This document shows, in pieces, positions 1 to 64,000 of a DNA stretch of 64,000 nt. The stretch's first letter is position 1; every line of letters begins with the position of its first letter. Below the pieces are notes generated by a model. That model was given only the letters and a program-made list of their open reading frames with translations. It was not told the DNA's origin and ran no database searches. A program made the position numbers and the translations under genes. This DNA is from Halichondria panicea (Eukaryota; Porifera; Demospongiae; Suberitida; Halichondriidae), in the NCBI RefSeq assembly GCF_963675165.1, contig NC_087377.1, positions 3,564,978-3,628,977 of the forward strand, given 5' to 3'.

Positions 1-646
1 AATGGAACCTCCAGTGAACTAGTCGAACCTCCTTCGCAAGGTAAATGGTCTGTGTACCAAGCATTATCTATTATAGTTATGTAGTACCACTCTCTTTACA
101 GCTAACGACACGATTACTGACATCTCACCATCGTCATCTCTTCCTGAGTCTATTCAACTACCCTCTATTTATACAATAGCAGGTGAGTAATAAAATATGC
201 TAAGCAGGCTTAACTGTCTAGTATATGATTGGCTGCTTATACCCTGTAATTACGTTATACAGTGTCTTCAGGTGTAACTGCTGTGGTAGTTCTACTCCTA
301 CTCTTAGTCATCGCCATTTTAACAGCTGTTGTCGTAGTGAAACAAAAACAAAGGAACCACAAAGGTAAACTGTTGACAATTTTGTTTATTATATTTACTA
401 TTTCTCTTTAATTTAGGTGATGTTGTTGTATCAGATGGAAGAGTGGATTTGTCATCAACATTGCCAGGAATTGAGCAGCCTAACGAAGCTCATGCTCCAG
501 TGCTCAATAAGAACATTGCTTATGAGCAGACACGGATACCAAGACACAATGAACACACCACCACCATTGTCACCACGGTAGTAGCAATGGATAATATTGA
601 GCCTAGTCATGAGTACGAAGAAGTATTACCTCAGGGACATTTTTAG
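1..646 (+). CDS. Ig/FN3 receptor (family 1), 3' end of a gene truncated by the window edge
   Basis: Four exons are readable: 1-40 (end of an FN3 domain), 102-182 (linker), 263-364 (membrane segment followed by basic KQKQRNHK stop-transfer residues) and 417-646 (cytoplasmic tail ending in TAG). Exon sizes 81 and 102 match the complete gene at 15179-17243 exactly, all junctions are phase 1 and GT/AG sites are intact, so this end looks functional. The 76-residue tail keeps tyrosines in NIAYEQT and SHEYEEVL, but the first tyrosine of the paralogue (NEAYAPV) is histidine here (NEAHAPV). YEEV is close to the YEEI motif favoured by Src-family SH2 domains, which suggests phosphotyrosine signalling. 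The extracellular part lies outside the window, so I cannot tell whether the whole gene is intact. Confidence 0.8.
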
Positions 647-869
647 AACGATTGAACATCACTTCACATCGATTAATGTGGCAACATAAACCACATCTCG
701 CCCTCCAACCATAGTATAACTATAACATAAAGGTCAAATTATGCTAATTTAGTACCCAATTATTCTCAATTATGCTAGTTGCTAGAAGTTATTATTATTA
801 GAACTATTACTCCTGCTAGCATAATTTGCCAAGCGAGGGCTTCAATCCATAATCACTCTGTTGTCTACG

Positions 870-1110
870 ACCTCAGTATCTCTCCTCCACCTCTGAGCTC
901 TCAATGACAAACAGTTTAGCAATATCTTTAGCTTGAGTCGTAGCTTGATTGGGTAGTCATCGTCCTTACACAACTTTTTGCGGCCATTATCATAGAACAC
1001 AGAGAACTAGATCTAGCGTTCAATTAGAGACGGATCGGCCTGGGATCGAGGCTAACAGAGAACTTGATCGGACTATCATTCTCAACGACAAAAGGAAAGA
1101 GGAATTAATG
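870..1110 (-). pseudogene. Decayed copy of the RASSF RA-domain exon
   Basis: On the minus strand this matches the RA exon of the RASSF gene at 18356-18532: the stretches around the FVIE and DDYPLKL codons, the CKD codons and the following intron are recognisable. A deletion removes the codons for the GPSED segment, and unrelated sequence interrupts the exon near 1000-1070, so it cannot encode an RA domain. It lies just downstream of a family-1 tail exon, in the same arrangement as 17243 and 18356, so it is the relic of a block duplication. Confidence 0.75.
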
Positions 1111-2197
1111 TTTAGTTGCATGGGAAGAAGCCAATAGACGAGCTAAATAAATATGATGAGCTAAAATTAATGTATTACTGTCTGAGTATAATAATTATCA
1201 GACGTGGTGGAGGCCAACTGCATGGCCACTGCATGCATGTGCCGTTTGTTATCCCTTTCCTTACCTTTGTGAAAGTCTGGAACAGGAGTGTCTTGGTCGA
1301 TCAATTAGTGTGGATCCGGCCTCACCACGCCTCCATGTCATTCTATTAGTCTAGATCCGGCTAGCAATTCTAGCTGGGACTCCCAGTTCTAGCTCGTTTT
1401 GTTTAGCGTGTCAGAGACTGGGAGAAGATGATTGGCACTCCCTGGCTCCTTTGGATGTACAGCTGTCCAGATCCCTAGAACATACCCTCCATTCTGACGA
1501 GTTATCAGTGCATAGGGTGCTTACTAGATTCTTGCCAGCCAGTACAGTTCAAGCTACACACAGCACCGCTCAACTATTCTCTACCCCATTATCTAGCTAA
1601 ATCTGGTCCAACTAGACAGCAGACACAGCTAGTTAATTCAGTAAAGCCAGGGGTAGCTGTGCTTCTACGGTTGTTCAGTACCCACGGTAACAATTCCTCT
1701 GGGCTGGGCTAACTAGTTGAGCCACGCCTCCCAATTCTCAAGGCTAGGTACATGTCTCTGTCTAGCTGCTTCTTCAGCTTCTTGCTCAGTTTTGTGGCTT
1801 AGAGAAAGGCCAGCTACTCAGGGGGAAGAGTCCAGATGAAAGTCTGGCAGCCAGGTGACGTCCAAACGGTCAGTTATTCTTTCCACCAACTTTTTAATCT
1901 AGTCTAGTCCTGCTTGCACTGCTACTGCTACTGCTACTCTTCCTACTACTACTGCTGCTACTCTTCCTAGCTAGTCAAAGGTTTCTTTTTTTTTTTTTTT
2001 TTTTTTAACTACGTATGCACAAAGAGACATCAAAGCTTACATAAAAGGACACAGATTTTTAGCCTACTTGACTGATAAGGCCGTTACCTAGACTACAGTT
2101 TGTTTGTCAGGGAGGAGCTCACATACAACTTCATCTAATTCATCATAACGATTCGTTACCGTTGTTGTAATTTCTACAACAGATTGCCAAGGAAAGA
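1111..2197. other. Intergenic, no gene seen
   Basis: No coding pattern is recognisable. It holds a CTACTG-type microsatellite at about 1916-1970 and a poly-T run at about 1986-2006, which could be the poly-A end of an inserted retroelement in minus orientation. Confidence 0.5.
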
Positions 2198-2846
2198 GTT
2201 ATGCCTCTACATACAAGAGTGTATAATTATCATAAATGCTGCTATAGCTCAAAAAAAGTGCCCATGCATGTAACTATATGTCGATAGCTAACGTGGTGAT
2301 ATGAATGGTATTCACAGATATGTCTATCCAGGAGTACATTAATGGTCTACCTGTTTAATAGCTATAGCTGTACATGCAATTGTTGCATGTCAGTATCTAG
2401 AAAATCGCCTTGAAGTCTGACCTTATAAACCAGTTGTCAACAAGAAGTATACTCATTTTTAAAATTATCGAGATTTGCATTTACACCTGAACCTTTAACC
2501 TTAAAACAGTTGTCAACAAGAAGTAGTAATATAGTGTTTTTAGATTTGCATTTACACCTGAATCTTTAACCAGTTGTCAACAAGAAGTATATAGGGTATC
2601 TATAAGTATAATTATAGTGCACATGGTTTCTAGAGATTTTCATTTACATCTGAGCAACAACTTTAAACCTAGTGTAGTATATTGGTTTTTAAATTGAACC
2701 TTTAACTTAAACCAGTTGTCAACAAGAAGTATGTAGTATATAGTGGTTTCTAGAGATATGCATTTACATCTGAACAACAACTTTAAACCTTGTTCAAACC
2801 AGTTTGAGATTTTAGTATAAAATGCATGAACCAAGGAAAACCATGG
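2198..2846 (+). repeat. Duplicated collagen-promoter block, copy 1, with internal tandem repeat
   Basis: This segment repeats at 4236-5046. It contains several tandem copies of a roughly 75-140 bp unit built on CAGTTGTCAACAAGAAGTA followed by TTTGCATTTACAYCTGA and AACCTTTAACC. The end carries the same TATAAAA (about 2816-2822) that precedes the collagen start codon in copy 2. Here the collagen exon is missing and a recombinase relic follows. Confidence 0.75.
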
Positions 2847-2949
2847 ACTCTGTGTTCAGAACATTGAGGAAGGAAGGTATATAGGATTGGAGAAGAAAAC
2901 AGCAAAGCCATTTTCGAAGGAAGAAGAGCAGAAACTTTGATTATCTGGA

Positions 2950-3535
2950 GCATTGGGTGTGCAAGACCCTGTATCACTTCAACGTGCTGTATTCTTTTCA
3001 ATTGGCAAAAGTTTTTGCCTGAGAGGAGGAAACGAGCATCGTGAACTTAATTGAAAAGAGAAGTCTGAGGCTACAGATACACCGAGAATGCATCCAAAAA
3101 CCGTGCAGGTGGACTTGGCCAGTTAAAACTGCAGAACAAACTGTCTTCATAGCAGCAGTTCATGAAGCTGGAGAAAGATGCCATTGCTACCTACTTGATC
3201 TGTACCTATCGAAACCGACTTGTTTTACGTCCGTCCCCTCGAAAATGTCCAACTCGAATCTCAAACATGGTACACTTGTGTCCCTGTAGGAAGAAACAAA
3301 CTGTACGAAATGGTGAACGACATGTGTACTCTTGCTGGGATTCTGGGAAGAACAAATCATAGCCTCAGAGCAACAGGCGCTACTGAGCTATACAATGCTG
3401 GTGTTTCAGAGAAAATCATTAAAGAGTGAACTGGACATCGTTCTTTGGAATGTCTACAAATGTACGAGCGTACAAGGGAGAAGCAACAGAATGCCGTATC
3501 CAGAGTTTATCTGCACAAAAAGAAATGTGGAAATG
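2950..3535 (+). pseudogene. Degenerate Crypton-type tyrosine recombinase
   Basis: Reading in shifting frames gives, in order, the conserved blocks of Crypton-like tyrosine recombinases common in sponge, cnidarian and mollusc genomes. These are a CLRGG block with the first catalytic Arg (about 3015), an EAGERC block (about 3165), an LFYVRPLE block (3220), a HSLRATGA block with the HxxR catalytic pair (3357), a TGHRSLE block with the second His (3430) and MYERT with the catalytic Tyr (3463). The reading frame changes at least twice before 3220. There are in-frame stops, including a TGA at 3427-3429 where the family has a codon just before TGH. It is inactive. It starts right after copy 1 of the collagen-promoter block. 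Confidence 0.85.
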
Positions 3536-3969
3536 ACGAAACTGGCAGAAAACACAACGAACATTGCAACTCACTCATCTGTTCCAGTCATGAACTTTCA
3601 TAACTGCATGCCAAGTGAACATCAACTAATACAGCCACGGGTCCATCGTCAACAGTGGAGCTTCTCTCAACCATTAGTTATGTTATTACGTTACTGGACT
3701 ACAATCATCTAGCTCTTATAATTATTTTATTATTACTGTCATGCATTGTAAATCACAATAAACTGTTAATGTTGTAGTTTGTAGCCCAGATATTACTATA
3801 GCTCATAGTTCCCTGCTAAATACACTCAAATGGGATCTAATAGAAATAGAGCACATAGCAACAATAAGCAAAAACACTCATTGACAAGTGGGATCTAAAA
3901 CTATGGTATAATGTGTTTTGCCAACCGCTCCACAATTCTATCACTGAATGCTGAATGCTATGATTATAT

Positions 3970-3989
3970 GTTTAGTTAATGATCTTTAC
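3970..3989 (+). promoter_or_regulatory. Shared upstream element GTTTAGTTAAYGATCTTTAC, site 1
   Basis: Exact 20-bp match with T at the variable position, about 70 bp before the signal-peptide ATG of the broken family-1 copy at 4060. A TGAATGCTA string lies just upstream, as at other sites. Five further sites of this element precede other family-1 and family-2 start exons or relics in the window. Confidence 0.6.
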
Positions 3990-4059
3990 TAGAATCTAGG
4001 TGATGGCGGTTAGATTCCCAGCAATCATAATTCTCTTGATGGCAACTAGACTAAAAGTG

Positions 4060-4234
4060 ATGGACCTGAGATGGCTCATTCTTTCAACAGCTCTTGTGGC
4101 ATCTATACAAGGTTGGTCTCTCATGAGTCAAACTCAGTGCATTGTGTTTTTATGTGTTTGCAGCTCAGTTCACAGTACAACCAGTGTCAGTGGGTGGTAC
4201 AGACCCAAGGGCTGAATAAAGTGTTTGAGTGTCG
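4060..4234 (+). pseudogene. Family-1 Ig/FN3 receptor, signal-peptide exon and broken first Ig exon
   Basis: Exon 1 (4060-4111) encodes a 17-residue MDLRWLILSTALVASIQ signal peptide. It has the same length and phase-1 donor as the complete gene at 15179. The Ig exon starts at 4164 after a good acceptor. It has a 4-base insertion (GTGG after TCAGTGG) that shifts the frame and stops abruptly after the FEC cysteine codon at about 4232, where the collagen-promoter block begins. The rest of the gene is gone. Confidence 0.85.
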
Positions 4235-4235
4235 G

Positions 4236-5046
4236 TTTGTTATGCCTCTATATACAAGAGTATATAATTATATCATTTATGCTGCTAGCTCAAAAAAAGT
4301 ACCTATGCAATGCAACTATAATTATGTCGATAGCTAACGTGGTGATATGAAAATGGTATTCACAGATATGTCTATCTGTTAGCTAGCTGCATGTACATGC
4401 ACTTGTTTATGTCAGTATCTAGTGGTTATAGAAAATTGCCTCGAAGTCTGACCTTATAAACCAGTTGTCGACAAGAAGTACTCGTTTTTAAAATTAGAGA
4501 TTTGCATTTGCACCTGAACCTTTAACCTTAAAGCAGTTGTCAACAAGAAGTAGTAGCATAGTGTTTTTAGATTTGCATTTACACTTGAACCTTTAACCTT
4601 ATAAATCAGTTGTCAACAAGAAGTATAACTATTGTGCACGCTTTCTAGAGATTTGCATTTACATCTGAGCAACAACTTTAAACCTAGTAGATCTATGTAG
4701 TATTAGTGGTTTTTAAATTGAACCTTTAACAGTTGTCAACAAGAAGTACGTAGTATATAGTGGTTTCTTTAGATTTGCATTTACACCTGAACCTTTAACC
4801 TTATAAACCAGTTGTCAACAAGAAGTATAACTATTGTGCACGCTTTCTAGAGATTTGCATTTACATCTGAGCAACAACTTTAAACCTAGTAGATCTATGT
4901 AGTATTAGTGGTTTTTAAATTGAACTTTTAACCTTACCCCAGTTGTCAACAAAAAGTACGTAGTATATAGTGGTTTCTAGAGATTTGCATTTACATCTGA
5001 ACAATAACTTTGAGATTTTAGTATAAAATGCATGAACCAAGGATTC
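4236..5046 (+). repeat. Collagen-promoter block, copy 2, with internal tandem repeat
   Basis: Second copy of the 2198-2846 block, longer because it has extra units: the CAGTTGTCAACAAGAAGTA core recurs at about 4463, 4530, 4605, 4728, 4810 and 4940. It fuses directly to the cut-off Ig exon on the left and carries the TATA box of the collagen gene on the right. Confidence 0.75.
5022..5028 (+). promoter_or_regulatory. TATA box of the collagen gene
   Basis: TATAAAA lies 62 bases before the ATG at 5090, a plausible distance for a core promoter with a short 5' leader. The same string in the same context is present in the orphan copy at 2816-2822. Confidence 0.55.
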
Positions 5047-5089
5047 CAAGCATTCGACCATCCAGAAAAACCCTCCAAAAGGAACAAAA

Positions 5090-6032
5090 ATGAAAGCATC
5101 AGCCAAAGCAGTATCAATCTGCATACTTTTAGAGTGCCTCACTGTGATCCGAGGTAAAGGACATGCATGCAAAGCAAAGCAATTTCTACTGGTTAAACTA
5201 ATGCTATATATTTTACTAGTAGCCAACTTCTTTAATAATTATGCATGCAATAATTTGTTGTAATTTGATCAATGCAGCTTCCCCTGTTGAAGCAGTCAAG
5301 CCCAACAACACAGAGATTACTCCCAATGTCCATTATATCCAGATACTCTGTGGTAGAGATGACCCTCAGGGTATGCCAGGAACCCCAGGAATTGATGGGA
5401 GAGATGGAGAGCCAGGGATGCTGGGGGAAAAGGGAGAGCTGGGGATACAGGGACTAAAAGGGGACAGAGGAGAACAAGGACCCGCCGGTGGAGGGGTCAC
5501 TTATATAAGGTGGGGGAAGACATCTTGTCCCTCTGTGTCAGGAACATTGCTGCTCTATCACGGAATAGCCGCTGGGAGTTGGTATGCACATGTTGGAGGT
5601 GGGGCGAACTATCTATGTATGCCGCATAACCCTCAATATGGAGCTTTTCAAGCTGGTGTGCAAGGTACAAGCCCTATCTATGGAACTGAGTACCAACCGT
5701 ATGGTGGACCACTTGGCTCACACGATCACAATGTCCCTTGTGCTGTTTGCTATGCATCTACAAGAGTGTCGCTGCTGATGCTGCCAGCTCGAGTGGAATG
5801 CCCAACATCTTGGACTCGTGAATACACGGGCTATCTGATGTCAAATTATTTTGCTAATAACCACCATCGAACCATGTATGAGTGTGTTGACCAATCTCCT
5901 GACAGAATACCAGGAAGCGCACCAAGTACAGACGGTGCAGTATTCTATCATGTAGAGGCTGCCTGCAATGGCCTACCTTGTGGACCTTATGACCCACAGA
6001 AAGAACTAACATGTGCTGTGTGTACCAAGTAG
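5090..6032 (+). CDS. Short-chain sponge collagen (spongin-type)
   Basis: Two exons, 5090-5153 and 5278-6032, join in frame (donor GAG|gtaaag, acceptor atgcag) to give 272 residues. Residues 1-21 are a signal peptide. Residues 53-91 are thirteen uninterrupted Gly-X-Y triplets, with GEKGE and GDRGE charge pairs typical of collagen. Residues 95-272 are a cysteine-rich C-terminal domain with HDHNVPCAVC, GPYDP and CAVC strings, as in sponge short-chain collagen C4 proteins (family recognition, by eye). It is expected to be secreted and to trimerise as extracellular matrix or spongin. The collagenous part is very short. The start was chosen because it gives a signal peptide and a clean phase-1 splice. 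It sits between broken receptor copies, probably as an insertion of a duplicated block. Confidence 0.9.
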
Positions 6033-6325
6033 ACTGAGCTAACAATACATAGACTACTATGTAAGAAACTGAGTTCTTTAGCAGTGCCAGTGTGATTATT
6101 GTACATATTAACTGGGTTGTAAATCTATATGCACAAAGTAAAACATATGCTGTATACATTATTAAATTTGTAGAAAATTGGCGTCATTCATAGGTCACAT
6201 GACACATGTATGAAACCTCGATGAAAATGTTTATGTCTCCTGCAGATTTGCATTCTACAACTATAGACCTCTGGTATAAATGTGTACTTTGCAAAACCAC
6301 CCCACAATTCTATGAATGCTATTAC
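6033..6325. other. Collagen 3' region, no further gene
   Basis: Contains the probable 3' UTR of the collagen gene, with an ATTAAA poly-A-like signal at about 6160. No other coding pattern was seen. Confidence 0.4.
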
Positions 6326-6345
6326 GTTTAGTTAATGATCTTTTA
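6326..6345 (+). promoter_or_regulatory. Shared upstream element, site 2 (diverged)
   Basis: GTTTAGTTAATGATCTTTTA, matching the 20-bp element except at the last two bases, with TGAATGCTATTAC just before it. It precedes the decayed Ig exon at 6379, though the signal-peptide exon is missing. Confidence 0.5.
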
Positions 6346-6378
6346 TTACTACATTTACGGGGGTTATAATGTTTGCAG

Positions 6379-6640
6379 CTCAGTTCACAGTAGAACCAGT
6401 GCCAGTGGTATAGCAAGGGCTGATTGCAGTGTTTAGGTGTGTGCATTCTGAAGCACAAAATTACAATTGGGGGCTCAATGGTACTGGCAATAGCTATACC
6501 CACCTAATGTGACTGTTATTCCACCATCTGGTGACACTACCCTAGCAAAACTGATCATCCCAGCCACAGACCTGTACAATAATACTGTGTATGGTGTAAA
6601 GTGTTGGTAGTGGTTATTATAGTAGAAGCCAAGGAGAGTT
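6379..6640 (+). pseudogene. Family-1 receptor, decayed Ig exon
   Basis: Retains an acceptor (tttgcag at 6378) and recognisable Ig blocks (AQFTVEPVPVV, NWGLNG, VTVIPPSGDT, LIIPATDLYNNTV). It has stop codons in the first strand, short deletions and no donor at the end, and the FN3 exon does not follow. It is dead, and more diverged than the copy at 4060. Confidence 0.8.
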
Positions 6641-6659
6641 CGTTAGTGAACTCATAGAT

Positions 6660-7143
6660 CATAGAGCAAAGAAGAATGTCTCTACTATCTATGGTGAACT
6701 GTACGGAAGCCCATATAGGGGCCATTTAGTTCCGTGTAAATATTCCACTCTATAGAATGCACTTCCATTCTGAAATTCCATTCTGGAATGCAATTACTGT
6801 GTGTGTATAGTATTTAAAAGCAAGTTGAGTATGATGCATGTTTTATGACCTCCCAAGTAGTTAACTGTAGCAAGGGCTACCGAAATTCAGCCGTTGTATA
6901 GCTATGCATTTTTGAGAGATTGTTAATTATACATCTAACCCCCCCTTCCCCATGCACACATAGTGTCATATCTGTAAGGAGTGTGAATGGGAGTATAGTG
7001 TCCCTATAATGCAGGACAAAGTCCCGCCTACCAGCTGATGTTCAACCAGAGTGGACGCATCGTATGTGTCATGACAAAGGTCAAATTGATATAATTTTGG
7101 TCCAGTACGTGTACAGGCCAGAACTGGCAGCCTGGAATTTAAT
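6660..7143. other. Unassigned sequence between two receptor relics
   Basis: Nothing recognisable. The FN3, linker and membrane exons expected between the Ig relic and the tail relic are replaced by this unrelated DNA. Confidence 0.4.
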
Positions 7144-7351
7144 TGTATCAGATAGAAGAGTGGATTGGTCATCAACATTGCCAGGAATTGAGCAGCCTAA
7201 CGAAGCTCATGCTCCAGTGCTCAATAAGAACATTGCCTATGAGCAGACACGGATACCAAGACACAATGAACACACCACCACCATCGTCACCACGGTAGTA
7301 GCAATGAATAACATTGAGCCAAGTCATGAATACGAAGAAGTATTGCTCTAA
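7144..7351 (+). pseudogene. Family-1 receptor, isolated cytoplasmic-tail exon
   Basis: Tail codons run without a stop from SDRRVDWSSTLPG to EYEEVLL. The 5' end of the exon and its acceptor AG are lost (the tail joins other DNA at TTTAATTG), and the 3' end stops early, so the final PQGHF residues are missing. The first tyrosine is histidine (NEAHAPV), as in the copy at 1-646. No membrane exon precedes it. Confidence 0.8.
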
Positions 7352-7580
7352 ATATTCAAAGCATTTCAAAGAGACAATTTATAAGTCTGTGCAATAATAA
7401 TTATGTTTGCATAAAAATTATTGTCACGGTGTTGCTTTTGATAGGCTTTTGATAGATCTATAAGCACTTAGGCACGTGTGTGTACAAGTTATAAACGATT
7501 CAAGTGATGGCACAGCTATAATTATTTAACCATAATCTCTGTGCACAATGTCATAACAATTATTCACTAAAATTTTACTT

Positions 7581-7600
7581 GTTTGGTTAACGATCTTTAT
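7581..7600 (+). promoter_or_regulatory. Shared upstream element, site 3 (diverged)
   Basis: GTTTGGTTAACGATCTTTAT, two mismatches to the consensus. It abuts the left end of the large inverted repeat, whose right end stops just before the receptor start at 15179. This could be the displaced promoter element of that gene (inference). Confidence 0.4.
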
Positions 7601-7608
7601 TGTGCCCA

Positions 7609-9030
7609 CAAATGCGCATGTAGGACCAGAAAGCCAGAAATCGGAAAAAGCGGAAGTGAAGAGTAAATGAGTGGGCGTAGCAGGGCAATGCATTCCAAGG
7701 TTAACCCTTGACTTTGCGCAGATGTAATGCATGAGATGCTGTTGCCAGATCACCCTACTAGTATCAGTGTAAGTAAGTAGAAAGCTGGCCAGCCTAGTTT
7801 TAAGAGTCAGGTAAGTAGACTCTTCATTCTCTTCATTGTCTGCAGTATAGACTCGATAATATGGCTAGCTACTTGCACATGTCTGCAGTAGACTCTAGCT
7901 AGCTACATGCACAATGACTGAATGAATTATGTCTGTACACTGAGCTAGATTTTGTATGAATTTAACATCTATCATTTTTAAGGTGTGTTAATTCAGCCAG
8001 TCACCTAACTCCTACTTATACTCCCCAATTTATTGTCCTGAGGTTATTTGGCTCTACTGAAACACGCCGAGCCACTTTTCTGACTTTCTGAGAGCCATGA
8101 TTCGAGAACGGGAACTGGAATAATTATGTTCAGTCCTGATATAATATAGACAAGCACGTATCAGCCAATAAGTTATGTTGAAATACTCAAGTTACTTTAA
8201 TCGACTGGAACTTGCTAAGAAGCTTTTCTGACTTTCCGAGAGCAGTGATTCGTTAACAGGAACCCTGAAAATAATATATTCAGTGCTGGACTAGACATGC
8301 ATGCAGATATCAGCCAGTATGTTGATAATTATATACTCTTCTGAGGTTACTTCAATCGACTGGAACTTGCTGAAAAACTTTTCTGACTTTCCGAGAGCTG
8401 TGGTTCATTAACGGGAACCCTGAAAAATAATATATTCAGTGCTGGTCTAGACATGCATGCATGCAGATATATCAGCCAGTATGTTGATATATACTCTTCT
8501 GAGGTTACTTTAATCGACTGGAAGTTGCTGAGAAACTTTTCTGACTTTCCGAGAGCAGTGCTTAGTAAACAGAAACCCAGAAAATATATTTAGTGCTGGT
8601 CTTAGACAAGCAGGTAGCAGCCAATACGTTGATACACTCTTCTGAGGTTACTTTAATCGACTGGAACTTGCTGAGCAAGAACTAGCTGAGAAACTTTTCA
8701 GACTTTCCGAGAGCAGTGCTTCGTAAACGGAAACCCAGAAAGTATATTTAGTGCTGGTTTTAGACCAGCAGGTATCAACCAATACGTTGATACACTCTTC
8801 TCGGGTTAATTTAATCGACTGGGAACTTACTGAGCAACTTTTTAGACTTTCCGAGAGCATGCAGTGATTCGTAAACAGAACTTGACCCTGAAAATGTTCA
8901 GTACTGTTCTTAGACAAGCATGTATCAACTAATACCTATAATTATATACCCAAGTTTACAATTCTGAGGTTACTTTAATTGACTAGAACTTGTTGACTTT
9001 CCAAGAGCAGTGATTCGTAAACAGAAACCC
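7609..9030 (+). repeat. Left arm of a 7.5-kb inverted repeat, with tandem array
   Basis: The arm begins with a unique part (7609-8040) and continues as about six tandem units of roughly 120-180 bp. The core is TTTAATCGACTGGAACTTGC, then TTTTCTGACTTTCCGAGAGC, then an AACGGGAACCCTGAAAA-like string. The whole arm reappears in reverse complement at 13230-15150. Confidence 0.85.
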
Positions 9031-12000
9031 TGAAAATTAATTTTGTTGAACACCCCTTAATAATAACATTAAGGTAAATTCTATACCAGGATCCAACACA
9101 GTAATGATACACAAACAATCTTCATTATATAGTCAAGTCCTGTTGTGTATAATTATATTATAGTCTACAGCTATACAATATAGATGTAGGCATATGGATA
9201 AGCAGGACAATATCATGAAGTAGGCAGATGATGCTGCAATACTAGAGATTGAAGAAGATATGAGAGTGAGTGAGGAATACTCAGAATGTGCTGAATCAGA
9301 GGTATATACAGGCATATATAGTTACAACATAAACTGTCGATGTGTACAATGTGTTAATTACGTAATGGTTATGCAATGTTTACTACGTTTATAGTTTTAG
9401 TTTTGTGGTAATACGTGCCAGGCCAGTTTCTTAAAATAATCGTCCCCATATTGGAAGGCAAGCATATCCCTATACCAACGATCAGAGCGCCCCAATGATA
9501 AAGGCTTACTATCATACATATACCGTGACAATCTGTCAGTGGGTGAAATTGAAACCCATTAACCAACCAGAAAGAAAAGCGCATGTGTTACGTACAGAAG
9601 AAAAAGGATGCCATCGAAGGGAGATTAAAAAGAAATTCGAGCATTAGAGGTGCAAAAATAATTATATCAATAGTTCCTGACTCAACCAGAAAATCAAATT
9701 AAAGGAAGATTTGAGAAAACCATGCTTTAATAATTACGTCCAGTGCAATCCTTAGCATCAAGTCCTAATGTGTATGATAGACTATCCTGCATGTAGACAT
9801 ATAATTTAGGTACAATTGCAAGTGGATAATGTCTTGCGCATTGATGTCTTTTCGAAGTATCTCATTTTGCACAAAGCAACAAAGCAATCAGCAGTTGCGT
9901 CTCCAGATTTTTTTTGCTGATTTTCGATTTTTGTTGATTTTGGATTTCTGGTTCGGCTTGAGTGTGAAAGACGTTCTGAGTTGTGTGTGTCACTATGACG
10001 CTGAAAGTGAAAATTATTCGAAACAGTGCTATATAATTATACTGAGACATCTGAATCCCAGCTAGGGCAAGGTAACTGCATGCATAAATTGTTTTATGCT
10101 GTAATAATTAACAATGTGCATTCTATATATATAATTATATAGATCTGCTATAACTGCAATGCTGTTTAATTTAGGAACCAATAGATTCTGTGAGGTCAGT
10201 TGGTTGTATCTGTACACATTGATGGTGTCCTGCATGCATGCATGCATGCATGTGTCCTATGAGCATTATTTATAGAAGAATGGAGTTTGATAATGTCTTC
10301 GTTCTTGATGTAATCTGCTGAAGATGTCATGATCAGGTCATTTATGCATATTATATGGTGGGAACATGCAGATAAAAAATTCCAGTAGTTTTAAGCATCT
10401 AATAGTGTCACACAATTTGTCTCACTTTTTTCAAAACTCAGCTAGTGTATTTAAATAATTATATATATAGGGCATACTCTTTCAAACTGGAAAAGCTCTG
10501 TTACCTGTACTGTGTGCATGCATGTGAATAGCATTACACACTATTGGTGAACTGATAATTATATGAAAATTATGGCTGAGTGCATGTTATACATGTATAC
10601 CCATGGCTATAACTATGCCATGGTATTATGTGAGATACCGTATATACGTATTGTGCTAGAAATAATATTAGTTACTATAGATATCATTAATATAGCACTA
10701 TACGTTAACGGCAAGAGTATAAATAATATAAGAAGAGAAGAGTGTCGAACTACCAATACCTCTATACACAAAACTGTGCACGATATCCTGTCAATTGCGC
10801 AAGCTTGCGCACACATTACGCAACGCACAGAATTTGTTAGCAGTGAGTAAAGAGTGGAAGTGAAGAGGATCAACCCGACTATTGTCTCTATTTATGATTT
10901 TTGTGAAAAGATCGTCTTCTATCAGTGTGCAGTGAGCAGCTCTGAACGTTGAACGCAAACGAATATAGCTAGAATCAGATGTCATTGTACATGCACCCCT
11001 AAAAACGTCACGGTTAACATTTTCTAGGAGATTACTAGTAAGTTTACAGTATACTTCATCACGTGCGCGAGTCATGTTACTTTGTGTATGATGCCGCTGA
11101 GTATAAAACACATAATTGTAATGGACAAACACATAACATTATAGGCAGATTGTTAACGCTAGCTATAGTTCTGGTAAGTTCTTATGCATGCTGTTCACGA
11201 TACATCTGTTACAAGGGCATAGGTATAGTGGATTTAGAGAACAGCTTTTTGGGGTTGGCTGCTAGAGTTTGTGCTATAGGTTTGTGTCATAATCAATTTT
11301 AGGATTAGGGATTGGTTTTGTAATTGCAGTTCCTCTAGTTTGCATAGCTTGATAGTAGTGTATATTTCCTTAATCCATGCAAGTTTTTAACGTTATGTCT
11401 TATTCCTTGGTGAACCAGTTAAGGACGCTGTTGTGGCCGTTGCATGTCTGTATATACAATAGCTGATGTTGTCTGTTTTTAGTTCTATATAAATAGGCAG
11501 TTTTAACATAATTATTGGGAGGCTTAGGGAGATGATTGGGTGGAAGTACTGCTGAAGTTATAATTATAGCTTGAATTGTAAAAAAAAGTTACTTGTGGAT
11601 CAAATAGGCGGATTATAACTATATAGTTGGCTGTGAGAGAGAATAAAACTAAGAAGTGGTCGGAGTATAGTTATATATGATTGATCCACTATACCGGCCT
11701 CTCTTGGTGTATCTGTTAAAATATATAAATCTAGAATATTGCCCTATATATGTGTGAGGGAGGCTATCAGTTGGATAATTAAGTTTCAACGACACAACAT
11801 TATTTTAACAGCCCCGGCCATATTAATTAAAGCCTGTCTGGTATGTACGTTGTATTATTATCTTGCTTTGTATGTCTACGGGATAGTCCATGCATAATGC
11901 TTATTATGAACTTGATGCTATAATTATAATAATTATAAGGATTGCTTGAATGCATTGGATGGTTTATTCTCAAATCTTCCTTTGATTTTCTGGTTGAGTC

Positions 12001-13229
12001 GAGAACTATTGATATATAATTATTTTTGCACCTCATCTTCGCTAATGCCAGAACACTTCATGGAATCTCTTTTTTTTTTTTTTCGTCAATGCATGGTTGA
12101 AACACCTGTGGCTTGGTGTATTTAATTATAATTATGGTGTAAAAAAATTATTGACATAATTATTCATTTTACATACTGACAGATTAATTGTCACGGTATG
12201 GTCACGGTATGGTCACGGTACGGCCACGACAGTAGTAAGTCTTTTTTATTGGGGCGCTCCAATCTTTGGTAGAGATATAATTACGCTTGCCTTCTATAAA
12301 ATGTAAGCAACATAAATTATTGTGTCAGGAAGTGCTTTGGATGCACCAGAATCACCTGCATGGGGGGGCTTCAGCCTCACCCCCATTTTCCTATCGCCTA
12401 TATAATTATATAGGCTTTGCATTACAGCTATATAGGACATATATATCTAGAGACGATGGTGTACAATCTACAAGCTTAACTATAGCGATTATCATCTACT
12501 TGCAATATAGTTTATGTTGTAACTATATATACGCCTGTATTTATCCAGTGAGAGTTTTCCTCACTCTCTCTCATAACTGTCTTTCAATCGCAGCATCATC
12601 ACTGCCTACTTCATTGTCACTGCTCGTCCATATACCTATTGTATATAGGACTGGTGTAGACTACGTATATATACACTGCATGCCAGGACTTGACTATAAT
12701 GAGGATTGTTTGTGTATACTGCATGTGTTGCATGGATCCTGGTATAGAATTTAGTCTACACCCATGACACACACTATATTATATCAAATTATCAAGACAA
12801 TACACAGTAATACATCTATTCAAGCAAAATCTATAGTAATTAGCTGCTGACAACACACTATATATATAGATGCATGCATGGTCATGCAACAAACCAGGTA
12901 CACACCAGTCTATCAGCCCAGCAAAATGAAATTATATAGTATATAGAGTCTACGTATAGTCCGTACACTTTGATTCAATCTCTATAGTCAGAACTCAATA
13001 TAGTTTCTCATGATTGAATCTTCTGTCAAGAACTTACTCAAAAGGCTATCTTTGCACTGAGCCGTGAATAATAATCTTGCATCTAGTGAAATTGTAATCA
13101 ACATTTGAATTACTGCCCATGGAACGTCAAGAGTCGTTCTATAGTTGAGTAAAGTAACAATAACTGAAGGTATGGATGGACTGACTGCCTGCATTGCTTG
13201 TCCGATAAATGCTTTTTATCAATTACAGT
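9031..13229. other. Spacer between the inverted-repeat arms, no recognised gene
   Basis: About 4.2 kb, very AT-rich, with short open frames only and none resembling a known protein or transposase. It holds an (ATGC)n run at about 10232-10252, a triplicated GGTCACGGTA-like string at about 12190-12230, and a high density of the palindrome ATAATTAT. Confidence 0.5.
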
Positions 13230-15150
13230 TGAATCACTACTCATGAAAAGTCTGAAAAGTTGCTCCAGGAAGTTCCATGCAGTCGATTAATTAAGTATAG
13301 CCTCAGAATTGTAAACTTAGGTATATCAACATAATTATTGGCTGATATACCTGCTTGTCTATAGGACCAGCACTGAATATATTTTCTGGGTTTCCGTTTA
13401 CGAATCACTGCTCTCGGAAAGTCAGAAATATTTCTCAGCAAGTTCCCAGTCGATTAAAGTAACCTCAGAAGAGTGTATCAACGTATTGGCTGCTACCTGC
13501 TTGTCTAAGACCAGCACTAAATATATTTTCTGGGTTTCCGTTTATGAAGCACAGCTCTCGGAAAGTCAGAAAAGTTGCTTAGCAAGTTCCAGTCGATTAA
13601 AGTAACCTCAGAATTGTAAACTTGAGTATATATCAACATAATTATACTGGCTGATATCTGCATGCATGTCTATATATAGACCAGCACTGAATATGTTATT
13701 TTTCTGGATTCCCGTTAACGAACCACTACTCTCGGAAAGTCAGAAAAGTTGCTTAGCAAGTTCCAGTCGATTAAAGTAACCTCATGCAGAATTGTAAACT
13801 TGAGTATATATCAACATACTGGCTGATATCTGCATGCATATCTATAGATCAGCACTGAATATGTTATTTTTCTGGATTCCCGTTAACGAACCACTGCTCT
13901 CGGAAAGTCAGAAAAGTTGCTTAGCAAGTTCCAGTCGATTAAAGTAACCTCAGGATTGTAAACTTGAGTATATATCAACATACTGGCTGATATCTGCATG
14001 CATATCTATAGACCAGCACTGAATATGTTATTTTTCTGGATTTCCGTTAACGAACCACTGCTCTCGGAAAGTCAGAAAAGTTGCTCAGCAAGTTCCAGTC
14101 GATTAAAGTAACCTCAGAATTGTAAACTTGAGTATAATTATATCAACATACTGGCTGATATCTGCATGCATGTCTAGACCAGCACTGAATAATTATATTA
14201 TTTTTCAGGGTTCCCGTTAACGAACCACTGCTCTCGGAAAGTCAGAAAAGTTGCTCAGCAAGTTCCAGTCGATTCAAAAAACCTCAGAAGAGTATAATTA
14301 TATCAACATACTAGCTGATATCTGCATGCATGTCTAGACCAGCACTGAATATATTATTTTTCAGGGTTCCCGTTAACGAACCACTGCTCTCGGAAAGTCA
14401 GAAAAGTTGCTCAGCAAGTTCCAGTCGATTGAAGTAACCTCAGAATTGTAAACTTGAGTATAATTATATCAACATACTGGCTGATATCTGCATGCATGTC
14501 TAGACCAGCACTGAATATGTTATTTTTCAGGGTTCCCGTTAACGAACCACTGCTCTCGGAAAGTCAGAAAAGTTGCTCAGCAAGTTCCAGTCGATTAAAG
14601 TAACTTGAGTATATCAACATAACTTATTGGCTGATATACTTAATTGCTTGTATATAGACCATGGTTGAACACAATTATTCCAGTTCCCGTTCTATAATCA
14701 TGGCTCTCAGAAAGTCAGAAAAGTGGCTCAGCGTGTTTCAGTATAGAGCCAAATAACCTCTGGACAATAAATTGGGGAGTATAAGTAGGAGTTAGGTGAC
14801 TGGCTGAATTAAAAATGATAATGTTAAATTCATACTAAATCTAGCTCAGTGTACAGACATAATTAATTCAGTCATTGTGCATGTAGATCTAGTAGCTAGA
14901 GTCTACTGCAGACATGTGCAAGTAGCTAGCTATTATATCAAGTCTATACTGCAGACAATGGAGAGTCTACTTAAATCTAGGCTGGCCAGCTTTCTACTTA
15001 CTTACATAGACTAGTAGAGTGATCAGGCAAGAGGATATCTCTGTGCAAAATCAAGGGTTAACCTTGGAATGCATTCCCCTGCTACGCCCACTCATTTACC
15101 TTTCACTTCCGCCTTTTCCGATTTCTGGCTTTCTGGTCCTACATGCGCAT
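13230..15150 (-). repeat. Right arm of the 7.5-kb inverted repeat, with longer tandem array
   Basis: Reverse complement of the left arm: about nine units (13240-14700) with core CTCGGAAAGTCAGAAAAGTT and CAGTCGATTAAAGTAACCTC, then the unique part (14700-15150) ending at CCTACATGCGCAT. Units in the middle (13700-14600) are more alike than the outer ones, as expected for recent expansion. Confidence 0.85.
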
Positions 15151-15178
15151 GCCTTAGGAAGAGGATCTCTGGGAAGAG

Positions 15179-17243
15179 ATGGATCTGAGATGGCTCTTTC
15201 TTTCAATCGCTTTTGTGGTATCTATAGAAGGTTGGTTTGTGATGAGTCAGTGGATTGTGTTCTATGTCTATATGCATGGTATTCTATATGTTTGCAGCTC
15301 AGTTTACAGTACAGCCAGTGTCAGTGGTACAGGCCCAGGGGTTAGATGCAGTGTTTGAGTGTCGGTATCTTGGAGCACAATATCACTATTGGGGGCTCAA
15401 TAGAGACTTTCCTACTTACTACTACCCACCAGATGTGACTGTTACTCAACCGTCTGGTGATACCCCAGCAACACTGACCATCCCAGCTACAGCACAGTAC
15501 AATATCACTGTTGTGCAGTGTGAGGCCTGGGTTAGAGACGGAAGAGTGTTCATACGTAAATTATCAGTAAATGCTACCTTGCAAGTACAAGGTAGTCACA
15601 AACATTAAATAGCTTGTTCTTTTACCCCGTTCCTCCCAGGTCCTCTTTCAGCTGTCTCTAACCTCCATGTTCAGTCATCAAGCACCAACATCACAATCAC
15701 CTGGGATGCTCCCTTCTCTCTTAACCTCACCACTGCTGAACCAGACATACAGTATTGTGTGGATGTGTACGATAGTGCCACTGGTGTTCTACTACACTCT
15801 GAGTGTGGCATTATTGAGGAACACTACACCTATTCTCCTAGCAACCCCTGCTCGATGTATGCATTGTTAGTGACACCTAAGAGTAATCTTGACGGAGCTC
15901 TCAATGGAAGCATTGGTAAGTAAACTTATTGAAATGTGTGAGTGGCTCAATGAAATCACAATCTAACACAGCACGGTTTCAGGAATTCACAGTGCGGCCA
16001 GTATCAGTGATACAAGCTGAAGGCCTGAAGGCAGTGTTTGAGTGTTTGTACCCTGGTGCCCTGAGTCACAGTTGGGAGATCAATGGAATGTACCCAGCTG
16101 ATGATGCGTTTCCACCTGATGTAACTCGTACCCTACCGTCTGGTGATACTCCAGCAAGACTGGCCATCCCAGCCACAGACCAGTACAACAACACTGTGGT
16201 GCAGTGTAGGGCTGTGCTCATTGTTGATGGAAATGCGCAGATTATGCCAACATGTGATGTTCTGTTATTAATACAAGGTATCCAGGTTTTATTGAACATT
16301 ACAATTTATGCTTTGAGCACCACTTCAGGTCCATTGGATTCTGTTACTGGACTGAGACTGGACATTGTGACCTCTACTTCAGTGACTCTCACCTGGGATG
16401 CTCCCTTCTCTCTAGACCTCACCACAGCTGAGCCAGACATACAGTATTGTGTGGATGTGTACAGTGTCCCTAGAGGACAACTGGTGGAGTCAACATGTGA
16501 CATCATCAACACTAACTACACTTTCTCTACCAGTGATCAAGACCAGTTAGTATTTACAGTGACACCAAGAAGCAATGTGGAGGGTAGTCTCAATGGAACC
16601 TCCAGTGAACTAGTCGGACCTCCTTCGCAAGGTAAATGGTCTGTGTACCAAGCATTATCTATTATAGTTATGTAGTACCACTCTCTTCACAGTTAACGAT
16701 ACGATTACTGACATCTCACCATCGTCATCTCTTCCTGAGTATATTCAATCACCCTCTATTTATACAATAGCAGGTGAGTAATAAAATATGCTAAGCAGGT
16801 TTAACTGTCGTATGATTGGCTGTTTATACCCTATAATTATGTTATACAGTGTCTTCAAGTGTGACTGCTGTGGTAGTTCTACTCCTACTCTTAGTCATCG
16901 CCATTTTAACAGCTGTTGTCATAGTGAAACGAAAACAAAGGAACCACAAAGGTAAACTGTTGACAATTAATTTTGTTTATTGTATTTACTATTTCTCTTT
17001 AATTTAGGTGATGTTGTTGTATCAGATGGAAGAGTGGATTGGTCATCAACATTGCCAGGAATTGAGCAGCCTAACGAAGCTTATGCTCCAGTACTCAATA
17101 AGAACATTGCTTATGAGCAGACACGGATACCAAGACACAATGAACACACCACCACCATTGTCCCCACGGTAGTAGCAATGGAGGATGGGAACACTGAGCC
17201 AAGTCATGAGTACGAAGAAGTATTACCTCAGGGACATTTTTAG
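15179..17243 (+). CDS. Complete Ig-FN3-Ig-FN3 single-pass receptor (family 1)
   Basis: Eight exons (15179-15230, 15298-15591, 15640-15915, 15972-16277, 16329-16631, 16693-16773, 16850-16951, 17008-17243) give 549 residues. Every internal exon is symmetric phase 1-1. Domains in order: signal peptide 1-17; Ig 18-115 (FEC, YW, VVQC); FN3 116-207 (ITWDAPF, YCVDVY); Ig 208-309; FN3 310-410; linker 411-437; membrane segment about 443-465 followed by KRKQRNHK; tail 472-549. The tail has tyrosines in NEAYAPV, NIAYEQT and SHEYEEVL; YEEV resembles Src-type SH2 ligands, though none is a canonical ITIM. Several N-glycosylation sites are present. Exon 4 must start at 15972, because the later AG at 15982 breaks the frame. 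The role is probably cell-surface recognition or adhesion with phosphotyrosine signalling; the ligand is unknown. Confidence 0.9.
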
Positions 17244-17300
17244 AATGATTGAGCGTCACCTAACATTATTACATAATGTAGTTGTCCCAAATACACGTAA

Positions 17301-17306
17301 AATAAA
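17301..17306 (+). terminator. Poly-A signal of the receptor gene
   Basis: AATAAA lies 58 bases after the stop codon. Between here and the end of the convergent RASSF gene at 17538 nothing else was seen. Confidence 0.5.
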
Positions 17307-17537
17307 TTGTGGTTACATTAGTGTTGTTATTTTTTCGAGAAGTTCCGATAATTATGCTGCTTAATTGAACCATGACAACCGTGCCTCGTTCACACACTCA
17401 GTATTCAAAGTGAAAAGTTTAATTGGGCCTGAAGCAATCGTTGATTTAAGCAAACCATTCAATAGAGCTATATGAAATAGCTACAAAGTGCACCCTTTAT
17501 CACAAATAATTATTACACAACAACTGTACTCTAAGTG

Positions 17538-20500
17538 CTAAGTGTCTGTTTGTGAACTATTCAGTGCATCTTTAACCTCTCCTCTCCAGCGACCAAACCT
17601 GTGCACACAATAATTATACAGTGATAAACTTTCCACTATACAAGCTCGGGTTTCACACCTTGATCTAATCCTCTTTTCCTCCTTTTCTTCCTCCTTGGTG
17701 AATTTGGTGCAGAATGTCTCCAGTTCGTGCACAGTGAACTTGATCCACTGTGAAGCCTGGATGAAAGGGTGTGCATGCAATGGCGTAACTTAAGACATTT
17801 AGGGGGGATCTGAGGTAATTGGTAAGGCACGCTGACTCTTATAATTATGGGGGGGGGGAGCTTCAGCCTCAAAATCATGTTGTTTTCTATGTGCATGAGC
17901 TTCAAACAACAAATACGCAATAATTACAGAACAATTCTTGGTTGCTGGCCTCACAGTTGAATGCAAAGTTGAGTACAGAGTCATTGTATTAATTGATAGT
18001 GTATGTTTTATTCTAAAGTATTGAACCAATGAGAGCCTACAATTATACGTAATAAGAATGAGACTGATGAATGCAGCTGCTAGCAATGTACCAGTCAGAG
18101 AACAACATTGCGCATCACTAATGCAGCAGGCAGGAATTGACATAATAATTGAGGAGCGTTACTTTTAAAAAGCTGGTGGGGACAGCTACTTAAATTGAGA
18201 TCACTGAACACACACTGTTACAGTAACTAGCACTGGCTAGTTGCATTGATATAATCACAGTCGAGTGTTATATTCTACAATCTTTGGTAGCAAATGAATT
18301 TCTCACTATACGAATGTGAGTTGATATAAGAGGCACTCAAAATGAAACTCCTCACCTCTGCTGACAGAATCTCCTCCACCTCTGAGGTTTCAATGACAAA
18401 CAGTTTAGCGATATCTTCAGAGGGTCCTAACTTGAGTCGTAGCTTGAGTGGGTAGTCATCGTCCTTACACAACTCTTTGCGGCCATTGTCATAGAACACA
18501 CAGAGAGAGAACTGGGACACATCATTCTCAACCTGGACAAGAGGAGAGAGGAATTTTAGGGTATATAGACAAAAGATAATAGACTGGCTATACCTATACC
18601 TATAGTACAGTACCGCCACAGATCAAAAGAGAAGCAGTATACATGTACAGTAATAATTATAGACTAAAGTGTGTACTTGCAACACAACAAAGAATTGCCA
18701 AAAATAGCAGTCACAAGCTTATATAAGAGTGCCAAAAATGTTATTTCATTATCACTACTATAATAGCCAAGACTGCCAAAGATCTAGTTTGGTTTTTTCT
18801 GAAGCTAAACCTTTAATTACTGTACGTTCAAGCAAACAAACAATTACTGTACGTTCAAGCAAACAAACATATAGATCTAGCATACATTACGCCATGATTC
18901 GTGATTACAGCCTCCTATGGGATATAATTATTATGATTCACACCTTGAATTTGGCTAGTAGCATTTTGAGCACATCAACAGTCTGGATGGCATTGGACAC
19001 TCTCAAGTTCGTGGACTGGCCGTGTGGAGGAGTGTACCTGTGATGCTGTGCAAAGATAGTGGAGGGGGAGGGGTTAGTCAAGTTTGGATCACAGCACACT
19101 ATAATTATAGACCAATAGCTACTTATAGCTCTTAGTAGCTGCATGCTTGATAGTGTTATAATAATTATACGTTAGATCTTAAATATCTAGTAGTTTATTA
19201 TGAGATTGTACCCTAGTCTCCATTCTGATTTCAGTCTTTTTCCGTCAAGACAGTCGTCTGAACGAAGCCGATCGTTTTCTTGTTGAGTTCCAGTTTACAT
19301 CGAGACTACTGCAAGGGTATCAGAACACAACGATAATGTACACGGCCGGCCCACTCTCTGTTCACTATTGAATCTCACCAAGTTAGCGAAGATCTGCTGA
19401 TAGCACTTCCCCTGTCTCTGTCGTGGTCTTCAGCCGATGGCTCCATTGAGTACATTAGCTCCCGACGATTCCTTTTTGCTCTGACCTGTGAGGCAATACA
19501 GGACATGAATACACACCACACAAGTACATGTACATGCACAGTAGTTACTTCCTACGGCTGATTCCAATTACAAAAACAAAGCCCATAAGTTTACTACAAC
19601 AGAGTACAGGCTTGTTGGCTAACAAAAACAAAAAGTAACCCAGTTATAATTATAATGAGAGAGCACTGTAAAGTACACAGCTTTTGCAGTGGTTTTGCTA
19701 CCTCTGACTGCTCATAATGATTACAAGCTAGGCCATGATAATCGTGCAGTCAGTCTTCTATATCTGAGTTGCTTGTTTAGGTCAAGATGACTGACCACAG
19801 TAGTGTATGAACGAAAAGCCAATTTAAGCTACAAATGCATACAGCATTGATTTCTATTCATACCTTCTGAGCTTCTTCCAGCATCACGGTGTATGCTGTG
19901 TCGTCCATCCCCACAAAGTTGTACGTAGAATCTCTCCTACTCCCTAAGTATGAAATGATACCCCATATGCGGTTACATCTCATGTATATAGATCAGGAAA
20001 ATGCGTGTACTCAATATATAATGAACACATGTCTATATCTGTTATCTCCACAAGATCCACAACAAGATATGGCAGTACAATAACGTACCAGCATTGTCCC
20101 ATCCGTTGACCAATTGTAGCAGCTTCTTCCTCTCACCGTCGTTCAGCTCAGTGCCATTACTCGAGCTCACAAATTCGTGAAAGGAATCTCTGTTGTTCCT
20201 GGCTTTAGCGTACATAACTCCGGGGGCCAATCGAATCGACTTCTTCAAACCCCAGTAGATCTTGAGCACTCCCTCAAAAAATAGCTGACCATTTACCTAA
20301 ACAATCCAGATGGATAATTATAATGAAGTTCAAGAGCAATTAAGTGGTATACAATTGGCACAAGGAGTGCATGCAACATAGGACACATAATTATCACAGG
20401 AGGATCACTTGGAGCCTTGATTTATTAATTCCAAATGTAATGCATGTACCTCTTTTGACTGAAGTTCCTCAGCTGTATTCTGCTTGTACATATTGTACTC

Positions 20501-21803
20501 GGCAATTTTACTCAACAGTTTATTTCTAGAGGGGGGGGGGGAGAAAGATTGAATATTATTGTGTAAAATACTATTTTACATGCTTCGGTAATAAAGTGCC
20601 AAGTTACCGGGTAAGTACTTGGCCGGGAGGTATTTTTCTTTTAAATGACAACATACGTTTCTGGTGCTGGCTGCTTATTGACGGCACCAGGGCCAATCTT
20701 GGAGGCCATGAGGACTCCTCCATTCCTGAAACCTTCCTGTCCAAACAAGAGCTGGTAGCAACCGTTGCAGTAAGGCTTCTCTTGGTGCTGTGATGGAAGG
20801 AATTTCGTTATAATGCATGAGGTGGAATTAACCCAGGTACCAAATGAACAGTTTGCAAACAAAAAACAACAACTCCTAAAAGGCCACCTCTGTATATTTT
20901 ACGATTAAAGGTATAGAGGGTTCACTGTAACCATGCATTATAATGTCATAATAGGTATAATCAGACTGTATAATTATTGTAGTACTCAGCAATACCATAT
21001 AAACATGGCCTTAATAGTTTGCTTCCATTGTTACAGAGGGGAATCTACCATACATACATACATGCACATATCACTTGATTGATGTATTGAAATGCTCACT
21101 ATAATTGAGTGTTGTCCAGGTGGCAGTGTTCGATCGCAGTAGTCACACCTCAGGCAAGATGGGCACCAGTCACTTTCCCCAGCGACCTGACGATCAGCTG
21201 TACAATAATCCAATAGGTAGGGTTACCGGGATTCTATGTTGGATTTACGAAGGTTTAAATTTCGTAGTTTAACCTCTCAGAGATGCCTTTTAGTATGATA
21301 GTACAAACAAAATAGGAATTTACAGACTGTGTTGGGGGTAATCTATTGATTGGAGGGGAAGCTGATATAGAAGTGTTTATATAGGGGAGAAGCTATAGCC
21401 ACACAACTTATATTTCAAACATATACAAGCATGAGTAGTGAGAGAACTACTTACCTTTTTTCTTGAAAGCTGTTCTCTGTTTTGACCTGCACGATAATAA
21501 TTATCATATAATTATGAATTAAGGAACAACTACATTTACGTACTACTATTATCAATGAGTTGTAATAAGGTAGAGCGTGTGTAACTTTTAGCGGCCACTG
21601 TTTTACGAATACTTTCAGCTATACCTTCTGCTCTTAGTATCCACTGACATGGCTCCATTACCCGAGTTCTCCTCCACAATGGGGCTGAGGCCATTGCCTG
21701 CTTCAAGAGAGAGAGATGAGATCAAATCATCCTCTTCTAGAGAAGTATCCACAGAGTTGAAGCCGTTTTCTGTTCTTGTCCTGTCTTCGCACATCTCACT
21801 CAT
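17538..21803 (-). CDS. RASSF: RASSF-like scaffold: LIM, Ras-association and SARAH domains
   Basis: Twelve minus-strand exons, 5' to 3': 21803-21625, 21486-21455, 21197-21100, 20787-20657, 20525-20450, 20296-20089, 19931-19864, 19485-19379, 19037-18944, 18532-18356, 17756-17659, 17598-17538. All junctions are in frame, giving 442 residues. About residues 80-125 form a LIM domain (WCPSCLRCDYC, then PYCNGCYQLLFGQEGF). About 300-390 form an RA domain (LRVSNAIQTVDVLKMLLAKFK; DDYPLKLRLKLGPSED). About 392-440 form a SARAH helix (VHELETFCTKFTKEEEKEEKRIRSR). LIM-RA-SARAH is the layout of Drosophila Rassf, which binds Ras-like GTPases and Hippo kinase. The usual first CxxC pair of the LIM zinc site was not found. 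The ATG at 21803 is the first in the exon; an upstream 5' exon is possible. Confidence 0.85.
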
Positions 21804-22391
21804 AACTGAAGACACCTGAAATGATAGATAAACGAGTCGAAACGATTAATAATTACGTTTTGGCTATTATTACCGTAGTGTTAGAATAGCTATAATTATG
21901 TGTTTTGGGAACTTTTAGACAACAAAAACGTTATGCGATTTTTAGATAAATTTGTTTCTGGATTAGGCTGTGAGGCCTTGCGATACAAATTTATGCAATA
22001 TGGTATATACATGTAGCCGCTTGCATAAAATAAAAGTATAATCAATTTGTATCACGCATACAATTCTTGCATTACAATATAATCATACAGAGGTACTTTT
22101 GAAATGTTCATTTGGGACCTGCATGCTAACGTTCGTACAGTGTTAACAAACGCCATTGTTCTATGCAGCAATTATTATTATTATTATGACTCTTCAATGA
22201 ATTCCAGCACCAATTGGGGACTGAGAATTTTGAAACTAGTTTGACGTTTTGCTGGGTTTTACTATATAGTACCTGGAAATGCTTTGTGACCTAACTATTA
22301 AGGCAATAGTTATTACGACATTGCTGAGTCTAGCTGACTTACAATACATTTTGTTTACGTATTATGACATTATTGATTACTGCTGCTTACC

Positions 22392-23211
22392 TGTGGCGAT
22401 GGATGGAGAAACACTTTGCTTGAGCTTGTTTTGGATCGCCTCGAAAAAGTTTCGTTTGAAGATCGAGATAGGGGACAGACAAGTGAAGAGTGTCCAGCGT
22501 AGCAGTGGACACAGGGAACACTTCAGCAGCAATGCTCTTAGCAAGGGACAGTAGCAAAACACAGTCCTCTTGAATCGATACAAGTTGCAGATCCCACGGT
22601 TCAATGTTTAACTTGTTCGCTAGTTGCAAGCACACTGATTTGATTTGCTTGAGGCTCACAGCAGAATTTCTGTGGTGTGTGTATTGCAGAGCCAGGTATA
22701 CAGTATTTGAACCTGTGCTTCGAGAATGGAGTGTCGTGAATGGAACTTCATTCACATTTCGGGTGCATGCAGTACGTATCAAACTTGTCCAAATAGTTTC
22801 TGAGATGTTGTCTACCACTATATTTGAACCAAATTCATAGAAAGTCGTAATTGAAGAAAGAGGTACGTTTGCATATAATCCCATTAGATCAACTTTCTTT
22901 GTTAGTAGGAGAATCTTTTTCTTTATGGCAGATTTTATCAACAAGCGACGTGGTTCATCAAACAAGAACGTGATTTCCTCGAATTCTGATTTCAATTTGC
23001 CTTCGCATATTTTATCTCTCACAATACAACCAGATGTTTTGAGAGACATAAATTGCAACGTATCTCCTCCCTTCTTGCACGGGGTAGTACAGTGGAGAGA
23101 AACTTCTGCACTGTGCATTTCTGACAAAAAGGGCATGAAAATCGAGTCAAATGCGTAACTTGTATTTGTGGAATGGTAGGTCTTAGCTTGACATGATAGT
23201 TTCGAGCAATT
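22392..23211 (-). CDS. Unrecognised minus-strand ORF, about 250 codons or more
   Basis: An open frame runs from about 23211 to 22392 and ends at a good donor (CGCCACAG|gtaagc). The first Met is at 23136. It contains a CTTPCKK cysteine pair and a C-terminal stretch (NTVYLALQYT to LQLVSIQEDCVLLLSLAKSIAAEVFP). That stretch loosely recalls a module seen in invertebrate NLR or death-domain-type proteins, but I cannot name the family. Its splice phase (2) does not join the RASSF exon at 21815 in frame, so it is probably a separate or broken gene. A second minus-strand frame, 23303-23019, overlaps its 5' part with a CPFC...CNLC pattern. A frameshift between the two is possible, and I cannot decide which is real. 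Confidence 0.4.
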
Positions 23212-23500
23212 TCATCAACACACAGATGTCTGACAAGCACGGTGCAGCTCAGCCTAGCTTGATTGACAACGTGGATAGCCTCGAGTAAAACCCGGGAAAA
23301 CACGGATGGTTATTCGAGGTCCCTTCCATTTCCTTCCTATGAGGCTATAATATACTTTCTGTTGCAACTATCCCATTTCTACCTAGAGGTCACAGATCTG
23401 CTCCTGATACATATTGCCAAAGCTGTGGCCTGAAATATTCCAAGATAACCTTCCCAAACAGCTCATTTCTCAGGGACTGCAGTGCTTCTCTTGCAATGAT

Positions 23501-23588
23501 ATGAAGCTTCTTATAGCTGTGGCTCTGTTGGTTGTTGGACTCTCTCCTTACCCAGGCTTCAGTCAGACCAGTGAGACACCAACTGATG
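23501..23588 (+). pseudogene. Family-2 MUC4-like gene, isolated first exon
   Basis: Encodes [22 protein letters not shown], a signal peptide, followed by TSETPTDG and a phase-1 donor. It is 88 bases long, like the start exon at 57436. No exon 2 is recognisable before the next family-2 piece at 29080, so this looks like the 5' relic of a gene that lost its middle. The shared 20-bp element is not upstream of this copy. Confidence 0.7.
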
Positions 23589-25374
23589 GTAAGTTAAATA
23601 AGGTATTTTATGAGCTCTAAAATAATTATATTATTAAAATAATTATATTTGCATGCAGTGGAGTAAATTCAGTATAATAGTACCCCTGCACGTATACCGT
23701 GTAACTGGTGGGTGTTTTAATTTGGCGATTTGGTGAATTTTATATACCAAACATTGCTAAATTAGCACATCTGAGGCGCCAAATTAAAAACTACCAATTA
23801 GGTTCAAATGGCTCATTCGCCAAACATAATACCCCCAGAAGTGAATCACTTTTTTAACTGTAGCTCCTTTTAAGGTCCCTCCATGGTTGATTTTCGTCCT
23901 GATTTTCGTCCTGCCTACAATTTCTGGATCATGCAGTCGGGCGGGAGGGAAATGATGCCATCAACATGCAGTTTCCTCAAAAATAGGAAGTTCTCTTGAA
24001 CATCGTATGCATGGCATAGCTACATGGTAGGCAATCAGCAGTAGTCTTTTCTCCAGTTAGTGAGCCATCTATTATAATTCTAGAGACTGCTGCCTAGTGC
24101 CAAAGCTTGTTAATCATTTCGCCATGTTGGTTTTTTGTATTGAGAAATATCAAAACATATGTTTCATTTTCCGCCTCTGGCTATCAGCAAAACTGGATGT
24201 GGGCGGTGGATGGAGCCTTAGCTCTTGGCTATCAATGCACATACAGCAAAAACCCTTGTGTTATACAATAATAATGCATCATCAAGTACTTTTCTGAAAG
24301 TATCAGCACCATTACGCTACCGAAAAATCAGAGCCATGCCCATAATTATTTTGGCAACAATTAATTATGCTGACATTTTGATACATGTCCTTACAAATGC
24401 TGGTAGCAGTGATAATTATACATGCATGGTCGCCGATCTTTTGTATTAAAAGGAAGTACCTATGTTTGGCATTTGTACAATGGCTAACTGCGTAGACTTC
24501 TATATTTATAGCTGCTCGACAGTTACAATATTGAAGTGCAACCATAAATATCCTTTTCAGCAACTATCATGGATTAATTATTTCCCACTATTATCTGCAC
24601 CGTTCCTGCATGCTATAACTACATCTGCAGCTTTCCACCAAGCCACAGCACCCTGCTTAGTTTTTTGCATGGGAAATTCCTTTCTATTCAGCACTATAAA
24701 ATGCACAGTTCTTAGATCGATAAGGGGGGCTAGATCTTATAATTATCACAAGCTTTTAATTCTGACGTGCTTTTACTGAGTTCTACTTTAGCCATGCAAA
24801 ATAAGGAAAACTCATAGTGTATATAGGAGTTGGTAAATTATTCTGGCATAATTTTGAGCATAATAGGCACATTTTTTGGTAGAATTTTGCTGGCATAATA
24901 GGCACCTTCGTAACAATAGCAGGCAGGTTTTGGAAATACAGTACGAATCATAGTATAAACATTTGTAGGCCTGACGGAAGTACTGATGGTTAATTATCTC
25001 CTTGACATAGATAGAGTCATGTAGCCATTATTTATAGTTGTGCAACGAAACGTAGCCTACACATTGTGCTTTGGAGGAATAATGGGGAAGCAAAGAATAA
25101 TAGGCAATTTAGAATAATAGGCTGTTATCCGTTTTAAGAAAATAAAATAAGTTATTCCCAAATAATTATCGTGAAACACAATACAGTAAAATGACTTGTA
25201 ACAGGTAGCCCAGACCCCAGAGGTATCTTGACACCATCATCGTTACCTAGCAACTGACCACCCCTACTAATTAGCAATTGTACACAAACATTCAAAATTA
25301 TGTACACAAATAATAACATTATTATGCCTCGAGGCGTAGCCGCACGAGGGATACGGTAAAGCTGACTGTGTGTG

Positions 25375-25409
<35 letters not shown>

Positions 25410-27388
25410 GTGTGTGTGTATTCCAGCTATAACTGCTCAACGGTTACAATGCGACGAAAACTAACAGCTTCTATAGGCTTCTAGCCACGTTCTCTTGGAT
25501 TCTGATTCGTGGATTAGCAAACTAAAGCTTCTTTCTCGAGTTATGGCTAGTTTGACTCACATTGAAGGCTGTTGCAGTCTCTTCAGAATCTTTCATAGCA
25601 TCATCTGTCCGCACAAACTTTCTATTCAACATATGAGTTAGCCTTGCACTAAAGCGCTAGCTTTTTGTTAGCTACAATACTCAGAAAATATCTGTTAAAA
25701 CAGCTAGCTAGCAGTAGCCATTTGTGAAATTGATCTCTTTGGACACACCCTTTAATTATTCCTGTGGATGTAATGCGCATGCGCGCTCATTCCCCATGTG
25801 TGAGAAAATAATATCCAAGATCCAGATCCAGATCCTCCTGGCAGAATCATCTTTGTCTTGAGGGCCTGGTAAGCCACAAAACACTACCATATAACAATAT
25901 AGATAACAATATGCATGTACACAGGTCTTTTCTTCTTAGATATTATATACACTGAACTACAGATCCTGGAAGAATCAATTTTCTTCTTTCTTGATGTCCT
26001 GGTAAGCCACATAATACAATAAATAACAACTTACAATAGATGCATGTAGATAAGTCTTTTCTTCTCAGTGACTTTATATAGATAAGCTAACTTTAATATA
26101 AAATTCATTATAGATAACACTCTAATACTTTTGAGCGAAAGCAAAAACATGGCGAGAGGCATTAGCACAGCGCCAGCTTGAACACTAGTTGTATGAAGGC
26201 ACAAATTAGGATTTGCAGAAACTTCTCTATCGGCAGACGCCCTTCTCCCTGGAAATGTTTTCTCGTCACTTTTCTACTGCACTAAGCGTACCTTGAGGCA
26301 GCGTATTAAAAAAACCACGTGAATGAGTAGCACAATGTACATGCAGGGGGGGGCGGACAAGGGTGAACCATTACGTAACAAGATTGAATTCTTAACCTCA
26401 TTCCAAACCAATTCTTCTCCAATAGAGCATTTTTGGGTTAAAAAGAAGGTTTGCAAGCCTCTGTACCAATCCTTGAGATTGTAAGCAGTTTCATAGGTTT
26501 GTGAGCATGCATGCGCACTATACTAGTCACACAGACTGAATGGCTGAAGCTGTAGAGAGATTCTACTGTCGTTGACTCTTATCAGCTTGCAGCATCACAA
26601 AACAAGCAGGCCGGTCGGGACAAGGTACTATAATTATACAAATAGTTTTTTATGGTACTAGGAAGCTAAACTCCTATACTTTCAAACTTCTATGAATAAC
26701 AAGTAACGAGTAATTTAGTCGACAATTTTCACTCATTGTTGCCTAACTCAGCAATATTTGTGCTCGTGAGATGTTATCCGGCCCCCCTGATGCGCATGTG
26801 CTGGTACCTACACCTACATGCAGTGTGCGCATAATTATAGGTTCAACACAGCAAGTACAGCAAATTTTACTAACGGGGCCGTCATATGACGGATTCAACA
26901 GGGAAAGGTTATTAACTTGAGCCATATGTCCTTGATCAGGAGCCGCGGCTACTAAATGTTTTGCAGAGGAGGCTAAAATTCGAGAGAGGCCATTGTTCCA
27001 AGAGCAGTGTTTATTAGCTCAAAGTTTATCATCAACTTTTCACCTGCATAAACTTGAACTCTACAATGAGAAAGTCTTGTTAAAGCACTAATAAGCTGCT
27101 ACCTGTACCTAGTAGCTACGTACATGTAGCTATCTGCTAGTTTTGTTTGGGCTGCCACGTGTAGAAATGTTAGAGTCAAAGTTCACTGAGGCTACTATTT
27201 GAGAGCGGCCTTTATACAAGAGCAGCCTATAATCAAGCATACGGTGCCCATAATCTACCAAACCCTATCTGAGTATGAGTTATCAGCTTAATGGCACCGT
27301 ACTGTTCTCGCTCGCCTTGGGTAGTGCAGTCACTAATTGTTTTACTTCGAGGTTAAATTTGCGTGAAAACTACGCCCTCTTTAATAGG
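23589..27388. other. Repeat-rich DNA without a recognised gene
   Basis: Contains an interspersed repeat starting GCCTCGAGGCGTAGCCGCAC at 25326 with a TCTG/TG microsatellite at about 25368-25420. Two similar short units end in CTGGTAAGCCAC (about 25865 and 25998). No coding pattern was seen. Confidence 0.45.
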
Positions 27389-27472
27389 CAGTGGCGGATC
27401 CAGACAGGTTCCATGGGCTCCATGGAACCCCCCTTTTACACAAGAACACACTGGAGATCAACTTACTAAGCT

Positions 27473-28693
27473 ATGGTGAGCCTTTTATTTCAAAATGGCG
27501 ATACAAAATACCATGTGTTGGTGTCCCAAACTGGAAGGATAAATCGACTCGATGTGTTTTATGTATGGTTTAATGATAATTAGACCAAGTTAATAAGGAG
27601 GACCGCACCCGGCTTGCACATGCGCAGATAACATTTCTACCTCGTGTCTTCATGATCAGGCTCGATCACTGCTGTCGATTTCATCCCACCCACCCTCTCC
27701 GTCTTTACGGGGCTTGCCTTTAACGAGGCATGCCTTATGGAGACGTGATCTGTGTTGGGCCGGTTTTGGGGGAATTCCCCTAACCTTCACCTATACCACC
27801 TGGTCATTTCCGATGGAGGTGAGGGTTTCCGGTCCAGCACTTTAGCCAAACCAACACTATATCCTTTTGATAGTTTGACTACGTCCTAGGCCTTATACAT
27901 TTAAAGGTTCTCTCAGGAGGACCGCAGCTTATTAACAACTCGATTTTATCGACTTCATCTGGTAGGGATCGACTCGATGTGTTTTATCAACTCGATTTTA
28001 TCGACTTTGTCTGGTAAGGATCGACTCGATGTGTCTTATCAACTCGATTTAGCGACTGCTTCTGGTAAGGATCGACTCGATTCCAGGTCGCTGGGGGAAA
28101 AGGCGAGTTTCGAGGGCGGCCTGATATGGCTGTAGTCGCTGTACTCTAGCGTGCAACGAAGGCACTAGGCTCAGACAAGACACTGAGACTCTTGAGGCCA
28201 CAGGCACGCCTACAGCAGCTCAGAGTAGCTCAGATGGGGACCTTCTGAGCCTGAGATCACACAGCAGCTACTTGCTATGTTTCATGAACTCAAGAGTCAA
28301 GTAGACAAGCATTTAGTGATTTAATTTACTGTGATCCAGAACAAGTAAGCTGCTGTGACCTTCTGCAGGCGTGCCTGGAAGGTCAGCTACTCTGACCTGC
28401 TGAGCCTAGCGCCTTTGTTGCAAGAGTACAACCATAGATAGCCTCGATATCAAGCCGCCCTCGAAACTCGCCTTTTCCCCCCAGCGGCCTGAAATTGAGT
28501 CGATCCTCTCACCAGAAGAAATCGAGTTGATAAAACACATCGAGTCGATCCTTACCAGATGAAATCGAGTTGATATAACACATCCAGTCGATCCCTACCA
28601 GATAAAGTTGAGTTGATAAAACAAATTGAGTTGATTTTTGGGACACCAACACATGGTATTTTGTATCGCCATTTTGAAACAAAAGGCTCACCA
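27473..28693 (+). mobile_element. Foldback element nested in the MITE, 8-bp target duplication
   Basis: Ends ATGGTGAGCC and GGCTCACCAT begin terminal inverted repeats of more than 50 bp. They are flanked by a perfect 8-bp duplication ACTAAGCT (27465-27472, 28694-28701), and the empty site is visible in the uninserted MITE at 46430. Inside are repeated TCGACTCGATGTGTTTTATC units in opposite orientations near both ends. No transposase is present. Confidence 0.85.
27608..27914 (+). mobile_element. Short retroelement-like insertion (SINE candidate) inside the foldback
   Basis: A GC-richer 307-bp segment is flanked by the perfect 12-bp direct repeat AGGAGGACCGCA (27596-27607 and 27915-27926), as expected for target-primed retrotransposition. 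The minus strand carries TGGCTAAAGTGCTGG, which resembles a tRNA-type A box. No clear B box or poly-A end was identified. Confidence 0.5.
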
Positions 28694-29079
28694 TACTAAG
28701 CTAGCAACTCAGCTCGAATGATCGTGATCTGTAGTTACTAGGCTGATTTCATAATTGATATGTGGGCAGGGCTCTCTAATGTGCATGCTCATTGCTTAGG
28801 AAAAGTGATGACATTTTTTTTTTTTTTAGTCAAATTAACTCTTTTGGAACCTTCCTGGATCCGCCACTGATAGGTGCAGAGGTGAGGTCACCATTGTTTT
28901 CCTACTGAGCACGCTCAGACATCAAGAAATGGGGAAATTACAAGGACATAAAAATATCAGTCCTGCAGTGAAAGTCTAGTGGGCTAAAACAACAAAGTTA
29001 TACACTATTTTTTTACTAGCTTCGATCTTGTATTCAACGTCTATATATAGTTAATAATTAATTTGTTCTTCCCCTGCAG

Positions 29080-29257
29080 TTGTTGTCTGAAGCATCGATC
29101 AGGACAACCCAAGAATGGAGGAGACCTCACCAATGCTGGTCCTAGCCTTGATCTGAAGCCAGTGCCTTACGAGGGCCTCAAAGAACAAGCCGTGGGACTA
29201 GAGTCTGAGGAGAAGGAAGGGGATCTCGACTATGACAGATATAAGATTATCAAATAA
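29080..29257 (+). pseudogene. Family-2 MUC4-like gene, isolated last exon (cytoplasmic tail)
   Basis: Follows a good acceptor (cccctgcag) and encodes a tail ending EEKEGDLDYDRYKIIK, homologous to the last exon of the complete gene at 56886-57060, with AATAAA overlapping the stop codon. The frame is open. The membrane exon and all domain exons are absent upstream. It may pair with the orphan first exon at 23501 as the two ends of one collapsed gene. Confidence 0.7.
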
Positions 29258-29446
29258 AGTATTAATTTAGTCACTGTAGTAACTAGCCCTATTTATAAGC
29301 TAGTCGGCCGCACGCTAGACTGTCACAAGTAGGCACAATAAACTCTGATTGATTGCAACCGTGGGCGAGGATATCACCCCATACAGTGGGCACGCAGGGC
29401 CCCAACATAGAATAAGTATACGCATGCGTAATTGATAATCACATAA

Positions 29447-29560
29447 AGAACATAAGAGTAAATGATACATAAGAGACAAATGATGACTACATAAATAACA
29501 TAAGAGTAAATGATACATAAGAGACAAATGATGACTACATAAATAACATAAGAGTAAATA
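29447..29560 (+). repeat. Tandem repeat, about 48-bp unit
   Basis: About two and a half units of AACATAAGAGTAAATGATAC followed by ATAAGAGACAAATGATGACT and ACATAAAT. There is no coding sense. Confidence 0.8.
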
Positions 29561-30207
29561 CTGTCCATTACTACAGTCACAGTATTTTGGTGACGCTATT
29601 AATAGATATGTAGCTGCTGAACTTTTAGCTTTGTTTTGTCTTTTAGATATTATTATTGTCCATGCATGTCCCCCTATACTACATGTATTAATTGCAATAC
29701 CATAGTGTACATTTTTGTATGAACTATTATATATTTAGTATTCTATTCGTACAGCATAGTGATGGAACCTCGATCTGCAACTACCTGGGAATAAAGGCCA
29801 GTTGTTATATAACGTCCAGGCACCCAGGTCCTAAATGAACAGTTTTGTGTACAAAACAACCTCTCAAAAATGTGTATGTAACAAGACGCACATCAATACA
29901 AAAGCCACCTCTGTATAAAGGCCAATTTGAAACATTTTTCCAAGGGTGTCCGTTATAGAGGGGTTCCACTGTAGAACTTAATGCGCATAATAATTTTTTG
30001 TCTCTAAATAGTATACAAAAAACATATCACATGCAGTCAATATAGAAAACAACAATGAGTCATGATTATAGTTATGCAAATAGAAAAAATGACTCCTGCA
30101 GAGTACTTGTTGAGTGTCGTTGCACAACAAAATAGCACATACAGACCGCATTTATCACCAAGAGTTACCAGGATCAGATGAACTCTTGTTACCACTGAAT
30201 GCTACAT

Positions 30208-30227
30208 GTTTAGTTAATAATCTTTAC
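30208..30227 (+). promoter_or_regulatory. Shared upstream element, site 4
   Basis: GTTTAGTTAATAATCTTTAC, one mismatch, preceded by TGAATGCTACAT and followed by ATAT. It lies about 57 bases before the family-1 signal-peptide ATG at 30284. Confidence 0.6.
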
Positions 30228-30283
30228 ATATCTACCTACATTTACAGGGGTGCATGGTGGTGGCAGCTGCAATGCTAAAAGAT

Positions 30284-33200
30284 GGACCTGAGATGGCTCT
30301 TTCTTTCAGCAGCTCTTGTGCCCAATCATGTGTGAGATTATCTGGAGTGGAAACATGTGGCTGCATGTCTCCCTGGTTACGAATTGGCCTGAATATCCAG
30401 TAGATCTAGTGCCCGGCTTAATTTGAGCTCTATTGAACACCCAAGTACATCTAGTAAAGCTTTTGAATCAACAGCTCTATGCTTCGGGAATAGTAGTGTA
30501 TAAATGAAGAGATTAAGATGTCCATTGTATCGACCTATATTTTTGGAATGGTCTTTCATATGAGTCTTTACTTTGTTGCTTGAATAACAGTTTAATTAGA
30601 ATTGTCCCCACCTCTCACAGATATCAACGAGTGTCAGGAGAATCCGTGTGAGCAGATCTGCACTGACTTAGAGGGAGGTTATGAATGCTCCTCGGGGCGT
30701 GTCGTGAGGGATACCAGCTGTTGCCTGGGGGGAGATGTACCAGTGAGAGGGTGTATAGTACAGCCATGCAGGTTATAAGCCGGTGAGAGCTAGGCTGTTG
30801 TGCAATAAAAATTGTATTCTGAGTATGATCAATGCTACCCAGATGTATGAATGATGTAATTGTGGCTCAAATATCTCTCTCCAATTACAGATATCAACGA
30901 GTGTTTGGTGGCAGCTCTGGACATATTTGCGACTGACCTTTATGAACCCTCCATGTTTTGTGTGGATGTTGAGGGTAACTACAGTTGCGAGTGTCTGGCT
31001 GGTACACTACTAGTGGAGGGAGTGTGTGAAGCTGGTAAGTACTAGCTATAGCTTTTGTGAGTTTTGACACAATTAATAGCATGCGCAATAGTGGGCACTT
31101 CTACGATTACAATTACAGGACTGTCAGACAAAAGTAGAAGCTAGGTGGGCGGTTATGTGGGCAGTTGTGTGGGCGGTTATGGGCGTTTCGACGATGAACT
31201 ACATGACTGTATATATCTACACATACACACATAAACACACCTATCAGAGGATGTGCTAACCACTACTGCTGCACCGTCGGTGACGACTGTGACGACTGTA
31301 CCTGATGACACTGATACTATTCCGACTGATGCTATTCCTAATGCCGTTGTCGTAGAGATCAACGGATTCACTCCTTCCACGGTAACAATCACACAAATTA
31401 ATTCCTCATCCCCCATGCACGGTGTCTATGCCTTGGTTTTGCACGAGCAGTGAGGTATAATTATATAGGGTAGTGTGCCTGTGTGTGTTTAATAGCTATA
31501 AACGTAATGATAATACCGAGTCTTATCTCCCTCCAGTTCACTCCTGAGAATCAGAGGCGCTTCAGAGAAGCCACAGCAGATGCTGTCAATGCTTACTGTG
31601 AGGACAAGGAATGTCTGGTAGCATACTCTCAAGCAAGAGCAAGGTGAATTGTAGATTCGTAGAACAGCTATAGAGGTACTAAGCTAGAGGTGTTGATCAT
31701 TGTTTTGGTATAAAAAGCCTTTGTGAATGAACCAAATCAACAAAAAGATTTGTTGACCCTTAATTTGCAATCTGTATAGTATTCCGTAAAAATCTTATGT
31801 CTAGGTTTCTGCAATTTAAATATAGTAAAGTGACTTTTATAGTGCTGCGGTCACGTGGTATAAATCAGGTATGTCATACCTACTCGGAGGATAAGCACCC
31901 CATTATCCTCCTCCTAGGTGTGGTATGTATATTCTATACATAACTACAGTCATGCATGTAACTTGGTTTTTATGGATCCATTTTACAATGTATTAGTGTA
32001 TACCGTATAGCGCAAAATTTTCGCAGATTTGTTCTTTAATTAGAATTATCTGCTACTATCATGCAAAGATTTAAAGGTGTGGCTTCTGGTAAGCAGTCAT
32101 GCATTCCGCGAACATTGTGCAACGAAATGGCTTTTAGAGGTCAATCTACGAAATATAAGTGCCTCAAAAATTCGCACTATACGGTATATGTACACTTAGT
32201 TGATAATGATGTCATATCTATGTTTGATAATGTAGTCTGGAACATTCTAGAACTTTCTTGTATGTATTTAGGTCATTGTGACCATGTGCTTATATAGTCA
32301 GTCCATGATATCTTTCTTATTCGTCAATCTGAGAACTTGCTCTATCTAGCTAAGTCACATTGCAAGCTTTGCTAACACGTATATGACTGTATGTAGCGAG
32401 TTATTTTAGTATGCCACGTGTTTTATACATAGATAGAGCATCACCCGAAAATTTAATTATTGGTAGTTCATCTGACAATTTGGACAATGACATTTTCCTC
32501 TCTATACGGTTTCCTTCCTCCCACACACACACACACACACACGCACATGCACACACTCTTGTCTCAGGAGGAACACTCTCACGGCTGACAATCTCTACAT
32601 TGCTGGCATCACTAGCACTGGAGAGTCTAGAGTCAGCTTCAGCTTGTATGCTCGTTTGGGTGGTGGTACCATCAGCGGTAGTGCCTTGGCAACGGCTGTA
32701 CTAGTAAGAGTCTCTCTTTGCTATAGAATAATTGAGTGGTACTGCATGCATGAACTGTGTTGAAACTCTTCTATATGCATTTGTCATAATTTACGACAAC
32801 GCAGCTGCAGCTCTAGGCTTTAATGTGGCTAGTGTACAGCTGCCTACGGAATCAACCACCATTCTGACGACCAACCAGGTATACTGGTCCTTATTTTCAT
32901 TACTATCACATGGTGAGGCTCAGTTCCGTAGATAGCGGTCGGGGGGGAAGTTGCCTCCCTGGCATTCTAGATCTAGCATTATTGTGACGCCCACTTAATT
33001 GGGTTGTGCATGCAGGCTAGAAACGTAATCTGAACATGATCGATGGATAATCCACCAGTATAGCAACGAACAATCTTCGATTTCTGAAACGTAATCTAGT
33101 CATTCGCTAGAGATAACTCAATGATGCTGTTTTCCTGCTAAATACAGTAGATCAAGTATATATACACTGAATATTCTGCTATTATTTTACTGTTGTAACG

Positions 33201-33530
33201 AAAAAAAGGGGGTGCTATATATATTACTACCCATGCATAGCTACCTATCTTATAATATATACAGCCTGAGACTGCCCTGAGACTGCTTCATAAGAGCATG
33301 TTTATATGCAGTGACTTCAACTGCACTATATCCACTCTCTCATTAGTATAATATTTTCCCTTTGCAGGGTTTGTGTCAAGTTTTGATCAAAGCAACCCAT
33401 TACTGGAGGAGACCTCACGTATGCTAGCCCTAGTTTTGACATGAAGCCAGTACCCCATGAGGGCCTTGAAGAACAAGCCGTGGGACTAGAGTCTGAGGAG
33501 AAGGAAGGGGATCTCGACTATGAGAAATAA
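30284..33530 (+). pseudogene. Hybrid pseudogene: family-1 signal peptide fused to the family-2 3' half
   Basis: The family-1 start MDLRWLFLSAALV (30284) runs at about 30310 straight into an EGF sequence of family 2 ([15 protein letters not shown]). Family-2 exons follow at about 30622-30750, 30896-31034, 31249-31383, 31537-31643 and 32567-32702. The next exon (about 32800-32878) and the tail (33368-33530) are also recognisable. Damage: an 8-base insertion in the 30622 EGF exon, a lost acceptor before the membrane exon, a deletion that removes most of the membrane helix after 32878, and a TGA in the tail (CGA to TGA, about 33383). It is not functional as a membrane protein. Confidence 0.8.
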
Positions 33531-33772
33531 AATAAAAATGTTGGTGACAGTTATAATAGAAGTGGATAAGTATAAAAAAATAACATTAATTTTGGTGACA
33601 GTTATAGAAGTAGATAAGTAGCTTAAATGCTGAACTTAAATAATAATAGCCATGAGTATTTCAGAACTAGTACCTCCTTAAAATTGTTAATCTAACCCTG
33701 CTTTCCAAATTATGAAGTCAAAGTAAACAGAAAAACTTTTGACAAGCTCAAGTTGCCCATTGAATGTTACAT

Positions 33773-33792
33773 GTTTAGTTAACGATCTTTAC
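33773..33792 (+). promoter_or_regulatory. Shared upstream element, site 5
   Basis: Perfect consensus with C at the variable position, preceded by TGAATGTTACAT and followed by ATACCT. It lies 101 bases before the start codon of the complete family-2 gene. Confidence 0.65.
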
Positions 33793-33893
33793 ATACCTCT
33801 ATTAATTTTTTGGGGGTGGGGCGTTACCTTTTTACAGTTCCTGCAGTTAAATAGCTCGAACTATTGACTCTGGGACCATTTCTCTTGCATGCA

Positions 33894-36800
33894 ATGAAGC
33901 TTCTTGTAGCTGTGGCTCTGTTGGTTGTTGGACTCTCCCCTAGCCCAGGCTTCAGTCAGTTTGGTGAGGGCTCTGGACAGACCACTGAGGCACTAACTGA
34001 TGATCTAACTGAGGCACCAACTGAGGCACCAACTGGTGCACCAACTGAGGCACCAACTGAGACCCCAACGCAGGCACCAACTGATGCACCAACTGAGGCA
34101 CCAACTGAGGCACCAACTGATGGTAAGAAATATTTACTTTTATTAGCCCTAAAAATGTCTGCACGGACCCCAGGGAATTAACAACTTGCTTGAGTATTTT
34201 ATATATAGTGCAGAATTATATTGTATAGCGCGAAATTTTCGAGGCACTTTATATATTATATGTTGTGTTGCTAAAAGCATTTCATTGCACAATGTTCATG
34301 GAATAACTGCTTACTGCATGGAAGCCACACCTTTAATTTTTGCATGTTATAGCTGAAAATTTTCATGAACTTAATTTTCGTGTAGGATTGCTAACCACAA
34401 AATCAGTGAAAATTAAACCTCTCGAAAATTTCGCGCTATATATGGCCGTATATGGCATTTACAAATATTTTGTAGCTATGAATAACAGTTAGTTAGAAGC
34501 TGGAGCAAATAAAATAAAAAATAAAATTCAGATTAATGTTGGGAAATGGTTAACATTTTTGAAATTTAGGTCCAAACCAAGAACGATTTCTAGCCATGGC
34601 ACTAGACTAACGAAACAGTAGACTCTCGTTAATCTGGCCACTCTTGGGACGGCAGTGCAGTCTGGCCGAAATGGCGATGATGTAGTCGCATTTCCTAAAA
34701 TAATCCGGTTAAAACGACTATTACCAAAAAACCACACCCAAAACGTCAGATCCGACCCTAATAAACGTACACTTAAAAACTAGTTTGGGGCAGCCATAGC
34801 ACTGGCCATGCAGTATACACGGAATAGTGAGTCGCATTTCGGTGAGTTTTGTGTACTAAACATCCAGTGGCAGATCCAGAAATGTTGAGAGGGAGATTCC
34901 AAAATAGCTAAAAAAAAGGTCATTACTTTTCCTAAGCAATGAGCATGTGCAATGGAGAGCCCTGCCCACATATAAATTGCATGCCATCAGCCTACGTAGT
35001 AACTATACAGATCACGATCATTCAAGCTGAGTTGCTAGCTATAGTAAGTTGATCTCCAGTGTGTTCTTGTGTGAAGGGGGTTCCATGGAACCCATGCATG
35101 GAACCTGTCTGGATCCACCACTGACACCTAGCTATAGCAATTGGTGTAAAATGAACGATCAGTAATTATCGATGTGGCCTTACTTCAGAGAGCCGGAATA
35201 TTCCTAACCATGCAATACAAACTAAATTGCTTAGAATTATGTGACAGGCTCTGGGAAAACAGCCCAATTGGAGCAGATCGATATTGGTATTGAGCAATAG
35301 CCAAATTTATAGACTACAGTGTATACATTCTCATAACATTTGTTCTTTTTTCAACGCGCATAACTCAGGCATGGAACGAGGTATGTGTACACTAAGCATA
35401 TCAATGCGTAGGCAATTCGTTGCTCTATCATCTGGTATATAGCTAGATCGCAAAAAAATTATAGCTTGCGCCAATTGGGCTGTTTTCCCAGAGCCTGTCA
35501 TTATAATTATTAGGTGTTCCACCAAATTGGTGCTGAATGCATATGCGTGTTGATATCATAACAGTAATCCCATACCACCTCAGGGGATTTTCCTATATGT
35601 ATAATTAGAGATGCTGGGAAAAATAGACATTTTCTTTTATACAAACGCATTTTAGGGCGAGTTAATAAGTTTGCATGTTTTTATGCATCGGATGATCCCT
35701 TGACTCCACATTTACATTACAACAGTTACAGTCTTGCATGTGGGGAAAATTCTATTTCAATTCAGCAGAGAAACTCCTCGGAAAAAATGCAGATACTCAA
35801 AGTTTAGTGATTTGCATAGGCAAAGCTATAATATAGAATGGAACACACTTTATTATGGGTGTGAAGTGATTTGTAGTAAAATTCCCTCCTAACAATAATT
35901 GTTATTATATAGACAGAAGGAAGTCATGCCAGACATAATTAGCTAATTATAGTGCAATTTCTCGCAATACTCCCCCTGCATGTCTCTACTCAATCAGAAA
36001 ATTAGCTGCAAACAAAATTTTTATTTTATTGACCAATGAACAAGCCTGGCCAATGGTTAGCTCCCTTAACTGTTTTATTTTACCTGTCGAATGACTTTTT
36101 CAATCTCTGCTACCTCGCCCGATCCTAGTTGGCTTAAGCCGGAATACTGGAAGACATGCAAGAAGTCTCATTATACAATAATTATTATACCCCCTTGTAT
36201 ACACTTTCAATTTTCAGTAGTGTCTTAAAGCTAAATACCCGTCATGGTAAAATTGATTTTTTGAAACTGGTGAGGGGCACGAGGAGGTGGAACACAAATC
36301 ATGTGCAAAGAATTTTTGCTGAAATGTCTCATTATTATTGACACTATAAGGGAAGGTGCCATGAAAAAATAAAGTTTTATTTTTTTACCTTAAAATGTTC
36401 TTTGTGAGGTATAAAATAACCTTGATGCAAAAAAATTGTTAATTTTACTTCCTGTTGAGGTCAAATGTGGGCGCGGTCAAACGTGACGTCAGAGTAGGTA
36501 CTAGTAAACATTGAATTGATGCATACTGGTGGCTGCATGAGTCTGACTGACAGACACATGTGATTCTAGCTATGATTTTCAAGCCAGTTGAGTCTTTCCT
36601 ACTTCTTCTCATCTGTTGAGCATGAAAAAAGCTGCAGTGAAGATAAAACAAGCGATGTGGAGCCATATCTGTATGAGCGAGAAAGCCTTCCCATGCTAGT
36701 TCGAGTGGTGATGATGATGGTGACAATGAAGGCAGGATAGGAAATGTTAATTGACTGATTAGTATATAGACTAGGTCTATATGTATAAGTATACAGTCAT

Positions 36801-39800
36801 GCAATAATTATTGAGTGTGTCAGGTGTGAATGCGGTAGTACGTTGTGTAGCAATGTATATACCAATAGAGAATCAGTGTGATGGATTTGATCCTTGATAT
36901 GTGGGTGCTACAGATGGCGTACACTGCCCACAAATACAGATAATTATGGTGAGGCAGATGAGAAAGAAGTATACACCAGTAAGTTTATCAATGTGAAAGG
37001 TAACTTTCTTAACTAGTCGGTTGTGCTGGGGCTGACTTAGAAGACATATAATTATACGAGTTGTTCTACCAAGCTGTGCATGCAGTATAGCTGCGATTCG
37101 TAACAAATTTCCTTCTTCTTCACATGCAGGATTATTGACTCAACCTGTATTACGTGTATTACTCTTGAGACAAGTTAAAAGTTACGTTTTTGTCAATGTC
37201 GCGACAAACGTTTAGGAGAAGAAGATGCTGGGCTCAAAATTAGGCTGTATGGGATTTGACAACAGGGGGAGAGTCACCATGCATGGGCCGAAGCACTTCA
37301 CACTAAATGCCGATATCCTTGGTAGTTATAATTATAGATGGGGTTTGAGTTACTATCGGTAATCTTTACATTATTAACACGTCAAGTTTTGGTTTCACTT
37401 GTCTTTGCATGACAATGAGACCCTTGCTGAAGTTGTTTCCAACATGAAAATAGGAAGAGCTAGAGGTACTGCATGCATGTAGTCTTATCAGGAGTCTCAG
37501 TTGCATGCCGGGTCTACATGCAGGAGTCACGGTATAGAGAGGTTGTCTCTTGTAAAGCATTAAGTATCAACTGCAGCGAGGTATTATAATTATACATGAT
37601 TGAACAAAAACAGAAGCTATTAACCTGTCTCCGTTCTCGCTTTTCCGTATACGGCGGCCGACCGGGCAATTCTCTATAGGGCTATTTCTCCATTCCATGA
37701 CTCTGATCTCAGGGCCTCTCTTTTTACAGGACGATATGGCAGTTTATTTCTGAATGACTGCCTTATAGAAAACAGTTAGAATGGCTCCAGACCTCAGATC
37801 TCAGCTTCTTCCTCTTTTGGATCCCAAACTGAGCAGCAAGGGAGTTTTCACTGGACACAAAAACAGGATTCTGTTGCTTTTCAGTGAGCTCTGGTACATA
37901 GGACTTGTTTTCCCACTCATATTTCAACTGAGAGAACTGTATGACTGCTAGATCTATTGGAGCAACCAGCTGCAACACACTCAACGCACACAGAATACAT
38001 TTTGCATGCAGCACAAACGCCTACTCTGACGTCACGTTTGACCGCGCCCACATTTGACCACAACAGGAAGCAAAATTTTAAGCCTGAAATTGTGTTTCTA
38101 TAGTCCTGTTTCTCTGAAAAGTTAATTTTCAGAAAAAAAATTTTTTGTCTCAGGGCTATTCTATACCCCACAAAGAACATTTTAAGGCAAAAAAATAAAA
38201 CTTTACTTTTTTCATGGTACCTTCCAAAGTTTGTTTGCTAAGTGAGTTGTCGTCAGTGCATAGAACGTTTACCGCTCAACGATGCTCTACACCAGACAAC
38301 GTACACATGCAACTAGCTAGTCAGGTTACTGGTAGAGATCCAGTTTAAGTATTTATGGTAACATGAGCAAGAATGATACATGAAATTGATGCATCAGTAA
38401 ACTCCACTGGGAGGCCCTGAACCAAGGCAATGGTCCTCCTGACTGCCAAAACAATGCAAAACGAAAATAATTATGGTCCTGCTGATGCACTGCCAAAGTT
38501 GGTGTCCAACATTTAGTTGTAGGTTTACTATCAAAATTGGGCCGTTTGGAAACATTGTTGAGCAATCCGGATCGATCTTCTGAAGAATGAAAGTATTTTT
38601 GCTGAATTTCATGCTATAATCAACAATGTGTTGTGTATTCTATTGGAGTAACATCAAGTTATTATAAGTAACAACATGTTTTCAATATTAAAAACACATC
38701 CATGTACATGAGTGAGTACATAATTATTTCTTGCTAGTGACGTAATGCTGCAACATCCATTATAATTTATAGCTATATAGTTATACTCTATTTTCCAGTC
38801 AGAGGCAATTCCTTAACTTCAGTATCAAAAGACAATCAATGTTTCTGTTTCACTTGGACGTATAGTACCTTCATGGGTGACAAATAGGTAAAGTAATACT
38901 TTTATTGTAACAGATGGAATTAAACAGTACGCCAGACCTAGTCTTAAATTGCAATGTCTCGCAATACTCCCCCTGAACTGCAAACAAGATTTTCCTTTTA
39001 TGCAAAGCCTACTGACCATAATTATAGTTGTTAGTGAACAGACTAGTTGGCTTCCTTAAGAATACTGAAAGACATGCATGTATCAAATGAATTAAGATGT
39101 CTCATATCCTTGCTGATGGTAAAGTATCAGTGTACTGTGTGACACTTTGTTGTTCCTCTGAAACTGTGTCCATAGTGGTGATTAATCCAGTCTGGCAACC
39201 TCTCCAGTTAATCTTGAACCAGTTATGTCCTTCAGTTGCCTCCACTTTTCTTTGCTCAATGCACTAGTTCAGAATCTTAGTAGCAGTCTGCAGTCATGTA
39301 CACTTACAATTTTCAATAGCTTCCTAGCTAAAACCAAAATGATACCTAATGGCCACCCGTGCCAAAAAACGACTGTGATATAAAACTCCAGGTCGCAATT
39401 GTGAACAAAAACAACCCACCTCTGTATAATAATTATGCATGTGTGTGTGTTTATATAACGAGAGAAAATTAAAACCTTAGGACATCAAGTGAAAAATAAC
39501 GCATAACCGAATTCCACTGGGTCTAACCCGGGCCCAAATTTGCATGAGAAAATTGTACCCTATAGGCCTGCCAAAACAATGCAAAAATATGGTCCTCTCC
39601 AGCAATAATTAGCATAACAGAGGTGCATGATTTACTAGTATAATTATTGTAATTAGGTAACGCCGAGGAGCTAGATTTTCGAGGTTACATTACATGCATG
39701 CATAATTTTCATTCAAAATATGCAAAAATAGGCTCAACAGTTTTATGCATGCTTTAGGCCTTTGTATATACAGCACTTAAACTGTGATTTTCCTCGTAGT

Positions 39801-42800
39801 TTACAATCAAGTATACTGCCTATAAATATTCAATGTCCAAGCCAAAAATTTCACACAAAGATACAACAATAATTTATGACACTCTCGATCTCATGATCGT
39901 GAGCTTAGGGAGAAATTTATACTATTCACATCATGCTTTACAATGCCTGGTCTGATAGCATGGTGTTGACGTTTCCCGTGGACCCTTCCGGATACTAGGC
40001 CGTTTTATATCCACGTCAGTACAGTATCATCTTTGCTGTAATCAACAATGTGTTGTGATACTTGTGAACGAATTTTTTAGTGGAATAAAATCAGGCTAAT
40101 GAAATAACAAAATTAATGACCAATTGCACATCAAACTTTTCTGTCATTTAACAAACAATATAGACCTACATGAGCAATGAATAATTATTGGTAAATGTTT
40201 TTCACTGCATTGATACCTGCCTTAGAGACCGCGTCAATCAGATAGTCTATAGCTTGTTTTATGCTTCGCACTCGACAGTTATTTATGACTCCTACTCCTA
40301 CTACCATATGTGACAGGCTCTGGGAAAAAGGCCATATTGGAGCAGGCTACAATTGTTGAGATTTAAATACCAGATGATAGAGCAAAGAATTGCCTACGCA
40401 TTGATATGCTTAGTTTGCACATACCTCTTTTCATGCTTGAGTTATGCGCGTTGGAAACTCAAAGTTCTGAAATAGCGGTATTGAGAAACGCCCACTTAAA
40501 GATTGCTAAATTGGGAAAAGTAATTAAGGTAATGGTGGCTGCTTAGACAAAGCGCTTTGGTGGAACGCGTTGGATTCAGAGCATCAGATTTTACAGAGAG
40601 GTAGTAGAAAGACTGTAGATAACTATAAGCCAAGAAAAATTATTATGAGATTATACACTGCAGTCCATAAATCTGGCTATTGCTCAATACCAATATCTGC
40701 TCCAATAATTATGTCCTTTTCCCAGAGCCTGTCACATATATAGACAGTATAATTTTTTATGTGTCTGGTATAATTGTCCTCTCTTTTATTAATATAGGAT
40801 CTGTATCAATTGAAATAGTATATTTCATTTACTACTACGGTGGTGTCGACATCAGAATCTTCTTTAATAACTTGATGGAGAATCCATTTTACAGTGACAG
40901 CTACCACTACACAATACACAACAAATACCGTGTGTATGATGTGCCATGCATTTTGAACAGACTTGTTTTCAGAAATACGCACACGAATGAAATATTCCAG
41001 GCAGAATACCTGGGTACTTGCAATACCTTCCGTTCTACCGATCTCATTCTGATTACCATGAATCCTAGAGATTTTCTCAGGCTGGTTGAGAACGAGTTTA
41101 TTGATACCAACTCTACTATGCCCTTGGGCTTGGAAATGTACACTGCAGATATGCTTGGAGCTCCTTTCAACTTTCAAATAGAACCAGATGACCCTTTTGA
41201 GTTTAACGTGACATTGAACTTGTACTACTCTAATGTAGGCATTAGTGCCTTTGATTATTGGACTGATGAGGGGATTCTTCTGATTCATTTCAATACTTTC
41301 ATTAAGGTTGCTACTGTGAATGCCAGCAAGCTATCACTCTCTCGCTCTTCTTACCAACGGGATGTAAACAACACTGTTAACATTACGGGTGGTGTAATAC
41401 TGAACCAATCGCCTGGCTTAACATTATCTGTGGCTATCAAACTGACTTCTAGTGATCTAGCTCGTAGCAGACGAATATGCACTGGTAATGGACGTTTCAT
41501 TAACGACTGTTATCTTGACACAGAATTGGGATTTTCTATTGCGTATTTTGGAGCAGAAGTTTCTAGTTTCTATTATGCTTATTCCGTCAAAAAAATCCGG
41601 AGAGCCCCCACAGGTAAACAGAATAGTAGATTTGAGTAGTACAATACTATTTATTCTACAGATTCTGAGCCAGTGACTATGTCTATTCAGCTCGAGTATG
41701 TCGGTGGGTTGACTTTGAACATGACTCTTGCTCTAGGTCAGCCATTCACAGTTCGATCACATTTAGGCGAGAGGATTATCAGGTAAGGGGTATGCATGAG
41801 CAAAGGCATAGATTTGCCTGTGCATGGTGAACATGCACAACACCCTCCTCCCTACAGCGTGACATGTGCAAGTAGGAACACAAGCCAACATTTGAACCCC
41901 ATGCTGAACATTTACAATCATTATGGTGCAGTACCTATTTCTGATAGCTACATCAAGAATGATTGGTCCAACTCCACTACCTTGAATGCACCCAGAGGGC
42001 TAGCTGAGTCTGGTTTGCAAGGTTATTACACGTGCCGGACAGAGGGAAACACTTTCCTCAGCCCTCACATGCTGCATCCCAGTAAGCAGAGTGTATACAG
42101 ATCGAACATCAGTATACGTGCTCATACCATCAAGTTGGGCCTTACTCATTTTTGACGGAGTCTATTTTAAGAACTATGTACTTTATAGAGCTTTTCCTAC
42201 CTTGATACGTTTTTCCAATGTCTGTCTAAGAACATAGAAGATGCAATGTACTTCATTATATATTTCCTGCTGGCCATTGTGTTTTGCTTTCTTTCCATTC
42301 AGATCCTTACCAAATATTTTTCTACCAAGGAGCCTCTGCTACAGCTGATATACATGAAGACATCGTATTGCGCTTTGCACATGCTGGCTTTAACAGTGGT
42401 TTTGAGGACATTCGTGGTGATAAATTCTATGTGTTTGATGAACCTTATTACGGACAACAGCCACCTTTTGAGTACGTTTTCAAAACAAACACTCCGTTTC
42501 CGTACCATGCTGAGCTGCACATTAATAGGACACGGTTTGACTACGAGGGAGAATATTTTATCGCATACAATTATTATGATCTATTACGGCCAAACTTCGT
42601 TATCAATGTCAACAGTAAGTTATCAGAATAATGATGTATTTTATACTGCAATGTTTTGCGAGGGAGCCAACTCTGACACTTTGTAATCTGGCAAGGATTG
42701 TGATGTTGTACATGTACATACCTGTATAGCATTCTTTGCTTGCAAAGCCATATATAATAGCAGTGGTGTAGGAAGCACTTTCTCAATGGGGGGGGGAGGG

Positions 42801-45800
42801 GCACTGTTTTTTGAACAGTTCATGGTGCAGCTTGGTAATTCATTCTACTTTAGTAGCCTAGAGATAATTATGGGGGGGGGCTTCAGCCCCTGGAGCCCCC
42901 CCCCCTTCTTACACCATTGAATTATAGCACTCGCATATGAGGTTGCAATGGATGTTTGTAGTATATTAGTTGGACCATGGCTGTCTATATTAGTAAAACC
43001 AGTAGGTTTTACATAGGATTGGCAGTGGGTTTGCCCGTGTTTAGTAATACTTCACATATTTTCACTCATGTTCAAACTGTTCTATCTCTGCAGGGAAAGG
43101 CCACATCAAGGAACTGGCTAGACAGATAGTTTATTTAGCCTTTTCTCTCTTTGTATCTCTCATTTCATAATCCATGAACCTTTTAATAAATTAATATTGT
43201 CATTTAAAATTGCACTATTTCGACGGTTCACCGCTTTTTGCAATTGTCTGACCGTGGATAGAGTAGAGATGGATTGGAAATGGAGTGATTCACGTGATGT
43301 TTTACAATGAAGTCTATATGTAGTGGATCTGGGACCATCCGTGTATCTCTTCATAACTCCCGCAAAAGCCCGGGAAACTTATTGTGTCCAATGCATACAT
43401 CTCAGAGCTACCTCCATTATACTGAATCACATGCCCCCTGATAGTAGGTATCAATTGGAAACAAAGAAAATATAATCTCGATTGTTGTGAAGTAGCTAGA
43501 GGTACACAGAGCGCTTTTCATGCTTGTGTTCCTATAGTACCTTTGATATAGCTAAGGCTTTGTAACTAAATACTGTCCTGTGTCCCAAATGGGCTCAAGT
43601 ATGAGATGAAAGTTGATGTTTAGCAGCAGAACTGCTCGTGGATTCATGTTTAGCCCTCGTTTAAAAAGTAAGCCTCGATTAAACCGTGGAGATACACAGA
43701 TGGTACTTCGAGGGTACTTCCGTTTCCAATCTCTCTACTCTATCTATGGTCTGACTGACTAAGTAAGTACTGAGTGAGTAAGTAAGTTTCTTGCCCAACA
43801 TTTGCTCCAAGTACATCCCTCTCCAGGATATTCTGCACAGGTTTTCCAAACGACTACCACCTGGATTACAAAGCAGATTTGTGATTGCTTCCACGAGGCA
43901 GATGACCTCTCAGTATACTTCTCTTACCTAGACAATTCCGCATCTTTAATAACTCAGCAATTGCGTTGTGGCCAAATAATAGATAGGTGTGGCTAAGAAA
44001 CCAGGTGCTTTTCTAGTTGGGCGTGGCTCGACCGTCCCTGACGGGAGGTCGGATTGCAAGCCTATCTGGGATTTGTTCTAGTGTCGCCCTATCAGATTGC
44101 AGCATTTTCACGTGCTTGGTTACACTTCCGTTTGCATCTAGTTGCAAAACCGCATGCAGTATGCTGTGGTTTATCCACGTCATCATCGGGTAACACCCAC
44201 TTGAGAAGAAGAATATTTATAGCAGTGTTACATAATGCAGCAGAACAAATCCCAGATAAGCTTGCAACTCGACCTCCCATCAGGGACGGTCGAGTCACGC
44301 CCAACTAGTGCTTTTCCAGAGCCTTGAGTCTTCACAGAACACTGTTCAGCTCTAGCTCCCTTTCTCTGACAGGTATGCTATATGTACTAGATATCATGCT
44401 AAAATAACTTATCATTTAACTTTGATTCACAAATTCTAAGCAATAATTATTACTCATTGCTATAATTATTAGCCCTGTCTCCTCTTCTTGAACTTTTGTA
44501 CTGCCTCTTGACATTCCACTCATGCATGTCATGATACATAGATTTATACTTCTGTACTGAAAAAGAAAGGGAGAAAAACATTTGCAATAATTATGAAAAA
44601 TTGCTATATTGGCCGGGGGAACCACCAAAAGCGTGGAAACAAGAAATCAGACGAGGGCATAACTCCAATCCGTTACAACGTCATGAACATGTACAATACA
44701 TTATATAGACTGTGTTCCAGATCCATCTACCAGCTTCCATCTACCACATCATTCCATGCAGGTCACCAGTACTGCATGTCATGCACTACGCATGGATGGA
44801 CTGTGTGTACCTGTGCAGTGCAACAACCAAAGAGAGTAGATTTTTTTTTTGGTACACATTTTTTACATTTTGTGGCATATCTTCTAAAGTAAAAGTGATA
44901 TGATCTATTTGAGTGCAGGTACTGAAAGTTCAACTATTGGCGCTTCCATTGGACCACCACCTGTTACATCACATGACATCATCAGTATAAAATGGCTGTC
45001 TGAAGATGTGTACTTCCGAAAATATGTTAGGAATAGAAGTAGCTTATTTGTTTGAGTTAAGATCTGAAATTTGTTGTGCATGTACCTGAGTATATTGCTC
45101 ATCTTTTGAGCTTCAACGGAAGTCTGGGCTACTAGTAAGTTCTGAGAAATACTGCATTTTGTTGTTTTTTGGTGGCAAATATGTTAGGAATACAACTTTA
45201 GATTTTATATTAGTTAAGGTCTGATTTTTGAGCAGCATGTACTACAATAGTGTACTTTTCATCTGTACTAACTTACAGGAGTTAGGCTAGCTTCTTCTTT
45301 GCTAGAGCGGCCCATCTTGTCAAAAACAGTGCTTTTTATGACTTTTGGGGAGATTTGGCTACGTAGTAAGCTCAATTGCCACGCCCCTGTGACACGGAAT
45401 GACCAGCACCAACTGTGTATTTGCAGGTAGACATCACATGACCTTTGGATGTAGCAAATAACAACAAGATGATTTGTGATGTCACAAATCAATGAATATC
45501 ATTGCATACGTCAGCAAAAGTAGCAAAACGGAGCAAAATCACCGTTTTTGACAAGAAGGGCTGCTCTAGCAAAGAAGATACTTGTTTAGCTCCTGTAAGT
45601 TAGTGCAAATGAATTTTACACTATTGTAGTACATCCTTTTCAAAAATCAGACCTTAACTAGCATAAAATCGAAAGTTGTATTCCTAACATATTTGCCACC
45701 AAAAAACAACAAAATGCAGTATTTCTCAGAACTTACTAGTAGCCCAGACTTCTGTTGAAGCTCAAAAGGTGAGCAATATACTCAGGTACATACACAACAA

Positions 45801-48800
45801 ATTTCAGATTTTAACTCAAACAAATAAGCTACTTCTATTCCTAACATATTTTTGGAGGTACACATCTTCAGACAGCCATTTCATAGTGATGATGTCATAT
45901 GATGTAACAGGTGGTGGTCCAATGGAAGCGCCAATAGTTGAACTTTCAGTACCTGCACTCAAATAGATCATATCACTTTTACTTCAGAAGATATGCCACA
46001 AAATGTGAAAAATAAAAAAAATAAAAAAATCTACTCTCTTTGGTTGTTGCACTGGTGCTCAACAGTAAATGTATTAGGAACATCAATTCATCACAAATCA
46101 TCATGATTATAATTCCAAAATGGGTGTATAAATATAAGAGATCGGCCATCATGAACCCCACCAGTAAAAATTGCGTGGATTGACCAGGAAAACATGGAAA
46201 ACTACCAGTACATGTGAATGACGTTGTAACGGACTGGAGTTATGCTCTCGTCTGATTTCTTGTTTCCACGCTTTTTGGTGGGTTCCCCCGACCAATCCTA
46301 GCAATTTTTCACATTGCAAATGTTTTTCTAGTAGGATATAATTATATAGGGTCAGTGGCGGATCCAGACAGGTTCATGGGTTCCATGGACCCCCTTTCAC
46401 ACAAGAACACACTGGAGATCAACTTACCAAGCTAGCAACTCAGCTTGAATGATCTGTAGTTACTAGGCTGATTTCATGCAATTGATATGTGGGCAGGGCT
46501 CTCTAATGCGCATGCTCATTGCTTAGCAAAAGTGACGACCTTTTTTTAACTGTTTTGGAACCTCCCTTTCAACATTCCTGGATCCGCCACTGAGGGTGTA
46601 TTAGGTTGTATTTGGAGGAGGGCCGTTATATATTAGCAACTATAGCCCAACAATTACAACAATTATAATTATCGGTCCCATGCAGGCCGATTGAAATACT
46701 GCCTGGTATCTATTGCATGGGCAATATATAGTACCCGGAAACACCTCTATACTATCTGGTGAAGCAGCTTAGCTATAGCTGTGGCTTATATTTGTTGTCA
46801 GAAGGCTTGCATATACTAGTCTGAAGCCAGAAGAGGCTCTCGTTTACCTGTCGTATGGTCAGGATGTCTGAGCTTGGTTCCTCTACGGGCTCTTTGTACT
46901 GCAAGATTAACCCAACCATATATATACAACCATAGTAGAGATAATTACAGTACAAAGGTTTAACGTAAAACGAATTCCCCATGCGGAACAAAGTTTCAGT
47001 TTGATAATGCGAAGTATCTATTGCTGAACATGCATGTGCTTTATTAAGCATATTCCCCCCACAGAACCTGAACTCACCCTCTACCCACCGGTCCTGACTG
47101 TGCTCAGCTCTGACCCTCCCGATACAACCGCCTCTCTCACTTGTACCTCTGACAATACAAATTTTCCTGTGCTATTCTCAAAAGATTATACCTCACCGGG
47201 CATTACGTCTACCTACCTGGATGACACCAACAGCTCTGTGAGATTGGATTTTGAACTGAACGAAAGCCTTATTGGCATGCTAGAGGGGATGGAGTTCATC
47301 TGTGAAGCCAGGGACCCTGATGATCTTAACTCTACTGTGTCAATAGCTAGTTCCACTTTCAGGAAAGTGTCAGGTAATTTATAGTTGTATAGAGTTCCTT
47401 AGTATAAAGGAGATAATATAAATTAATTACTTGTGTCAATTATATGTACTGATATTGCAGCTCCTCTGTCTCTCTTTGCGATTGAACCAGACAGTAGTAG
47501 TAAAAAAGTTATGGATGGTGTGATTATCAATACAGCCAGATTGTTTGAATGTTTGTGGTATATCAATCCTACACGAACGGATATTGAGCCCATCTCTGAG
47601 ACGTTGTTCTGGAGAATCAACCACCTGGAGACAAAAGAAGAAATAGATTTCACTTCAGATGTTGGTGGCGAGGATTTTATAGTCACTATCCTCGATAATG
47701 GTATCACTCTCAATATTCTCGGCAATTTCCTGGGAAGTGTTTCGTGTATCTATGGCAAAGATAGTATAAGTATCAACGTTGTCACTAACGGTAAACATGT
47801 TTCTATGTATATTATATTTTGTTCCGTTAAAGCGATTCGTAGCAGAACTAGTACACTGCTAGTATAATGTGCATTGTTAGAACATAGAACGTTTCTATGT
47901 ATATTATATATTAAAACGATTCGTAGTAGAACTAGCACTAGTAATGCATCGTTTGACCCATTTATGAATTAGAGTGAGTCCTTTAATTTGAAATGTCCAC
48001 TCTCTTCTGTATTTCTCTCTTCAGCTCTGGTGCCAGGGGTCGACTTTTTCCCCCTTATCTTCCCTGAGGATGCTGTGGAATTGTTTGATAGCGATGATGG
48101 ATGTTCACAGCGGATTTACTCTAGTACTGGCATTCCCTTTGGAGCCTCAGCACACCAATACATTCATGTGAGTTGAAGATAATATTATACACATTTTAAC
48201 ACAAGCACACATACTCCGTTCTTATTTGTGATGACTGTATACCATATTACTAGAATGTTTGCTAGCATAAAACATTTACGAACTTTGCGATGGTTGCATG
48301 ATCGATAATTATTCGCAACAATAAAATCCGCAAAATCTAGACTATTACTAGTAAATACACACAATCCTTGCCAGAACACAATAGTTAGATAGCAAAGGGT
48401 AAATTATCTGCTGATTTAGCTCATTCACACAAAGATTTTTCACCCGCACTATTCTAGTAATACGGTAGTACTGTTTTTCTCTCCTCCTGTAGGTTTGCAC
48501 GAATGGCATGCTGACTGTTGGCACTCCACCTCTCTTTCTCGGCACAGCACAAGAACGATTCCCTACATCCGATATCAGGATCAGCCAATCAAATTTGCTC
48601 GCTCCATTCTGGAATGACCACGATGGCCGAAACCTCGCCTCTAACGTAAAGTACAGAGTGTACAATGGTGCTGCCGGCGATCCAGATTTTATGTATATTG
48701 TGAGATCTTTTATCTCAAATCATGTCGATGCTAAACTATTTGGCAAGTTTGAACCCACCTGGATGCTAGTAGCCTCCTGGACGGACGTTCCTCCGTATCC

Positions 48801-51800
48801 TCACACTGCAACAGACAGAGGAAGAGTGAGTGCTGTGCATGAGGGGTAGTTTCCTTCAGCAAAATCTGTAAATTAAACCACAATGGTTAGATTTTTATGG
48901 GACCAAACCTTCACAAGAGAAAGAGAGGCTATAATTATAATCAGTATATTGAGTGCCCATATATGAATATTTATAGCATGCGCTTTTCAAGCCTCTAAAT
49001 ACGGTTGTGGCGTGGAGCATGCACTTAATTAATTACCTTTGTTCAGAGGTTATACAACACTTCCAGACAGATCGAGGTTGCGTTCTATAGTGCTAAAAGA
49101 GTTAATGATCAGTTGAAATAATTTGTTCTTTTAATTCCCAGAATTCGTTTGAAGCCATTATCATAACTGATGGTGTAGTAACCTTTGCTGTCTACACGTA
49201 CAACTGTGATGATCTGCAATGGGGTCAGTCGCAGAATGGTGACTTTTCTACTATTGGCTACAACATCAATCCAGCCTCGTTTTTCGGCAGTGATAGCGAC
49301 GAATTGCCTTCTTCCCACGATCATCATTTTTCTAACTTACCCATGAGCGAAATGATTGCATGTTCCAGTCTTGCTAGAGGATCACGTTATCATAACGAGG
49401 TGTATTTTGTCGGCCGATCTAAAGATACCACACAATTAGCACGTGCAGAATGTACAAGCTCTATCAACAACGATACTTTGTATGGTGACATCATTGATGG
49501 AACCACACTAAAGGATGGATGCCCTTGCAACTCGGCTCAAGCATCAAGAGACTTTGCCTTTCGTTTCATTGATATGTTTGAGTTGACATTGGACCCTGTG
49601 TATGCTGGCCAATTCTGTGTGACTCCATCATTCTCACGGACAAACACCATTTTCTGTTGCTATGGGTGAGAAGGGGCCATCTAACTCATAACTGACTTAA
49701 GGGAGTACTCATCTCTTGTGTGTTGACGCTTATGAATGCTTTTATTATCACACAGACAAGGAAGTGGATCACTCAACAATGTTGGTGGTATCAGTGGAGT
49801 GGTGGCGTACAGTCCTAGCTTTTTCCCCAGAGAGTTCCTTGATAATGATTACAACTTGCGTCGCAAATGCAGCATAGGAGGTGAAGCTGACACACTGTAC
49901 AGGACTAGACGACCTCCAGTTACCTGTGCCATTTATTCCCCACCAAGAAGAAGTGAGTGGTAAACTAGAGACATGCAGTTAATGGTACGTAAATCCTACA
50001 GAATCCCCTATAACCAGACAGACACCTATTCTTCCCCAAGTTAGCCTCGAATCCAGGCCGATTAAAATACGACCTGGTATCTATTCATTATTGCATGTGT
50101 AGGCGTGGTCCGTACACGCCCACGTACTATCTACTGTGTATATAGCCTAGCTAGCTAGCTGTGGCCCTCTATATGGTGTTGTCGAGAAGGCTTGCAAACT
50201 AGTCTGACACACTAGTCTGAAGCCAAAAGAGGCTCTCATCTACCTCTATGATTGTTGAATGGTCGTGATGTTTTGAACTTGGTTTCTGTACAGACAAGAG
50301 CCTCTCCTCTTCTGGCTTCAGACTAGTATGCCAGCCTTCTCGACAATGCCATAGAGGGCCACAGCTAACTAGCAAGCCTTCTCGACAACGCAATAGAGAG
50401 CATAAGCCACAGCTTCACAGGAGACAAGTAAAATTAATACGGAAAGAAACTAGTAAACAAAATAGTTTACGGTATAAGTTTACGATAATTTCACTAAGGT
50501 AAACGAATCCCCCAGAATCTGGGGGATTCAGTTTGCGCATGTGCACTATCACCAATGCAATAGAGACCAGGCCGTATATTTTAATCGGCCTGGTCTCGAG
50601 GCTATCCTTAAGTGTGCTATTTATCCACAAGAATTTTAGCTACACTTTTGATAAGCAACCCCGTCGGCTTAATAAAATATGCTAGCTCGACGGTTACAAG
50701 CACACAGTGTGCAAATTTTACCTCAAAAATTGATTATGCAGCTGTTTAGCTAAACTTGAACAATATTGATTTGATTGAGCACATACATGCACACATGCAC
50801 ACACCAGCCTTCTGTACGGGTGATCCTCATCTCACCAACCTTGATGGAGCTAAGTTCACATTTAACGGTTGGGGAGAGTACATTCTACTGGAGTTGGAGA
50901 CTGATGACACCACCTTCTGGGTGCAAGCTCGTATGCAACCAATCACAGATTCTCTGGCTACTGAATTAGGTGGTTTTGCTTTCGCTATGAGCAGGGACAC
51001 TCCTGTTGAAGTATGTGAGGGGAATTTAATCGATCACTTATTATGTGTGAATTCTATTTCACAATCGTTTTCCCTCAAACAGATACGCCTGAATGCGTCT
51101 AGACAACTTGAGATCCTAATCAGTGGAGAAGATGTAACGGACCAGCTGGTCAACGTCAGCTCTTCTATATCTACTGACCTCTACTCCGTGTCTCGAAGCA
51201 GTTCCAATTCCATTCTGGCTACGTTTCCGAATGGAATGGGTTTAATGGTGAATCTCTCGAGCATGCTCACCTTCACAGTCATCATCCCTGATAAATATAG
51301 AGGACTAACTAAAGGTATATAACACTCATAGCTGCGTTTTATACTGAGGACCCTGTTTAAATAATTAGTTTGCCATTATATAATGTCGTTTTATTTGTGG
51401 AAATATAAAGTTAGCATAATACAGTACATAGGTTATTTAATGAGTTATGCAGGAATGGTTGGGAACTACAACGGTAATGTCACTGATGATGTCATATTCC
51501 GAAACGGAACTATGGTGCCTATTAGCGAATTTTCCTTTCGGATACTACATCAAGTAGGACTGTCATGTGAGCTATAATTATTGAGCTGTAGCATTTCCAT
51601 AGTACAATAATTATGTGTGATTATCTAGTAATAATTGTTTGTGATCACAGGGCAAGTGGATGCTTCAGAGTCTCTCTTCACTTATCCTGAGGGCTTGACT
51701 GCTGCAGACTTTGCTGTCCTTGACCACGATCCACCCTACCTGGATGAAGTGGTAGCCACTGCATCAGCAGAAGTGCTTCAAATGTGTGGAGACAATGTCG

Positions 51801-54800
51801 AGTGCATTTTTGACTCCATAGAAACAGGGGACATCAATATCGGCCTTGAAACCGTGACAATGATTTCCATAATTGATGAAGATGAAAAGCTAGCATGTAC
51901 GTTAATCCACTTAATACTATTACGGTATGTATAGTCATATGAATTGTATGGCATCATACTTATAATTAAGTGATGCACATGGAAGTTTAAGAAGCTACAT
52001 GTACTATACACTAACCGTCTTGGCAACTGCACTTATATTGCTTCTATAAACTTTACCCACAGCCAACTTCCCTCCTCTCATCTACGGCCCTGTGAGCCTC
52101 TATGTTACGCTGGGGGAAGAGGCTGTACTGGTGTTCAATGTGACTGATGACAAGGGCAGTATCAACGTTACACTGGTGGACGGACTGCCAGCTGGGGCCA
52201 CTCTACTGCCTACCCCTATGGGTGACTATACAATGGAGTTCACCTTCAGATTGGAACTTGATGCAATTGCCGATATTTCTCTCGTGTTTTTGGCTACTGA
52301 TGAGCTGGACGCTGGGTCAACTCTGGAAGTGCAGGTGTGTGGCTTATAGCAATAAAGAGTGTGTTAGACCATAATTATTGAAAGTACAATTTACTAAGAA
52401 TTATATACGTTGAGTTATTGCTGCAATGAGGTTCCGTTGCATTTCCCAATAGATTGTGATCTGTGCATGTGAAAATAATGGCAACTGCACACTGGAGGGA
52501 GTGGTGGATCAGAGTGCAAGTACTGTCGTCTCCAACTGTGTATGCCCTCAAGGTATGGTATAACCTAATTGTCAATAGCGGAATTAATTCATTTTACTAG
52601 ATCTAGTGTAGTAGAAGTGACCTACATGCACACAATACATGCACTGCTTCAGGTTGGGAGGGTGACTTCTGTGAGGATGATGTTGATGGCTGTGCCAACT
52701 TTGACTGTTTCATGAGTGTGGATTGTGTGGACGTCCCTGCTCCAGGAGTGGGGGCAATGTGTGGTTCATGCCCTCCAGGGTATCTTGGAGACGGGTCAAA
52801 ATGCGCTGGTAAGTTTATCATACTGCAAGAAATGCTTTTATATTATGTAGTAGCTATATATCCAGTGTGGTAGTTAATCTGTTATTATACGTCTTATTAT
52901 AAAAGTTTTAAAGTTATTGTGACCAATTAATTGGTAATTGACAAGCTATTAATCTCTCCTCAGATATCAACGAGTGTGATGGTATCCATGGTTGTGCTCA
53001 ACTGTGCGTCAACCAACCGGGAAGCTTTGAGTGTGCCTGTTACCCTGGTTACGAGCTCGTCAGTCAAACACAATGTATAGGTCAGTGGTTGATCACTTTA
53101 ATTAGCTATTAAAAATTTTTAAAGTTGCAATTAATTCCGGGCCCATGATTGCTATGACTTTATCACGCTTGCATATTCTTTCAGACATTGATGAATGCTC
53201 TTCACTCAATGGTGGTTGTCATCAGGTCTGCAGCAATACAATTGGAGGGTTTGATTGCAGCTGCTACGAAGGTTACACCATCAACACCAACAACAGAACT
53301 TGTCAAGGTACAATCACTGCTGTCATAACCTCCTCTTAGACTACTATAGTTTAAATTCTCTTTGCAAATTTATTTCTCTTCTACATGCAGTTGACCCGGT
53401 AGCGATGTGTGATGCTAGTAACAGCTGTGCCCAATCATGTGTGAGATTATCCGGAGTGGAAACATGCGGCTGTTTCCCTGGTTACGAATTGGCGTCCAAT
53501 GGGATGAATTGCACAAGTACGTCTAGTAAAGCTTTTGTATCAACAACTCTATGCTTCGGGAACAGATGGGTACAGTAGTGTATAAATGAAGCCATTAAAT
53601 GTCCATTGTATCGACCTATTTTTGGGGAATGGTCTTTAATTCATAATTATGAGTCTTTACTTTGTCGTATAATGAATAAGACTTTAAGCTTATGAATTGT
53701 CCCCATCTCTCACAGATATCAACGAGTGTCAGGAGAATCCGTGTGAGCAGATCTGCACTGACTTGGAGGGAAGTTACGAATGCTCGTGTCGTGAGGGATA
53801 CCAGCTGTTGCCTGGAGGGAGGTGTACCGGTGAGGGGGTAGCCGTATCATTTCCAGTAATAATAAACTATTCAATCTAGTTATCCTCAGTGGCGTAGCCA
53901 CATGGGTGCAGAGGGTGCTCCAGCACCCCCCTCTGGCCTCAGACTCTGCTCCACAAGTTCCTTAGCTAAGCTAGTAGCTGATATGAGAGAACTAGAGCTC
54001 AACTCAAAACTCCACCTCCAACTAGCTAGCTCCACCTCCAAATATTCAGTGCACATGTGCAAAGGCGCCATGTGGGCTGAGCAGGTCCCCCACAGAGTTG
54101 CACTGACTGTTCAGCAGCTATCGCCATCATCATCATATCACTCTTTGAGTACTTTTCAGTTGAGCCCAGTTCACAGAGCAGCACAGCAACCTGCTAATTC
54201 ACAAGCAGAATCTGGTTAGCAGCTGTATGATTTAATTGTCACAACTCAAAACAATGCATTTTATAGGACATCTTCAGATGAAGATGTGGCTTAACCACCA
54301 GTACCCTCAAAGCAGCAGTACCCTCATTTCTTTAGCCAGATTGCGTTAGAATCAATCTCAGAGCATGTAACAAAATTTTTTTTCTGGGGCACATTTTGCA
54401 CCGCCAGTACAGGTAATTCAGACAATCAGCACCCCCCTCTCTCAAATCCTGGCTACGCCCCTGATCCTATAAGCAGGTCACCCTGTATATATATAGTATA
54501 GCCAGCCAGGTTAATAAGCCAGTGAGAGCTAGATTGTTGTGCAATAAAAAAATTGTACATTTGTATTCTGAGTATGATCGATGCTACTCAGATGTATGAA
54601 CGATGTAATTGTGGCTCAAATATCTCTCTCCATTTACAGATATCAACGAGTGTTTGGTGGCAGCTTTGGACATATTTGCGACTGACCTTTGTAAACCCTC
54701 CATGTTCTGTGTGAATGTTGAGGGTAACTACAGTTGCGAGTGTCTGGCTGGTACACTACTAGTGGAGGGAGTGTGTGAAGCTGGTAAGTACTAGCTATAG

Positions 54801-57060
54801 CTTTAATTAGCTGCATAGTGAAAACCTTGTATTATGTTGAGTTTGACCCAATTATAAGCATGTGCAATAGTGGGCGCTTCTACGATTGTAGTTACAGCAC
54901 TTAAAGTAGGAAGTGGGCCGTTATGTGGGCAGTTATGTGGGCGGTTATATGGGCGGTTGTGTGGGCGGTTATGGGCGGTTATGGGCGTTTCGACGATGAA
55001 CTACATGACTGTATACATCTACACATACACACATAAACACACATATCAGAGGATGTGCTAACCACCACTGCTGCACCACCAGTGACGACTGTGACGACTG
55101 TACCTGATGATACTGACACTATTCCGACTGACGCTATTCCTAATGCCGTTGTCGTAGAGATCAACGGATTCACTCCTTCCACGGTAACAATTACACAAAT
55201 TAATTCCTCATCCTCCAAACATGGTGCATGTCTATGCCTTGGTTTTGCACGAGCAGTGAGGTATAATTATATGGGGTAGTGTGCCTGTGTGTGTTTAATA
55301 GCTATATAAACATTTTGATAATTCCGAGTCTTATCTCTCTCCAGTTCACTCCTGAGAATCAGAGGCGCTTCAAAGAAGCCACAGCAGATGCTGTCAATGC
55401 TTACTGTGAGGACAAGGAGTGTCTGGTAGCATACCCTCAGGCAAGAGCAAGGTGAATTTTAGATTCGTAGAACAACTATATAGGTACTAAGCTAGAGGTG
55501 TTGATTATTGTTTTGGTATAAAAAGCCTTTGTGAATGAACCAAATCAACAATTTTGTTGCCCTTAATTTGCAATCTGTATAGTATTCCGTAAAGGTCTTG
55601 TGTCGTATACCATTGGTTTCTGCAATTTAAATATAGCGAAGTGACTTTTATAGTGCTGCAGTCACGTGGTATAAATCAGATATGTCACACCTACTCGGAG
55701 GATATGCACATCCTCCTCCTAGGTGTGTGGTATGTATATCCTATACATAACTACATGCATGTAACTTGGTTTTTATAGATCCATTTTACAATGTATACAC
55801 GTACCTTGTTGTTAGTGTAGTTGATAATGATGTCATATCTATGTTTAGACTTACCGCTAATTTAGTCTGGAACATTCTAGAAATTTATTGTATGTCATTG
55901 TGACCATGTGCATAAAAGTCAGTCCATGATATCTTTCTTTAAATTTTGTCAATCTGAGAACTTGCTCTATCAAGTCACATTGCAAGCTTTGCTAACACGT
56001 ATGACTGCATGTATAGCGAGTTATTTTAGTATGTCACGTATTGTATACATAGATAGAGCATCACCCGAAAATTATAACTGGTAGTTCATATGAAAATTTG
56101 GAGAATGAAATGTTCCTCTCTATACGGTTTCTTTACCTTCCTTCCTCCTCCCACACTCCACACACATGCACACACTCTTGTCTCAGGAGGAACACTCTCA
56201 CGGCTGACAATCTCTACATTGCTGACATCACTAGCACTGGAGAGTCTAGAGTCAGCTTCAGCTTGTACGCTCGTTTAGATGGTGGCACCATCAGCGGTAG
56301 TGCCTTGGCAACGGCTGTACTGGTAAGAGTCTTTGCAATTGAGTGCTACTGCATGCATAAATTGTGCAACTCCTCTATAATGATCATTATGTGGGTGCAT
56401 TTGTCATAATCTATCCCCAGGATCACCGTGACGAGTACGCAGCCCTAGGCTTTAATGTGGCTAGTGTACAGCTGCCTACAGAATCAACCACCATTCTAAC
56501 AACCAACCAGATCATTGGTATAGCGGTGGGAGGTGGTCTTGGAATCCTAATACTGGTCCTTCTTCTCATTACTATCACATGGTGAGGCTCAGGGATGTAG
56601 ATATTCTCCCCGGTATTCTATATAGATCTAGCATTGTGATGCCCACTTAATTAATTGGCTTGTGCATGCTATAAAACATTAATCAACACAAGCATGCGCA
56701 ATACAATAGTATATAGGCTTATCATAGTAGCTGCAGTGTATGCATATGGGAACCATGCATATGGGAACCATGCAATGATGGATGATCCTCCAGTACGTAG
56801 CAAAGACCAATTTCTGACTTTTTCGAAAGCAAGTTCAAAACTTTCTCTTCCACTCTCTCATTAGTATAATATTTTCCCCTTGCAGGGTTTGTGTAAAGTT
56901 TCGATCAAAGCAACCCATTATTGGAGGAGATCTCACGTATGCTAGCCCTAGTTTTGACATGAAGCCAGTACCCCACGAGGGCCTCGAAGAACAAGCCGTG
57001 GGACTAGAGTCTGAGGAGAAGGAAGGGGATCTCAACTATGAGAGATATAAGATAATTTAA
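33894..57060 (+). CDS. Complete MUC4-like transmembrane adhesion protein (family 2), 28 exons
   Basis: The 28-exon model stays in frame with GT/AG junctions and encodes 2065 residues. Exons 1-5 start at 33894, 40798, 41662, 41858 and 42303; exon 6 starts at 47065 and the last is 56886-57060. Order: signal peptide 1-22; Thr-Glu-Ala-Pro repeats to 76; an unnamed domain 77-348; four Ig-like or divergent units 349-780; nidogen-like (NIDO) domain from 781; AMOP ([13 protein letters not shown]) about 1063-1179; VWD 1180-1362 starting [11 protein letters not shown]; a MUC4/SUSD2-type segment ([10 protein letters not shown]) to 1444; six or seven EGF-like repeats (DINEC) 1536-1828; Thr-rich plus SEA-like region; membrane helix about 1984-2007; tail with LTYASP and [24 protein letters not shown] is the MUC4 order. 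The GDPH motif is the known Asp-Pro self-cleavage site of mucins and RGM proteins. Introns 1 and 5 are repeat-filled. Confidence 0.88.
33990..34119 (+). repeat. In-frame coding minisatellite (ACTGAGGCACCA units)
   Basis: About ten 12-bp units encode Thr-Glu-Ala-Pro variants ([20 protein letters not shown]). The paralogous first exons at 23501 and 57436 have only one unit. A short O-glycosylatable mucin-like stalk is the likely product. Confidence 0.85.
34865..35123 (-). mobile_element. hAT-like MITE, second copy
   Basis: Ends CAGTGGCAGATCCAG and CTGGATCCACCACTG, flanked by ACATC/ACACC (5 bp, one mismatch). The inside matches the copies at 27389 and 46353 in inverse orientation. Confidence 0.8.
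35241..35500 (+). mobile_element. Foldback MITE, GTGACAGGCTCTGGGAAAA ends
   Basis: The left end GTGACAGGCTCTGGGAAAAC is mirrored at the right end (GTTTTCCCAGAGCCTGTCA). A second member lies at 40305-40740. The interior is a few hundred AT-rich bases with no coding capacity. Confidence 0.75.
36351..38225 (+). mobile_element. Foldback element, about 1.9 kb
   Basis: The left arm (36351-36500) and the right arm (38015-38225) are reverse complements. They share GGAAGGT near the end, an AAAGTTTTATTTTTTT run, TTAAAATGTTCTTTGTG, and GGGCGCGGTCAAACGTGACG at the inner side. No transposase was seen between them. Confidence 0.75.
40305..40740 (+). mobile_element. Foldback MITE, second copy, just before exon 2
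   Basis: Same family as 35241-35500, with ends TATGTGACAGGCTCTGGG and CCCAGAGCCTGTCACATA. It stops 57 bases before the acceptor of exon 2 of the MUC4-like gene. The two arms differ by an AATT insertion (see findings). Confidence 0.75.
44016..44307 (+). mobile_element. MITE with 9-bp target duplication (Mutator-like)
   Basis: Ends TAGTTGGGCG and CGCCCAACTA open inverted repeats of about 40 bp. They are flanked by the perfect 9-bp direct repeat GTGCTTTTC (44007-44015 and 44308-44316). A 9-bp duplication is characteristic of the Mutator superfamily. Confidence 0.8.
44572..46328 (+). mobile_element. Long palindromic foldback element, 1.75 kb
   Basis: Nearly the whole element is a palindrome centred near 45450. 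For example 44905-45102 on the minus strand and 45769-45966 on the plus strand encode almost the same 65 codons. The outer ends AGAAAAACATTTGCAAT and TTGCAAATGTTTTTCT mirror each other. The mirrored ORFs resemble no known protein and probably just reflect symmetry. Confidence 0.85.
46353..46592 (+). mobile_element. hAT-like MITE, third copy (uninterrupted)
   Basis: 240 bp, with ends CAGTGGCGGATCCAG and CTGGATCCGCCACTG, flanked by the perfect 5-bp repeat AGGGT. It shows the empty site for the insertion seen at 27473-28693. Confidence 0.85.
50043..50603 (+). mobile_element. Inverted-repeat element in an intron of the MUC4-like gene
   Basis: Left AGCCTCGA..CAGGCCGATTAAAATA and right TATTTTAATCGGCCTG..TCGAGGCT mirror each other. 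Inner parts repeat a CTAGTCTGAAGCCARAAGAG block several times. A related fragment lies at about 46676-46880. Confidence 0.65.
53887..54463 (+). mobile_element. hAT-like MITE between EGF exons, 5-bp duplication
   Basis: Ends CAGTGGCGTAGCCA and TGGCTACGCCCCTG, flanked by ATCCT on both sides. The paralogous position near 30770 in the hybrid pseudogene lacks it, so it is a recent insertion in the intron between the EGF exons at 53716 and 54640. Confidence 0.8.
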
Positions 57061-57320
57061 TAAACCGTTGACAAAATAATTATTTAGTGACTATTAGATT
57101 CGCTGCTGAATTGTTTTGTTTTGAGGGTCCTGTAAATATAGTAGATTTTAGCTGCTGAACATTATTTTACTTTAATATAATGTGGTGTGAATATATACGT
57201 ACCTATAATATCATTTATGTTTGCTGCTGAGTCAAAGTGTCAAAAACATTTTGGTGAACTAAATATGCACAGAAAGGTTGCATGTGAACTCTGACAACAA
57301 TGTGACCATGATTATTACAT

Positions 57321-57340
57321 GTTTAGTTAACGATCTTTAC
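57321..57340 (+). promoter_or_regulatory. Shared upstream element, site 6
   Basis: Perfect consensus, identical to site 5 and also followed by ATACCT, 95 bases before the family-2 start codon at 57436. Confidence 0.65.
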
Positions 57341-57435
57341 ATACCTATAATAATTTGGGGGTTGGGCTTGTAGCCTGCTTGTATCAATACCCTTGCCAAG
57401 TGTAAAAATAGCTCACTCAAGACCATTCTCTTACA

Positions 57436-60400
57436 ATGAAGCTTCTTATAGCTGTGGCTCTGTTGGTTGTTGGACTCTCCCCTTGCCCAGGCTTCAGTCA
57501 GACCAGTGAGGCACCAACTGATGGTAAGTCACTTTAATATAAATACTGAAGTGCATGATAAGAGGGTTTTGTCTTTATGAGCCACTTAAATCAGTTGAAC
57601 AACAAGTCAGACTAAATAATTTGCTTGAGGCACTTAGTGCATTCTCGTTAAGTGTACATGCTATATCTGGCTACAATGACATAGTTCCTCATTTTTTTCT
57701 CTGAATTTGCGGTACTGAATTTGCGTACTTTTATGCATCAGATGACCCTTATTTCAGCAGTATTACATTTTGCATGTGGGAAATTCTATATCAATAGTCC
57801 TTTCAATATAAGAAGCTGGAATGCAGCCACGTTATTGTGACGTCATAATTAACGTGACGTCACATCAGCTAGTCGAAGAGTGCATTCCAGAGTGGAGTAT
57901 TTTACATTGAATTATGTGTGATCTTGAGCAGTGCCTATATAATTATAGCCCCCCACTGTATCCTGTTATATAATTATTTGTAAGAGCCTACACCTATAAT
58001 AGCTGAAATGTGTATATGGTGGTGTTTGGTAGGGAAAGTCTGGGGCCACCGCAATTAAGCTGATTTTATAGCCACGACGCTCATGAATATGCTTATCCAA
58101 CTCCCATGCACATTTCATTCCAGACTATATACACATATCCTTTTGCTATGCACAAGCACTTGAGGTCAGAGGAGGTAGGAAACGCATCACGTACGTGTGC
58201 CGCAGTAATTAACAATCCACGTTTAATAGCATTTAAAGGCATGCATTTAAATGCAGTTAACATCAGATGGGGCCACTTCCTGTTTAGCAGCATAATTGTG
58301 GTCAAATGCAAGGCCAGGTATAAGGATCATGTGTTGCACATAATGCGCACAATACAATCATTGTGCATGCACTATAGCTACTGCTAGCTCTATCACAAGC
58401 ATAAAAACATATTCAGTTGTCAGCTGCAAAGTCTTCCCTCCCTTCCCACCCTTATATATAGCATGGTTGAAAATGTTGTTATTTACGCTTATTTTGTATA
58501 TTTACCATACTTCTCCGCCTTCGGGCGTGATCGCTGTCGGGGCATTGCACCACTCTCTCACACTTATGGGAGCTTAAGCTTCACTCCCCCAGATTATAGT
58601 ATAGGTAATTACTAAGCATAATTATAATAAAACTATAATGAATGTGGTATGGCCAAGCAGCCTAGCAGATGACGTGGCCAAGCGGCCAAAGCAATCATCG
58701 GCATAAGGCTTTAAAAAGCTGCTGTTCAGGCATGCAGTGGTATGAATGTTGGCACAGTGAGGGAGTGGCTTAAGTTATTATAACAAATCTGTTTTTACTG
58801 TGCGCGCGCGCATGAGTGAAAGGATGGTACTAACTTATAAATCAGCGATCCAGTGGGATCCCGGCTTAATGACTCGAAATTCACATCAAACCTACTGTAC
58901 ATAGGACAATGGAGAGCAGTCTAGGGGGGATAACTCAGGTAATTAGTTGCCAGTCTTCCATAACAGTTTATTAATATCCGAAAGTGATGTGAGTTTGCTA
59001 GAGAGCACAACAGTATAGATCTACCACAGGCAAACATAGCTACAATAAAGGGGTTCAAGGTCAAGAGCCTAACATAAACATTGTATACCATTGACATGTG
59101 ACTGATGACACATGTCCCGACTTAATTAAGGTTGTGTACATGTATATGATCTGTGAAATAGGAAATTACCTAACTAACCACACCATGTATGATGTATGTA
59201 TTCATGCACTCCTGGCCACACAGTTTACACACTATATCAACAGACACTCTTGTGATGTCAGGTGACTTTTCTAGCCTCATTCGCACAGGACCTCCTTTTT
59301 CTGTTTTTTGTCAAAATACGAGACCAATTGGAGGAAAAAAGAAAGAAAGAAGGAAGAGACAAAGAACAAAGAAGAAAGAGAGCCTGCGTTGCTAAGTCGC
59401 ATGATGGTAGACAAGTGGTATACAAGTGAAAGTAAAAATGAATGTGGGCAGAACCTTGCCGGGCAAAAAGCTACAGCGGGGATGCCTACGCATCGATAGC
59501 TTCGATTCCAGGCCGCACTGAAGATGGTCCTTGTTGAGGCTTTGTGAAGGAGGCTAGCCTACACATTGCAGACTTTCAGTCACATAAAAGCTGTAGCATA
59601 TCATAGATTATACATTGTAGACGACTGTCAAGGGCTTTATAGCCTATTCTGATCGAGTTCAGAACAGACCCACTTGCCAGTGACTGAGTATAGATAGTAT
59701 AGTATACTGCTGTACAGATAATAATGTTCCTGGTATGAATACACCCCAAGTACTTGTGGGAAGAAAGTTATTGCGGTGTACTCTCTCCCACCTCGGAGTC
59801 CTTAAACATTTGTCTACGTTCATGCGACTTAGCAAAAACAGGCTCTCCTTTTTCTTTGTTTCTTCCTTCTTTGTTCCCTCAATTTCTCCCTTTGACTATA
59901 AGAAACAGAAGAAAAAAAGCCTGCGAAGGAGACTATAATTATTACGCCAGCCTAGCCTATAATAGACAATTTTAATAGAAGCAGTAAGCCTGAATAGCAT
60001 GCATGAGTATACAGTTGAAATAATTATCATTTTCCGTGCTGAAGAATTGTTTTAATAATTATAATTATGAACACTTCCTTAGAACATTATTTTTTATAGT
60101 GAAACCTTACCACCACTTCCAAAGAGCTATATAACTACTTGCATCCCTACAGTGTGGGTGTGTTGGTGTGTATGTGCGCATGGTTGAAGGTCAAGCACCT
60201 CACTTAAAATGGAATAAAGAAAACATAAGTCATTCACTACTTACAGTGACACTGTACACACTGTGTATACACAGACTATGAACTCTGTGTGCACATTCTA
60301 CACACTAGCTTGATGCATGTGGATTATAGTTCAACATATTATATTCAACTGTTACATCATGTTAGGTGAATCGCGTGCTGCCGAGTAAAAATTCCCTGAT

Positions 60401-62560
60401 TATATATCTAATATTGCTCGTACCTCCTCTGACATGAAAAGGGTGGCCACGAAAGTGACTGCTTATAGTATGACACGAATGATGGGGGCAATGTTAAAGA
60501 ATTAAATTGTATATGTAACACTACCGGTAATACACGTTTAATATACACTAGCTAACACTAGTGTTGCAATGGGAAAATGGTCCCTATATAAGTAGTATAT
60601 GCGTGCAATTAGCAATATATAGGGTATAACCAACAAGTATAGGTTATAACGAACGCTCTCTGGCTACGCCCCTCAAGTTCGAGTTGTATTAGCTGTATAC
60701 ATCCTCTTATAATTGATTATTTTATCAATTTTGATAGTGTATGGGGACCATTTGAAAACTTTGTACGATAATTATAAACAAAATAATGTAAATAATAATA
60801 GCACTGTCTGAATATTGTGTCTTTTTAGTAGGATCTGTATCAGTTAACAGAGTGGAGTTCTCCTATACCTACAGTGGTGTCGACATCAACATCTATACTT
60901 TAACAACTTGATAGAGAATCCATTTTCCGGCGATTACTACTCCTACTTTTACTACAACCCCGCCTTGTCGTCGGATGTGTCTGATGATGTACCTTGCATT
61001 TTGAACCAATTTGTTTTCAGAAATACACTCACAAATGAAATCTTCCAGGCAGAATACCTGGGTACTTGCAATTCCTACGATATCAACCATATTCGGATTA
61101 AGAGATTAAGATGAATCCTAGAGATTTTCTCAGGCTAGTTGGGAACGATTTTATTGATACCAACTCTACTACGCCCTTGGGCTTGGAAATGTACACTGCA
61201 GATATACTTGGAGCTCCGTTTAACCTTCGAATAGAACCAGATAACGCCATTGAGTTTGACTTGAAATTGGACTTGAGGTTCAATGTTAGGATTAGAGAAC
61301 TTGACTATTGGACTGATGAGGGGATTCTTCTGATTCATTTCAATACTTTAATTGACATTGCGACTGTCAATGCCAGCAAGCTTTCACTCACACTCTCTCC
61401 CTATTACAGTGAGGATGTAAGCAATACTGTTAGCATTACTGGTGGTGAAATACTGAACCAGTCGCCAGGCTTAACATCATCTGTGGCTATCAAACTGACT
61501 TCTAGTGATCAAGATCTTGTTGTCAGCAGAGGAATATGGGCTAATGGCAGTTCAATTTACAACAGTTTTGTTGTCTTAGAATCAGGATTTGCTGTTGCGT
61601 ATTTTGGAGCAGAGGTTTCTCTCACCACTCCCTATTTAGTCACTAATATCCGGAGAGCCCCCACAGGTGACCCATAATAATTATTGGTTTTAATAGATCT
61701 ATATGTACCACACGTATATACTTTGATGATAACACAAGTTGGCTATAGATCAATAATTATATACTCTACTATGCCCTTTACACTGTTGAATTGACATTGA
61801 AATCTTATCACTGTTAAGTCAATCAGACATGCACATGATGCATCACATAATTATTAGTATAAGAGTATACACTACTACAGCAATAGAATATAGAATAGGG
61901 TATATTATATCAAATGCTATAATTAATATATTATTTCTCTCCAGATTCTGACCCCTTGTCTGTGTCTATTCAGCTGGAGTACGTCGATGGATTGACTTTG
62001 GACCTGGCACTCAGTCTAGGTCAGTCGTTCAGAGTTCGATTAGATTTCGGAGAGAGGATTGTCAGGTAAGGCACAAAAAATAGTTAGAGGGAATTTAATG
62101 TTCCTATATATGCGTGCTTACACAACGCCCCCTCTTCCTCTACAGTGTGACGTGTGCAAGTAGGGACACTAACGAACATGTGAACCCCATGCTGGAGATT
62201 GACAATGGTGCAGTGTCTATTCCACCTAACTACATCCAGAATGATCGGCCCAGCTCCACCACTTTGAATGCATCCCGGGGGCTAGCTGAGTCTGGTTTGC
62301 AAGGCTACTACACATGCAGGACAGAGGGAGACACTTTCCTCAGTCCTCACCTTCTACATTCCAGTGAGTGCAACACGGACAGAGTTGTATCATTATTATT
62401 CATTCTAGCAGTTTGTACTCTGGGGGGCTTTGTCCACAGATTAATATAATTATGTACTTTTGAAGATGGTTTTTTCCTGCTTGAATATTATTTTCTCTCC
62501 ATTTTAGATGGCTATCACATCTATTTCTACAAAGGATTGTCTGCTACAGTTGATGTAGTA
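57436..62560 (+). pseudogene. Second MUC4-like gene (family 2), 5' half, disrupted
   Basis: Exon 1 (57436-57523) encodes an intact signal peptide with one TEAP-type unit. Exon 2 (60832-61666), the 270-residue unnamed domain, has a 2-base shift near 60890 and a second disruption near 61090; the remainder is open from 61111. Exons 3 (61945-62065), 4 (62146-62363) and the start of 5 (62508) keep the sizes and phases of the complete gene. Exon 5 then switches at about 62560 to a family-1 Ig sequence out of frame. The copy is clearly broken unless frameshifts are assembly errors. The 3.3-kb first intron shows a T-rich/A-rich inverted pair at about 59290-59930. Confidence 0.8.
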
Positions 62561-63317
62561 GTCGCAATTGGGGATTCAATGAAGAGGTTCCTACAGATGA
62601 TAGCTACCCACCCAATGTGACTGTTACTCTACCATCTGGTAATACCCCAGCAACTCTGACCATCCCAGCCACAGCACAGTACAACAACACTGTGGTGCAG
62701 TGTGAGGCAGTGGTTAGAGACGGAGGAGGGTTCATACCTGAATTATTAGTAAATGCTACCTTGCAAGTACAAGGTAGTCACAAATATTAAATAGCTTGTT
62801 TTTGTACCCTGTTCCTCTCAGGTCCTCTTTCAGCTGTCTCCAACCTCCATGCTCAGTCATCAAGCACCAACATCACAATCACCTGGGAATCAGGCCTGTG
62901 CCAAATATTCCGGAATAATTTTTTAAATAATAGGCAGTCTTTTTTACAATTTGAATAATAGGCACTGCGAAAACAGTTTAATGATATTCATTGAGTTGCA
63001 CATGCGATTCCCAGGCTGGGATGCTCAAAACAAAGGTAAACTGTTGACAACTTTGTTTATTGTATTATTTACTCTTTAATTTAGATGTTGTTGTATCAGA
63101 TGGAAGAGTGGATTTGTCATCAACATTGCCAGGAATTGAGCGGCCTAACGAAGCTTATGCTACAGTGCTCAATAAAAACATTGCTTATGAGCAGATACGG
63201 ATGCCAAGACACAGTGAACATACCACTACCATCGTCACCACGGCAATAGCAATGGAGGATGAGAACATTGAGCCAAGTCATGAATACGAAGAAGTGTTGC
63301 CTCAGGGACATTTTTAG
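62561..63317 (+). pseudogene. Family-1 receptor relic fused behind the MUC4-like relic
   Basis: From 62561 the second half of an Ig domain (NWGFNEEV, VTVTLPSGNTP, NNTVVQCEAV) with its phase-1 donor is readable. The first 60 or so bases of an FN3 exon follow (62821 onward), cut at about 62890. Linker and membrane exons are deleted. The tail exon (about 63086-63317) is open and ends EYEEVLPQGHF, but its acceptor region reads TTTAGATG, with the GTG bases lost. Tail tyrosines: NEAYATV, NIAYEQI, SHEYEEVL. Confidence 0.85.
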
Positions 63318-63581
63318 AACGATTGAACATCGCCTCACATTATTATAGTTGTCCCAAATAAGGCGTAAAATAATATTAATACAGAGAAGTTTCGAATAAT
63401 GCTACTTAATTGAACCATGACAAGTTGACAACCGTGCCTCGTTCACACACTCAGTATTCAAGTTTAATTGGGCCTGAAAGCAATCGTTGATTTAAGCAAA
63501 CCATTCAATATAGCTATATGAAATAGCTACAAAGTGCACCCTTTATCACAAATAATTATTACACAACAACTGTACTAAGTG

Positions 63582-63642
63582 CTAAGTGTCTGTTTGTGAA
63601 CTATTCAGTGCATCTTTAACCTCTCCTCTCCAGCGACCAAAC
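63582..63642 (-). pseudogene. Copy of the terminal SARAH exon of RASSF
   Basis: Matches the last RASSF exon (17538-17598) over its whole length, including the stop codon and flanking DNA out to about 63690. The acceptor AG has become AC (GTGCACAC|GTTTGG), and the previous SARAH exon does not follow. It is the right-hand relic of the receptor plus RASSF block duplication. Confidence 0.75.
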
Positions 63643-63699
63643 GTGTGCACACAATAATTATACAGTGATAAAGTTTCCACTATACAAGGCTCGGCTTTC

Positions 63700-64000
63700 T
63701 TACTCCTGGTATATACATTAATGTGAGAAATATTTGATCATTATAAAATTATTATTGTGTAGGGGAATGATTGGTGCATGGTCGTTTATAATAATTATAA
63801 CAGCAAAAAATTGTTATAGTATAGGCAATCGCTTAGCGATGAAAAACATCAACTGTTGTCGGCTATAAGGTCTGGCAAAACATAAGTGGATAGTTTACCT
63901 AACATATGCATGCATGACATTGTATTGAAACACGCTGTTTTGTACCCATTTGAGCTAGGGTACCTTTTTGGTTATAGTGATGATCGATGGAACTCAAGCA
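63700..64000. other. Window end, nothing recognised
   Basis: Diverges from the RASSF locus at about 63700. AT-rich, with no coding pattern. Confidence 0.4.

Follow-up and report, generated by a model that had tools for sequence, protein, structure and literature searches.

The window, meaning the whole 64,000-nucleotide stretch that was analysed, covers the middle of a complex of many genes that lies on an 18-Mb contig (C1), and contains two linked families of cell-surface protein. Both encode type-I membrane proteins, and their units are interleaved, all on the + strand. A single orientation holds for the tandem duplicates of both families across the fetched part of the contig. Family 1 proteins are small receptors composed of a signal peptide, Ig, FN3, Ig, FN3, a transmembrane segment (TM), and a tyrosine-containing tail. 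The family 2 membrane protein is large, with 2,105 amino acids in the model, and has a variable N-terminal domain, tentative Ig-like exons, NIDO, VWD, MUC4-type C8-3, EGFs, a TM, and a tail. The features are listed in Table 1.

Table 1. Family 1 and family 2 features of the window (positions are those of the window).
Feature	Position	Strand	Remarks
Family 1, 3' end (end of FN3b, stalk, TM, tail)	1..643	+	Gene cut by window edge
Family 1, relic	4060..7345	+	Signal-peptide-like exon 4060-4110; Ig pieces 6381-6604 (one with a stop); tail exon 7136-7345
Family 1, exon 1, signal peptide	15179..15230	+	
Family 1, exon 2, Ig1	15298..15591	+	Lowest mean identity among family exons
Family 1, exon 3, FN3a	15640..15915	+	
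Family 1, exon 4, Ig2	15972..16277	+	
Family 1, exon 5, FN3b	16329..16631	+	
Family 1, exon 6, stalk	16693..16773	+	
Family 1, exon 7, TM	16850..16951	+	
Family 1, exon 8, cytoplasmic tail	17008..17243	+	Tyrosines in YAPV (Y or H among copies), YEQT, YEEV
Family 2, fragment, lone tail exon	29051..29254	+	Open across exon
Family 2, fragment, 3' part from EGF to tail	30317..33959	+	77-95% like 53426-57501; tail frame interrupted
Family 2, N1 (~280 aa) and N2	40748..41782	+	Variable N-terminal domain; N1 without recognised relative
Family 2, Iga, Igb (without cysteines), Igc, Igd	41858..47790	+	Four exons; Ig assignment tentative
Family 2, NIDO, AMOP-like exon, VWD, MUC4-type C8-3	48025..51896	+	
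Family 2, one unassigned exon, about seven EGF-like exons, three juxtamembrane exons	52063..56322	+	
Family 2, TM and cytoplasmic tail	56421..57060	+	
Hybrid relic, 5' part	60829..62368	+	Family 2 N1 (two frames, split near 61.1 kb), N2, Iga
Hybrid relic, 3' part	62569..63314	+	Family 1 Ig1 residues 31-97, 23 aa of FN3a, tail

Each family has four units in the window. The first-pass annotation had the same number for family 2 and at least six for family 1, a count that is not upheld; a 13-amino-acid signal-peptide-like match at position 30282 stands alone and was excluded. It also named one complete copy of each family. This is correct for family 1 (15179-17243), while the family 2 gene at about 40.75-57.06 kb is complete-looking with its first exon not found. 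Its description of the remaining copies as truncated or hybrid applies to the family 1 relic, the hybrid relic (in which no TM match was found), and the two family 2 fragments, but not to the unit at the left edge. That unit ends a complete gene (C1:3563560-3565620), which starts 1.4 kb upstream of the window.

The complete family 1 gene has AG/GT borders and phase-1 introns. Exons 1 and 7 were called hydrophobic by eye. Residues F2, C21, W31, L59, and C74 are invariant in 30 aligned Ig exons, giving the Cys-Trp-Leu-Cys pattern of Ig domains. Pfam Ig_3 matches 18 of these exons (best E 5.2e-5) and I-set matches six; the Ig1 of the window's own gene has no Pfam match at E up to 0.1. The Ig1 profile matches titin at 2.8e-7, and Ig1 is I-set-like (titin, Robo2, DSCAM), a common adhesion fold. 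Its structure model, built from three window sequences, is weak (pLDDT 55.7), and nearly all of the 50 Foldseek matches listed belong to antibodies, as single chains (best E 0.27). The joined protein scores 26.0 bits for fn3 against a cut-off of 25, and Pfam identified no kinase domain in it.

Of the 73 family 1 tail matches in the genome, 24 were aligned, with both clusters represented. Two of the three tyrosines are invariant in all 24. By visual comparison with the usual motif rule, none of these tails contains a canonical ITIM or ITAM: the residue at -2 of the YAPV and YEEV/I cores is E or H, and YEQT mostly lacks I, V, or L at +3, the hybrid relic of the window having YEQI. The YEEV/YEEI core resembles a Src-family SH2 site.

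The family 2 model was assembled by a script from 26 exons, under the condition that phases match and that no exon contains a stop. Some borders are uncertain, and the 5' end is missing from the model. Pfam identifies NIDO (E 2.8e-19), C8-3_MUC4 (E 2e-8), VWD (E 3.9e-6), and EGF, and the order NIDO, VWD, C8-3, EGF, TM is that of MUC4-like proteins. An exon at the expected place of AMOP is without a Pfam match. When this 5'-incomplete model was inspected by eye for a long Ser/Thr-rich mucin repeat, only a short stretch rich in Thr was seen, near the TM. Unlike MUC4-type proteins, family 2 has an extra N-terminus of about 750 amino acids (N1 and the Ig-like exons), which is its variable part. 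N1 has no PDB match up to E 5, and its structure model is useless (pLDDT 31). A Pfam match of N1 to Lipid_bd (E 0.012, one of seven members) was taken as chance. Igc reaches Ig_3 at E 0.084 in two of seven members and the domain search returned nothing credible for Igb, so Iga to Igd are only tentatively called Ig-like. Stops in the VWD1 of other copies may reflect an intron missed in the model.

Between 3.438 and 3.695 Mb of C1, nine family 1 genes have all seven core exons open, and the remaining units are partial or damaged. Exon order is kept across copies, and protein identity to the window gene is mostly 70-100% per exon; this agreement is above chance. Signal peptides have 59-100%, and damaged pieces have lower values. 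The 73 tail matches are distributed as 21 at C1:3.44-3.70 Mb, 49 at C1:6.9-7.75 Mb, two on C2, and one elsewhere on C1. Ig1 has 102 matches, all on C1, C2, and C8 among the matches listed. The locus is one of clustered paralogs with damaged copies, as in an Alr/ARC-type complex. Dscam-like splicing of tandem Ig exons is not favoured, as each of the nine units is equipped with a signal peptide, TM, and tail of its own.

At 7 of the 17 family 2 tail-exon sites in C1:3.36-3.69 Mb, a family 1 gene starts downstream. In these seven pairs, chosen from the tail-exon positions themselves, the distance from the family 2 stop codon to the family 1 signal-peptide exon is 405-451 bp. The presence of that stop and of that signal-peptide exon rules out a single fused gene for the seven pairs. 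The other 10 tail exons have no Ig1 match within 1 kb downstream, nor do five further family 2 tail exons at 1.10-1.14 Mb. The complete family 2 gene of the window is unpaired, the next family 1 start being 28 kb away, and the family 1 cluster at 6.9-7.75 Mb has no family 2 match among the matches listed. N1 distances show no correlation with those of Ig1 in the neighbouring gene (r -0.16, p 0.73, seven pairs), which counts against matched receptor-ligand variants. Of 41 exon combinations compared, one had a nominal p below 0.05 (0.026, N1 against tail, uncorrected), which was not used, and matched variants in neighbours are unsupported.

Divergence is greatest in the membrane-distal part of either family, and the proximal exons and tails are more conserved. 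Mean protein identity in family 1 is 77.5% for Ig1, 84.5% for Ig2, 90% for FN3a and FN3b, and 91-94% for tail, stalk, and TM. Exon copies with less than 85% coverage or a stop were excluded from dN/dS, leaving 9-15 of 16 unit slots per exon in family 1 and 6-8 of eight copies in family 2, where VWD1 was dropped with one copy passing. The dN/dS of Ig1 is 0.71 (pN/pS bootstrap range 0.52-1.0), compared with 0.35-0.59 in the other mature-protein exons; the 17-codon signal peptide has 0.78 with a bootstrap range of 0.26-2.57. Among 12 family 1 genes, Ig1 dN exceeds C-terminal dN in 66 of 66 pairs, and Ig1 dN exceeds dS in only 11 of them. In family 2, N1, N2, and Igb have 68-72% identity and dN/dS of 0.53-0.75, and VWD2 to EGF7 have 93-98.5% and 0.11-0.57.

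Overall dN/dS between paralogs is below 1 for every exon of both families, and positive selection is consequently not shown. A clustering test of replacement changes, with eight exons tried and p values uncorrected, gave no significant clustering in Ig1 (p 0.33). Clustering was nominal in N1 (0.0125). The other values were 0.40 for Ig2, 0.28 for the tail, 0.07 for Igb, 0.09 for Igc, 0.13 for Igd, and 0.0035 for FN3a, in which synonymous change is raised too. Windows with pN/pS above 1 occur in Ig1, Ig2, N1, and Igb but were picked afterwards, and a hypervariable patch is not supported.

These values are compatible with ordinary adhesion or signalling families evolving by birth and death, with distal exons less constrained and proximal exons homogenised by gene conversion. 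Distal dS is raised together with dN: of the 21 pairs among seven family 2 copies (copy P3693 omitted), 20 have a higher dS in the distal than in the proximal part. Uneven conversion alone could give that. The many partial units, and a patchwork of blocks at 94-98.5% identity with many differing offsets, also agree with birth and death. Even so, it is an improbable account of the complex, as both clusters share two invariant tail tyrosines and the Ig1 divergence recurs in a group at 6.3-7.9 Mb (Ig1 77.6%, FN3a 88.1%, n=4); the contrast is slight in the tailed 7-Mb group (76.5% and 79.5%, n=3).

The Ig1 exon is also present in other genes. Relative to four genes at 6.3-7.9 Mb, its dS is 0.41, compared with 1.68 for the next exon (48 comparisons). 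In family 2, a 5' half is common to two copies, and two cassettes have 10.7 kb in common at 98.5% identity. Duplication, decay, and exchange have occurred in the complex. The 98.5% identity is within the possible allelic range, and alleles of a very polymorphic locus placed end to end in the assembly could inflate part of the copy number. This is very improbable, since block offsets vary, no collinear double of the region was found in the pieces compared, and paired copies other than the 98.5% pair differ by 22-38% in N1 protein. Nor is there support for collapsed haplotypes as a full explanation.

Sponges distinguish self from non-self in grafts, from which a polymorphic genetic system has been inferred (PMC5450542). 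In the part of the open-licence literature available, no paper was found that names an Ig-receptor gene cluster for this recognition. The locus described here is very probably a diversified cell-surface recognition complex. Its main use may be allorecognition between individuals, the favoured reading, with a probability of roughly 0.45. The three features that this reading predicts were all found: the cluster is large, the membrane-distal part varies, and the tyrosine tail is conserved.

Under allorecognition, the distal domains (Ig1 of family 1; N1 and the Ig-like exons of family 2) would bind partners on touching cells, and this binding would cluster the receptors. The invariant tail tyrosines would be phosphorylated and would recruit SH2 proteins. 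The animal's own variant set would constitute "self", and the long, membrane-mucin-like family 2 protein may be an adhesion partner or a co-receptor.

The main rival is an array of receptors for microbes or symbionts, in which Ig1 and N1 diversify against the bacteria of a filter feeder and the tails drive phagocytosis or defence. It predicts the same genomic signs, namely copy number, distal variability, and exon sharing. According to PMC6208332, immunoglobulin-domain genes are among the responders to microbial molecules in two sponges, and low-microbial-abundance sponges are cited there as having more Ig-like and FN3 genes. Contact between cells would account at least equally for the membrane-mucin-like neighbours and the I-set Ig domains, and microbe recognition is considered the less likely use.

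Sponge aggregation factors are Calx-beta proteins. Pfam found no Calx-beta in either family model. With 150 of 645 candidates scored, Calx-beta arrays lie on C2, C5, C15, and C1:15.3-16.4 Mb, none of the matches listed falls in C1:3.2-3.8 Mb, and no link to the complex was seen among them. In PMC5450542, a reference title calls a main aggregation-factor protein of a sponge highly polymorphic, and graft transcriptomes are described as having no aggregation-factor enrichment.

In the Hydractinia ARC, clustered genes encode single-pass Ig-superfamily proteins with polymorphic extracellular domains, and many of the genes are presumed pseudogenes (PMC11067881); Alr proteins are described as having tyrosine signalling motifs (PMC12065747). 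The sponge complex resembles these descriptions in its clustered single-pass Ig-superfamily genes, damaged copies, and tyrosine tails. The likeness is one of architecture, and there are differences: here FN3 alternates with Ig, a MUC4-like family is interleaved, and the tail motifs are YEQT and YEEV/I rather than canonical ITIM or ITAM. Ig-like domains are also described in a receptor tyrosine kinase and an adhesion molecule on the surface of the sponge Geodia cydonium (PMC12018476, PMC11999971). The family 1 model is without a kinase domain.

Neighbouring pairs of two multicopy surface families also occur at Botryllus fuhc, where fester family members adjoin FcoR, whose tails carry a core Y-x-x-I/L/V motif (PMC12065747); here that motif appears as YAPV and YEEV/YEEI. 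The sponge partner is a NIDO/VWD/EGF membrane protein instead of a sushi-domain fester, the receptor is Ig and FN3 instead of Ig and sushi, and pairing is not present at each family 2 tail exon. It is a speculative and rather unlikely extension that the complex forms a recognition supergene of two-gene cassettes, which would be an independent allorecognition system in a non-bilaterian animal with paired families as in Botryllus. In each cassette, the first gene would encode a membrane-mucin-like protein whose variable N-terminal domain is undescribed, and the second, 0.4 kb downstream, an Ig/FN3 receptor with SH2-type tyrosines. Variable exons would move between loci, and individuals would differ in cassette content.

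The complex offers bounded candidates: the Ig1, N1, and Igb exons could be typed in a population, and the interval could be followed in segregation. Should it prove to be an allorecognition locus, sponges would join the animals in which receptor-tail signalling goes together with clustered, shared Ig exons.

The complete family-1 gene in the window, a small receptor with immunoglobulin (Ig) and FN3 domains, is split into eight exons; their borders are AG/GT and the introns are phase 1. The exons encode, in order, a signal peptide, Ig1, FN3a, Ig2, FN3b, a stalk, a transmembrane (TM) segment, and a tail, for a model of 549 amino acids. FN3 is matched in Pfam at 26.0 bits (cut-off 25). No Pfam match to Ig was found in the window's own Ig1 exon; among 30 related Ig exons, 18 match Ig_3 and six match I-set, and the PDB matches of the Ig profile include titin, Robo2, and DSCAM. 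The AlphaFold model of Ig1, with three window sequences as input, is poor, and a Foldseek search with it gave no significant match, almost all of the 50 rows listed being antibody chains. The tail was aligned from 24 of at least 73 matches, drawn from both family-1 clusters. Two tyrosines are invariant in this alignment, one in YEQT (YEQI once) and one in YEEV, YEEI, or YEDV (YEKV once). A third tyrosine lies in YAPV in the window gene, at a position where copies of this cluster carry either Y or H.

Comparison of the window DNA with three further family-2 copies defined conserved blocks at 40.8-57.1 kb. The family-2 model was assembled from ORFs conserved in other copies and by a script chaining stop-free exons of matching phase, so its stop-free state is partly built in. 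It contains 26 exons and 2,105 amino acids, with some borders uncertain; a 5' exon was not found in modelling. Pfam identifies NIDO (2.8e-19), VWD (3.9e-6), and MUC4-type C8-3 (2e-8), and the label "MUC4-like" used in the first-pass annotation therefore suits the middle of the protein. The N-terminal part is of a different nature; its exon N1 (~280 amino acids) has no recognised relative in Pfam or the PDB. The rest consists of four tentative Ig-like exons (Iga to Igd), EGF repeats, a TM segment, and a tail. Other features of the window and the genome are listed below.

Features of the window and of other contig regions (C1, the contig carrying the window; C2 and C6, further contigs)
Feature	Location	Strand	Remarks
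ORF with short collagen stretch and Cys-containing C-terminus	window 5223-6032	+	between family-1 units; Pfam Collagen 1.1e-5, under its cut-off
Inverted duplication, 72-80%	window 7612-9335 and 12509-15150		upstream of complete family-1 gene; carries tandem arrays of ~160-bp units
Family-1 gene	window 15179-17243		
ORF, 274 amino acids	window 22387-23211	-	without Pfam match
Tandem repeat, twelve-base unit, 11.4 copies of ACTGAGGCACCA	window 33984-34120		directly after family-2 fragment; one frame would give Thr-Glu-Ala-Pro
Inverted repeat, 506-nt arms, 91% complementary	window 44842-46029		in Igb-Igc intron of complete family-2 gene; resembles a foldback element
Twelve strong Calx-beta matches, eleven spaced ~406 bp	C2:269229-278225		candidate aggregation-factor-like gene
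One Calx-beta match and the sole listed N1 match outside C1 (E 9.1e-4)	C6:2382998-2397106	-	each reports an open frame of 10,065 amino acids, probably the same frame
Calx-beta exons	C1:7762976-7948613		share stretch with Ig1-bearing genes without listed family-1 tail

Identity and dN/dS (Nei-Gojobori) were calculated between paralogs. Mean identity (dN/dS) in the family-1 exons is 79.1% (0.78) for the signal peptide, 77.5% (0.71) for Ig1, 89.8% (0.40) for FN3a, and 84.5% (0.59) for Ig2, then 90.1% (0.56) for FN3b, 94.1% (0.56) for the stalk, 94.1% (0.35) for TM, and 90.9% (0.40) for the tail. In family 2, the values are lowest in identity for N1 (67.6%, 0.54), N2 (71.5%, 0.53), and Igb (69.3%, 0.75), and higher for Iga (84%, 0.29), Igc (85.5%, 0.26), and Igd (84.7%, 0.42). 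Further inward are the NIDO exons (89-95.7%, 0.10-0.37), AMOP-like (91.4%, 0.46), VWD2 (98.5%), VWD3 (96.1%), and EGFs (92.7-96.8%), the last three with dN/dS of 0.11-0.57, then the juxtamembrane exons (90-92%, 0.46-0.51), TM (94.9%, 0.21), and tail (89.7%, 0.35). No exon of either family has an overall dN/dS above 1 between paralogs. Bootstrap ranges of pN/pS, uninformatively wide in several short exons, extend to 1.0 in Ig1 and 1.08 in Igb. Synonymous divergence also declines from outer to inner parts: dS is higher distally than proximally in 20 of 21 family-2 pairs, and higher in Ig1 than in the C-terminal part in 56 of 66 family-1 pairs. Because dS drops in the same way, the inner parts of both families look young or homogenised and the outer parts old.

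The single family-2 exception is a pair of genes with a common 10.7-kb 5' part at 98.5%, dropping to 86% at the 3' end. Ig1 pairwise distances show no correlation with the distances of four other family-1 exons (r -0.11 to 0.05); some other exon pairs do correlate (FN3a/Ig2 0.44, FN3b/tail 0.40). The most telling sign of exchange comes from four genes at 6.3-7.9 Mb; the matches listed place no family-1 tail near them. Compared with this cluster (48 comparisons each), mean dS is 0.41 for their Ig1 and 1.68, near saturation, for the FN3 exon after it. One of two events accounts for this: transfer of the Ig1 exon, through conversion or shuffling, or replacement of the following exon; each means that Ig1 has moved relative to its neighbours. 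No Ig1 sharing is seen in the same comparison for the tailed 7-Mb cluster because both exons are near saturation (Ig1 1.61, next exon 2.00).

Copies were counted across the assembly (131.5 Mb in 39 contigs; window at C1:3564978-3628977), and the counts for both families are lower bounds. There are at least 73 family-1 tail matches (16 with in-frame stops), 102 Ig1 matches, and 22 family-2 tail-exon matches. N1 has at least 24, 23 on C1 (1.09-1.16, 3.23-3.78, and 4.56-4.60 Mb) and a weak one on C6; NIDO has at least 40, with 19 rows (18 loci) at 78% identity or more, all on C1. Among the matches listed, the families overlap only at ~3.42-3.70 Mb on C1. A second family-1 cluster (C1:6.9-7.75 Mb) holds at least 49 tail matches; in two sampled genes the tail continues past YEDV to YVNVN, a possible extra SH2 site. 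Calx-beta candidates number 645 in the genome, and a large Calx-beta repertoire is typical of sponges. Together with the short collagen ORF at window 5223-6032, they make a sponge a plausible source.

Among the matches listed, seven of 17 family-2 tail-exon matches at C1:3.36-3.69 Mb have an Ig1 match less than 1 kb downstream. For these seven copies and the window gene, spacing was measured on sequence extending as far as the gene that follows. All seven have 405-451 bp between the family-2 stop codon and the start of the family-1 signal-peptide exon. The ten unpaired tail exons are the window gene (nearest downstream signal-peptide exon 28 kb off), two window fragments, and seven ahead of the first family-1 gene. 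Two paired copies appear damaged: one has no match for Igd to EGF7, and in the other Igb is short and the NIDO exon is split and contains a stop. N1 distances do not correlate with those of the neighbour's Ig1 (r -0.16, p 0.73, n=7, low power), which argues against matched variants in a ligand and its receptor, although exon exchange would blur such a signal.

Both families, complete copies, fragments, and a hybrid are present in the window, as first annotated. The count of at least six family-1 units was too high, and the first (window 1-643), taken as truncated, is rather cut by the window edge. The nearest systems are Hydractinia Alr (PMC11067881) and Botryllus FF/FcoR (PMC12065747), and the likeness lies in organisation; in the latter, too, members of two families adjoin in pairs and tails carry YxxI/L/V. 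Microbe recognition is a possible alternative role that predicts the same genome pattern, and PMC6208332 lends it some support. The anatomy is that of receptors whose outer end touches something variable and whose inner, fixed end does the signalling. A putative allorecognition-like locus is a reasonable reading, strengthened by the wider genome.
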